Positions 1-64,000 of a stretch of 64,000 nt of DNA are shown here, piece by piece. The notes below the pieces were generated by a model. The model saw nothing but the letters and a program-made list of their open reading frames with translations, had not been told where the DNA came from and did not search any database. How positions within the stretch are numbered: position 1 is the first letter of the stretch; each line of letters starts with the position of its first letter. A program made the translations under genes and the position numbers. Origin of the DNA: Tieghemostelium lacteum (Eukaryota; Evosea; Eumycetozoa; Dictyosteliales; Raperosteliaceae); NCBI GenBank assembly GCA_001606155.1, contig LODT01000037.1, positions 248,001-312,000 on the forward strand, in the 5' to 3' direction.

Positions 1-650
1 AAACTTTTTTTTATTATTAATTCAAATATATTCTTTAACTTATTAATTTTGAAGTTAAACTTAAGTACTAAAAATCATGACTCCTTATTATTTTAACTTT
101 GAACCCAATCTTTTGAATTTTATATTCTTAAAAGTCTTAAAGTTAAAAATAAATTTTAAAAATAATAATCTATTAATAATTTAAGGGTCTCTTATTCTTT
201 CAATTCTGCTGTTATTTTGAATTTAACATTCTTTGTAATTATCAAGGGACAATGTGTTGTTTCCGAAACAACAAGACAAAATTTCCCTTTACAATTTTTA
301 ATTAATTAAAACCGACATTGAATTAGACGTCCCGATTTTTGATGTCATCAAAATAGTAAATCTTTTAACCATTTTTAGAAATTTTTTTTTAAATTTTTAT
401 TTTTTAGAATTTAATATTTTTAAATTAATTTCTGACATACATTTACAAAATTGGTTAGATAGAAATTTGATTTAAATTTAAACTTAATCATTTTGGTGAC
501 CACTTTAAATAAATTTTCAAATTGTCCTTTTCATTTCTATTCAATATCAAAATACTTAAACTTGAGAACTTATAATGCTCTAGTAACCCTTCAATTACCA
601 AAATTAAATAATAATATTTAAAAATAATTTAAAGAATATAAATATACACA
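1..650. other. Gene-free left end with two inverted repeats
   Basis: No open reading frame of useful length is seen on either strand. The stretch is A+T-rich upstream sequence of the thioredoxin-like gene. It holds a nested inverted repeat (244-289) and an 8-bp arm palindrome (337-353), both described separately. I see no tRNA-like or snoRNA-like box pattern. Confidence 0.6.
244..289. other. Nested hairpin-forming inverted repeat
   Basis: An outer 6-bp stem (AAGGGA at 244-249 with TCCCTT at 284-289) encloses an 8-bp stem with a 3-nt loop (255-262 and 266-273, centred on CCG). Such a closed-end structure is more than expected in random A+T-rich DNA and could be a small structured RNA or a protein-binding palindrome. 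It lacks the conserved motif I know from Dictyostelium class I RNAs, so no family is assigned. Confidence 0.35.
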
Positions 651-1004
651 ATGAATAAAGAAATTCAATGTAACAAAATCATACAACCTAGAAGTGTATC
701 AGAATTTGAAAATTATTTTTCAAAACATAATTCTGACAAAGAGGCTATCATTGTTTATTTTTCTGCCATCTGGAATACATTGTGTCAAGAGTTATCTCCA
801 CTATTTGATGATCTATCTAGTCAACATAATGATATTAAATTTATAAAAGTAGATTGTGACAATTGTTCAAGTACTCAAATTGAAATGTTTAGAAAATCTT
901 TTGCCATACCCACAATAGTAGCTTTTAAAAATACTGAAGAAATACAAAGATACTCTGGTAATGACTTAAAAGTTATTCATAATATAATAGATAAATTAAA
1001 ATAA
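651..1004 (+). CDS. Thioredoxin-fold protein with degenerate active site
   Basis: A 117-residue protein the size of a classical thioredoxin. The fold is recognisable: strand IIVYFSAIW, then the active-site position, strand IKFIKVDCD, then the cis-proline loop AIPTIVAF (Pro about 87). The usual WCGPC is replaced by W41-N-T-L-C45, so the N-terminal nucleophilic cysteine is missing and only the second cysteine remains. Classical disulphide reductase activity is therefore unlikely. A monothiol, chaperone or regulatory role is an inference. The ATG at 651 starts right before the first predicted helix and no upstream in-frame start is needed. It stands alone, with a poly-T tract (about 1078-1102) after it. 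Confidence 0.8.
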   Translation: MNKEIQCNKIIQPRSVSEFENYFSKHNSDKEAIIVYFSAIWNTLCQELSPLFDDLSSQHNDIKFIKVDCDNCSSTQIEMFRKSFAIPTIVAFKNTEEIQRYSGNDLKVIHNIIDKLK

Positions 1005-1241
1005 TTATATAAAAAAATGAATTGATTAACAGTATTTCATTTTAATTGTAAATAAATTAAATTTTAAAACAAATATTCTTTTTTTTTTTTTTTTTTTTTT
1101 TTACAAATTTTGTGTTGCTTTTGTATGAGGAACTCTACAAACATAGATATTTTAGTTGATTTCTATGAAAGATATATTAAATTTGATGAAAATCTTTTGG
1201 TATGAATTTAATTCAATTATAAAGACCAAGTTGTCATTTAA

Positions 1242-2368
1242 ATGATAAACAATATATTGATTGAAAATGATAAGAAATGGAATTTAGTAGGTCATCCAAC
1301 AACTTTTAAAGATGTCAGATGCTATATATTATTACTGCTAATGGCATTACCAACATTGATAATGTTCATTTTTCTTAGATATATAAAAAATATATGGTAT
1401 ACAATGATAACATTTCATTTTGTAATTTTAATGGGACCTATCATTTATCTTATACACCATCACTATTACACCATACCAAAATATAAAAATAACTATATAG
1501 TCATTGATACTGCAATCAGTGATACTACAAATAACACTGTAATTACAATACCCAGCATTATCACTGTTGACAATATCCGTGATAACCAATCTATTGATCA
1601 AGAAGAAACCTATTTATTATCATCACAAAAGTGTCTAAGAAACAGTCAATACAATAACAATAACAATACAACTAAACCTAGGCCATTTCTATTCTATAAT
1701 CGTGACAATTTCAATTGGCTACGTCTATTATACTCCTCCCTATTTTCAGGTTATCAAGCCTACTTAGGATTAATACTCATGACTACAGGTGTTGGTTTTG
1801 GGTTCCTACTATATTATCTATTTGCAGGTGTATGTAATATCCACTTTAAACACTTTGTATCCTAACATTTTATTGACACTTTTCTAAAAAAGTTTATACC
1901 CAATGTAGTTATTGAAATTGAGAGTTATGGGTTACTCAAATATGATTTGGGACCAGTTTGTATATTTTTCTTTTACTTTTCAATGATCAATCCAGTTGTA
2001 GAGGAACTGTTTTGGAGAATCTTTTTAATTAATGCCTACGGCTCAAAGATAATAGATAAATTGACAATCAATTTTTTCTATTCATTTTATCATATAGTAT
2101 GTATTACAATCCATCATTATTCCAATTAGATATGATATAACGACTAATTAACATTATAAACAAACAGATAGTATTAAATGTATTTTTTAACATTTGGATC
2201 TGTATGGTATTATTTGCCATATTGTTTGTTGGTGGAATTTTATTCACCTATATTACCAAATATGTTGGACCATTAGCTAGTGTAATGTCACACATCTCAG
2301 CAGATATAATAATTGTATTTATAATATCAAACATGTACTTTGATTGGTATCCATTTTTAAAATATTAA
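1242..2368 (+). CDS. CPBP-family (CAAX/Abi-type) intramembrane protease, 3 exons
   Basis: Read directly the frame is interrupted, but two short introns restore it: 1830-1892 (63 nt, GTATGTAA...AAAG, containing the in-frame TAA) and 2097-2167 (71 nt, GTATGT...ACAG). Both are phase 0. The spliced product is about 330 residues with several hydrophobic helices. The family motifs appear in order: EELFWR (E233, E234, R238), an F...H helix (FFYSFYHI, H263) and a C-terminal SHISAD helix (H306). In the CPBP/Rce1 family these Glu and His residues form the membrane-embedded catalytic site. An earlier start is possible: ATG 1125 with an intron 1200-1274 joins in frame and adds a 25-residue N-terminus in place of the first 11. 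The substrate is unknown; prenyl-protein cleavage is the family's best-known role. Confidence 0.75.
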
Positions 2369-2492
2369 TATATCCCATACCCTAAAGTGGGGAATTGGGA
2401 TACCTTCTCATAAATCATAATCATTTTTTTAATCTATAATTATGATCTCTTTCTCTCTTCTCTATTATATATTTACAAGTTGTTTATTATTA

Positions 2493-2980
2493 TTATTCTG
2501 TTGGTTTTTTTAAAGATTGGTATTCCTTGTATTCATCAGGGAATGATGATGCAATATGTGATTCCAAAGTCTCTTTAAAATCAATAATAGATTCAATTTT
2601 TCCTTTTGTTTTTTCGTTTGCAGCTAGACAGTTTTGTAGAGTTTCTTTTACGTAGAGATCAGGGTTCTTGGATTGATCAATAACTCTAAATATTTCAAAA
2701 GGAATCTCTACATGATTGAATGCATTTCTATTACTTTCAATCTTTTCATATAAACTTATAACTTTATTTCTAATAATAGTATTTTATTAGTTATTTCGAA
2801 TGTTATACAAAACACATGCTATTCATACAATTTATCAAATAGATATTGCTGTGAAGGTGATTGGAATTCCTCAACTATAATAATACTTTGTCTAAGCTCC
2901 TCAACTAGTTCCTCTACAGTTTTTTGTAAATTATTTTCATTAAATATTACAGATTTTTGTTTTTGTTCTGCATTTTCCAT
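2493..2980 (-). CDS. med10: Mediator of RNA polymerase II subunit 10 (Med10/Nut2)
   Basis: Two exons, 2980-2829 and 2769-2493, are joined across a 59-nt phase-2 intron (2770-2828, GTATGA...TTAG) and give 142 residues. The product matches the Med10 family along its length: an N-terminal helix with ELRQSIIIVEEFQ, then YLFDKLNKVISLYEKI, the hallmark IPFEIFRVIDQSKNPDLY, and LQNCLAANEKTKGKI ending near FPDEYKEYQSL. Human MED10 has the same blocks in the same order (VPLEVFEYIDQGRNPQLY). Med10 is a small subunit of the Mediator middle module that links activators to RNA polymerase II. The start codon is the only ATG before the first helix. A 27-bp tandem repeat lies directly upstream. Confidence 0.9.
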
Positions 2981-3000
2981 TTGAACAACAAAATTTTAAC

Positions 3001-3163
3001 AAAATTTTTTGGTGATAATTTTTTCCCAAAATTTTTTACTGATAATTTTTTGCTAAAATTTTTTAGTGATATTTTTTGCCAAAATTTTTTGCTGATAATT
3101 TTTTTAAATTCATTTTTATTAAAATTTTTTGGTGATAATTTTTTGCCAAAATTTTTGTTCAAT
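3001..3163. repeat. About 27-bp A/T-rich tandem repeat, 5-6 units
   Basis: Units begin at about 3001, 3028, 3055, 3081, 3121 and 3148. Each has the form AAAATTTTTT, two variable bases, TGATA, then a T-run and GCC/CCC. The fourth unit carries a longer A/T spacer. The repeat starts 20 bp upstream of the med10 start codon, in its 5' leader or promoter. The unit keeps both strands open for about 70 codons, which is a composition effect rather than evidence of a gene. Confidence 0.8.
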
Positions 3164-3180
3164 TAACAAAATTTACATTA

Positions 3181-3568
3181 CTTAAATCAATAATAAATAA
3201 AAAAACAAGGATGTATATATGTAAATTTTCTTATCTTTATTTATATCATTATTTATAATAATCTAATTTTTAGAGGAAAGATTCATATTAATATAAATTC
3301 TCTTTAGTTGTAAAAAGAGTTTTGAATATTGATGTTGATCAGCCGCCAAGATCATCAAAAGCAACACCCTAATAAATTAGAGCAGAAGTTGTTATGACTC
3401 GTCATCTAGTTATCATCATGAAAGCAATTTCAAAACTGTAAGTAAAGTAATATATACAAACCTTAATATATAAAATGGGAAATAAAAAATAAAAAAATGA
3501 AATTTTTTATGATTCGGTTTTATCGTTTTTTACTAAAATTTAGTTTATTTGTAAATATTTTGTAATAT
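3181..3568. other. Intergenic region between med10 and the pseudouridine synthase
   Basis: A+T-rich sequence between the divergent med10 and RsuA-like genes, presumably holding both promoters. I see no coding potential, RNA gene or clear motif. Confidence 0.5.
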
Positions 3569-5119
3569 ATGATAGGAACTATCAAAAAAATCAGAATTGA
3601 TAGATTACTATCAAATCTTGGTATATGTGATAGAAGTAAAGTTCAATACTATTTGAATACAAATAGAGTTACAGTATTTGGAAAAAAGGTTGATACACCC
3701 AATGCTAGAGTAAACCCAGATGATATTAAAATCGATGGTAAACCACTACAGAATCTAGGACCTATTTCTATAGCTTTACATAAGCCTAAAGGTTATATAT
3801 CTAGTACAGTTCCAGATGGTGAACACAAGGTGATCTATGAGTTACTACCTGAGGAGTTTCGTAATAGAAAACCTATTCTATCCATTGCCGGAAGACTCGA
3901 TAAATGGGTTACTGGTCTGGTTGTTATGAGTCAGGATGGTAAACTAGTAGACAAAATCATCACACCTAAGGATAACGGGTGTGGTAAAGACTATGAAGTA
4001 AGACTAAAAGAGAAACTTCAAGGTACTGAAAAGGAACATTTTGAGTCTGGCACAATGATGCTTAGAGGTGAGGAGCTACCTTGCAAACCTGCTAAAATGC
4101 ATATTATAAATCCAGAGGAAAATAGAATTAAAGTCACATTGTTTGAGGGTAGATACCATCAAATTCGTAGAATGTGTGCAGCTATTGAAAATAAAGCATT
4201 GGAAATTCACAGAACTAGAGTGGGGCCTGTGGAACTGGGTAATCTCCCACTAGGTAAATGGAGATATCTCACCAAAGAGGAATTAGAAGAACTCTCAAAA
4301 ATTCAAATTGACACTATACAACAAAAGAAAAATGAAAAAAGTAGGGTTAAAGAAAATATCGAAGAGGTGGGTGAAGATGAACAGGAAAAAGAATTATATA
4401 ATATATTAAATACCAATGATGAAAGTAAACTGGATCAAATGGAAATGGAAGATGAATTCAAATTTGAGGAGTTTGAAGAGGATTTAGAAGCAAGTAAACA
4501 TAATTCAAAAGACTTAAATTATGATGAGAAACTGCAAATTTTGATCAACTCTGAAAAGACCAAGCTCTCTGATGAGTCATTGTTTAATCAAGACCAATTA
4601 CTAAAGAAAATACAAGAGTTTAAGGAAAATCAGGTGAAGAAGAGCATTTTGAATTTTGACGATGAGGATGATGACCAAGTTACCAAATCACAATATGATG
4701 ATTTAAGATCACAGTTTCATCAGAAATTCAGAGCCCAGATTATGGCTATTGATAAGGAGATTACATTTGATAGTAAAGGTAGACCAATACCAAAATCTGA
4801 TAGAGTATTAGACGAAATCATTTCAGATAAGAAATTGAAAATGATGATGGCTAGAGATCCAGATTTCAAAGAAATTCAACAAAGACACAAAGTTAAACTA
4901 GAAAAGGAACAACAAGAACAAGAGGAAAAAGATGAACTACAAAATCAAAAACTTTTAAGATCAAACAATAAGAGATCTAAAAATCAAGATAATCTTGAAG
5001 ATGATATTCAAGATCTTTTTGCACTTAGTAATAGTGATGGCTCTCAAAAACCATTTTCAAAGAAATCTAGAGCATTTAATTCTCTTAAAAATTATAACAA
5101 GAGAAGAGTAAATAAATAG
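3569..5119 (+). CDS. RsuA/RluB-type RNA pseudouridine synthase with acidic tail
   Basis: A 516-residue protein. Residues 7-65 form an S4 RNA-binding domain (IRIDRLLSNLGICDRSKV). Residues 66-240 are the catalytic domain, with HKPKGYISS, the signature AGRLDKW (catalytic Asp about 111) and FEGRYHQIRRMCAA. The stretch after the catalytic loop resembles bacterial RsuA, which modifies small-subunit rRNA. The loop reads GRLDKWVTGL, where the family usually has Thr in place of the Val. The last 270 residues are a charged, coiled-coil-rich extension absent from bacterial enzymes. Target and location (organelle or nucleolus) cannot be read from sequence, and no clear mitochondrial presequence precedes the S4 domain. 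Single exon. Confidence 0.85.
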   Translation: MIGTIKKIRIDRLLSNLGICDRSKVQYYLNTNRVTVFGKKVDTPNARVNPDDIKIDGKPLQNLGPISIALHKPKGYISSTVPDGEHKVIYELLPEEFRNRKPILSIAGRLDKWVTGLVVMSQDGKLVDKIITPKDNGCGKDYEVRLKEKLQGTEKEHFESGTMMLRGEELPCKPAKMHIINPEENRIKVTLFEGRYHQIRRMCAAIENKALEIHRTRVGPVELGNLPLGKWRYLTKEELEELSKIQIDTIQQKKNEKSRVKENIEEVGEDEQEKELYNILNTNDESKLDQMEMEDEFKFEEFEEDLEASKHNSKDLNYDEKLQILINSEKTKLSDESLFNQDQLLKKIQEFKENQVKKSILNFDDEDDDQVTKSQYDDLRSQFHQKFRAQIMAIDKEITFDSKGRPIPKSDRVLDEIISDKKLKMMMARDPDFKEIQQRHKVKLEKEQQEQEEKDELQNQKLLRSNNKRSKNQDNLEDDIQDLFALSNSDGSQKPFSKKSRAFNSLKNYNKRRVNK

Positions 5120-5170
5120 AATCCTTTTATACAACTATTACATATATAAAAAAATAGTCAAACAATTTAT

Positions 5171-8100
5171 TTAACTGAGGGGAGAACTTTCAAAATTATT
5201 ATTATTATTATCCAAAGATAGATTATTATTATTTGTTTGATAATTATTATTATTATTATTATTATAATTATTATTATTATAATTAGATTGAACCAAGGTA
5301 TCATACAGTAATCTATTATCATAATCTTCATTTTCCTTTGGTACAATTATAAGTTCAATTACATCTTCTTTAAATGATTGTATGGAATGTCTGTTTTTTT
5401 GAGATTTTAGAAATTTCTTTTTCTTTAGTGGATAAAAAATGGTTGTTACATTGTTATTGTGCATATTGGCATTATTGAGGTTATGTCCTTGCAGGAATTC
5501 TTCATCGTATGGTGGTAGATTGGGTTGACTTGATGTGATGGATGGTGACTTTTTCAAAAGTGATTCTCTGTCGGTATCTTTTTTACTATTTTGTGGTGAT
5601 GGATAGGGTTGTTTTCCATTCAGTGGATTGTTGATTCTAATCTGATGAATAACTTCGAATATAGTTGGTTTGTAAAGTAGGAATAGGTATTGAATGCAAA
5701 TGAATGGTACGATACAAGTGATGATAATCAATACTATACTAGCCCAGAATGAAATCTGGTCGAAGAGATGAGACATTATAGAGTACATGTCTAGATTTGG
5801 CATAGCGTTCAATACCAAAACACAAACGAAATATATTGGAATAGTACCCCATATCAAAATGTGATTGATCCATGTAATGGTGTGACTTTCAAAGTACAAT
5901 GTCAGGGACTGAATGAATATTATAGCTGTAAATGAAATCATTGAAAATGAGTCATAGTCAATAATTGCACCACTGTCACTGAAAGCATAGGCACCAGTAG
6001 TTATAGAGAATACCAATAGAGCTTGTGTCAATGCTCTTATACACCATTGAACAAATACTTTTACATTGAATGCACGTCCTTCTTGACAGTATCGATAGAG
6101 AACTGGGTTTCTACGAATAACGGATTCAGGTAGATCCTTATCCAGAATGAACCCAACAACAGGTAACCCTGTAAATACTATATTATAAGTAGTCAACGAG
6201 AATGAGTTGAAGAATGATGTACCTGCGAATCCTGAGAACAACTGATAGAGAATCTGTATAAAACAGACAAACAATGACTTGTAAAAACTGTAATTTGCAA
6301 CAAAGGATGATCTAATATACGAGTATCTTCCATGGACTAATATTAACTCTTGTAGATACCTAAATCTAGCTATACTGTAATCAGCAGCTCTGGAGGCTTG
6401 CAGACCTTCTCTACCACTTATACCTACACCTACATTGGCTTCTTGAATCATAGAAACATCGTTACCACCATCACCAATAGCCAGAGTTATCTTTCCAGTG
6501 TCTTTGATCAGCTTTACAACTTGGGCTTTCTGATTGGGAGTTACACGACAGCAAATCACAGAACTTACAATCTTTGAGATCTCTAGTAGCAAGTGACTAT
6601 TGTATACTAAAACCAGTGCTAAAACATGACCTTCAATGACAATAGTGGCTCTGGATCGAACTGATTCATTGGAGTTTAGTAAATGTTTGTGAATGGATTC
6701 AATAGAGAGTTGGGCTTCTACAGGAGAGATATTAGGTCTTGCACCGAGATGTGACTGATCTTCCACGGATTTTCCAACAGTGTATATTGGAGAGTTCTTT
6801 TCAATGAGATTACAACTGTTGGCAATCTGAATGGCAGTAGAGTATTTATCACCTGTAAGCATCCAAACTTTAATTGCTGCTTGTCTCAGGCAATAGATAG
6901 TTTGTGGTACCTCATCTTGTAGTTTATCTTCAATTGCTGTGATACCAAGTAACTGTAAATCAACTTCCAGTAAATCATAAGATTCGGAAAGTCGATTTTG
7001 ACGATCTTGAACATCAGTATTTGCAGGTTGAAAATGTTGTTGATACCACTGTTGATAGACCTGTTCGTCAATTTCCTTCTGAGCGATACATAGTGTTCTC
7101 AGACCGAAACCAGCAAATTCCTCTAAATGTATTTGGGCAACTTCAATAGACTCTTGTGAATTCAAACTATTAGAAATTCTCTTAAATATAACTTCATCAG
7201 CGCCCTTTGTAATAATCTTTATATTTCCAGAGATTTTATCTCTCAATACCACTGACATTCTCTTTCTATCCGATGTGAATTCAAAAGTGTGAAGTAATTG
7301 ATACATCTGTTGATCACCATTTACATCAATTCCAATTGATGATTTAGTTCTACTAGTGAATTTTACACCAAGTTTAGCAGTACCTCCAACTAATGCTTCT
7401 TCATCTGGTGATGATGCTTTATATATAACATCACTTGAGTTACTACTGCTACTGCTACTACTATTATTATTATTATTATTATTTTGTTTATTAATATTTG
7501 GGCTGTGACTTTGATAGTTGTTTTCCAATGATATAGGTACTACTGAATGACAAAGTGAAAGGCATTTTAGAAATTCAATAACATGATAATCATTGGATTT
7601 TATGAGATCAATGAGAACTGGGTCATTTAGTTCATTGAAGGATTCAGAGTCACATGAACTCTTACAAGATGATGATGCTGAATTGGTTGATAATCTATCA
7701 TTTCTATTGGCATTGGTACTACTACTAGATCCACTATTGTGATTATTGTTATTTCCATACATTTGACCATTAATAGAACATTTACTGAATATCATAATAT
7801 TTTCAGTTAGTGTACCAGTTTTATCTGTAAAGAGATGTTGAATCTGACCCAAATCTTCAGAAAGTGCTGTGGAATTGGCAGTGGCAGGTGTGTCAGAAGG
7901 TTTATGATACATTTTCAGATCCCAACTGATAAACAGTGCATAGGCATATTTAATTACATCTATAGTGACTTTAAGGGAAATGGGTATCATCATACTATTC
8001 AATAATAGAAATCTCAGTGGAATGATTATAAATCTATACCATTCACTGGTGTCATAGTCCAAGTACCAACAGGTTTTTTCGTCTTTCAATCTCTGAAGAT

Positions 8101-9112
8101 CACCAATGATTCCAAAAATCAATACCAAAAACAGTTGCATACAAAAGATGAATATAGTGATTCTATTGATACTTCTATCTAGTTTAGTCCATTTGGTGGG
8201 TGGTGCCATTTTGTTTTTTCCAATTTTTGTTTCATTTCCAGTGTATACAACCATTCCGTAAATGTGTTCAGTATTACGCAGATGTGTTGCCTGTAGAATG
8301 AGATTCTGTGCACTAACTGGCAACCAATCTTTGACTATTGACCCTTTATCAATATCCTCATTGTCGATATCGGGAGGGTTTAAAGCGATTCTCGAGTCAA
8401 ATCGGTAGATATCAGGATTGGGACAAGGACATTCAATGACACCTTTAAACTGCTCAAAATCCTGATGTTTCATCTGACTGGTTTCAGGTAGTGCGTATCT
8501 AGTCTTTAGATCAGTTTCACCATCCAAATTGGCAGTTTGTACATAACATGAACCTTCAGGATCTGAAGATCCGAGAATGGTCATATCGCAAGGTACCTCT
8601 GAGTTATTTGGTAAATATATAATATCACCAACCTGAATATCCTGTGACAATACTATCTGAGGTTCTTTTTGACCCCTAACAATCCTCTGATATACTCTTT
8701 CGTTGGCTACTTTATCTCTTTTGGCTCTATTGTAATCATCAAATGCCTCTTTAGTGGCACTGATCAAAAATATAAATACTAATGCACCCCATGTTGAAAT
8801 TGGGTCCACAGGTGTCAGTGATGGGAATAACTGTAATATACCAATAAAGAGGAAATAGATATTCATAGCCCTCCCAAATTGTTCAATCAAATTTTTGGGT
8901 ATGAAATTTAATATAGTATATTTGGTATTGTTTATCCTGTTGTTGGGGTACTTGTATATCGCATTTCTATTATAATCTATACTGTTATTATTGGAATATA
9001 CAATTCTAATATTATTATGATCATTATGAACATTATGATTGGATTTCTGTATATAGGAACATCATATGTCAATATTTTTTTATATTCTCAAATAAAAACA
9101 TTATACACTCAT
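5171..9112 (-). CDS. P4-ATPase phospholipid flippase, ATP9/Neo1/ALA2-like
   Basis: A long exon (9046-5171) encodes almost the whole protein. It opens without a methionine, so a tiny first exon (9112-9107, Met-Ser) joined across a 60-nt intron (9047-9106) is proposed; total about 1293 residues. Visible parts are the membrane entry NTKYTILNFIPKN, the actuator motif DGETD (about 175), the P4-specific PISL in helix 4, the phosphorylation site DKTGTLT (about 407), SSPDEEALV, and the hinge GDGGNDVSMI (about 859), then six C-terminal helices. The Asp in DGETD and the block ISGREGLQASRAADYSIARF recall plant ALA2 and animal ATP9 rather than ATP8-type pumps. The C-terminal tail is cytosolic and Asn-rich. 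It flips lipids between leaflets of Golgi or endosomal membranes by family analogy. The first exon is the uncertain part. Confidence 0.88.
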
Positions 9113-9307
9113 AATCTTTATTATACTTTACATTAAAGAATTTCATTTATTTCTTCAATAAAATATCCATTACATCCAAAAGCCTTTTCGTATATATGAT
9201 GAGAAAAAAATATGTAATGCTAATTCAAAAAAAAAATCATAAAAAAAAAAAAATTATTCTTTTAGTTTTGGGAGAGAAATCAACCTTTAGATATGAGGTC
9301 AAATAAT

Positions 9308-11752
9308 TTATATTTGGGAATTTACTAGTTTTTTTGATTTTAATCTTTTGTAGAGAACTATAGAGAGTATTATAATAAATAATATCATGAATGCACATGC
9401 ACCTATTAGAGCTTTTGAAAGTGTAGATAGACCATTGTCACTACTTGATGTGGTATTTCCTGATTCTGTGTGTTGTGGATAGGATTCGTATGATATTAAA
9501 CTTTCTAGAGCACTGGTGTTTTGGGGGTCATATTCGTTGTCTAGACTCTTTGATCGCAAAAGCACTGTACCTGAAGTTAGCATGGGTAAGTCACATTTAA
9601 CATTATAGTTATTGGTTTTGGCTGTAACTTTACAATTGTTCAATGGATATGATTTACCATTTTCTAAAATGATGTCAAATTGGTTTCTATCCAGATACTG
9701 TCCTTGGAAATCCACTGAATATAATGTGGCTTGAACTGACTCAATGTGTGGTTGAATATTCACATTTCTAACTAATTCCATTCCATCGACAGTTACTGTT
9801 AATTTACCTTTAGTTACAATAGATGGCAATTTAAATTCCATTTGATTACTTGTAATTTTGACTAAGGTATCATCTAATGAAACTTCAGACAACTTTACTT
9901 GTACCCATTCTTTACCATTTCCAAAGTTCTCACCATTTATAATGAGTAAGTTATTATTATTCACATTGGCAGTGACCAATGTAATCTTGGGTTTGGTAAA
10001 TGTAAATTCTAGTGTATTACTCTCAGTAGACCCTATTCGAATCTTAATTTGTCTATGGAGTACAAGTCCTTCAGGTTTAGTGAATATTATACTATCAGGT
10101 TCAACAGTTTGAACTGCATACCATTCATCTGAAAATTGAACTGAAATTTGGCTAATTGGAACTGAATTGGATTTAAAAAACATTCCATTAACAGTCACAT
10201 GTACCTCTTGAGTTGTCAGAGGTTTACCATTATTTATATTGATAATATAAGGTACCAAAACCACATTAGATATAATTTGAGTTATGTCTTCATACTGAGC
10301 TGTTAACACACCACTTATAGCATCAAAAGGTACTCTACATTCCATTGTCTTTAGTGTCACATCATCTGTAACTCTGGTACATTGCAATAAACTATCACCA
10401 AGTCTAAAGCTAACCAAATTAAATTCATATAAATTATCATAATTAAATGTTATAGTATCCCAATGTTGACTAACATTTTCAAATTTCTGATTGACTAGAC
10501 TAAACAATCCCTCGTGTACAATGTCACTTGTAATCACTAATACCTGGTACTCTCTGTTTGGTCTAAAACCACTAGCATTGAGATTACAAACTAGAGTAAC
10601 ACTATCTTGTAAAACTGGATTTTGACATGATATTTCATCGACTGTTACCTCCAAAGGACTTGTGAAATTCACACTACCAACAACAGTCACCAATCCACTG
10701 CTATTAAAAGCAACATTGGAAACAACATTAAATAAAGGAATTCGGGTAACATCAGAAGATTCATTGACTAATGAAAATTTGATTATAGAATCGCTACAAA
10801 ACATGGTAACTGTATTGTTTAAAGCTACTACAGAAGCAATAGATGAGATATTGAATGGCTGTGAATTGGTGATTTTGTTTAAACCTTTACTGGAAATGGT
10901 AACTATGACTATTTTAGACTCGATATTGGTACCTGTAATGAGTAGGGTACCTTCATGGTAGGTATTAGTATAGACATCAGTAAGTGAGAGCGAAATAGTT
11001 TCTATGATTTGAATGGTATCTTGAGAGTAGGTAGCACGTATTAACACATGTCCATTGAATTTACTGGTACCTATGAAATACATTTGATTATCAATAGTAT
11101 TAAATGATGATTTCTGTGGAATTATTCCAATGAGATTAGAAGGTATAGATAAAGAATTCAAATCATTGCTACCTATTTTTAAATAGTAATTTGAAAAGAG
11201 TATAAAGTCACCTAACTTGTACCCCATATCTAAATGAGTATCGTTACTCATGATTGTCAATGGATTGAAACTACTGATGGAGAGGTTTTCGTAGAGTTCC
11301 AGTGTACCTATAGTGCCATTTATTTCACAGATTAAATGAATGAAAGACTGGTACATGAAAGCCTCTGAATATGATCTTCCATTAAATGTTCCAACCAATT
11401 CACCAGTTTTTGCATTTTCTATAGAAGTACTATTGGAGTTGATTATATATATACTAGTATTACTATTAAATAGATAGTATAGGGTATTAGGTAAAATATC
11501 GAAATCTCTCTGAAATTCAACAGAGAATGTATTTTGGTTTAATATATTCTTATTGACAATTGAAAATGTACCAATATTGGTATTATTATTCACATTTAGA
11601 TTATATATATATTGTGAGTTAACTGTAATGGGAATGAGTCTACTAAACTTTGTAGTTGATGGCAAATATAAAAAATTATAGAGATCAGCATTGATGATAC
11701 TGCTGAATTGTAAAACAGTTATAAGTGTAATGACTAGGTTAATTGTGTTCAT
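9308..11752 (-). CDS. Tiger-like (IPT/TIG repeat) type I membrane protein
   Basis: An 814-residue, single-exon gene. Residues 1-22 are a signal peptide (ending SSIINA). About 360 residues of beta-rich, Asn/Ser/Thr-rich ectodomain with many N-glycosylation sequons follow. From about residue 370 come several IPT/TIG-like E-set segments, such as PKITLVTANVNNNNLLIINGENFG. One transmembrane helix (about 783-802) and a basic tail (YKRLKSKK) close it. This is the layout of the dictyostelid tiger (Tgr) family, whose TgrB1/TgrC1 pair mediates cell adhesion and kin recognition in D. discoideum. I cannot tell whether this is an orthologue of either or a side branch. It heads the ComC-like array on the same strand, and TG/CA-rich boxes lie 80-370 nt upstream. 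Confidence 0.72.
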   Translation of the reverse strand: MNTINLVITLITVLQFSSIINADLYNFLYLPSTTKFSRLIPITVNSQYIYNLNVNNNTNIGTFSIVNKNILNQNTFSVEFQRDFDILPNTLYYLFNSNTSIYIINSNSTSIENAKTGELVGTFNGRSYSEAFMYQSFIHLICEINGTIGTLELYENLSISSFNPLTIMSNDTHLDMGYKLGDFILFSNYYLKIGSNDLNSLSIPSNLIGIIPQKSSFNTIDNQMYFIGTSKFNGHVLIRATYSQDTIQIIETISLSLTDVYTNTYHEGTLLITGTNIESKIVIVTISSKGLNKITNSQPFNISSIASVVALNNTVTMFCSDSIIKFSLVNESSDVTRIPLFNVVSNVAFNSSGLVTVVGSVNFTSPLEVTVDEISCQNPVLQDSVTLVCNLNASGFRPNREYQVLVITSDIVHEGLFSLVNQKFENVSQHWDTITFNYDNLYEFNLVSFRLGDSLLQCTRVTDDVTLKTMECRVPFDAISGVLTAQYEDITQIISNVVLVPYIININNGKPLTTQEVHVTVNGMFFKSNSVPISQISVQFSDEWYAVQTVEPDSIIFTKPEGLVLHRQIKIRIGSTESNTLEFTFTKPKITLVTANVNNNNLLIINGENFGNGKEWVQVKLSEVSLDDTLVKITSNQMEFKLPSIVTKGKLTVTVDGMELVRNVNIQPHIESVQATLYSVDFQGQYLDRNQFDIILENGKSYPLNNCKVTAKTNNYNVKCDLPMLTSGTVLLRSKSLDNEYDPQNTSALESLISYESYPQHTESGNTTSSSDNGLSTLSKALIGACAFMILFIIILSIVLYKRLKSKKLVNSQI

Positions 11753-12353
11753 GTTTCTTGGATCGTAAGGATGAAAAATTGAATCACTTTTGATGATTTA
11801 AATTCTTTATCAATCGTTTATTCAAAGTAAAGTGTGGGTGTGAGTGTGTGGGGATAGTAAAATATGTACATTGTTTACTTTCACTCTACACTCACGAAAT
11901 CTATTGAGTGTGTGCTGGGGTATTTAGTTTTTTCATTCGAAAATCAATTCACCAACAACCACGATTAATTTCTAAATAAATTTATTTACTTGCATCTTTT
12001 GTTTAAAATTTTATTTTGGTGGGTGTTAGAGTGGTTGTGATCATATCCAGTCTTAGTGATCATCCAAATAAAAATAAAAATTTTTTTTTTAATTCAAACA
12101 TTAAACTCACAACACCACATCATCACCATTTTTTATCATAAATTTTAAAGTTTTGATGATGTATTTAAATAGTAGTGATATCACTTTTCTAATTTGGTAT
12201 AGGAGGCAAAAATGACTTTTCAATTGCCAATAAATATTATTTTAATAATTTAAATATTGTTTTTCACATTTCTCAATTAGGTTTAATCTTTACATTGACT
12301 TTTATAGACACTGTGAGTGTTTAGTTATGATAAACAACATCACAACAACCCCA
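11753..12353. promoter_or_regulatory. Upstream region of the tiger-like gene with TG/CA-rich boxes
   Basis: This 600-nt gene-free region contains G/T-rich and C/A-rich tracts that stand out from the A+T background: 11831-11854 (GTGTGGGTGTGAGTGTGTGG), 11882-11896 (CACTCTACACTCACG), 11906-11920 (GAGTGTGTGCTGGGG), a TGGGTG/GTGGTTGTG cluster near 12020-12040 and CACAACACCACATCATCACC near 12108. D. discoideum G-box binding factor (GBF) uses TG/CA-rich elements to drive post-aggregative genes, so developmental control is a reasonable inference. A 12-bp perfect palindrome AGTGATATCACT lies at about 12175. No coding sequence is seen. Confidence 0.5.
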
Positions 12354-15300
12354 CTATCCAAAATTTTTTAATTTATTACCCATTTTTTCAACCAGTGCTT
12401 TTGATTGCTTGGTTTTGTAAATGTAATAGATTACTGATATGACAACTACAGATGCAAATCCTATAGAACCAATGATAATACCTGCTAATTGGGATTTTGA
12501 AAGTTTAGATTTATAAGAAGAAGAATCTTCTGATTTGGTACATATGGAATTGGATTTATCAGATGCTGGTGTGGTATCGATAAGAACTGAGAAATCAGGA
12601 TCAAGAGTAGCTGATGATTTGTAATTTGGTATATTGATTCCAATGTATGTCTGTGACATGGTATTAATGGAAGTACTATTATTGGTATAGATTGTGTTAC
12701 TGATTTGTTGAATTCTGTTATCAATGATACCTCTTTTGATGAATCTACCATAGAGTGAATGGGTGTCAACTTGAAGTTTAACAAATTCAGAAAAGTTTTC
12801 ATTATCAATATCACCACTTTCTTGAACTGAACATGTTGACTCATTAGGTGATTCTGATTCCAATGCAACTGACATTACCAATTGAAGTGTATTGAGAGCT
12901 GATGAGAACTGGTATTTAGAAATATCCATTCTGTATTTGATGGTTGATGCCAACATTTCAAGTTTCTCATTGGCGAATATAATAGTTTCAGGTTGTTTAA
13001 AGAATTGAAGTGTAATAGTTACACCAGTTAAAACATTATTATTGGTGATATTAGTTTTATAGGTGAATTCTTGAATGTTACTATTGGATTGAAGTGATGT
13101 TGTGTTGGTGTATACCCATTGAGTGAATGGATGTTCAATGACTATTGTTCCATCTGGTTTTAATTCTTTCAATGATACAATTGAAATTAATGATTTCAAA
13201 GTTATGGATTCACCATCTGGAAGAGTTGTATTGAAATTATTATCAATATCAGGATTAGTTGTGTTGATTGTTGGTGCTGGAACAATGATGTTTTGGGATA
13301 GACAATCTAATCCAAACCATGGTTTGACACATTGACATTTACCATTTATACATTGTCCATTTGAAGAGCCACCACATGATGGTGTTCCAGGACACTGTGT
13401 ATTAGTTGATGATGGTGTTGGACTTGGTATAATCGTAGGTTGAGGACCACTATTTGGTTTAATTACAACTGTATTTGAATTTGAAGGTGAACTTTGAATA
13501 GTAACATTAGTTGCTGTTACTATAGGTGTAATATTATTTAATATTATTACAGTTGCTCCAATTGATGATTGTTGATAACTTTGTGTTCCTACCAATACAG
13601 TAGAAGGTTTACTGAATCTTCTTCCTACAATAGTAAGAGATGTCCCATCAAGTCTAACCTTTTCAATATAAGGTGTTTCAACAGTAAAGTATTCAATTGG
13701 AATGACAGGATTAAATCCTACTCTAAGATCAATTGGACTCATACCTCCAACATTATAGTTAGTATCAGTGTAACCAAAGACTGATATTAATAGACTGTCA
13801 CCTGGAGCTCCATATCCATATGGAATTTGAATGTAACATTCAAAATCTACAGTGACCCCCTGTTCGGTCTTGGCATTAGCAGGAAATTTAAGAATATCAA
13901 AAACACCAGCATGTAGATAACAATATGGTAAACTATGCGAGATCATAACTTCACTTCCAGTGTCAGCAACAGTGAAAGATACAGTTACATAACGATCGAT
14001 ATCGAATGGAGATGTCACATCTATTGGGTTGGTTAAATTAACCGAGAATTGAGATATAGTAGGTGGAGTAACATCTGTATATGCAATTTGGCAATTAACA
14101 TTAATAGACAGTGTATCAAGTACCGTTAGATTACCAATGAGATTTAATAATGGTGAAAATGCATTTGATGGTAGCTGTCTATTTTTGTAGTGAAAGGTGC
14201 TAGTGTGAAACCCATTATCCATTAGTTCTATGGAGTATATATAGTAAGTCTGTGAAGCACAAGATGGTGAAATGATAAGGGAAACTGTATAGGATTCTTC
14301 ATAAATATCTTGATTTGTTAATGGTGAGATTGTAAATACATATGGTACATATGGGTCCAGGGTCGAAGCAACCTTTATAGTTCCATTACTGAACCCAGTA
14401 CCAGGATCAGATATCTTAAAAGTCCAAGATATCACACCACCTTGAGCAGTGGTAACAGATGGTGAAGATTTCATATCAACTATTTGTGGTGGCATGTGAT
14501 CAGCATTTAATGAATATATCTTTAATTGCCAAGCATCTGTAAACTCAGAGCTATAATGCACAGTATTTTTATAATACAATACAATAGGTACATAGTTATC
14601 TGTGAAAACCATTGGTGGGATATAGAAATCCAATGTATGCATTTGAAATTTCTCATTCCAGTTGGCCCTATGTGATTTTTCAGTTAATCCTGGTAAAGAC
14701 TCAAAAACTACAATGACAGGGAAATCTTTAGTGGTACCTGACATTTTTATAAATATTGTATTTTGACATCCAACAATAGAAAGATCTATATTATTCACTG
14801 TATAGCTGATTTCCATTACTTTTACCACTTCAGTTTGAGTATCTGTAGTTGAAACGAAAGTTAGATATTTTGGTATTCTTATATTTGTTTTATATATATA
14901 TATACTTACAATAGTTATCAAATGTAAAATAGGGTGGAGGTTGTGGTACAGGTAGTCCATAAACTGTGTATTTATAAATTGCTTCATTACCTGCAAAATC
15001 AATTATTCTGACAGGTTCAGACTTTGAAAGAGTAAAGATATAGTCAGGATCACGAGTATCTACATATATTTCAAATTTACCATCTTGGAAAGTACCATTT
15101 CCATTTAACAAATGAGCTGCTGTCAATGTAACTGGGTTCACATAAATAGAAAAGATACCTGATCCTAAAACGTCTGAAGCTCCAACAGTAAGCAAATAGG
15201 TATAATCTGATATGGCAATATAGTTCAAAAATTGCAATTCTGGTACAGTTGCATCTATAGATATTATAAAATTAAAAGGTTAGGTTAATTTGTATTAAAA

Positions 15301-16758
15301 CATTGGTTTGTAACAACAACATACCAGTGGTACCACTTACAGCGGTATTGATGAGTATAAGATCTGGTTGTGTTGCAGCATAAAGATTTTGTAGATATTG
15401 TGGTGGCATTGTTGTAAATTTATATTGTGCAGTTTCACCAGATTTTGATGAAATTCCATAAGGATATGGTTCTGTAGAGGATACCGATATCTTTCCATAT
15501 TTTAGTTCAACTTGACATTCATCATAATTTGTAAATGTACCTGTTATAACCCAAGCTTTATCATCATTTGTTATTGACATACTAGTAATTCCCAATTGAT
15601 CACCTAATACTATATATTATATTCGTAAGTACTTTAAATTAGCATTTAATTAAATAGGGTTAAATATTTACCTGTCGAGAAATATGGAGCAGTTATCAAT
15701 TCTAAAATAGTTGGTCTAAGATAATATGTAGGGATATTAACCATTTGATCTATATTTTTAAATTGAATTGGAAACATTATTGTAAAATTATTTGGTGATC
15801 CTGATACAATTTGAGGTACTATATATTCTTCAGGATCATATTGATCAGTGTACTGATAAAATAGTGCTATGGGATAACCTGCAGCCTTAATGAATGTATA
15901 ATATTGTTTTAATGGATAGTTATAATCAGCATCAAAATAAGCCGTATTTGTAAAATCAAAACTATTATTATCTTTGGCAATAAAAGTTAGTATCATGACA
16001 AAACTTTAAAGAGTTTAAACTAAACTTACTTGGTACAACAAATGAAGGGATATCGAATTTTGTAACTCTTCCAAGAGGATCACTAATCTCTACCCAAAAT
16101 GGTATATGTGAACTCATTGTTGATTCAAATTTGCATTTTACTTCAACTTTAGTGTAGGTGAGTGCTTGTATCATACAATTATATCCTATAGGATATGCAT
16201 ATTGTACAAGGTTAAAGAAATCAATCAATTTTGTAAGATTGAGATTTAAAACTGCTGTATAAAATTCCATTTGATTTCCACTCTGTGTCAAGTGAAATGA
16301 TGGTGGTGGCTCTAGTAACTGAATAGGGTATGGTAGATTTTCACAATAATAGTTAATGACACCTATTAGTAATTCACCATTTACATTAAATTGAATTAAA
16401 GATTCATTTATAGATAATGTTGCTGTTAAATCAAATGAACAATATGCTTGACTTCCATATGCATTAGATTTAACTGATTGTCCGTTATTATCAATAATCA
16501 CAGTAACACCATTAGGGCAATCAAATGGTGCATCTGGTGAATCTGATACAATTGTAACTATATAATTGTTTACACATGACCCATTTAATGTTGCATACCT
16601 ATTATTACTATATGTTATTGATGTTTCCATTAAAAAATAACCATCTGTTTACAAAAATTAATATTTACTATTTAATTTAAAAAGAAAAATAGATTATTAA
16701 TAAGATAAGTACTTGCACAGGTTATAAATAATATTAAAATTAGGTAATTGATTATCAT
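12354..16758 (-). CDS. ComC-like EGF-domain adhesion protein A
   Basis: Six exons (16758-16713, 16644-16030, 15971-15672, 15603-15325, 15254-14910, 14842-12354) give one 1357-residue frame. All five introns (58-84 nt) are phase 1. Exon 1 is a signal peptide (MIINYLILILFITCA). Exons 2-5 encode beta-rich ectodomain segments of the dictyostelid DUF7743/DUF7949 and DUF7034/DUF7035 kind (recalled from family knowledge, not searched). The last exon holds an IPT-like segment (PYIEKVRLDGTSLTIVGRRF), an EGF module at about 1011-1045 (CPGTPSCGGSSNGQC...CVKPWFGLDC), a conserved membrane-proximal domain (NTTNPDID to SVLIDTTPAS), one transmembrane helix (about 1312-1336) and the tail ending NKLKNFG. This is the layout of ComC, a D. 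discoideum communication-mutant protein. Ligand unknown. Parts of its C-terminal half are identical in DNA to gene C. Confidence 0.82.
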
Positions 16759-16927
16759 TTCCTGCATTTACTATGATATTTTTATTTTTATTTCGATAAT
16801 CAGGTTGGTATTTTTTATCTAAAAATAAATATCTTCAAAATAAAACAGATATTTATATCACCATATTTCCTCAAAAGATATTAAAAAAAAAAAAAATCAT
16901 GATAGGTTATAAATATAATATAATTAT

Positions 16928-19900
16928 TTATCTTGATTGGCTATTTGCTATTTTATTCTGTAAGATTCTTGCAGTTCTTTTGTCTTGTCTTTTTTTGTAT
17001 ACATAGTATACAATGGATACTATAATAACAAGACCAAAACCAACAGCACCAATGATTATACCTATTAATTGGGTTTTTGAAAGTTTGGATTTATCTTCCA
17101 TATTATTTTCAGCACAAATGGAATTTGATTTTTGAGATGCTGGTGTGGTATCGATAAGAACCGAGAAATCAGGATCAAGAGTAGCTGATGATTTGTAATT
17201 TGGTATATTGATTCCAATATAGGATTGTGATTGGGTATTGGTAGATGATGAATCACTAAAGATTGTGTTACTGATTTGTTGGACTCTATTATCTACAATA
17301 CCTCTTTTGATGAATCTACCATAGAGTGAATGGGTGTCGACTTGAAGTTTAACAAATTCACTGACATTCTCGTCATCGGCATTACCACTTTCTTGAACTG
17401 AACATGAAGATACTGCTGAATTTTGTGATTCTAAAGCTACTGACATTACCAATTGAAGTGTATTGAGAGCTGATGAGAATTGGTATCTGGATATATCAAT
17501 TCTGTATTTGATGGTTGATGCCAACATTTCAAGTTTCTCATTGGCAAATATAATGCTTTCAGCTTGTTTAAAGTATTGTAGCGCAACAGTTACACCAGTT
17601 AATACATTATTATTGGTGACATTGGTTTCATAGGTGTATTCTTCTATGTTGGTGTTAGATTGAAGTGATGTAGTATTGGTGTATACCCATTGAGAGAATG
17701 GATGTTCAATAGCTACTGTTCCATCTGGTTTCATTTCTTTTAGTGATACAAAGGCAATAAGAGATTTCAAAGTGACAGTTTCACCACTTGGAAGAGTTGT
17801 GTTATAGTCAGTGTCTACATCAGGATTAGTTTCATTGACTTGTGGTGGTGGTTTAACTATATTTTGTGAGTTACAGTCTGGACCGTACCATGGTTTAATA
17901 CATAGACATACACCGCTGCTACATTTACCATTTGTAGGTCCACCGCATTGAGGTTCTCCAGGACATGGAATTTCAGGTGGTATACTAGGACTATTAGCTT
18001 GAACCAACCAGTTATTAGAAGGCACAGAATTAATAACAACAGATACATTGCTAATAGATCTAATAGGTAATGTATTATTTATAATAATAACGGATGACCC
18101 TATTGGAGTGACTTGATAAACATCAGCACCAATGTTAACAGTACCGCTAGAACTGAATTTCTTGCCCACAATAGTCATGGTATTACCACTGGATTTAACA
18201 TCTTGTATAAATGGTGCACCAGTAGTTGAGAATGTAACATTAATGACAGGGTTGAAATTAACTGATAAACTCAAAGTAGACATACCACCAACATTTAAAT
18301 GGGTATCTGTATAACCAAATATTGATACAACTAAACTTGGATTTACATCTGGACCACCATACCCAAATCCATAAGGTATTTGCATTGTGCATTTAAATGT
18401 GGCACTAAGTGAAGTATTGGAAACTACTGCAGATGGGAATGTTAATTTTTCAAATACAGAGGCATGTAGATAGCAATATGGAACATTTCTAGTCAATAAG
18501 ATATCATGTTGAGTATCTGTGATTTTGAATACAACTTCTAGGAGACGGTCACTATCTAATGGTGAACTGACATCAACTGTATTGGATGGAAGAATTTGGA
18601 AACTTTCCATTATTGGTGCTGTAATCTCACGAACTACACCACAGTCTGTTGAAATGGTAAATGAATTTAGAGCAGTTTGGTTGGTAATAAATTGAAGCAT
18701 TGGTGTTACTCTTGTGTCTAGGTTATAGTTGTTATCAGTATAAATACCACTTTGTAATCCATTGTCCATCAATTCAATAGACTTTATATAGAAGTTCTGT
18801 GGAATGCAATTAGGTGGAATTGGTATACTTATAGTGTAACTATCCAATTTTGGGTTCTGAGTGGCACTAGGTTTAATTTCGAATACATATGGCACATATG
18901 GATCAACATTGGAAACAATTTTAATTGTACCATTTTGGAAACCGTTATAAGGATCAGAGATCTTAAATGTCCAACTAATGCTACCACCTTGAGTGTCTGT
19001 AATTGCAGGTGAAGTGGTGATTTCAACAACTTGTGGTGGCATTTGATCAGCATAGGTTGACTTAATTTTCAATTGTAGTTCATCAGGAAGAGCTTTACTG
19101 TCGAATGCAACATTCTTGTAGTAAATAGTGTATGGGACATATTTGTCTGTAAATTGCATTTGGGGAATTTCAAAATCTACCATATATCTTTCAAATTTCT
19201 CACTCCATTTAGCAACAATAAGTTTGTTTTTGAATACTGGTAAACTTGCGAACCCTATAACTGGTGAAATCTCTGGAAGTGAATTTGAGAACTTGATAAA
19301 CATTGTATTTTTACAACCAACTATAGATAAGTCAATATTCATAATGGTAAAACTGACATGAGTAACTGTTACAACTTGGTCCAATGCATCTATAATATAT
19401 TATTAATATAAAGAAAATTTCTATCAACATTTTAATTATACTTACACATAGAATTGTATGGAATATAGATAGGGCTATATGGTGGAAGTGGGGTACCATA
19501 TGAAGTACTAGAATAAATACCAAAGTTACCAGCATAATCAAAAATTTGTCTTCCACTTTGTGGAGTTGGTGAATAAAGAGTTGGTAAATCTCTAGAATCA
19601 ACATATTTTTCAAAGGTACCATTTATAGGAGTACCGCTAACAATATCAGATGCTTTTATCACTATTTGATTATCATTTAATGAAAAGAAACCTGCTCCAC
19701 CTACATCTGATACTCGAATAGTTACCAAATACGAGTACTCAGATAATTTAGTGTATACTAATGATTCAAGCTTTGGTGCAGTTGCATCTATTTAATAGTA
19801 TATACAAGTTAGTTAATATTATAGTGTAAATTTAAAATAGAAGTAATATACTAACCAGTTAAAGTACCAGTAACAGTTCCAGAATACAAATTACCAACAT

Positions 19901-21330
19901 ATGTGCTGATTGACATTGATTTTGTGTATTGAGTTGGTTTAACTACATATTCTAACATAACAACTGTACCAGTTCTCTGAACAACTCCATAGGGATAGGC
20001 CCCATCACCATAACTTATTAAACTACCATAGCTATAACTTGGTGAAATACTATCAAAATTTGTAAATGTACAAGATGCTACTGCTGAATTTGCATCTCTA
20101 TTAAAAGATTTACCACTTGTTGTTGTTGCTAATCTCACTAAAAGATTAAGAATATGTTAGAAATTGAAAATATTTATGACTGCAATTTAATATTTACCTG
20201 TATTACTAAAAGTAACATCATCAATAATTACACCAGTAGTACTTCCATTCATATAGGATGTCACATAATTCTGGGTAGATGGAGCAAATTGTAGATAGTT
20301 CACGAAAACCAATGTAAATCCATTGGTAGGATTACCATATGTAATTAAAGGAGGTTTTACTCCTACACCCATAACTTGTTGATACACATTCTGTATTGGG
20401 TAAGGGTTAGTAACCTGAAGTTCAGTGTAATGTTGTTTAAATGAATATGCTACATCTGAAGGAGTGGAATAGTGTGATATATTATATGATGGTGTAGCAG
20501 TTACTATTTTGTTTGTCAGATTAATGATATTAATATCTAATCCAATATTTTAAAAAATTGAATCAAATATTTACCTGATGATAAAAATGTTGGAATAGAA
20601 AAATTGGATATTTGTCCCAGAGGATCAGTAAATACTACAAAAAATTCTGGATTGATAGTTACAAAGTTTTGTAAATTACATGATATTAATATACTGGAAT
20701 AGTTTAATTGAGAGAAGTAGCAACTGTAGTCAGTGGGAACTGTGAACAATGAGGTATCAATAGCTTTGGTAAAATTTAATCTCATTAATGCAGTATGTCT
20801 ATAATTGTTAACCAAGTCCATATGAAATTTAGGTTGTGGATCCAAGAGTGTGAGTGGATAGGGAACAGGTTGACAATCAAATTGAATACTTCCATTCATC
20901 AAAATAGATCCAGAATAATAAAAATCTAATTGACCAATAGTGTTTATAGGCACTGTAGCACTTAGAGTAACAGCACAAGCTCTAGGTGAACTATTCTTAA
21001 TACTTAATGTACCTGCAATCTGACCTGTTGTATTCACTTGTGCAATTACAGATGCACAAAATATATCAGCATCAGAGGCTTCTGCTAAAACTGATACAGC
21101 ATAGGAAAATAAACAAGTACTAGCTGCAGTTGCATAGGCATTGTTTTGAAATGGAATTGTTGTATCCTCAATATAATATCCCCCTACAAAATTTTCAAAA
21201 TAATTTTTAATTAGTTCTAACCATTTTGGAATAACATTATATTTATACTAAAAAAATAGATGAAATATTTACTTGTAATATTTAACAAAGAGATAAATAT
21301 TGTAAATACATATATTTTAACGTGTGACAT
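16928..21330 (-). CDS. ComC-like EGF-domain adhesion protein B
   Basis: Exons 21330-21273, 21183-20575, 20503-20198, 20137-19856, 19787-19446 and 19389-16928 give a 1352-residue frame with phase-1 introns. The third exon could begin at 20536 instead, which would make the intron before it only 38 nt and add 11 residues; the 71-nt version matches gene C better. The layout is as in gene A: signal peptide MSHVKIYVFTIFISLLNIT, four ectodomain exons, IPT-like segment, EGF (CPGEPQCGGPTNGKC...CIKPWYGPDC), conserved domain with QVDTHSLYGRFIKRG, helix and basic tail (YKKRQDKR). The gap to gene A is only 169 bp, so its terminator and A's promoter share a very short space. It differs from A and C in the EGF-flanking linker. 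Confidence 0.82.
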
Positions 21331-21529
21331 AATTATAATTTTAATAAAATAAACAAGCCCGGAATTTTTTTTTTTTAATTTATTCTAAAGTCGCATTTAG
21401 ATTTTTACATCCCACCTAAACGACAATCCTTAAAAAAATAAAAAAAAATTAAAAACCGTTGGTCACAATCGCGATCGGAATATTCTGGTATCCAAAATTT
21501 TAAGTGTAAAATGTTGGTTACTTTCGACC

Positions 21530-24500
21530 TTAGTCCATATTTTTTAGTTTATTCTCTATATTTTTTGCAAATTGTTTACTCTGGTTTTTCTTATAGAAAT
21601 AATAGGAAACAGAAACGATTATGATGGTAGCAAAAGCAACAGCACCTATTATAATACCAGCTAATTGAGATTTAGAAAGTTTAGATTCAGTGGTATCTGT
21701 AATTGCGCATATTGAGTCTGGTTTCTCAGATGCTGGTGTAGTATCGATGAGAATAGAGAAATCTGGGTCGATAGTTACAGATGATCGGAAATTAGGGATA
21801 TTGATTCCAATAAATGTTTGGGATATTGAATTACTAGATGGATTTTCAGGGACACTGTTTGTTATTATTGTGTTACTGATTTGTTGAATTCTGTTATCAA
21901 TAATACCTCTTTTGATGAATCTACCATAGAGTGAATGGGTGTCAACTTGGAGTTTGACAAATTCAGAGAGATTTTCATTATCAATATCACCACTTTCTTG
22001 AGCTGAACATGAAGAACCTTGTGATTCTAAAGCAGCTGACATTACAAACTGAAGTGTATTGAGTCCTGATGAGAAATTATATTTAGAGATATCAATTCTG
22101 TATTTGATGGTTGATGCCAACATTTCAAGTTTCTCATTGGCGAATATAATAGTTTCAGGTTGTTTAAAGTATTGAAGTGTCACTGATATTGGTGTTAATA
22201 AATTATTATTGGTGATATTAGTTTTATAGGTGAATTCTTGAATGTTACTATTGGATTGAAGTGATGTTGTGTTGGTGTATACCCATTGAGTGAATGGATG
22301 TTCAATGACTATTGTTCCATCTGGTTTTAATTCTTTCAACGATACAATTGAAATCAGTGATTTCAGAGTGACAGTTTCACCATCTGGAAATGTTGTATTG
22401 AAATTATTATCAATATCAGGATTGGTTGTGTTGATTGTTGGTGATGGTGTGATGATATTTTGTGATAGACAATCTACACCAATCCATGGTTTAATACATT
22501 GGCATTTACCATTTATACATTGTCCATTTGAAGAACCTCCACATTGTGGTGTTCCAGGACATGGGGTATTTGGTGATGCAGTTGTAGAAGGAGATGGGGT
22601 GTTTATGGGTGGATCTGGTTGTATTAAAACATCATTTGATGCTTGAGAAGAAACAATTACTGTAACATTGGAAGGAACAGTAATTGGTATAATATCTTTA
22701 ATAATTATAACAATACTACCCAATGGAACAACTTGATAGGTTTTAGGACCTACAGTAACTGAAGTTCCTAAAGTAGCAAAGTTATTTCCCACAATAGTTA
22801 GAGTAGTACCTTCTCTTTCAACACTTTGGATATAGGGACTAGATCCAGCAAAAAATGCTATAGTAGTTGTCATTTCTGGTAGATTTGGAGGTGTTCCACC
22901 AATATTCAATTGATTATCGGAGTAACCGTATACACCAACTAAAACCTTAGAAGTGTAATCAAAACGGTATGGAATCACAATGTCACATTGGAAAGTAGCT
23001 GTTTTACTACTAGTATTTACTAAATAGGATTGAACAGAGATCTTATCAAACAATGTACCGAATAAATAACAAACTGGAATGAATCTAATTGTATCAATTT
23101 CACTTTCAGTATCAGTAACTGTGAATACTGCATTAATAGTACGATCAGCATCTAAAGGTGCAGTAACTACAACTGGGCTAGACTTGGTACCAATTATAAA
23201 TGAAGTGATAGTTGGTGGTGTAGTATCAGTTCTTAGTTGCATACAGTTGGTTGTAATACTCAATTTATCCATTGAAGCACTATCATTGAGAAACAACATT
23301 AAAGCTGAAAAAGATGGTGTAGGTAGTTGTTTACCTTTATACCTGTACAAACTAGTTTGCATCCCATTATCAGTCAACTCAATACTATTAATAAAGAATG
23401 TTTGACTTACACAGTTTGGTGGGATGGTAATGGAAACATTATAATAATCCAATAGTGGGTTTTGATTTGCATTGGGTTTAATTAGGAATTCTATAGGTAA
23501 AAATGGTTCCAAATCGGAAACTACCTGTATTTTACCACTCTTTAAACCGTTGTATGGATCAGAGATCTTGAATGACCAGCTAATGGTACCACCAGTTTGA
23601 TTATTTAGATCTGATGAGCTTATAATCTCTGTAACTAATGGTGGCATTTGATCAGCATATTCAGATTTTGCTCTCAATTGGAAGGAGTTTTTGAGTGCTG
23701 GTAGGAAGAGTTGTGCATTTTTATATGCAATATAAACAATGATTGAATCAAAACCAAACAGTCTAGGTGGAAGATAAAAGTCTGCTGTGTATTTTTGAAA
23801 CTTTTCATTCCATTTAGCAATGATAACTTCTGATCGAAGAGTTGGTATACCATAAAAATTTAGTTTTAGTGGTGTATCTCTATCTAGAGTTATATTACTT
23901 GACAATCCAATATAAATTGTATTTTGACAGCCAACAACTGATAAATCTATATCATTAATCATATATGAAACATCTGTAATTTGAAATAATGAATTTAAAT
24001 CTATTGGGGTACAATTTAGTTAGTATAAATGTGAGTTTTTGATAATGGTATTAGTGAACATACAAGCTGAGGCAAATGGGAGTTGGTTTGGAGTGAAATA
24101 AGAGTAAGGCAGTCCTGTGGATGTACTTAGAAAACCTTGAGAATTACCTGCATAATCAAATAGTAATATAGACATACTTGGTTCAAAGTTAAAGAAAAGA
24201 CGTTCATCAACGTATTTTTCAAATACACCATTGTTGGGGGTACCTGATATTAAGTCTTGTAAAGATAATTTTAAAACACCAATTTGTATAGAATAAACAC
24301 CTGAAAGTGCATCAGATGCAGATACTCTAACAATATAGGATACTGAACTTACTTGAATGTACTCCACTGAATCTAGAGATGGGGCCACGGTATCAAAAAT
24401 TGTACCAACAGTAGCATCGAAAATGTTACCAGAATTAGTAGACAATGTTAATTGACGTTGATAATCTTTAGGTCTTGTAACAAGTTTCATTGTAACAGCT

Positions 24501-25841
24501 TCATTTATTCTTCTAGTTACTCCATACGGGTATGGATCTGGTATTTGTAGTCGAGAAAGGTCACCATACTTATAGTTTATAGGTCTTTCATCATAATTGT
24601 TCAGAGTAATTCCTGAAATTATAGCATCAATTGTAATACTAGGATTTGGATTTGTAAGTGTCATAGTAGGTGCAAGTGCTAATTAATTTATAAATATTAA
24701 ATATTATTATTAATTATAAAGTATATGGAAATTTTTAAATTGAACTTACCATTGTTATCATAATTAATCAAATCTACTTCAACCGCTGCAGAACCATTTA
24801 CATAAAAAGTGGACAAGTTAATTGGAAAGAGTGTGAAAACTTCAATTGGGAAGATTATGGTAAAATCATTCATATTACCATAGGCAATCCTGGACTGTGA
24901 CAAATAATTGGGAACTTGTACTTGAAATACCATAGATATATCAAAGTTTCTTACATGAGCTTCAGTGTAAAATAACTTTCTGATAAGAAGACTAGTAGTT
25001 GAATCAAAATAGTGGTTAACTGTTTTGGTTACTACTCTGCTATCTGATACAATAGTTAGTAATGTTGATTTAAAGTTTAACAAAAATGGTTGGAACTTGT
25101 TAAACACTTACCATTTTTAACAAAAGATTCTAAACCAAAGCTAGATATTCTACCAAGAGGATCTGTGATATTGAAGACTAATTCCGTAGGAATATTAACA
25201 AATTCTATAAGACTGCATTGAATTTGCAGTTGAGTGTATGATAGCACGTACTTATCACATGAGAATCCAGTTGTGAAACTAGTAATTAGACTTTGCATTG
25301 GTATACCTTTAGTGAGATTTAATGTAAGTATAGCCATTTGATAGATATTAGTTTGTAAATCCATTAACCTGAATTTTGGTGGTGGGTCTAGTTGTTGTAT
25401 AGGGTATGGTAATGATGTGCAATCAAATGATATATTCCCCAATGAGAAATTTGACTTTACATTATATACAAAATATCCACTACTCTCAAGCGGTGGTGTT
25501 ATTGTAAGTTGTCCAAAACAACTTGTAGCACTTCCTGTTACAATAGTTACTGTAGATATTGTAATAGGTCCATATACAGTAACTTGAATATCATTTGCAC
25601 AATCTAAATCAAGATCTCCATTCTCAGCTGCGATTGAAAATAGATAATCAAAACCACATTTATCCGCATATGTTGAATAAACATCATTTGCATAAGGAGT
25701 TGTTAAATCAACAAATCTATATGATTCTAATATAAATAAAAGATTAGTTGAAATTCACTTAATCCTATTTGTTTTTTTAAATAAAAAATTACCAGCTACA
25801 TATAATGTTAAAATAAATACAAGTAATATATATCTCTTCAT
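21530..25841 (-). CDS. ComC-like EGF-domain adhesion protein C (one intron lost)
   Basis: Exons 25841-25793, 25726-25112, 25043-24750, 24678-24064 and 24000-21530 give 1347 residues, all introns phase 1. The exon at 24678-24064 is the fusion of two exons that are separate in A, B, D, E and G. The join (GTIFDTVAPS) falls exactly where the intron sits in the others, so an intron was cleanly lost. The intron 25044-25111 carries a perfect TACTAAC branch-point sequence. The protein has a signal peptide (MKRYILLVFILTLYVA), ectodomain, IPT-like part, EGF (CPGTPQCGGSSNGQC...CIKPWIGVDC), conserved membrane-proximal domain, helix and tail ending NKLKNMD. A 138-nt stretch is identical to gene A. Confidence 0.82.
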
Positions 25842-26054
25842 TACTATGTGTTTAATGTGATTGAAAGATTTTCTTTGGAATTTAAATTAAAAAATTATAG
25901 GTCGGAAACATGGTCTCTGGATTTTTTAAAATTAGCATTAGTCAATGGAACGACAATTGCAAAACGATCATTTTTGACATTTTTTGATCAACGTTTTTCG
26001 CGCATGATTTTAATATAAGATTTTGTTAAAGAATATTTAAATGAAGGGAGATGA

Positions 26055-28860
26055 TTATTTATTGTGGATTATCTGACCATGATTACAGAATGTGCATTGT
26101 TTGTTTGGAATATTATCAGATTGATTAATGGAGAAAATAGAGTTACAGAAATTACATTGAAGGAAAGAGAGTTCTCTAATGAGTTCAAAAGTAGAGAAAC
26201 ACCAACGAATAGATCTACTACAGGAGCATTGAACTTGGTCTACTTGTGTAGATGATGATTTACAAGTGGGACAAATGTACATTGGCAGTGCATGATTTTC
26301 AAAGTTATGTGATCGGCACTGAGAGAGTTTCTCTTCAATTTGGTGATTATTTCCATTAGATGATTGTGAACTGTGTGATGCTGAGTCATGTTGAGAACCA
26401 CCTCCACCACCAGAGACTGCACTGGTACTACTAGAGAGCAGTGAATTGATATTCTTCTTTTGAAGTGTCTCCAAGAGGTGACCTGCTACACCATAATTTC
26501 CAGAAATCATGTTATAGTGAATTGCCATCTTTGCACAAATGACTCTATGTGAATTTTGAGTGGGGATATCAACCAACCACTTACTGAGAAGTGATAGTCT
26601 GTCATAGTAATCTTTTAGTGTATCTGCACTGTTTCCATTCAGATACTCACTCTGTACCTTTTGTTCGAGATTATTAATCTCAATCAGCAGGTTCAATGCA
26701 ACTTTATAACCCACACAAAAATTAATTTCATTTTGAATATTTGCAGGATTTGGAGAGTGCATAGATAAGAGAGTGGATATGCAATGGTCCACTTCTTGAA
26801 TGGATTCTTTAAATTCTCCACTCTCCAATTTAGCAATACACTGTTTCATTGATTCTATAGATTCGTTATTTAATTTCTGATTGGAAGATGCATGAGCTGC
26901 TCCACCTCCGCCGCCACCTCCACTTGATGTATTGTCACCAATTGGAGGAGTTGTTTGTAAACCATTACTAGCAGTGACAGGTTTAACTGCATGAGCTAAT
27001 GGTTGTAGAGGTTGTAGGGTATTAAATATATCAGGATCCATAGTAAATCTATTGCTTGCTCTGGTACCCCTAGCTTTCAGAGTTTGTGTTCCTCTTATAG
27101 TACCTCCAGCAACAGGTTTTGATAGATTTATAGATGGGTCTATATTAAATAGAGAATTGGTTTTTTGCAATTCAATAGGTTTATCTCTAATAACAACTTG
27201 AATTGCTGGTTTAATAACCTCTTCTTCATCACTGGTATCAAAAGAATCGCTAGATGCTGATAATTCCTTTGGATGTTCAGGTATATTCTCAGCCTTTTTA
27301 TCAGCTGATTTACTGTCTTTTTTAGAGACTGAACTACCACTACTACTCTTAATCACTGAGGTGTTTGGTGGTGAGTCCTTCAAAGAACTCTTACTATCAC
27401 CCTTTTCCACTTTTTTATTTGGTGAGGTTACTGCTGTGGTTGTAGTTGTAGTTTGTGCTTTTTCAGCTTTTTTAGATTGTTCTTTTTCTTTTTCTTTTAG
27501 CTCTTTTTCTTTCTCTTTTTGTTCCTTTTCTTTTTCTTTTAATTCTTTTTCTTTCTCTTTTTGTTCCTTTTTGATATTCTCCATTACAGAGACTGAAGAG
27601 TATCTCTTTAGTTCTTTAGGATTGAGTGTGTTATTATTAGATTTACTAGCTTGAACTTGATTGTCAACCATCTCTTTTTGAGATAATGAACGTTCTAAAA
27701 GATCAGTTGATCTCTTGGTACTTGGAGGTAGATTCCATTTCAATGCTCTATCATAGAGTGCACTCATTGGTTTCAATAGTGAATCCAATTCAATAGGTTT
27801 CTTTGACTGTGTTGCCCATTTTCTAAAATGTTTAATCTGAATCTTTGTAGCATTGTGTTCTTTAAATGCTGTATTATCAAATAACGATTCAAAAGTTGTC
27901 AATATAGTTGACAAATGTAATCCAACTGTTAGTTCATCTATAGTCTTGGGATCTGGTTTAGCATTAATAGGTGATGAAACTGTTTTTTCATCTTCATCAA
28001 TATCAATTCCATCCTAAATTAAATCAACATATCAATTATAGTTAATAACATTATCTATCTAACCCATTGCAACTATTTCTATTTACATTTTGATGTTTAT
28101 CTAACCATGTTAATATTTTATCGATTTGAGTTTGAGAACCATCATCATTATTTATAGTTTCTTTGTAGGCTACTTTAACTTTAGATCTTGGGAATCCCAT
28201 AGCTGTTATCTGTGTTACAATTGGGTCATCTTCTTCTACAGAAATTAAAATAATCCAACATTAGTATTTTTTTTTACAATGCAACAAAAACTTTAATAAA
28301 TTAGCTTTGAAGTTCTTACTATTTGTATTACTATTAATTTTAGGACTATTTGCACTCTCTAATGCTACTATAGATAAAACTGATAATTCTTCTTTGGTTA
28401 TAACACCATCATCATCTAAATCTAAAAACTTGAAAATTACTATTGAAATATACAATAATGTTAGTGTCTATCACACCATTTTTACAATACCTATACTCTA
28501 ATGAATATCATACCATCAACTTTCTCCTTTTCAGTTGATTTACCTAATACTGCTAAACCTGCTAATAAATCATCTAAATTCATCTGTGTTGATTTCTTTG
28601 ATTGATCAAAAAGTGAAAATATCCTATCTGAAAGAGGTTCAGGTATCATATGAAATCTTTTAAATCCATCTCTGTCTACAACCTTATTATTCTTTACAGT
28701 CACAGCTAAATCATTGAACAATGCTGTTATCCTCTCTATCTCATTAGGTTCGACTATATTCCAATATAAAAATTAATTACAATTGCATTAATATCAAATA
28801 TAAAATTCATAGTATAAACATACATTTCTTTGTTAGTTTTTTACTTTGTGCTCCACCCAT
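26055..28860 (-). CDS. N-myristoylated EF-hand/UBA protein with C-terminal zinc module
   Basis: Five exons (28860-28824, 28753-28514, 28439-28320, 28235-28087, 28013-26055) give an 834-residue frame. It starts MGGAQSKK, an excellent N-myristoylation signal (Gly2, Ser6, Lys7-8). Calcineurin-B-like EF-hand helices follow, with one good calcium loop, DLDDDGVITKEEL (about 98-110). Residues about 137-182 form a UBA domain (ITAMGFPRSKVKVAY). The middle is low complexity: a Lys/Glu repeat (KEKEKELKEKEKEQ) and a Ser-rich part, then a short predicted-helical region. The end carries at least four CxxC pairs (CPTC, CSCS, CNFC, CTFC) before the terminus, a zinc-ribbon or RING-like module. Calcium-regulated, membrane-tethered ubiquitin binding is an inference. 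I do not recognise a characterised orthologue. It splits the ComC-like array. Confidence 0.72.
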
Positions 28861-28895
28861 GAATAGTTGTCTCTACACACTCAAATAAATTAAAT

Positions 28896-28926
<31 letters not shown>

Positions 28927-29050
28927 TAATTCATAAATGAGATAAAGATGAAGCAATGGTTACAACAGAAAAACAAGACTAGGAGGTCAAGTTCAAAAAA
29001 ATAATAAACATTAAATTATTTAATTAATAATAAAAAATATTCACTTAATA

Positions 29051-29680
29051 CCATATATAGGATATAGAGCAAAGTCAACCACTATCCATTCACCCGTATT
29101 CTCAATTAACATTACTATTCCACCACAATGTATAGCACAGGCATTCGGAGTTGATAATAGTGGTACTAAGAGTGTGTACAATAACTTGACTTACATTTAT
29201 AAAGAGGTTGATAAGAAACCTTTTTTGACCCTTTCATGAAGATACTAGATAACATTGATATGCCAATCAATAGAACTATTGGTACTGATTGTGGTTTGAT
29301 TCCAAGTACTGATTTAGAACCACCTTATATCATCTGTAACTTTCATTCCGGAATTTGTTGATATCAGTGCTTCGAATCATTTGGAGATTACTAACATAAG
29401 ACATACATGAGTCTTTAATTAATAATGGATGTGATTTTGTTAATTACAATTGATTGAAAACAGTCTTTATGCAAAATTTGTAAAGAGAGCTGTTATAGAT
29501 AACAGAATTCAATCTGTTTCCAATACATTCTATAATAGTTCAACTACAAATGTTCAGGTTCAAAAACTAACTGCAACATCTATTAGTATTCTCATTGGAG
29601 TTAAGATACCAAACTATAGATTCAATGCATTGTTAGACCTGATTTCTCTGTTCTTCTTTATGAAATCATATTTTCTTTGA
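29051..29680 (+). pseudogene. Relic of a ComC-like gene, inverted
   Basis: On the plus strand, opposite to the intact copies, three separated pieces match the family: FSINITIPPQCIAQAF (29099 on; like the NVSITIPPNCVSQTF of gene C), IPSTDLEPPYII (like DINPPTLV of gene E) and SLYAKFVKRAVIDNRIQSVS to IGVKIPNYRFNALLD (29459 on; like SLYGRFIKRGIIDNRIQSVS of gene D). The pieces are in family order, but the part that should hold the rest of the ectodomain, the IPT-like segment and the EGF is gone. Stops lie between the pieces. The downstream end is cut within the conserved domain, where the F-box/LRR gene begins. The QSVS wording is closest to gene D. Confidence 0.7.
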
Positions 29681-31103
29681 AGATAAAAAGTTTGGATAGA
29701 ATCCTACAAGACAAGAACTATCATAGGAATAACTGAAATGGCATTTACCAAAAATAAATCTTTGTAATGAATGGTTGTATGTTAATTGAATTGGTTCCTT
29801 ACTTTCTGTATATATAGTTAGATACTTGATTGACAGATTATATTCCATTGATTCAAGAAGTTTAATTGGATGAAAACGATAGCAATATACTTTTAATGAC
29901 TGAATATTACAATGTGGATTCTTGATCATTTCATAAAACTGGTTCATTCCAATATCAGATTGAATTGAAATTGATAGTTTAGTAACTGATGAGTCATATA
30001 GTGACTGATAGAATTTATCAGTGAATTGCGATGCCTTTAAATGTCCCAAATTTAATTTAGTGATAGTCTTATTGTATATAAATATTTCATCCAATATCAT
30101 TCTTAAAATGTTACAAAGAGATAAACCATAAGCATCAAAAGTCAATGACGTAATAGTTTGATTCGATTTTAATAGATCTAAAAGATTATTTACCAAATCT
30201 CGATTCTCGTTATATACTATGTCCCATTCCGTTGTACTATCTTTTACGACCAACTGTAAATTTTGTAACCGATTGAGAGTTGAAAGAATTGCAATAAATT
30301 GCCCTATTGAAATTTTACAAAAATGTATTTTCAAAAATGTTAGATTGGGAAAGCTTTGTATTGTCCAATCTACAAGTTCACTTATTTCAATGCAAATTGA
30401 TTTAATTGAAGTGTGAACTGGTGATTTAAGTGTATAATGCCTCACATCAGTAGGTGCGTCAGTAATTTCAAGATTTTCAATACCCAAGAATTCATATTTA
30501 ATCATTTCATTCAGAACTTTACACGCCTCTCTAGGTAAACTGATTGCTATGGTTTTTAATGATGGGAATTTAGAACGGTCATTCAGATAGATTTCACCTG
30601 CAATTCGAAGAAATAAGAAGAGGAAATCAAGTGATTTTTCACCAGTACCGAACCAAATTCGTTGTAAATGTGGATAATCAGAGAGATTTTCAATTAGTTC
30701 TCTAACTTGATATTCACTTGAAAAATAAACGAATTCAAATAAAATTGAATAAATTCTATTGCTTTCATTGTCAATTTCTATGGTTTGTGTTGATTGATTT
30801 ATCTTTGGTATTTCTTTACCCTTTTTTATAACTGATTCAATATTTAAAATTGGAATGCAAACTAAATTCATAATTAGGGTAAAGACTTTTTGTAAAGATA
30901 TTCTGGTGAACTATGTTAAACCATCTTTTACAAACAAAACCTAAACTTTTTTTAGCCCATTTATCTATAACTTTCATCTGAACAACCTGATACTCTTCAG
31001 GAAATTTCCAAGTATGTGATACATGCGCATCAAATGATATTGGTGACATTGATAATTTTATGATTTTGTTTTCTATTAAATGTGGTAACTTATAAGTCTC
31101 CAT
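29666..31103 (-). pseudogene. F-box/leucine-rich-repeat protein gene with a frame break
   Basis: The N-terminal 88 codons (31103-30837) read METYKLPHLIENKIIKLSM...GFVCKRWFNIV, an F-box-like start common in dictyostelid F-box/FNIP/LRR families. The remaining 401 codons (30871-29666), in the next frame, encode regularly spaced leucine-rich segments such as LTFLKIHFCKISIGQFIAIL and ITSLTFDAYGLSLCNIL. The two frames overlap by 35 bp with no room for an intron (the only GT...AG is about 24 nt), so a 1-nt frameshift, an assembly error, or two separate products must be assumed. Intact family members would be SCF ubiquitin-ligase adaptors. The gene lies head-to-head with the next gene. Confidence 0.6.
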
Positions 31104-31530
31104 TTGATTTTATATTGTTAACAAGTTGAAAAATTTAATATGAGGCATTTGTCTCTTTTTAAAAATTAACCTTAATTTTTTTTTTTTACAAATATATAAT
31201 ACAATAAAATGAAGTTAATTTTTATCATCTATGGTTTATTAGAAAAATTAAAATAGTGAAATGTGATAGTGTTTAAACTTATGATATCATATAACATTTC
31301 TTTATATCATCATATTGCCTTGCTTCCGAAAAGCTTGCATTTATTTCTTTCATTAAATAAAATAATCTTTATCTTTATTTAACTTGTATGATTTTTGTAT
31401 CTAACTCTTTTGGTCATTCATGTTTTATAACCTAATTTGATATTTATTTAATTTTTTTATTTTTTTTAAATTTTAATATATAAAATGGTTAGTTTATTAA
31501 AAATTTTTTTTTATTAACAATATTAAACCA
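31104..31530. other. Divergent promoter region
   Basis: A+T-rich space between the F-box/LRR gene (minus) and the SAM/NTPase gene (plus). Long T and A runs are present. I see no gene, RNA structure or distinct motif. Confidence 0.5.
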
Positions 31531-33939
31531 ATGAATATCAATAATGATAATTCACAACCAACAAATTTTAATGATACTGATATACCAACCTTAAAATGGA
31601 ACTATTTAACTATTAAAAATTGGTGTAGAGTCATTGGAGTAAGCGAAGATGATATAAGAATAATTGGAGCAAATGCTTTAGATGGATATTGGCTTAATAC
31701 TAAAGGAAATAAATTAGAAGATTCATTAAAAAAATTTGGTCTATCCCATTCTTCTATATCCATAATTGTTGATAAATTCAACCCTCAACCAAACACAATC
31801 ACAACTACAAATACTGGCAAGTAAACTAAACACCTATTACTAATTAAGATTTCAACACCTTTTGTTTATTTATACTAATATATTTTTTATATAAACTTTA
31901 TAAAATTTCAACACCTGTTCACACCTAAACAAAACACAAATAATCTAAATAACTTCATGTCCTTATTTTCCTATTGTGTTCACCGGTTTGGATTTGGTAT
32001 ACTAAAATTTTTTTTAAATAGCAAGATGGGAAAGTCCTCAAGATCTACTAGAATGGATGATTAATAGATATGGAGCACCAAAACCTCCAATTGATGATAC
32101 ACCTACTGAAATGCCTCTATTGGGGAGAGAAAAGGTTCTACAAGATATATATAATAAGGTTTTAACTAGATACCAAATCCCAAACCGTGATAGAGATAAC
32201 CAACCTATTTTGGTGGTAGTAGGTGCACCAGGCATTGGGAAGACAAGGCTTTTGCAAGAAATAGGAAAATATTTCCACAGCAAAATTGAAAGTAAATTGC
32301 CAAAGAACCAAATTAATATCAATATTTCCCTAGGAAATGTCAGCCATTGGCATTTTAGTGAGGGTTCAAATCCAACTTTTGCATTATGTAAGCGTATTCT
32401 TTGGAAATACTTTGCTGATGGTCATCATGTTTTATATGGTAAATTCTGCAATGAAATCATATCGATGCTCAAATCAATTCATGAGACAGAACTTTTGAAA
32501 TTCTGTTTTTCTGCTATATATAATCACCTCACCAGTTTATATCCAATATTGAAAAATCAAGAATTTCTTATTAATTTTGGTATTGATGAATTTCAAAGGT
32601 GTCTAATCGAATCAGGGGATAAGCCACAACGAAGGTCAATTCTGAAAAAAGTGATACAATCAATCTCAAATCTTCTTGTTAATCCCCCAAATTCCCAATT
32701 CTTTTTCAACATAATATTTGCAGGTCTTATTTTGGAGGATTTCCAAGGTGCTGCTAGGGAATCTTCCATTCCATACCACTTTATCCCATTACGTTTATTG
32801 AATCTAGATGAATACATGAAGCTTTCAGAAGCAATATTAGGGACCCAAAAATCTAATGAATATGGCATTCAAAGAGCAATAAGATTCATGGGAGGATGGC
32901 CACGACCATTGGAAATCTTGTTTGGACTGATTCGCAAAAATTTAAATTAAATTATGTTTTTAGTACAGATTTGATAGTTAGAGTGGAGATAAATCTTACA
33001 GATAGATATAAAATTACCATTGAAGACCAAGAGCTCTCACTCTATGTCATAGCGTATTTTATTACTCAAAAGGTCATTGATCCCCAAGATACACCTCTTC
33101 CAAATTCACCTTCATTTGGTATCCTTCAATCTTATGGTCTTCTCACTATTACACCTGACAACAAAGTAGTTTTGCCTCTTATTTACTTAAGGAAATATGC
33201 GATGATATATAACCATCCAATCTTCAACAGTTTATGGGATCTCGTTAGTTTACTTGATAGGAAATATAGTTGGGAGGAATGGGAAAGCTTTAACTGCTAT
33301 CTTGAAATTATCAAACATCAATCACACCATATACTTTCACCAATGTCTAAACCCTATTCGTTGGGAGAATACTATAAAGGTGCTCTATTTTTTCCACCTT
33401 CTCTTGCCAATGATACATTTTCAACTGAAGATGACACACTCTCAAAATGCTCATTTCCAACAAAAAGATGTCCTGAGGACTGTGATATTGATCAACAATG
33501 TCAAGCCGGAACCGCAATAACAAAGAATCCTAAAAGGTGTCTTGTTGATATGTTCTACAATGCTAAACTGAACATTGGTACTACTTATTTCCTTGGAAAT
33601 ACCAAACACCCAGATGGTACAACAACACTGAAATCAATTGATCATAACATTAATAATTATGTCAGAGCATCTGAACAAATAGAGAAAAAAACAATTAACA
33701 AGCAGCAGATTAAATTTATTCCTATCGTCTACTCAAATCATTTTGTTACATCTCGCATGCTAAAAGGATTCAACAAAAAACTCAGAAATTTAAAACAGAT
33801 AAAATTTGAACCTAATTTAAAAATAACAGAGGCTATTATAGTATGTAGAGGTACAGGGAAAAAAAATGTAATTCAACCACATGATGGATTCTACTACCCC
33901 TTTCAAGACTTTATATATCCTAGAAAACTTGAGGAATAA
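31531..33939 (+). pseudogene. SAM-domain P-loop NTPase of Crinkler-like type, apparently broken
   Basis: The first exon encodes a SAM-like domain (LKWNYLTIKNWCRVIGVS...LDGYW...KKFGLSHSSI). A probable intron of about 205 nt (31821-32025) separates it from a P-loop NTPase: GREKVLQDI, Walker A GAPGIGKTRLL, a possible Walker B/sensor region IIFAGLILEDF, then GGWPRPLEILF. The C-terminal part, with LLFPPSLAND and a region ending YYPFQDFIYP, resembles the variable ends of Crinkler (CR) proteins. The order SAM-NTPase-variable end fits the Crinkler/STAND group described in dictyostelids and other eukaryotes; this is from memory, not a search. The frame appears broken about once, so I treat it as a fossil or near-fossil. 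Age looks young because the remaining frames are long. Confidence 0.55.
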
Positions 33940-34147
33940 AAAGATCAATTGACCTAATCAAAAGATTCATTCTACTATAACTGAATCGATAACAACATTA
34001 ATAAATCAAAACTAGTTTAATTATTTTTATCACTAAAAGATTTTAACAAATATTAAAGATATTTTTCTTTTGTTAAAAAAAGAAATAAAATTGTCTGAAA
34101 TTGCTATAAAGGTTACATGAAAATATAGAATATATTTTTTTGGATGA

Positions 34148-37100
34148 TTATTTATTATTCATACCTTTTAATTTGTTAGTTAATTTTGCAAGATTAATGA
34201 TTGACATTTTCTTTTTATAGAGGATATAAGTAATGGAAACCACTGCAACAATAGTAAAACCAACAGCACCAATGATGATACCTGCCAATTGTGATTTTGT
34301 AAGTCCTTGGTCTGTGGTTTGGTCACTTGAACATGTGGATTGTGATTTATCAGATGCTGGTGTGGTGTCTATAAGAACTGAGAAATCAGGGTCTAGAATA
34401 GCATTTGATTGGAAATTGGGTATGTTGATGTAAATGAATGATATGGACTCTGTACCTGTTTGTTGACTGGATATAGAGTTGCTTACAGATTGAATTCTGT
34501 TATCTATGATACCTCTTTTAATGAATCTTCCATAGAGTGAATGCGTGTCAATTTGAAGTTTTACATATTCACTGTCTTCATCTATATCACCAGTTTCCTG
34601 TAGAGAGCATGATTGTTGATTGGATGTGGACTGGAGAGACGCTAGCATTACTAACTGGAGTGTGTTTAGTTTTGATATATAGGCATATTTGCTAATATCA
34701 ATCTTGTATTTCAAAGATGATGGCAATAAATCTAGTTTCTCACCTGCAAAGAAGATAGTGGTCTTCTGGGAATAATACTGAATAGTAGCTTGAACAGTAG
34801 TTACCAAACCATTACTAGTTACATTGGTTTTATAGGTGTACTCTTGTGATACTGTTGAGAGACCTGTAGTATTGGTATATACCCATGAAGTGAAATTAAA
34901 CTCATTTTCAATAGTTCCATCAGGTTTAAGTTCTTTTAGAGCTAATAATGATATTAATGTTTTCAAAGATACAGTTTCACCATCTGGGAGTGTGGAATTG
35001 AAGTCATTACCGATATCAGGATTGGTGGTGTTGATTGTTGGTGGTCTTATGATGTTTCTAGACAGACAATCAGCACCAAACCAAGGGTCTATACAGATAC
35101 ATCTTCCATATGTATTACACATACCATTGGAAGAACCTCCGCATGCAGGAGTACCAGGACATGGTTTATTAGGAGCTGGTGAAGTTGGGATAGGTTGAGC
35201 CGTGTAAGTTTTCACTTGAAACACATTTCTAGTAGTAGCACCTGTGGATGGACAATACAATAGTAACCAAATCTCAGGTTTATTCTGTAATGGTAAATTA
35301 AAGTACATGATGGTATTAAAGTAACTCTCAATGGTGAAATTCATTATAATAGGTAAACGTTTTTCATAGGCTACTTGGACTACAATATCATTGAATTGAC
35401 AGCTAGTTTGAAAGTTTCTTCCATTGATTGTAATAAATCCACCCATATTGGATAATGGTGATGTTGATTCAATGATTGGTGCAATGTCTTGATTTTTGGT
35501 GATGGTAATGTACCCTGGTGGATCTAAGGTTGATAGCATGATGGAAGATAACCCTCCTCCATTCAAGACACTATCGTAAAACCCGTGGATGGACAATATA
35601 ATTTTAGAACCAGCATGTCCGAATCCATAAGGGAATTGTAGGTTGCATACATAGGTTCCTTGTGTTTGTGATTGGTTTACCATTTCTGCACGAACTATAA
35701 CCTGTTCTAGAAGAACACCTTGTGCATAACATTCAGGTAAATTCGAACTACTTAAACCTGATGGATCTTCAAGTATAAAGTACATAGTCACCTCTCTGTT
35801 ATTAGAGAGAACATCCATAGTAGTGACACTCTGTAGATAGGACACCAATGATGGAGGTGATGTATCTGATGAAAATTGACATATGGTTGATATCATTAAT
35901 TGGTCACTGTCCATTACTTTTAGAAGTGGACTTATACCCTCAGAAGGTTTAGATGAAGTGTATTTACTAATTACACCTGAGGTATCTTCCAATTCCATAT
36001 AATGTATAAAGAACTGTTCACTTGTACATGGAGCTTTAAGGTCAATTCCTATCGTATAATTATCTAATTTCTGTCCATTTGAAATCAAATTAAAGGTATA
36101 AAAGGTTGGTGTTACATTTGATCTGATTTTTACAATACCACTCTTGAACCCATTATAAGGGTCTTCTATTGTAAATATCCAAGAGATTCTACTGTCCACA
36201 GTTATCAATACAGTATTTGAAGGTGATGCAGTAACTTTTGTAACAACTGGTGGCATTCTATCTGCATATTCAGAATGCACATACAACTGAGACGAATCAT
36301 CAAAACCCATATACTGCAGTTCATGACTGTAGAAATACAAGTCTGGATAATATATAAAATATGGTACTATGCCGGTGAACGCTCTAGCTTGAATTTGAAA
36401 ATCAATTGCAAACATGTTAGCTTTGTCATCCCAATACCCATAATATACATCATCACTCTCACTCTGTTGATTTAAACTCTCAGCATCAACTAAAGGATTC
36501 AATACCAATCTTACAACCATTGTTTTCTGTGGATATGTAAAGTTTACATATAATCTATTCTGGCAACCAACTTCTGATAAATCAATTACATTACTCTTCC
36601 CTCCACCAATCATAAATCTAATAGTACTAATTTTCATAGCACCATATAATCCAACTATAACAAATATATAAAAAATTAGTAATATAGTTCATCTATAGAT
36701 TCCTCTAATTCACATACCATAATTGTTAAAATGTGGTACTACAAAAGGATATTTAAAATCTAGTAAGTCACCACTTATTACACCCTTATTTCCTGCGATA
36801 TCATAGTATTCAATGTAATTTTTAAAACTATTAAATTTTGAATAATCAATTAATTTTTGGTAGGTACCTGCATATTGATCACCTGAAACCAAATCATATA
36901 ACATTATTGAAATATAAGGGCCAATATCCATTCGATAGAATCCAGGTGTATCATCTTGTATATTTATTACTACTAACATTTTCATTCCATTTAAAGGAAG
37001 AATACTAAAACTACTAGTGATAATAGGTGGTGCAACCTCTATTTTTATATGTATTAGTAAATATTTTAATAATGCTTTTGATAAACTAAAATAAATACCT

Positions 37101-38552
37101 GGAGTTATAGGATTCAAAGCATAAGGGTAATATTCAAACCAAAAAGAACCAGAATAACCAGATGACAAAACATCAGCAATACCATAAGTACCATTCATTA
37201 CACCATATTTAAAACCAGGGTTAGTAAATGAATTTAATTGAGCTGCTGCCTTGTATTCTGTACTATTAAATATAAATATATGCAATTCATAGTTATCAGG
37301 GTACTGTGGAAATATATCAAATTGATTTGGATCAATAGAGTCACCAATTGGAGGTTTCACTAGAAATATATAAATATATATAAGTGCCTATGTTAAAGAG
37401 GTAATTCTTGTGATATACATACGGTTTATCGGGAATTCAAATAAAGAGTTTTCATAAAAAGTACCATTGAGATTTGAAGATACATAATATGCTTGGTAGG
37501 TATAAAAAACTTCTCTTGCAGCTGCAGCTGTTCCAGGTATAGTGTAAATAATTTCTCTATTATTTGGATTTCCATAAACTAAATGGGTATATGCAGGTAT
37601 GGATCCAGAGGATTGGGAATTATTAACTAAAACAACTTCAACAATGGATGGATAATTTTCAATTTTTATCTGATAGTAAAAGTCCACCATAAAGGTAGCA
37701 CTTTGGCTATAATACCCTGCTTCTGTGATCACAGGTGTACTACTTTGAATAACTATTAATAGATTTAAATTAATATAAAAATATATATTTTAAAATAGAT
37801 ACAGGATAATTACCATTTTTTAAGAATGTTTTAACAGGAGCATTAATGGAAACATAGCTATTGGATATTATAAAATCAATATTTGGAGGTAAAGTACCTG
37901 TAGAAGTAACAGGATTTATACTTTTTAATGAACATATAATGATTAGGTTTTGGTATCCTAAAAAAGAACCTGTGTTACATTGGTAAGGATCACTAGTTTT
38001 TACACTATACCAATTAGTTCTTTTAGTTAAATTCAATTTTAATAATAATGAATATTCATTATCTAAATTTATAGGTCCTTGAAATGATAGTTCCGATGGA
38101 TTAAGTAGTTGTGGAGGAGGTACTGATTGACAATCATATGTAGTTATTGGTATATTTGCACCAACGATAGGTGCAATAGCAAATGTACCATTAGTTCCAA
38201 CATTAAACTGTGCTGAAAAATCTATTCCTATCAAATTGTTTCCTAAAGCTACAAATTTAGCCTCTACAATAGAACCTGGAACTAAATTTATGTAACTGAT
38301 CATTCCTGAATTATCAACATCTTTTAAAATTACTTTATAGGTAAAGGTACAAAAAGGAATGCTAGGAGGTCCCCCATAAAAATCATTATCATAGGGATTA
38401 GTTAAATCTGCCTCCAGAATGTATGATTCTATTATAAAAAAAAAATGTTTTTGTTAGTTAAACTACAAAAGTTTTTACTAAATTAAATACATACCTGATA
38501 GTCTAATAGTACATAAATATAATATACATATATAAAATAACAAGTATTTCAT
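34148..38552 (-). CDS. ComC-like EGF-domain adhesion protein D
   Basis: Exons 38552-38495, 38428-37814, 37752-37423, 37359-37099, 37038-36718 and 36654-34148 give 1363 residues, all introns phase 1. The 60-nt intron 37039-37098 has no stop and is a multiple of three, so naive translation reads through it. Removing it matches the other copies and uses a TACTAAT branch-like site. The signal peptide is MKYLLFYICILYLCTIR. D and E form a subfamily marked by FMIGGG, YPDLYFYSH and QYMGFDDS in the ectodomain, absent from A-C. The EGF is CPGTPACGGSSNGMC...CIDPWFGADC. The conserved domain ends SVLIDTTPASDKSQSTC, followed by a helix and a tail ending NKLKGMNNK. Only 96 bp separate its start from the stop of gene E. 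Confidence 0.82.
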
Positions 38553-38648
38553 AGTGGTGGATGTTCTAAAAGGACTTTTCTTGGATTTAATAAAAATAAA
38601 AAAATATCTTGATGAATAAATATCTTGATTCTTTTGAATTGATCATGA

Positions 38649-41600
38649 TTATTTATTGGTTTGAAAATTTTGTAATTTGTTCACCAAGTTTTTGTTATAC
38701 TTTTGAGTTTTATGCTTTTTGTAGAAGTGATAGGATACTGATACAACCACAATGGCAGTAAAACCAACAACACCAATGATGATGCCTGCAATTTGGGATT
38801 TTGTAAGTCCGTCTTTGTTATTTTTAATATCTTCAATTTCAGAACATGTAGATTCTGATTTATCAGATGCTGGTGTGGTGTCTATAAGAACTGAGAAATC
38901 AGGGTCTAAAATAGCTTTAGATTGGAAATTGGGAATGTTGATAGAGATAAGTGACATTGACTCTTTACCTGTTTGCTCGTTGGTTATAGTGTTACTGAGA
39001 GTTTGAATTCTGTTATCTATGATACCTCTTTTAATGAATCTTCCATAGAGTGAATGCGTGTCAACTTGAAGTTTAACATATTCACTACCACTATCAATTT
39101 CACCAGACTCTTGTGTTGAACATGATATATTAGGGGATGTAGATTGAATGGATGCAGACATTACAAGCTTTAAAGTATTTAATTTAGATTTGAATGGGAA
39201 TCTTGTAATTTCAATTTTATACTTTAGAGTAGATGGTAACAATTCAAGTTTTTCATTGGCAAAATATATAGATGTCTTTTCAGTGTAATACTGGAGAATA
39301 GCAACAACTGTACAACTGGAATTGGCAGTACTTGTAACATTGGTTTTATAAGTTGATTCTTGCATTACTGTTGAGAGACCTGTGGTGTTGGTATATACCC
39401 ATTGAGTGAAGTTAAATTGTTTTTCAATAGTACCATCAGGTTTCATTTCTTGTAAGGAAACTAATGAGATGAGTGTTTTTAAAGTTACCTGCTCACCATT
39501 TGGAAGTGTTGTATTGAAATCAGTATCAATATCAGGGTTTGTGGTATTTGTGTCTGGTTGTACAATAACGGTTCTTGAGAGACAATCTACACCATACCAT
39601 GAATTTATGCATCTGCAAACACCATTAGTAGAGTCACAAACACCATTGGAAGATCCACCACATTGTGGAGTTCCTGGACATGTTTTTGTAGGTGGTAGAG
39701 AAGTTGGAGGTATGACTCTAATGGGATAGGTATCAACTTTATAAGGTAGACTTAGGTATGAAGAACCACCAACAACAACCCAAACTGATGTCAAATTATT
39801 AAATGTAGTATTTAAACCAACCATGGTAATATAAAAATCTGAATTATTGAATGCTTGTTGATCAATTCTATCTGACATAGCTTCATCTTTGAATATAGAT
39901 ACTATAAGAATTTGGTTGGATGAAAATAGAAAGTTTTTTCCATAAATTGTAAATTGACCTCCCATATTAGATAGTGGGGAGACTGATTCAATAAATGGTT
40001 TGGATTTTGTAAATGAAACAGCTACAGAGCCAACAGGATTCAGTGTATTAAAAGTTAACAATGATTGAGTTGGGAATCCAGCTACATTTAATAAGTTATC
40101 ATAGATACCGTAGATGGAGTACACCAATCTTGTTCCTGCTGCTGCAAATCCAAAAGGAAATTCAAATTCACATTGGAATAGAGCACTTGTTGAGTCTTGA
40201 GCTTTTATATATCCATAGGTTGTAATTTGTTCTAATAGATATCCAGTTACAACACATTCGGGTAGATTATCGTTTTTAATACCATTATTATCTGAGACTG
40301 AAAAGAGTACAGTTAAACTTCTATCTTGCGAAGACATGTCAATTGAATTAGTACTTTGGGAGATATTAACTAAAGTAGGTGGGTTAATATCAATAACAGG
40401 TGTACATGAAATTGAAATAACTAGTTGAGGACTATTCATTACTATAAGAAGAGGGTTGATACCATCGAACCACATTCCACTTTCATAACTAGATATCACC
40501 CCTGAATTGTCCTCTAATTCCATACTGTATATATAAAACTGTTGATCAATACAAGTTTGTTTGACAGTGAAAAAAAGTGAAAAGTTTCCATTTATATCCA
40601 AACTTTCAGGAGTCAACTCAAAGGTTATATCTTGAGGTGTTAGATTAGATCTAACAACAACAGTTCCACGCTTGAAACCATTATGATTCTCCACAATTTG
40701 CATTATCCAACCAATAGCTGAATCTTGAGTTATAGAAGGTGTAATTGAAGGTATTGCCATAACACTTTTAATTATAGGTGGCATTCTATCTGCAAAATCA
40801 GATTGAACATATAACTGTGCAGAATCATCAAAACCCATATACTGTAAATCATGGCTATAGAAATACAAGTCAGGGTAATAAATGAGATAGGGTATAATTC
40901 CAGTGAATTCTCTTGCTTTTAAATCAAAATCCACTGTATACATCTGAACTTTTTCATCCCAATATCCATAAAATACTTCTTCTAATCCAACTAATGTATT
41001 TAAATTATCTGTATAGGTATCTAGAGCGAATCTAATCACCATATTTTTATCAACACTGGTAAAGTTTACATATAATTTATTCTGACATCCAATATCTGAT
41101 AAATCAATAGCATTACTTTCTCCACCTCCAATCATAAATCTAATATAACTTATTTTTAATGAAGTATATTGTTCCACTATTGAACAATAATAACAGTTAG
41201 AAATATTTGGAAAATTAAAGTTACTATTATTAATACATACAATAATTGTAATTGTTTGTTATTACACCTGGAAATGATATATTCAAATATTCTGAACTAA
41301 ATTCCATAGTATTACCAGCAATATCATAAAGTACAACTGTGGTATCATAACTAATAAATTTTGAGTAATCAACCACTTTTTGGTAGAGTCCATTACCAAT
41401 GGATCCAAAAAACATATCACTAGAATCAATAGTTATATGATCACCTATTGTTAGTTTTAATATTCCAGAGTTATCATTAGAGCTCATTGTTAGGGCCATT
41501 GTCATGTTGTTTAATGGTTTTATAGTCAATTGCGTTAAATTAGGTGGAGTGGTATCAGCTATTATATATATTTGTTAGTAAATATTAAAATGAATTTATA

Positions 41601-43080
41601 AATAACTATAATTACTTTTAGAATGACCAGCTGTAGCTGTATAAGAGGAACCACTAATATCAATTAAAGATGTATATTCAGTTGCAAGAATTGTGATTAC
41701 ACCTTGATTTTGGCCTGTCATTCCAAATTTAAAATATTGATTATAAATACTTCCAATATATACATCAGTTTTATAATCAGTCAGATTTTGAATATTTAAT
41801 ACCAATTGGTACAATGTTAGTATATCACCTCCTTCTTGAAATAATTGTGGAGAAAATGTTTTGATATTTTGTATTACTATAATCAATGAATAAATATTAG
41901 TAGTTATTTTTATATGGTTAAATTTATTAAAATACATACTTTCAATATTATAAGTTACTTTAGTAGTACTAGAAGCATTTAAGATTCCAATATTATTATT
42001 TGTGTAATAAAATGGACAGTATTCGTATGTAGCTGTTGGTGATCCTGGTATACCAGGAATTGTATAAACAACTTCTCTATATGTTTTATTACCTAGAACA
42101 ATATGAGTTCTCTTTGGTATAGATCCAGAAGTTTGACCTGTATTATATAATACAACCTCAACTAAAGGTGCATTATTTTCTACCTTAAACCAATAAAAAA
42201 AATTATTCATATAAGTAGGTGTTAGTGATGAAAATCCCATTGCAATAATTTTTGCTGGTTCCTGTATAGCTATTGTTGTAATCATTAATATAATTGATTT
42301 AAAACAAATTTTGTAGTTCATTTTTAATTACCATTTAAAAAATTTGGAATTTGATAAGAATTTGATCTTCCGAATGGATCAGAAATGGTAATGTTAACTT
42401 TTGGAATGGGACCATTTGCAGTATTTGGATCTATATTTTTCAAAGAACATATAACTACCAGGGTATTAAAATTAAAAAAGGTACCTGGTGTACATTTAAA
42501 TGGTGATGCTGCAACTAGTTGATAAGCACTATCCGCTCTTTTGCTGATATTAAATTTTACTAATACTGAATATTCATTATGCAAATTAATTGGTCCTTTA
42601 AATGTATAGGTTGAACTGTCCACTAATAAAGGAGGCGGTAAAAGCTCACAATTATAGGTTGTATAATTCGGGTAAGAAAATGATGGTAATGTTATTCCTA
42701 TTCCACCTGTACCAGGATTTAATTTTACTTCAAATTGAATCATGGCATATCTAGTACCTAATCTTGAAACAATTGGTATACCTTGTAATGTGCCACCTGT
42801 AACACCAAAATTATTAAAATTACCAACCAATAGATTATCATCAATCAAAACTCTATAATTAAAATAACAAAATGGATCTGATCCAGCATTTCCATATTTA
42901 TCATTAAAATTTAATGGAGTATAATCACCTAAAAATTGATATGATTCTACAAGTACTTTAAATAGGTCAATATCATCTCTACCTGATTTTCACTAATCAA
43001 TCTAGATAAATACCTGAAATTTCACATAATAAAATCAAAAATATTAAAATATTTATAAATTTTATATATGTATTATTCAT
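38649..43080 (-). CDS. ComC-like EGF-domain adhesion protein E
   Basis: Exons 43080-43014, 42946-42332, 42269-41940, 41876-41616, 41558-41241 and 41176-38649 give 1372 residues, all introns phase 1. Intron 41877-41939 (63 nt, GTATGT...ATAG) has no in-frame stop and would be missed by simple reading. Exons 2, 3 and 4 have exactly the lengths of those in D (615, 330, 261 nt). The signal peptide is MNNTYIKFINILIFLILLCE. The ectodomain shares FMIGGG and QYMGFDDSAQLYV with D. The EGF module reads CPGTPQCGGSSNGVC...CINSWYGVDC, then come the conserved domain (SLYGRFIKRGIIDNRIQ), a helix and a tail ending NKLQNFQTNK. D and E are the product of a tandem duplication newer than the A-C split. Confidence 0.82.
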
Positions 43081-43313
43081 TTTATAAATAACTTTAAAGT
43101 GAATGATTAAAAAAAAAATAAAAAAAAATATCTAACGACATTTCACAGAAATCAAACATGTTCCCAACTTTTCTTTTCGAAAAGGTTTTATTTCACTCAT
43201 TTCGTATTTTTGAAAATTTTTGGCAACCAACTACCAAAATATCTAGATTTTCAAATACGTCTTTTCTCGGACTTACCATTATTTTTAAAGTATTGAATTC
43301 TGTTCAAACCCAC

Positions 43314-43586
43314 TCATGTAGAACTCAAAAACTCCACAAACTCTGTACTTTTACTAATTCCAAAGAATAAAGCTAGTAGATGATCATAAAGATAGTGTCT
43401 TAAATGCATTAAACCTATGATTATAATATCAAGATTATTTAATACAGAATTACCATTAATAGCTTTTTTCTTTATCCAGTTAGTGTATTTTAAGAGAACT
43501 CTATCTAAACATTGCCTATCAATTCCGGTTGCACCTTTGAAAGCCACTTCTGTTCTTTTGTAATCAATTTCATACGTCATATTCAA
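43314..43586 (-). mobile_element. Transposase helix-turn-helix fragment (DDE_Tnp_4-like)
   Basis: A 90-codon frame has the pattern of the N-terminal HTH region of Harbinger/IS5-like DDE transposases: FKGATGIDRQCLDRVLLKYT, then LDIIIIGLMHLRHYLYDHLL and ALFFGISKSTEFVEF (family: ...LLLTLMRLRHNL...LAALFGVSKST...). The catalytic part is missing; sequence beyond it shows stops. Upstream (to about 43736, minus strand) is a short Ser/Thr/Lys-rich reading stretch that may be its old N-terminal linker. No terminal inverted repeats or target-site duplications were found. A dead scrap or a domesticated small protein; the former is likelier. Confidence 0.5.
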
Positions 43587-43849
43587 TTTGCAAGAATCTA
43601 GATATTTATTTATTTAATGAGTACTAGTTTTTAATCTCTTTTTAGGTGAGCTTGTTGATTTAATACTACTACCAGTAGTTGCAGAGGTAGTGTTAGCATT
43701 ACTACCTACCTCTTTTTTGCCATTTTAATAAAGTACTGTAAAATATGAACTGCAGAACAAAAGGGTTTCAATCCTCCGTGTAAAAATGATAAAACTGCTA
43801 TGTGTATGTGATTTTTGTAAATTTAACAAATACAATAAAATTTCTCACT

Positions 43850-44401
43850 TTTTTTTAATAAAGTACAAAAGATATTATTATCTTAAAATCACAAATTATA
43901 TCCTTGGAAAATAAACTCAAACAATCAACTGACGATTTGGAGAATCATAAAAAAGTGATTATATCTATGGAAAATTTACTCATACAATCATATGACGATT
44001 TGGAGAATTTTAAAAGAGTAAAACTAAATACGAAATATTAGTTTTAGGGGAATTGGCAAGACAATATGAAAAAGCAGTGTGTAGAACAATCTTCGGAGAT
44101 AACACAAGAATTTTTACTTTACAAGGCATGGATTCTCGTGTTATCGGAAAACCTGAATTATCAACAAAATGGGCAGAAGAAAAGGCAAAGATTAATTGGG
44201 ATGAAGATTTGGAAATCACCATAAAAATATTAAAGAAGAATCGATTACCATTCAGCCACCCATTGGTCACCGCCGATAACGAACCCATAACTAAAGAATA
44301 TCAAAACTATTGCAAAAAATCATATTACTAATAAGGACCCAGGCTTCGAACAAACCCTTAGTGACATAAATAGATTATTGGGAGCTTTAGAGAACCATAA
44401 C
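43850..44401 (+). pseudogene. Decayed coiled-coil gene of unknown family
   Basis: Reading pieces in changing frames follow one another: a coiled coil with a duplicated 63-nt unit (ENKLKQSTDDLENHKKV / ENLLIQSYDDLENFKRV, units at about 43905 and 43968), then GELARQYEKAVCRTIFGDNT to PFSHPLVTADNEPITKEYQN (44047-44331), then DPGFEQTLSDINRLLGALEN to a stop at 44401. At least two frame changes separate them, one at an A-run near 44315. I do not recognise the family. The pieces look like the C-terminal half of a host multi-copy gene whose 5' end is absent. Confidence 0.45.
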
Positions 44402-44902
44402 AAAAATACATTATTTAAAAATTAGGCTTTTGTATACAAAACAAGGTTCGTGAATTAGAAAACATTTTTATTATTCAAATACCTGGCACACTTTATGGCT
44501 CTATTTAATGTACATAAATAAACATCAGATCCAACTCCTACCTGTAGGGTATCCTATTGGTACGCCTTTAACAAAAAAAAGAAAACATTTTTATTAAGTA
44601 ATGATACAAAAATAAATTGAGAGTGTTTTGATAATTTTTGACCTTCAAGAATAGATATAAAGTAAAGTATAATATTTGAAGATAATTATTTTACTTTTAT
44701 GATTAATATAAAGTGTTAAGATTTTAAAAGATAAAAATTTTTTTTTTTTTTTTTTATTTGTGAACTTATCAAGCAGTGTGGTATGACCCTTTTTACATAA
44801 TTTAAGAGTTACACCGAGTTTAAATAATTACTGAATAGGTTTTATTAAATCATAGATTTTGAGAAACTAATTTAAAGATAGGTAGAAATTTAAATTTTTT
44901 AT
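44402..44902. other. Intergenic region downstream of the fibro-slime gene
   Basis: A+T-rich, with a T-run near 44737-44755. No frame, RNA gene or repeat is evident. It may contain further unrecognisable remains of the decayed gene to its left. Confidence 0.5.
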
Positions 44903-47900
44903 TTAATTTGAACAGGTTGGTTGATATTTACATTTTTGGGAGGTGGATTGAACTAGAATACAACGATGAGGAGATTTACATGTTATATCAGCACAGGTAA
45001 TACAAGAATATTGTTTAACACATTTATAGATTTGATTTGATTTTTCCATACATTCATAACCTAAAGCACATGATAATTGAAAACATGATTCACCTTGATA
45101 CATATCAAATTGATTTACACAGATATGAGAATTTGGTAAACATATTTGTCCTCTAACACAAATACAATCATTGTTAACTGTATTGTTTTGTTGAACATGA
45201 GTAGAGGGTGTTGTTGTAGTGGAAGTGATTAATGGTTGGATACTAGTTGCAGTAGTGGTGACAGGTGGTTGAGTACCAGTACCTGTTTTTGCAGTACTTG
45301 TTGTTGTACCTGTTGTTGCAGTACCTGTTGTTGTAGTACTTGTTGTTGCAGTACTTGTTGTAGTAGCAGTTATTGGTGATGTACCTGTTGTTGTAGTGGT
45401 TGGGGTTGGTACACAATTCTTGATGATATCATCCTCTGGATATTCACAAATGTTATTATTCAATCCAAATATTCTGAGAATAAAGAATTGAGGAACTCCA
45501 AGACCCAATGTCACTGCACCTTTTTGACAAATAAAAATATCCAATTTATGTGGATTGTTGTTTGGATCTTTTGAAATATTGAAATCTGCATTGTTTTGAC
45601 TGTTGTTACGATCGATGGAGTCCATAACCAATTGGTTGTCCATGAATGCTGACATTTCATAATTGGTTCCAACGAATGATATTCCATTTCTTTCAGTTGT
45701 GTTGGCACAATACCAAAGTCTAATAACCATACACCAATTGTTGTTTGAGAATTCTCCTTCTTTTCCATATCCATAATTATCTATTATTTTTAATCCATAT
45801 TCAGTTGATCCGACAAAGTTAAAACTACCATCAGAATCAGAACGAGTAAAAAGTGAATAGAAGTCTACTTCATCAGAAATATATTTTCCAAATGATTTGT
45901 TGAATCTGTTTGAATAAGTTTGAGAACTCTCTATCCAAACCTTTTCAGTTGCATGGATTGGACTTGTCATATTCAATTTTGGAAGATAACAATTATCAGC
46001 TGTCAATTCTGGTGCTGTGAAACCTCTCAACCCAGCGCCACCTTCATGCTTCTGTTCAAGATTGAAATCAGTTTCATTCTTCAAATGATCCACGAAATAC
46101 GATGGTGCTCTGAATGGAAGCCAGGATGTTGTGTTTACAGTTGGATTAGCTGAAAATATTTTAATTCTATCATTAATTATATTTAAATATGTAATTGAAA
46201 TTGTAACAATGGTTGATTTTCTTTTTGTTTTATACAAGATGTTGGACAGACTTTGTAAAAAATTTGGATCTCTATTTGTATTAAATACTTGTAGCTCACT
46301 ATTTGAAATACTAACAACATCAGATGATATATTGCTAGATGATGAAAATGATAATTGATCCATTACATCAATACCATCCAAGACTTTAAATGTAATGAAT
46401 TGAACATTACAAGCTGATGAAGTTGGATTAAAATTAGATTCTAAGAAACGATATTCACCATTTGAGTTATAGGCAATAGAGGAATTATTGATATTCAAAG
46501 ATGCTGATATTATAGTTTTTTGACCAAATAATATATAATTTATACCATTATAAAAATATTCTATTACATCTAGTATACCATCATTATTAAAATCAACCCA
46601 TGTGGAAGAAATAACTTTTGTGTTTAATATTATAAAACCTCTACAATCACCAAATAATGGAGATGTTTTAATATTCAAATCATAAACAGATGGTAATTTC
46701 ATTGTGGTTCCATATACTCCCCAAGTATATTCAAGAGAAAAAACATTACATGATATATCTGATATACCATCTCCATTAATATCACCAACATACATAGATT
46801 TGCATATTTCCTGAGGTGAAGATACATCTCTGACCCATTTAACAACTTCGGAAGAGTTACCACTGTTGATATCAAAATGAGATTCCCAAATTCCACCTTT
46901 TTTACCATATATCATAAAAATTGAATTTGAATCCTGATAAGCTACTGCCATATCTTGTAATCCATCACCATTGAAGTCACCAAAACCACTCTGAAGTATA
47001 TATTTGAAATCATTAGCTTTAATATCCATTGTAAAACCATTAGTTCCATTTAATACGGGATCGTATTTAGTTGGATAAATTTTTAAACCAAATATAACAC
47101 TACCAGTACCATCCGAAAGTATTACCAAATCATCAATATCATCATTATTCAAATCTCCACAACCAAAATTTATAGTTAATTTCCTATTCATAATATGTCC
47201 ATAAGTTCCATTCGATACATATTTAATATCAAATTTTCCAGAATTGGTTGGAAACTTTTTACCATTATCAAGTCCATAGAGAACAAAAACTTCGTCTTCA
47301 GTATTAAATATCAAATCATTTATACCATCTCCATTATGATCACATAAAACTTGATAGGCAGCGTATTTGGTCTCCTGAGTATTAGCATAATCAATTATAA
47401 ATCCCTCAATTCCATCAAAATTTGAAAAATCATTCTTAAATGGTCCTGCATTGCCATAAATTATTTTTAATTGACCAGTTTTCACTCGAATTATAATTTC
47501 ATCATATCCATCGTTATTTATATCTCCACATAGAGGGTAATTCTGAAGTTCTCTTTTAGTAGTGGCAATACTGAAACCATTGATTCCATCAATCATTGAA
47601 TCTTTTAAAGGTCTCTGTCCACCATATCGTGAGAGATCACCAAAAAATACATATTGATTTTTTGTTTGAAAATCTGATATGATAAAATCCTAATTTATTA
47701 TTTATGTTAGTTTATTTATACACTATATAATTTCAAATTAAAAACTTACTTGTTTACCATCACCATTAAAATCAAAACCTCCAGTTTTAAATTCAGTATG
47801 GAAATCTAAACTATAACTATTAGTATCATTCATTAAACTCTCTGATGATGGGAAACCAATATTTATAGATATCTTTAGAAAAAAAATTAGTAAGAGAACT

Positions 47901-47908
47901 ATTTTCAT
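44903..47908 (-). CDS. Secreted FG-GAP/fibro-slime (PA14-like) cysteine-rich protein
   Basis: Exon 1 (47908-47750) encodes a signal peptide and the first FG-GAP calcium loop (GGFDFNGDGKQ). A 60-nt phase-0 intron (47690-47749) and exon 2 (47689-44903) complete a 981-residue protein. Residues 45-440 hold repeated FG-GAP motifs (DINNDGYDEIII, DHNGDGINDLIF, DLNNDDIDDLVI, DFNGDGLQDMAV, DINGDGISDI), forming an integrin-alpha-like propeller. Residues about 600-800 match the dictyostelid fibro-slime/PA14 domain, with the FYSLFTRSDSDGSFNFVGST and SAFMDNQLVMD type of sequence. A Thr-rich linker (about 817-879, encoded by an imperfect ACN repeat) leads to a Cys-rich end with follistatin-like spacing. 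It has no transmembrane helix, so it is probably a matrix or prespore-coat-type protein. It sits between ComC-like genes E and G on the same strand. Confidence 0.75.
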
Positions 47909-48201
47909 CTTTTATGAAAGAATGAATAAATAATAAAAAGTAATTTTGAAGTGAATAGTGTTAAATTTATTTTTTAGATAAAAGGTGTTTGATAAAGTGT
48001 GTGATAAAATTTTACAAAAACAGATTACCTTTTTTTATATAAATCATCAAGAATTTTGCTTTTGTAGATTCTACATCTTTTTATTATATAATAATCAGAG
48101 TTAATCCTTCAATTGTTCTAAATAAAAATTTATTTATAAAAAAGCCAAAAAAGACAAAATAATAAAAAAAATATCACATTTTACCTTACAATAGAGATAC
48201 A

Positions 48202-48435
48202 ATGAATAATGATGTAAAATTTCAAGAATCATTCAACAACAAAATAATAAGAAATGAAATATTAAGGAATATCAATTCTATTCAAGATCTGTTCAGATTA
48301 ATGTTGACATCAACAAACAACAAACAATTAATCACAAGATCATTGGATAATCTTGCTTTCACTCTTGATTTCAGTCATCCTGAATCCGAGAAATTCTGTT
48401 TGATGGTTTTTATGAAACTTACTCAATATTTTTAA
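48202..48435 (+). CDS. Short hypothetical protein, possible gene-family fragment
   Basis: A 77-codon frame starting MNNDVKFQESFNNKIIRNEI. The pattern FNNKIIRNEI is a common opening of multi-copy dictyostelid ankyrin/F-box-type proteins, which are much longer. Here the frame stops soon after, so it is probably the 5' end of a lost copy. It lies in the narrow space between genes F (fibro-slime) and G and is antisense to neither. Function unknown. Confidence 0.35.
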   Translation: MNNDVKFQESFNNKIIRNEILRNINSIQDLFRLMLTSTNNKQLITRSLDNLAFTLDFSHPESEKFCLMVFMKLTQYF

Positions 48436-48483
48436 TCAATATTAAGTAAATAGTTTGTAAATGTTGTTCGACAAACACCTATT

Positions 48484-51400
48484 TTAAGGGTTCATTAAAG
48501 ATTTTATTTTTTCTTGAATAAAAGTAAAATGTTTACGTTCTTGTTCTTTCAAGTGTCTAACGTAGAGGAATGCTATGATAACTGCAATTAGAAAGACACC
48601 TGCGATGGCAATTCCTATGATTTGACCAGTGGTTAAACGTCCTTTGGCTAGGCTGTAGCATATAGCGTTTGGTAGATCACCTGCATTTACAGCTTCGAAT
48701 AACATGGAGAAATCAGGATCTAATTGAACGAAATGGTCGTAATATGGTATATTGATGCCAATGATTTTAGAGGATTCTGATGAAGATGAATCACTACTGT
48801 TATCATCTGAAAATTGGTTGGTTATCAAGTGTACTTTGTTATCTATAATTCCTAGATTGATTAATCTGGTGTATAGTGAATATCCATTGATTTGAAGTTT
48901 AAGGTAATCAGATTTAGAATTGATCTTTCCAGAATCAGAATTTGAACAGGTATCCACTTCTTGATCCATTTTAATAGACACTGGCATCTGCAGTTGAATA
49001 CTATTGAATGTGGATGAAAATGAATAGGAAGATAACTCAATTTTATATTTCATTGTAGATGGCATCATATCAAATTTTGCAGAGGCGAATGAAACTGGTG
49101 TCTTTTGTAGAAAGTATTGTACAAGTACTGTTACATTGGTAATCCGTCCTTGGTGTGTAAAGTTACTTTTGTAGCTGTATTCTTGTATATTTGGAGTAGA
49201 AAGTTGAGTTGTGTTGGTGTATATCCATTCATTTAGGTTATGAGTGTTGACTATTGTTCCATCAAAGGTTAGTTCAACTAGTGATCGCACTGATACCAAG
49301 GATTTTAAAGTTACTGTTATACCAGTATCAATAGTAGTGCTATAATCATTCTCTAATGTTGGACTGGATGTACTTATATTTGGTGTTATAGGTATGATTT
49401 GTGAGAGACAGTCTACACCAAACCAAGGATCAATGCATACACATCCCAATGTTGTTGAACATTGTCCGTTGGAGGGACCACCACACACTGGTGTACCTGG
49501 ACATGGTGGTGGAATTGGGTATTTAACAGGAACTATATTCACTCTATATGCATTTGATACCATACCATTACTATTCTTTACACGTAAATCCAATACCATG
49601 CCACTACTTGATATTCCTTGTATCACTAAATACAATGAATTCACATAAATAGGTGCAAAAGTGCTAACAGATGAGTTTTGGTGGGTTACTAAAACACTAG
49701 TGGTATTGATAAAGTTTCTACCAAATATAGATACAATTCCATTATTGTTATTGTGAACTAGAGCATCTGTTATCATTGGAGTATCTTTACTGTAGGTTAC
49801 ATTAATAACTGGATTCCAACCACCATTTATTAGGTCAATAGTAGATATTCCACCTAAATTTGAGTATATATCAGTGTATCCTTGTAGAGATACAATGATT
49901 TTAGTATCTATACTACCAAATCCCAATGGTAGATTGGTGGAACATTGAAAAGTAGCTGTTGTATTAGTGCCATTTAAAAATTTAGCCTGCACAAAGTATT
50001 GGTCAAGTGGAACTGCTGATATTTTACATTTTGGTAGGTTTAGTCTAGATACACTAGTGTCATCCTGAACTGTAAAGGTTACAATCAAGTCTCTTTCATA
50101 TCTACTTGTATCAATACTATTGACATTAGTTTCAAAGTTGGTTACAATTGGTGGTGTAGTATCAGTATGGCTTGCACATTCTATTGAGATACCTAATTGA
50201 TCCGTTTGATTATTCATTATATACAAAAGTGGAGATATATAGTGATGTTTTGTGGAATTTCCAGGATCAAATCTACTAATATATCCATTTTTATCCATTA
50301 ACTCGATGTAGCTTATATAGTACGTTTGAGATGTACATTGTGATTGAATTGGTATCTCAACAGTATAGTTAAACTCTGAGGTAGGGTCTATAGTAAACTT
50401 ATAAGTATATTCAAATACACCAAGATTACTAGTGACTTTAATTAAACCACTCTGTATACCATTGATAGGGTCAACAATAGTAAATGTCCATCCTATACTC
50501 ATATTAGTCTGTACCTGTACATTTTGATTAACACCACTTGGAAATGCGACAATTTTTGAAATTAATGGAGGCATTTGATCTGCATAGTCAGATCTTACAA
50601 TTAATGGATAATCCATATCTAAACTATCAAAAGTCAAATCTGGATAGTACACCTGATAGTGTACAGGCCCACTATACATGGCAGTTGGTAACACAAATTC
50701 AACTGTGAACAATTCCTCTGTTTCATTCCAATGTCCATAGAAAACCTTTGGGTAAGGATCCCTGGGATTCAATATCAATCTAATAACCATTTCTCTATCT
50801 GAATTTGTGAAATTTACATACAATGAATTTTTACATTCAATAAATGTTAAATCTACATTATTCATATCAAATCTTAATTCACTAATTTCTATACCAGCAT
50901 AAGGATTACCTATTAAAAATAACATTATTAGTATAATAAGTTATAAAACTTTTTTACCTCATAAACATACCGTAATCCTGTTGGTCCAAAATAACCTTTG
51001 GGTATCTTAAAAAGTTTTTGGTTGTTGAATAAACCATATCTTGTGTATTATTATACAAGTTAACGTCTCTTATATAATAAGTTCTCGTTCTAAGGTTCAT
51101 TCTAGAATAGTCAACGTATATTTCATAAGACACAACACCATCGTCATCATAATAAGTAACATAATCAAATACTGTTCTATCATGAGGTTTCACTAAAATA
51201 TCACCCATTTGAATTGATTGAATAGGTGAAAAGGCACCATCATAAGTTTCACCCTGTAATATCATTCTCATACCAGTCAATGGAATAACTCTTAAATTTA
51301 CCCACTTTGGTTTTTCTTCATCGTATTTATCTATATTTACATTAATATTAATATCAATAAATTATCTCATGATATAATTTATAGTGGTGGTTATTAAATA

Positions 51401-52864
51401 ATATATACCTTTCAGAATTTCATAAGTCAAACCAGTAAAGAATTTCAATTTCATATGGTAGATTCCTACTAGAAATGAAAAATCATAGATTCCATTAGCA
51501 TAAGTTCCACCAATCATTGATAATTCAATTTGTACTGTAGGACCTTCCCAAACATCTACAGTTAATGTAGCTTCGTTCTTGTTTAAGTATCCAATTTGAG
51601 CTTGAAAACTATACAAATTCAATGATGTGATATTATAGAAATTGTCACTTATAACCGTCATATTATTTGATATTTTAGCTATTGGAATTTAAGAATTAGT
51701 CAATCTTCAAAAATATTCAATAAATAGATAGATATACATACAGATAACAGAATATTGGGATATTGAATTGGTATCTTGTATTAATGATTGTTGGTGATTG
51801 TATATAGTTGAATATTCAATGGATTTTGAAATATCATATTCGTAGGAATGTAACATTACAGTTTTTATATTATTACCATAGACAATATATGAATCTCTTC
51901 TACCACTTTGATCAGATACCCCAGCATAAAAAATACCATCTTTATAATTTTCAATTGTTACCATATAATACAAATTACGAATAGAATAAGGTATCTTTGG
52001 TGATATATCACTTGTATAGAACTTTTGTACTGAAACATCTGGAGTTCTTTGATCTATTAATTATAGAATTAGTTTATATATTCAAACAATATAATAATTT
52101 AAAAATACAAACCATTAGTTAAAAATGTAGATATATTAAAATAATTATTATTTTTGAGAGTGTCAGTGATGGTTAAATGGATATAAGGGTCTGGTGTGTA
52201 ATTGGGTGGATTAGAATTCAGACCACATACTAATGTCATGGTTTGAATATCTTTCATGTAATGGTAGCAGTAGTAAGGTGGATTTGTATAAACTGTGAAA
52301 TTAGCTCTTTTAGTCAGATTGAATATTAAGTCTATTGTATATTCGTTTTTTGTGTTTATAGGTCCACGAAAGACTCTAGAGTTGTCAGTGGGTACCAATT
52401 CTTGTAATGGATAAGGTATAGGAACACAAGAGTATTTTGTAAGTGATAATGTTGTAAGAACTCCAGAATATATATTACCTCTCACCCAAACATCACCATA
52501 ATCATTTGGTTGTACTTTAGTAATATATCCAAAATTGTAACCCTCTGATAATGCAAATATATCAACAGCTCCATAGTTTCCTATTATAGCTGATGAACTC
52601 CATATTCTACAATACCCAACATCAGTTGGATAATTCCATCCCAAAACTTTAAATCTATAAGGTATTCTACAAAATCCATCATCTCCCACATATGATAATT
52701 GTTCAATTGGATCTGATAAATCAACTATTTCAAATACAGCTATATCCATTATTCCATACTATATATTAATACCCATAATTTAAATACAATATAATCCTAT
52801 ACATACCATCATTTAAATTCAAAGTTGATATCAATAAAATTAATATTACAATGTAATTATACAT
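48484..52864 (-). CDS. ComC-like EGF-domain adhesion protein G
   Basis: Exons 52864-52807, 52739-52113, 52053-51742, 51678-51409, 51330-50971 and 50909-48484 give 1350 residues, all introns phase 1. The intron 52054-52112 has the weaker donor GTTTGT. The signal peptide is MYNYIVILILLISTLNLN. This is the most divergent copy. Its ectodomain shares YPDLTF and RSDYADQMPPLI with both subfamilies. The EGF is CPGTPVCGGPSNGQC...CIDPWFGVDC. The membrane-proximal domain keeps the frame (NGYSLYTRLINLGIIDNKV) but has lost the DTHSLYGRFIKRG wording, and DTTPAS reads AVNAGD. A helix (LTTGQIIGIAIAGVFLIAVI) and a tail rich in Lys/Glu end NP. TG/CA-rich boxes lie 200-390 nt upstream. Confidence 0.8.
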
Positions 52865-53330
52865 TTTTATTATTATAAATAAATATAATAGTTATATAAA
52901 ATGAGTTTTAAAATAACATCTAAATACTTAAAATTGAAATGTTAAAGTAGGGAGGTGAAAGGTTTAATTTTAAATTAAAGAGTCCTATCCTATTTTTACT
53001 GTCTATATCAACCAAATTTGTCTTTATTTTCAATTTGGGTGGTAGAGTCAATGTTGTTAATCATGTTTGGTGTGTTTGATGTGTTGACTTCCCACACAAC
53101 CTTTAAAACACACAACGTGTGAGATAAAAAATCATTTTATAGAGCTCTTTTGATCACACTGTCGACAATCAAAAATTAAAAAAAAAGTGTGGTGTTTCAA
53201 TGAAAATGAGTTCAAAAAAGGGGGTTATGTGCATAGTGTGAGTGTTAGTCAGAGTTATTATTTGAAAATATACAGAAAGGAGGAAAAAAAGATAAATATA
53301 CTTTTATTAAACAAATTTGTGTTAATGGGG
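52865..53330. promoter_or_regulatory. Upstream region of gene G with TG/CA-rich boxes
   Basis: The region between gene G and MAEA contains TTTGGTGTGTTTGATGTGTT (about 53066), CCCACACAAC and AACACACAACGTGTGAG (about 53091-53122), GTGTGGTGTTTC (about 53187) and GTGCATAGTGTGAGTG (about 53229). These resemble GBF-type G-boxes and occur at a comparable distance upstream as in the tiger-like gene. MAEA ends at 53331, so its 3' UTR also lies here. No coding sequence is seen. Confidence 0.45.
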
Positions 53331-54574
53331 TTAAGATATATAGGCTCTTCTTAAATCTTCAAATTTAAATTCCTCTTGAGTTCTTGGGTCGGTGATTTTG
53401 TTGGTTTTCTCTTTCATCTCTGTGAGTGCATTTTTTGAATATACATTTCCATTAGGCAGAACCATTGGATAATTGTCTTCATTCATAATCTCACCAGTTA
53501 TTCTACAAACCAGTGAAGAATGTGATTTCAAAGACACTGGCAGAGGTTCTGCCAATGTGTGAAACTGTTCATTGCACAATGGACAATTGATGTTATAGTC
53601 ATCATGTTCACTGCAAGTCTCAGTCTTTAAAGCACTCAAACCACTCTGCATTGCAATATCAAGTAGTGAATGAGTAGTCAAGTTGTGTAATACAAAATTA
53701 TCATTCTTGAACTGACTAATCAAGTCCAACCAACGTTGGTGATCAAAAAGTGATTTGTACTTATCACATGTCGTATCCTTTTGAAACACCAATGTAGCCA
53801 TTGCCTGTTGAATCTCTTTCATATTAGTCTGAGAATTTGGTGACAAGTGGGTTCTAGAGTAACTAATAGCATCCAGTAACCTGTTTGCCCTAACCAGTTC
53901 TATAAACTCCTGTATTCTCAAATTAAACTCTAAATTTGATTTTATCTTTTTCAATTTTGATTTGTTTTCATTACACCATGATAGACCTTCTGTACAATCC
54001 TGTTTTAACAGTCCATCCACAACCTTCTTACCCGACAAAAATATACCTATATCTACAAAATCCTGTATTCTCTCTTGTTTAGACAACAGAATTGCACTGT
54101 CATAATAACCTTCTCTCAACAAATAATCAACCACAATTCTATTAACCCTAATCTCATTAAACTGTTCCACTTGAAATTTATCATCCTGTTGAGTGAGTAC
54201 TTTCTTAAAATGTTCAATTCTAATTCTAAGTCTCTTTATATCGTTTTCTTCTTCAACCTTTATTTCCTCTAACTACATTATTCATTTTAAAACTTGTAAG
54301 CTATTATGTAAATCTTTCAAACCCATTTTCAAAAACTTACCTTTCTTTTTAAACTTTGAGCTTTATTTAAAAGTTTATCTATGGTTGTATTAGCATCTGC
54401 TTTTGATATTGTTGATTTCTTTTTATTTAAATCATTGATTGAGTTTAGTATCACTGATAAATCTTTTTCTAGGAGTTTTTGTGAGACTCTAAATGATTTA
54501 TTTAGTGATTCATATGGTGCTCTAATCAATGATTTTTCTAATTGAATTTCACTACTAAGATTATTAGAGTTCAT
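53331..54574 (-). CDS. maea: MAEA/Gid9, RING subunit of the CTLH/GID E3 ligase
   Basis: Exons 54574-54341 and 54272-53331 join over a 68-nt phase-0 intron (54273-54340) to give 391 residues, close to human MAEA (396). The N-terminus has the family's APYESLNKSFRVSQKLLEKD block and a coiled coil. Residues 120-150 are a LisH motif (NRIVVDYLLREGYYDSAILL). CTLH and CRA helices follow (SNLEFNLRIQEFIELVRANR, DAISYSRTHL). From about residue 308 comes the GID-type RING (CPLCNEQF ... SSLVCRITGEIMNEDNYPM ... VLPNGNVYSKNAL). The C-terminal aromatic (RRAYIS) corresponds to the KVYIM end of the human protein, known to aid E2 binding. The complex degrades metabolic and developmental regulators in nucleus and cytosol. 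Confidence 0.92.
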
Positions 54575-54808
54575 TCCTCGAAAAAAAAAATAAATAATAA
54601 TAACTAGTTAAATGAAAATATAATAAAATAAAATAAAAATTAAATTAAAAAAAATTAATTTATTTTTAATTTTACACTTTTATAATTTGTATTATTTATT
54701 TGATTTTAAATCAAGTATATTATGTTCAATGTTATATGAATTTATGATTTCATTGAATGTGATATTTAAAAATGAAATTTAAATTGATTTTTTCATTTTT
54801 TTTTATAA

Positions 54809-56332
54809 ATGATCAAACATTCATTTAAACTATTATGTAAACATATAATAATAACACCAAATGAACAGAAACTTTTTCAAAAATTGAAGAATGCAACTGT
54901 TGATAGAGATGATGTTACTATAAGAATAGCAGGTGGATGGGTTAGAAATAAATTGTTGGCAATGAAAAGTGAGCAAAAGGAATGGTCGATAGATGAAGAG
55001 AACAAAGATATAGATATTGCATTAGACAATATAAATGGCAGTGATTTTGTAAATTCAATTATTAATATTGAAAAAGAACCTTTGAGGAGCTATACTGTAA
55101 AGTTAAATCCAGAGAAATCCAAACATTTAGAAACTGCATCTATAGTAATAGACGGTTACAATATCGATTGTAATGGGTTGAGATCTGATATATATTCCCA
55201 AGATTCACGTATACCTTTAATAACTAAAGGTACACCACTATCAGATGCACTCAGAAGAGATATCACTATAAACACACTATTCTATAATATACACACTCAA
55301 GAGATTGAAGATCACACTCAACAAGGTCTAAAAGATCTCTCAGAATGTCTCATTAGGACCCCTCTATCACCTTTTGAAACTCTTTTAGAGGATCCTCTGC
55401 GTGCATTTCGAGTTCTTCGATTTGCCACTAAATTTCATTTTGCTATCGAACCACAGCTTATGGGGGTAATAAAAAGTGTGGATTTTAGAAAAACAGTTTT
55501 AAAGAAAGTCAGTAGAGAGAGAATTAATACAGAGTTTAATAAACTCATGACAAAACCGGCCTATGCATTGCAATACTTTAAATATCTAGTAGAAACAGGT
55601 CTGGTTGAAATTGTGTATCATCATACACCTAACCCTTCACTACCATTTCAAAATTCACTCCCCTATTTGGAATTGGGTAACTCACAATCTGTAAATACAA
55701 AGGTTTTAGATACTCTTGAATTCAGACATTCGCTTATATTCTATCCGATGGTACTAGATAACCTATTATCATTAACAGATATTACCAAAATTCTCAGAGA
55801 CTTTAAATCACCAAACAAAGAGATATCTCAAACCCTTTCTATACTTAGACTCTCACAAGTTCTAAGTACTATTAAATCACATTACACTCAAGATACTCAA
55901 CACACCAACACATCCATAGAAAGTTATTTAATCGATAGTCCAACCAATTTCAAAACTCATCTATTTCCCCTACTTTTGGAACTCAGAAAATCTCATCAAT
56001 TTCTACTTAGTATTCATCTCTGTAGAATTCATTCACAAATCAATGATAATAATAATAATAATAATTCAGAACAGTTTTGGAATGATGTTGAGGCATTGAT
56101 TAGTATAAAATGTTACCCACTTTCCAAGATTAAATATTCTTTAACACAAGAAGATGTGTTTGAGAATGTTGAAATTGTAAAATCTGGTAAATGCTCTGGT
56201 ACAGGTTTTACATCTCTAATGAATGAGTTGATATATCACCAATTCAGTAAACACAACTTCAAAAGTAACCACATTCAACCAATTTCTAAGCAAGAGGCAA
56301 TTCAATTTTTAAATTCTCTCCCAAATAAATAG
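54809..56332 (+). CDS. CCA-adding tRNA nucleotidyltransferase
   Basis: A 507-residue, single-exon class II nucleotidyltransferase. Motifs in order: AGGWVRNKLL (42-47 core; family GGxVRD with Asn for Asp), KDIDIAL with metal-binding Asp67 and Asp69, DALRRDITINTLFYN (RRD 149-151, base-selecting region), and EDPLRAFRVLRFA (194 on). The helical C-terminal half contacts tRNA. A basic, hydrophobic start (MIKHSFKLLCKHIIITP) could serve as a mitochondrial presequence, with cytosolic protein made from a later start, as in other eukaryotes. A short Asn run (encoded near 56045-56065) is a dictyostelid insertion. It adds or repairs the CCA end of all tRNAs. Confidence 0.9.
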   Translation: MIKHSFKLLCKHIIITPNEQKLFQKLKNATVDRDDVTIRIAGGWVRNKLLAMKSEQKEWSIDEENKDIDIALDNINGSDFVNSIINIEKEPLRSYTVKLNPEKSKHLETASIVIDGYNIDCNGLRSDIYSQDSRIPLITKGTPLSDALRRDITINTLFYNIHTQEIEDHTQQGLKDLSECLIRTPLSPFETLLEDPLRAFRVLRFATKFHFAIEPQLMGVIKSVDFRKTVLKKVSRERINTEFNKLMTKPAYALQYFKYLVETGLVEIVYHHTPNPSLPFQNSLPYLELGNSQSVNTKVLDTLEFRHSLIFYPMVLDNLLSLTDITKILRDFKSPNKEISQTLSILRLSQVLSTIKSHYTQDTQHTNTSIESYLIDSPTNFKTHLFPLLLELRKSHQFLLSIHLCRIHSQINDNNNNNNSEQFWNDVEALISIKCYPLSKIKYSLTQEDVFENVEIVKSGKCSGTGFTSLMNELIYHQFSKHNFKSNHIQPISKQEAIQFLNSLPNK

Positions 56333-56649
56333 GAACACCCACACCCACTATATTTAAGGTACACTCCAAATAATCACTAGTTTCTCAAGAGGGGGTGTGT
56401 GTGTTAATTACAAAAAAAAACACACACCTTCAATTTACATCTTTTTTTAAAAGTGTGTGTTTGAGAGGTTCACATTAAAAGCCCCAATAACTTTTTATAG
56501 CATATTCTATTTTTATAAATTATTAATTTTTGTGATTATAATTTAATTTAATTCAAGTTTACAATTTATTATTCTAGAAAAAAGTTATACTGTACTATAT
56601 ATATATATATTTATTTGTAATAATTTGATATGTATAATAATTTATAAAA
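56333..56649. other. Intergenic region with TG/CA boxes and a hairpin
   Basis: Between the CCA-transferase and the giant gene lies a G/T tract (56394-56405) followed by its near-exact complement (AACACACACC, 56419-56428), separated by A-rich sequence, so a 9-10-bp hairpin is possible. A further GTGTGTGTTTGAG lies at 56453. It may end upstream transcripts or bind a TG/CA-box factor. No gene is seen. Confidence 0.45.
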
Positions 56650-59600
56650 ATGGATAACTTTGATCCAGTACCTAAAAACCCAAATAATAACAATAATAAC
56701 AATAATAATAATAATAATAATAATATTAAGAGTATTCTTAAAAATAGCATAAATTCAAGGGCATCCGTTGCATATGGTAATGGAGGATACCAATATTCAA
56801 AAGAACTCAACACTTTTAAAAATAATTTTTACAACAAACGTCATTCACCGGTGAATGAAAAAGTAAAAGAAAAGAAAAAAGTAATCATTGGAGATGACAA
56901 ACAAAATAAGAATAAAACTCTTAATTTTGATATTGGAATTGTGAAAGATCTTACACATTCATTTCACTCAAAAATACATCGTGTACCACCTCAGTTACCA
57001 GACGAGAACACACTGAAATTCAATGTTGATTTCTTTAAATTATCAAAACTAGAGGAATTTTTAAAGAATTTGTTAAAGTCACCTAAACAGATTGAACTAG
57101 ACGCCCAATCACGTGATAAAATTAGTATACCTGATACCGAGACATTTCGTGCAACCTCTGAATTTGCAAGTGACCTGTTTGTTCAACTTGGCTCTGTGAT
57201 GGGTGACTCTATAGTACACCAAAGTAAAGCCATTAGAAAAATGTTTGATATGGAAAATGTGCAATCTAATGTCTTTCACCATCTCTATGACTCAATAGAA
57301 AAGGTTATTAAAGTTGCTTGTGGATGTGAAGACAGTGCTGCTAATATACCTATAAACTATCTTGAGTTAAATTATACCACTTATCAAGACTTGGAAATCC
57401 ACATTAAAGAGTTCCAAGATTTCAATAACAATGAGCTTTTAGGTGCCATCTTTAATCACAATATTAATAAGGTCAATACGGTCTTGTATATCTTAAAATA
57501 TGTGAATGTACACACTGCAAAAACTCAACCACAGAAAACTGCACAATTGGCCAAACAAATAGTACAGTATATCCTCTTAACATTCTCTGATGAAATTCGT
57601 GACTCTGATTTCATCAAAGAGATTCTTCGCAATTTTATGGGGTACCTATTAACCTATGTAAACAAGAATCAACAAAGACTAGATTCCATTTCTAGTATTG
57701 TTAAAGATATTCTTCCTCAACCTCCTAAGCAACAGTCTCAAGATCTTTGTGACTCTCAATTTGAAGATTTACCAGATAGTCTTATAAACTCACCATTTGT
57801 TGAAATTTCACCAAAATTGGGTTCATCAAGTAGCAGTATCGCTTCCAGCAGCAGTAGTAATACCATTACTAGCAATTCCTCTAGTATTCATGTCAATGAA
57901 GATATAGAGAGTATAAAATCATTTCTCATTAGTGTCAATCATAATAGAAATCCTGAATATCTTGAGAAATATCATTTTATCATATTCCCTACTGAACATG
58001 ATATCTTTGAAATGAACTGGCTGGTAAAGTTGTTTGGTGAGAGTCCATTTATAAAGGAATCTGAAAGATCTAAACCCGGATCATGGTATATTTATGATAA
58101 GATTTCAGTTCAGACTATAATGCATCTTCTCAACCAGATTGACTATAGACAGTTTCCAAAGTGGGGTACACGTGTGGAGTGGGGTAAGATACTGTATCCT
58201 TTAAATAATTTAATGGACTTTGCAATGAGTAAAGATCTCTTTTCATTAGGTTTGTTTTTAATGAAGACTCTTGCATACATCTCACATACCGCTCCTACAA
58301 CAGTCATTCAAAACTGCATTGATATTGGGTACAAGTCCATGTGGCCTTCTCATGTTTTGGCAACTACCATGATGGAGTTCTTTAATTGGGGATCTATGGA
58401 TGAAGACTGTTTAGTCTCACTCTTTCAGAGTTTGTATCAATTGGATATCACAATTGAGGAATATGCCAGTAAAGAAGCCTTATTTTCAAATAGAGAAGAG
58501 TATAGATACAAAATGTTGAATATAATGTTTATGTATCAGTATCTAGTTGAATTGGTATACAAGGCTGATAAAGCACTTGAAGATGTCTCTGGTAAAGCCA
58601 AGTACCCACTTCTGATAGTCCTCACTAGAATTGCCAGAATGTACCCCTACACACTAGAAGAAGAGTTCATTCACAATAAATTTGATGTTGGTAAACTAGC
58701 TTTTGATGAACTGTTCTACTTTGCATTCATTGTTGATATGCAAGCCTATATCAAAACCATTCCAAATATCACTCAAAAGATAGACCAGTTTGTTACCTGT
58801 TTTTCCATTTTCAAAAAAGAGGCAGCTAGTAAGTTACTGATATTGTGTAACTCCTCACCACATCTCATCAACAGATTCCTAATGAACATCCATGATAACA
58901 TTTTAAAAGTTGATTTCCAACTACTCTTCAAATTTATTTCTGAGAATGAACACAGTACCAGTCCTTTTGCATTCTGGTTAATCTCTGGATATGGTGTAGA
59001 CTATATTGTCACAATGCTCACTGGTAAAAATCCACATGTGTTAGGGTTCTCTAATATTGCAATGAACATTAGTAAATTCATTGATTCACCTACTGAATTC
59101 CATATTCCAGAACACAAATCAGAAGAATTTACACAACTGATTAAACACCTTCTCACATCACTCAATTATAATATAATTGATGAACCATCAAGAGTTAAAC
59201 TCACTTTGGCTCTAATGTTTACAAATAATCCTGATATTGTTGCATGGGCACCTAAATTCTTCAATGCCTCTAAAATTCTAATTAATCCTGTTGAAGTAGG
59301 TAAAATCAATAATAACAATATCAAGTTCAGTGACCATCACCACAACAATAGAACCAATAATACACAGAAATCAGATGAAATGAACAAGTTAGCTCAAGCT
59401 CTATTTATAGATAACGTTATTGAAAAAATTTTCAATGTAAATAATTATAATTTGTCACATGTTTCCTTTGTAACTGATCTTATTACAATATATATGATTG
59501 GTAAACAATGTGAAATATCTCTATATAACAGAATACAATCTAAACTTGGTAAATCAAATATAATCTATCATTCAAAATTTCACATTTTATCATCAATATT

Positions 59601-62600
59601 TTGTAGCCTACTCTACACTATACGTGTATGTATTGAATTAAACCTTATAAATATAAAACTATCTATACTAATTCGTTTAAATTTTATATAGAATACTCGT
59701 CCAATTAAAGATTGGAGTGTTTATCAAATGTTTACATCGTTTTCCTATGTATCTGGTAGTGTTGAGCATGTTAATACAAATGCACTTAATATCTTAATGG
59801 AGATGTTAAGTGATTGGTTTGATCATCTAGATTACAATAGTATTGATTGTATAAATTTCATTAAGTGTTGGTTATCGCTATTTGAATTTTATCTAAATGA
59901 AATTCCTTGTAAGATTATACTCAACTATATATTCTCAAGGGTGATATTTAACGAAACATGTACTAAAGTAATTCTAGATCTACTGTATAGTTGGAGACAA
60001 AGTCTTCCAACTAACAATGGTGGTCTTTTGAGTGAAAATGATTACATCAATCGTCCATTTTTATGTCTTTTCTATGTAAAGGCTATACATGTAGATGCCA
60101 ATGACCACACAAAGCTACTTAATAGTCTATTAGATTATGCTGTAAAGATGAAGGGTAGTGAAGGAAGTCTGTTCTTTTGGGATCAGTACTGGAATGTCTA
60201 TATCAATGAATTCATTAAAAAGAACAAATCCATTGGTGTAGATTCTAAAAATGATTTAGCTGTAAAGTTGAAACAACTATTGGAGAATAGTAAAGATATG
60301 CATCCAGTGATAGTATCAACTCTGGAAGGATTCCAAGATCCAAGTAAATTGAGAAATATCTATGGTAATCCTTCTTACACTAGACTGTTAGATCCCAACA
60401 ACCAACCATTGTTGGATTTGGTTAAAGGTATTCAACATCCACCCTCTAACCCCACATTCAAACAATCTCAATTTACACCCTCAATTCAGTACAATTTCAT
60501 TTTGGTACGTTTCAATGAGGAACTTCCATCTGTGGATTTGATTGTTAAGGATATACTCAGTAATCAGACCCACTTTGACCTGGATGCCAATGACTCACAT
60601 CTAGCTAGAATTCAACAAAAATATATATACCTCTACAGGATTATGGAAATTACACAAGAAGAACTTCTCACTAGAAAAGATGTGGATCAATTGACAATCT
60701 TCAATACCATCTTTAATAACATTAGTGATTGTGTGGATATCTGTAGAGCTTCTAATGAACTTGAACATAAGATTTACCAAAATTCAAAAAATCTTTACAT
60801 AAATGATACTAAAATTCAAAAAGATTTCATTAAATGCAGTCCTTCATGTAATGGGTCTACCATCAGTTACGAAACTACAGTCTCTAATTTCAATGAAGAT
60901 GTTGGTGCTACTATAGTAGAGCTAAAACAAAAATTGAAAAAGAAAAATTGTCTACTCATGAGTAACATCTATACTCTTTCTAATATCATACCAGTTCTAC
61001 TAGACAACCAGTTCATTTCACTATTTAAATGTCAAATCTCCAGAGAAAATCTCTTTAAACATTTATTATCTTTACATGATCAGGCTAAAGATATTGTCTC
61101 TAGTGATATCCTCAAGATCACTATTCCCCAATTGAATAAAGCCATTGTCAAAGTTGGGAGAAGTTTACCCCAGAAGATCATTCATAATGTATTCCTAGAA
61201 AATGAAGAAGAAGGAATGGAAAAATCACCAGAGATTCTATCTAATTATCTCTTAATCTTTGGTGAACTCTTTGACCCCAAATACACCAAAATTGAAAGTG
61301 ATTTGGTTCTATTATTTAGTAAAGCCATTCAGAAATTCAAGTCACCAGATGCCTTTAAAGCTCTAATTAATATCTTTAAAATGGACCAAATGGACTTCCT
61401 CTCTATTAAGTATGGTGAAAGTATCATATGGAAATTGACTACAAGGATAATTCCTGTACCTAACATGACTGAAACTATTGGTCAGTGTTGGGATAAACTA
61501 TTAGAAAGTAACCTCAGTAATGTTCTAATTATAGTCACCACTCAACTTATTGAATATAACTGTTCACAAGAGATGGTAAATAGACTTTTAGGACCAACAT
61601 CTAAGTTCTATCAACTAGTTGAACAGTCTCTACAATCACATGAAACCCAAGTGCTTCTAGGAGATATAGTACTAGGATGTTATAATAGAGAGCAAAAGAT
61701 TGATTTATCTAAAAGTACCTCTAAAACCCCACATTTGATTACAAAGTTGAATATAATGTCATGTATCTATCCATTCTTAATGAGATGTAATTACTGTTTG
61801 GATCCTATTGCCAAAAACATTTCAAAGATTGTAATTAATTCAATTAAACCTCATCATGATGTACATGGAAATCAACATTTACTGACTCTAAAGGAATTTG
61901 AATTTGCACTTGACTTGGTTGAGACTTTGGCAACAACAAACAATGTACTGTTGGAGATGGTTTGGGAGTTCTATTACATGGGTTTCAAACCAACTTTTGA
62001 TAGATACGATCAAGACAATAAAGAGAGTTGTGCAGTTAGAGTTTCTGTACTCTTCCAGAAAATCACTACAAGTTGTACAATGTCGAATGTAACATTCCAC
62101 TATTCACCTAATGTTCTAGACCAGATGTTTACTATTCTTACTGAAGGTACAAAACCAGAGAGAAACATAGTATATAATCTATATTATCAATTGGATTGGG
62201 AGACATCAAATGGAACGAATGCAGTTGGATTCTATCGATTGGTTATGGCTATAAGTGTGTTTTGTAATCCTGAAAATCCATTTTCAGTATTTACTAAAAA
62301 TTGGTGGGTTTCATATGAACACCTATTAACAGACTCTGAGTTATCAGTGTTCTCTGGAACTACATTCCAAAGCATTTTACTCAACTTCAATGACAATACA
62401 CAAGACCCTAGCGGTGCTATCATGGGTTGCATCAACCTGTTTATTGAAAATGCTCTACAACTCGACAATACACATTTCTATAATGCATTATTGAGAGAAC
62501 TCTATAATATCCTAAATCTAGATATTGTAGATAAAAATAAGAAATGGTCATTGAATATAAATTGTGTTCCTACATTCTTACCAGAGATTCCAGATTCCGA

Positions 62601-63663
62601 AGATAACCTTTTCCTTAAGAAAATCATATGCCTTCTTAAAGCCCCTCTTGTATCAACAATCAAACCAGATCTACAAGAACCTATGGTACAGTCACTCGTG
62701 TCATCTCTACAATTCCTCTCTCCCAAACCTATCGTATGTGAACTGAATTTCCCATCTTTAGCTCCAAAATCAGAGAACCCCAACAAAGGCTGTAGAGTTG
62801 AACTTTTTAGTGGAATTTACGATGCATTGAAAAATGATATTACCAATTTATTAACCTACACAACCTATATTCAATTACTAAAGTACTGCTATAGAGTTAA
62901 CTTTTCACTCTCTGAATTCTGTCAAATTGTCACTGCACCATTCCCTCGTGTACTTAATCTATGTTCAGAAGACATTTCTATAATCTTTAAATCACTTCAA
63001 TGGCCTACAGGATACAGTTTAGATAATCTACAATTGCATTTGATAAGTGAGAAGAACTACATTCTCTACTACTTCCTCTGTGTTCAAAACCACAATAACA
63101 ATGCATTCATTAACTCCATGTTAGAGTACCTAACATGTAGAGTTAACACTTCAAATGCAACACCACATTTGTTGCTCCTACTAATACACCTTGTAAGAAT
63201 GATCCAATTTGACCAGTTCAATGTCAGAGATTACAAGTCACAGCAACGGTTGAAAAGTCTTAATGAATGGTTACAAAATTTTAGTTTAACAACAATACAA
63301 AACTTTCAAGTTTGTGTCTATACCAGACTTACACGTATTCTCATACATAATCTTGTGAACAAAGGAAACAAAGATTTCACAGTTCAAAATTACCTTAAAC
63401 CTCTAATACCCTCACTAGGCAAATACAACTACTTCAATGACTTTTTTGATAATATTGAGAAAGAAATTGTAGATTGTGACACTATTGCCATCTCTCAATT
63501 TGTAATATCTAAAACTACTAATACCTCACTAGCCTTCATCCAAAAAGCACTTAAATATCATCCCTATGTAAACTCAATTGACCATCAATCTCAACCTAGA
63601 AAATCATCTGTAAAATCGGGTAACTATACTGACAAACTTTGTCTATTGTCAGATAAATATTAA
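56650..63663 (+). CDS. Giant helical-repeat protein, candidate EPG5
   Basis: Two exons (56650-59625 and 59692-63663) join over a 66-nt phase-0 intron (GTATGT...TATAG) to give 2315 residues. After an Asn run (11-25) the protein is a continuous alpha-solenoid with no transmembrane helix and no catalytic motif. A Ser-rich linker near residues 395-420 separates an N-terminal part from the block YLEKYHFIIFPTEHDIFEMN, followed by helices such as MWPSHVLATTMMEFFNWGSM. Length and all-helical character fit the autophagy tether EPG5 (about 2580 in human), which links late endosomes/lysosomes to autophagosomes. I cannot point to a decisive signature, so another large HEAT/ARM-type scaffold is possible. 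The gene is intact and probably essential-type housekeeping. Confidence 0.6.
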
Positions 63664-64000
63664 TTATATTAATACACATTTACTATAAATTAATTTATTT
63701 TTTATATTAATATGAATTATTCAAATAATTTATTTCTTTATTATTTGATTGGTTATATTTTTTCTAAATTGTGACTGTTCAAATAATTTTTGATTTAGGC
63801 CTTGAAAACGAGAGAAGCTAAAACGGTTGTTTTTGCAAACTTTTCATTTTTGATATCTATTTTTTTGTGCAATGATTAGATTTACAGCGCAACAAAAGTC
63901 TAATTAACTCGTTCTTTAAATAACTTGCTGGTAATTACAATAATAGATTATTATCATTAATATGACCTATATATGAGCAGTTTTAATTGGTTGATTAGAA
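63664..64000. other. Gene-free right end
   Basis: A+T-rich downstream sequence of the giant gene. I see no coding frame, RNA gene or repeat in it. Confidence 0.5.

Follow-up and report, generated by a model that had tools for sequence, protein, structure and literature searches.

Do six ComC-like surface genes that follow one another beside a tiger-like gene form a cell-recognition locus, as a first-pass annotation had suggested from tandem ectodomains diverging over shared signalling ends? The window, namely the whole stretch of 64,000 nucleotides analyzed here from contig LODT01000037.1 of Tieghemostelium lacteum (hereafter D. lacteum, as in the papers cited), contains within positions 9308..52864 six intact genes coding for type I membrane proteins of 1338-1372 aa, plus a relic, a tiger-like gene and an FG-GAP gene, with position 52864 being both the ATG of the signal-peptide exon of g6 and the end of the locus. 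Splice models and Pfam searches bear out that the six full-length proteins share one plan; the location of all intact surface genes of the locus on the minus strand and the presence of a relic copy, which is a piece of the supersandwich domain on the plus strand, were also correctly recognized. The features are the following.

9308..11752, minus strand: tiger-like (IPT/TIG) type I membrane protein of 814 aa, with one significant Pfam TIG match (E 4.7e-5)
12354..16767, minus strand: g1, ComC-like type I membrane protein of 1362 aa with 6 exons (16767-16713, 16644-16030, 15971-15672, 15609-15325, 15254-14910 and 14842-12354), from splice model and Pfam
16928..21330, minus strand: g2, same plan as g1, 1352 aa, 6 exons, from splice model and Pfam
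21530..25841, minus strand: g3, same plan as g1 but modelled with one intron less (5 exons), 1338 aa, from splice model and Pfam
29435..29638, plus strand: relic, inverted piece of the supersandwich domain with 43-46% identity to family members by sequence comparison
34148..38552, minus strand: g4, same plan as g1, 1363 aa, 6 exons, from splice model and Pfam
38649..43080, minus strand: g5, same plan as g1, 1372 aa, 6 exons, from splice model and Pfam
44903..47596, minus strand: FG-GAP repeat protein (Pfam E 1e-12), without match to the domains of the array
48484..52864, minus strand: g6, same plan as g1, 1350 aa, 6 exons, its stalk showing no homogenisation with those of the other copies, from splice model and Pfam

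According to the splice models, each copy runs from a signal-peptide exon through the head exons to one large exon, the 3' portion of which encodes DUF7035, DUF7034, an IPT-like stretch, DUF7949 (EGF-like), ComC_SSD (the supersandwich domain), one transmembrane (TM) segment and a tail of 20-23 aa. DUF7035, DUF7034, DUF7949 and ComC_SSD together reach the Pfam cut-offs in all six proteins and DUF7743 does so in five, with no match listed for g6; the IPT-like stretch is our reading of a motif, since Pfam TIG falls short of E 0.1 in g1-g6. A signal peptide and a single C-terminal TM segment are present in six of six proteins, as judged from the exon model and hydropathy and by reading the C-terminus rather than with a dedicated predictor. 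AlphaFold2 modelling with the six proteins reached a mean pLDDT of 55.8 (blocks of 47-86 in DUF7035/DUF7034, lower in the supersandwich domain), the first Foldseek matches were little informative, being Ig-like or complement-type beta-sandwich chains with a TM-score of about 0.12, and the search of PDB sequences returned only weak stretches of ADAM22, at E 0.16 or worse.

With their single TM segment, g1-g6 match the ComC-like surface proteins of dictyostelids (ComC_SSD PF22933, DUF7034 PF23033, DUF7035 PF23034, DUF7743 PF24893, DUF7949 PF25820), and no tandem array is larger than this one in their family, a dictyostelid group of type I cell-surface glycoproteins with roughly 100 members. DUF7035 was found at 101 places of the 23.3-Mb genome, 99 of which exceed the Pfam cut-off, and 60 of these 101 genes lie in a total of 20 tandem arrays. 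The published domain count for D. lacteum (PMC4931340) assigns 76 proteins to IPT/TIG and 15 to EGF-like; beside it, the 101 places recognized by current Pfam indicate that this multicellular amoeba has a large family of surface proteins. The arrangement on one strand is not due to chance, because 38 of the 40 adjacent DUF7035 pairs in the 20 arrays genome-wide have the same strand. No 8-mer with two or more G/C was common to at least five of the six upstream regions of 350 bases. (Of note, the literature searched yielded neither a description of the array and its regional conversion nor papers naming these Pfam families, for which older papers may use other names.)

Which part of the proteins is then common to the copies? 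It is the extracellular stalk, formed by the EGF-like and supersandwich domains, and not the signalling ends: mean identity among the six copies is 69% in the EGF and 60% in the supersandwich domain versus 32% in the cytoplasmic tails, which rules out shared signalling tails. The original image of tandem copies with diverging ectodomains over a shared end thus retains its strong ectodomain divergence and its conserved end, but this end is not a signalling tail. At synonymous sites, the heads (exons 2-5, with DUF7743, DUF7035 and DUF7034) of array neighbours approach saturation; the array is therefore old and a recent burst of duplication can be ruled out for it. In the large exon of five neighbour pairs, dN/dS of the heads was at most 0.78 in every window of measurement with measurable dS (two windows had zero dS and gave no ratio), and no positive selection was seen there, with low power where dS is saturated. 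The heads are consequently without the mark of rapid diversifying selection, within the low power of this comparison.

The stalks of neighbours are often low in synonymous divergence (pS 0.06-0.44), although most of these pairs have heads close to saturation. The analysis covered 47 of the 101 DUF7035 genes; among the 946 pairs from the 44 genes having both regions, stalk pS was below 0.45 in 22 pairs, comprising 20 that lie within 30 kb and two that are 31-34 kb apart on one contig. The mean head-minus-stalk difference in pS was 0.236 for the 36 neighbour pairs, as compared with a maximum of 0.104 over 5000 permutations of gene labels, and head pS was not above stalk pS in nine of the 36. The 5' edge of the homogenised stalk corresponds to the junction of a variable linker with the first EGF cysteine; in 13 of the 16 pairs fitted, it is no more than 12 codons away from this residue. 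Within the window, homogenisation is strong only in g1-g3, weak in g4/g5 (pS 0.72 in the head and 0.57 in the stalk) and absent in g6. Change-points delimit the following islands.

12695..13394, minus strand: homogenised island of g1, starting at the first EGF cysteine and stopping about 36 codons short of the ComC_SSD end
17269..17965, minus strand: homogenised island of g2 versus g3, approximate (both edges, 5' and 3', come later in the g1/g2 pair)
21862..22561, minus strand: homogenised island of g3

In g1-g3, the island includes neither the TM segment nor the tail, identity dropping again before the TM segment. When the stalk of g3 (21754-22561, 808 bases) was searched against the genome DNA, with 40 of 53 candidates scored, it matched C31:238486-239285 at 87%, g1 at 86% and g2 at 78%; all three occur in a span of 32 kb, one in inverted orientation, and the other matches listed reach at most 70%, save pieces of 90 bases or less. 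The head of g3 retrieved one piece of 304 bases at 69%. GC3, which would rise under biased conversion, showed no such rise in the homogenised stalks: it was 0.161 in the stalk and 0.152 in the head of the 18 genes with homogenised stalks, and 0.176 and 0.155, respectively, in the 29 other genes.

On these sequence patterns, we read the homogenisation of the stalk between neighbours in g1-g3 and several other arrays as regional gene conversion. The grafting of new heads onto one stalk by recombination is disfavoured by the tree of the heads, which also groups neighbours together (supports not shown), and by the finding that the sole two of the 946 pairs with head pS below 0.45 are both neighbours, in an analysis covering 47 of the 101 genes. 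Plain crossing-over of the 3' ends is disfavoured in the window, given that identity drops before the TM segment and that the inverted gene at C31:237k carries the stalk too. Reads of the 454 type are shorter than the stalk, and an assembler might have collapsed near-identical stalks and pasted them onto different heads; the published D. lacteum assembly is described as using such reads. Yet a collapsed consensus would be identical, while mismatches affect about 1-22% of bases in the high-identity segments, at rates that vary between arrays, so that an artefact of this kind is hardly credible.

What, then, might conversion of the stalk be for? We lean, if only slightly, towards old arrays of adhesion or recognition receptors with diverged heads, the stalk of which is locally homogenised between neighbours, perhaps for assembly in cis. 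The heads of this old tandem array have diverged to near synonymous saturation, gene conversion would keep the EGF and most of the supersandwich domain alike in neighbours, and the relic points to birth and death of copies. The head would bind a partner, be it another amoeba, matrix or prey, and the stalk would have to stay interchangeable between neighbours, for instance if different copies assembled side by side in one membrane; cis-assembly through the stalk is what we purely infer. Possible, if somewhat doubtful, is that homogenisation is a neutral by-product, in which the stalk alone is similar enough for strand exchange and so homogenises itself in ordinary, independent adhesion proteins that have no shared code of assembly or recognition. 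In most of the pairs fitted, identity of the head DNA is indeed no more than about 50-57%, the stretch immediately before the EGF is poorly alignable and dN/dS lies below 1 in the windows measured; this neutral account is compatible with the facts but leaves unexplained the 60 of 101 genes in arrays and the original constraint on the stalk. Receptors with which feeding amoebae recognize prey or bacteria, rather than each other, appear rather unlikely, even if high copy number and many separate arrays would suit many ligands. A response table of D. discoideum to two Pseudomonas aeruginosa strains (PMC2474670) has comC values of -0.65, -0.39 and 0.26, and COMC is named among the genes expressed in Physarum amoebae (PMC8865844); against this, the mutant of comC, the named D. 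discoideum relative (given as group 4 only in PMC4931340), is listed with aberrant aggregation in the table of PMC2873529.

The tiger-like gene raises the further alternative that it forms with the array a ligand-receptor unit of the TgrB1/TgrC1 type, devoted to allorecognition. Its presence is confirmed by the TIG match, a distance of 0.6 kb separates its ORF from g1, which shares its strand, and its product, with a signal peptide and TM segment by eye, looks like a single-pass surface protein as those of the array do; moreover, Tiger families are widespread in dictyostelids (PMC4931340; PMC3188802) and a general role in allorecognition has been suggested for them (PMC3188802). However, the 76 IPT/TIG proteins in the 23.4 Mb of D. 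lacteum (PMC4931340) correspond to about 0.14 expected genes per 43.6 kb, and since 20 arrays exist, chance could account for such a neighbour. With a best paralogue only 30% identical, the gene is a distant singleton, and its protein found nothing among PDB sequences at E 1. While tgrB1 and tgrC1 are reported as linked (PMC11088635), neither a second tiger gene nor a linked tiger pair was found in the window, where 150 of 314 candidates were scored, with one TIG match, and one tiger-like ORF occurred among those scanned. In PMC4931340, tgrB1 is confined to group 4 and tgrC1 is listed for D. discoideum alone; PMC3188802 adds a tgrC1 orthologue in D. purpureum, also of group 4. Finally, the intracellular domain of TgrB1 is described as nearly invariable between alleles (PMC11088635), unlike the tails of the paralogues here. 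An allorecognition unit is thus very improbable, and the tiger-like gene is probably a bystander. The FG-GAP gene would be a bystander as well; of its earlier designation as FG-GAP/fibro-slime, the FG-GAP repeats hold, but neither Pfam nor NCBIfam detects a fibro-slime domain in 44903-47596 at E 0.1. What survives of the proposed cell-recognition locus is the diverged tandem ectodomains, the ComC-like surface family and the aggregation phenotype tabulated for comC; the signalling ends, the uniqueness of the locus, the link with tiger and, at the low power noted, rapid diversifying selection on the heads find no support.

Like TgrB1/TgrC1 of D. discoideum, the proteins of the array cross the membrane once and belong to a large family expanded in its lineage; the array differs in its set of Pfam domains, in having no linked tiger pair found and in its short, unconserved tails, compared between paralogues and not alleles. 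Likeness is also seen with clustered protocadherins, recognition genes of vertebrate nerve cells, in particular the fugu Pcdh2 subclusters, where the same pattern has been read as regional gene conversion (PMC1852091). Common to both are tandem genes in which the distal ectodomain diverges while neighbours share a homogenised near-membrane ectodomain that ends at a discrete boundary (in the window strongly in g1-g3, weakly in g4/g5 and not in g6), and a converted region that is not the same in every subcluster. Unlike protocadherins, the array has no cadherin domain by Pfam and consists of complete, separate genes with their own tails instead of shared constant exons; with respect to the fugu data, its homogenisation is weaker (about 78-99% versus over 99%), its homogenised stalks show no GC3 rise and, in g1-g3, the TM segment and tail are outside the island. 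By analogy, a protocadherin-like identity code might have evolved independently, in which some 100 receptors, mostly in arrays, would combine freely diverging recognition heads with a stalk for cis-assembly kept interchangeable per array by conversion, so that mixed complexes would label cells; we consider this improbable. Array-specific conversion of one extracellular module would predict that neighbours share a cis partner, and the array would represent a second, unrelated case of the protocadherin-style pattern in which heads diverge and stalks converge.

The six ComC-like genes of the array, here numbered g1 to g6, are built on one common plan between 12354 and 52864 (window at C31:248001-312000; genome of 23,333,832 bases in 43 contigs), and their setting comprises the following features.

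9308-11752: tiger-like ORF with one significant TIG domain (Pfam)
12354-16767, minus strand: g1
16928-21330, minus strand: g2
21530-25841, minus strand: g3
29435-29638, inverted: supersandwich-domain relic
32057-32950, plus strand: AAA/STAND-like ATPase ORF in the gap between g3 and g4
34148-38552, minus strand: g4
38649-43080, minus strand: g5
44903-47596: FG-GAP gene (Pfam)
48484-52864, minus strand: g6
Flanking ORFs: Pfam matches to pseudouridine synthase, phospholipid-translocating ATPase, CTLH/U-box and poly(A) polymerase head domains

The single plan proposed in the first-pass annotation is confirmed by Pfam, since DUF7035, DUF7034, DUF7949 (EGF-like) and ComC_SSD exceed their curated cut-offs in all six proteins, with DUF7743 present in five. 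Each gene starts with a short exon that encodes a signal peptide and ends in phase 1, continues with further head exons and closes with a single last exon of 2.43-2.53 kb; the proteins have 1338-1372 residues, among them 18-21 cysteines, and carry 16-24 N-glycosylation sequons. Splicing was predicted, without transcript support, by a simple purpose-written dynamic program in which hydropathy decided the first exon; each large exon is one uninterrupted open frame and so depends on no model. The model of g3 has one intron fewer than the other five. The AAA/STAND-like ORF, matched by AAA_22 just under the cut-off (E 6.6e-6), may have a further exon upstream, starting at about 31.5 kb.

A profile search of the genome found 101 DUF7035 places (99 over the cut-off), 108 DUF7743 matches and at least 150 places each for ComC_SSD and TIG. 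Grouped at a 15-kb gap, the DUF7035 places form 61 groups, namely 41 singletons and 20 arrays of two to six members, the present one being the largest. Given these 20 arrays, and the same strand in 38 of 40 adjacent pairs, the arrangement is far from chance and the locus is one among many. Another class of the family consists of ComC_SSD arrays with no DUF7035 match nearby (C21:141887-227734 and C34:283153-294841); the four copies of the latter score nearly alike (110-112 bits), so that their stalk, too, may be homogenised.

Mean pairwise identity among the six proteins is lowest in the head exons (28% in exons 1-2, 21% in exon 3, 16% in exon 4, 27% in exon 5) and remains modest in the first parts of exon 6 (start 36%, DUF7035 40%, DUF7034 33%, IPT-like region plus linker 27%). 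It reaches 69% in the EGF and 60% in the supersandwich domain (SSD) of the stalk, followed by 49% in the juxtamembrane region, 51% in the transmembrane segment and 32% in the cytoplasmic tail, which was compared between paralogues only. It follows from these values that the conserved end is an extracellular stalk and not, as the first-pass annotation had it, a shared signalling end.

The history of the stalk was analysed in 47 of the 101 DUF7035 genes, namely the window's six and 41 others, drawn from the 30 best matches (including the six), 20 regions of C2-C14 (four duplicating the 30 best; L041, L042, L043 and L053 without match) and six chosen C31 regions (L069 without match). Enough head and stalk was available in 44 genes, L034, L036 and L055 being short of one or both, which gave 946 pairs: 36 of neighbours and 910 others. 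Median head pS (DUF7035+DUF7034) is 0.65 in both classes, whereas median stalk pS (EGF+SSD) is 0.41 in neighbours versus 0.65 in the others. Stalk pS falls below 0.45 in 22 pairs, 20 of them within 30 kb and the other two, both on a single contig, at distances of about 31-34 kb; head pS does so in only two of the 946, both neighbours. Head exceeds stalk pS in 27 of 36 neighbour pairs versus 48% of the others. Because pairs have genes in common, gene labels were permuted: the observed head-minus-stalk difference is 0.236 and the highest of 5000 permutations 0.104. Protein conservation alone was rejected as the cause of low stalk pS, since between non-neighbours this very stalk is close to saturated at its synonymous positions. 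Within the window, homogenisation is strong only in g1-g3, weak in g4/g5 and absent in g6.

The homogenised island has discrete edges. In 13 of 16 pairs, change-point fits put its 5' edge no more than 12 codons away from the first cysteine of the EGF, the exceptions lying at +14, +29 and +45 codons (the last g1/g2); in four of the 16 this edge is the second of two fitted change-points. In g1/g3, g2/g3 and in g1 and g3 versus the gene at C31:237k, the island ends 36-38 codons before the supersandwich end, where identity drops from 0.82-0.92 to 0.60-0.68, and therefore the transmembrane segment and tail lie outside it. The g1/g2 island ends 12 codons past the domain, and in the C2:1116k array similarity extends about 200 bases beyond it, to about the stop codon. 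In the younger pair L034/L036 (C31:201-214k), unlike other fitted arrays, low synonymous divergence starts upstream of the EGF.

Whole-genome searches at the DNA level agree with this picture. The best matches of the g3 stalk are an inverted one beyond the window, at C31:238486-239285 (87%), and those to g1 (86%) and g2 (78%); the remaining matches listed, with 40 of 53 candidates scored, are at most 70% except for pieces of up to 90 bases. A 1301-base stretch of the g3 head finds one match in the genome, a 304-base piece of g2 (69%). Because the partner at C31:237k is inverted and the island is bounded on both sides, non-reciprocal conversion is favoured over simple crossing-over. L023 (C31:235840-239271), the nearest relative of g1-g3, lies about 9-12 kb before the window begins. 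It is inverted, is separated from g1 by some 21-25 kb containing unrelated genes, and shares the homogenised stalk of g1-g3. Stalk-like fragments beside arrays (C31:234790-234835 and C2:1127063-1127098; 96-97% over 36-46 bases) are perhaps relics or leftovers of exchange.

As to function, adhesion or recognition during aggregation is our leading guess, because the comC mutant of D. discoideum is reported to aggregate aberrantly (PMC2873529) and this gene, after which the domain is named, is described as important in intercellular communication (PMC8865844). Feeding comes second. The explanations overlap, since a prey receptor could equally carry a cis-assembly stalk, and their odds consequently do not sum to one. 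The tiger-like neighbour, whose best paralogue in the genome shares 30% identity with it across residues 354-727 of the query, can be due to chance: 76 IPT/TIG proteins are reported for D. lacteum in 23.4 Mb (54 gap-free contigs; PMC4931340), which gives an expectation of 0.14 for a 43.6-kb interval, and the genome has 20 arrays. No linked tiger pair of the TgrB1/TgrC1 kind was found among the window's ORFs that were scanned or the 150 TIG candidates scored out of 314. Searches that left most subscription literature outside retrieved no paper naming the array's Pfam families and, among the papers listed, none that treats gene conversion of surface genes in dictyostelids; passages of a preprint from 2025 that deals with tgr genes mention neither comC, EGF nor gene conversion (PMC12324515).

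The array is old, with a stalk locally homogenised in g1-g3 and dN/dS below 1 where measurable. Exchange would likely be barred from spreading upstream by the variable pre-EGF stretch and by heads about half identical in DNA; the head would serve binding and the stalk assembly. The same layout is described for the clustered protocadherins of fugu, in which divergent 5' parts meet, at a discrete boundary, near-identical 3' parts of the variable exons among neighbours (PMC1852091). Unlike protocadherins, the array contains no cadherin domain in Pfam scans, the GC3 of homogenised stalks is not raised and no positive selection is seen in the five neighbour pairs measured (dN/dS no higher than 0.78 in those windows whose dS was not zero); for these reasons the likeness is one of working, an analogy and not kinship.
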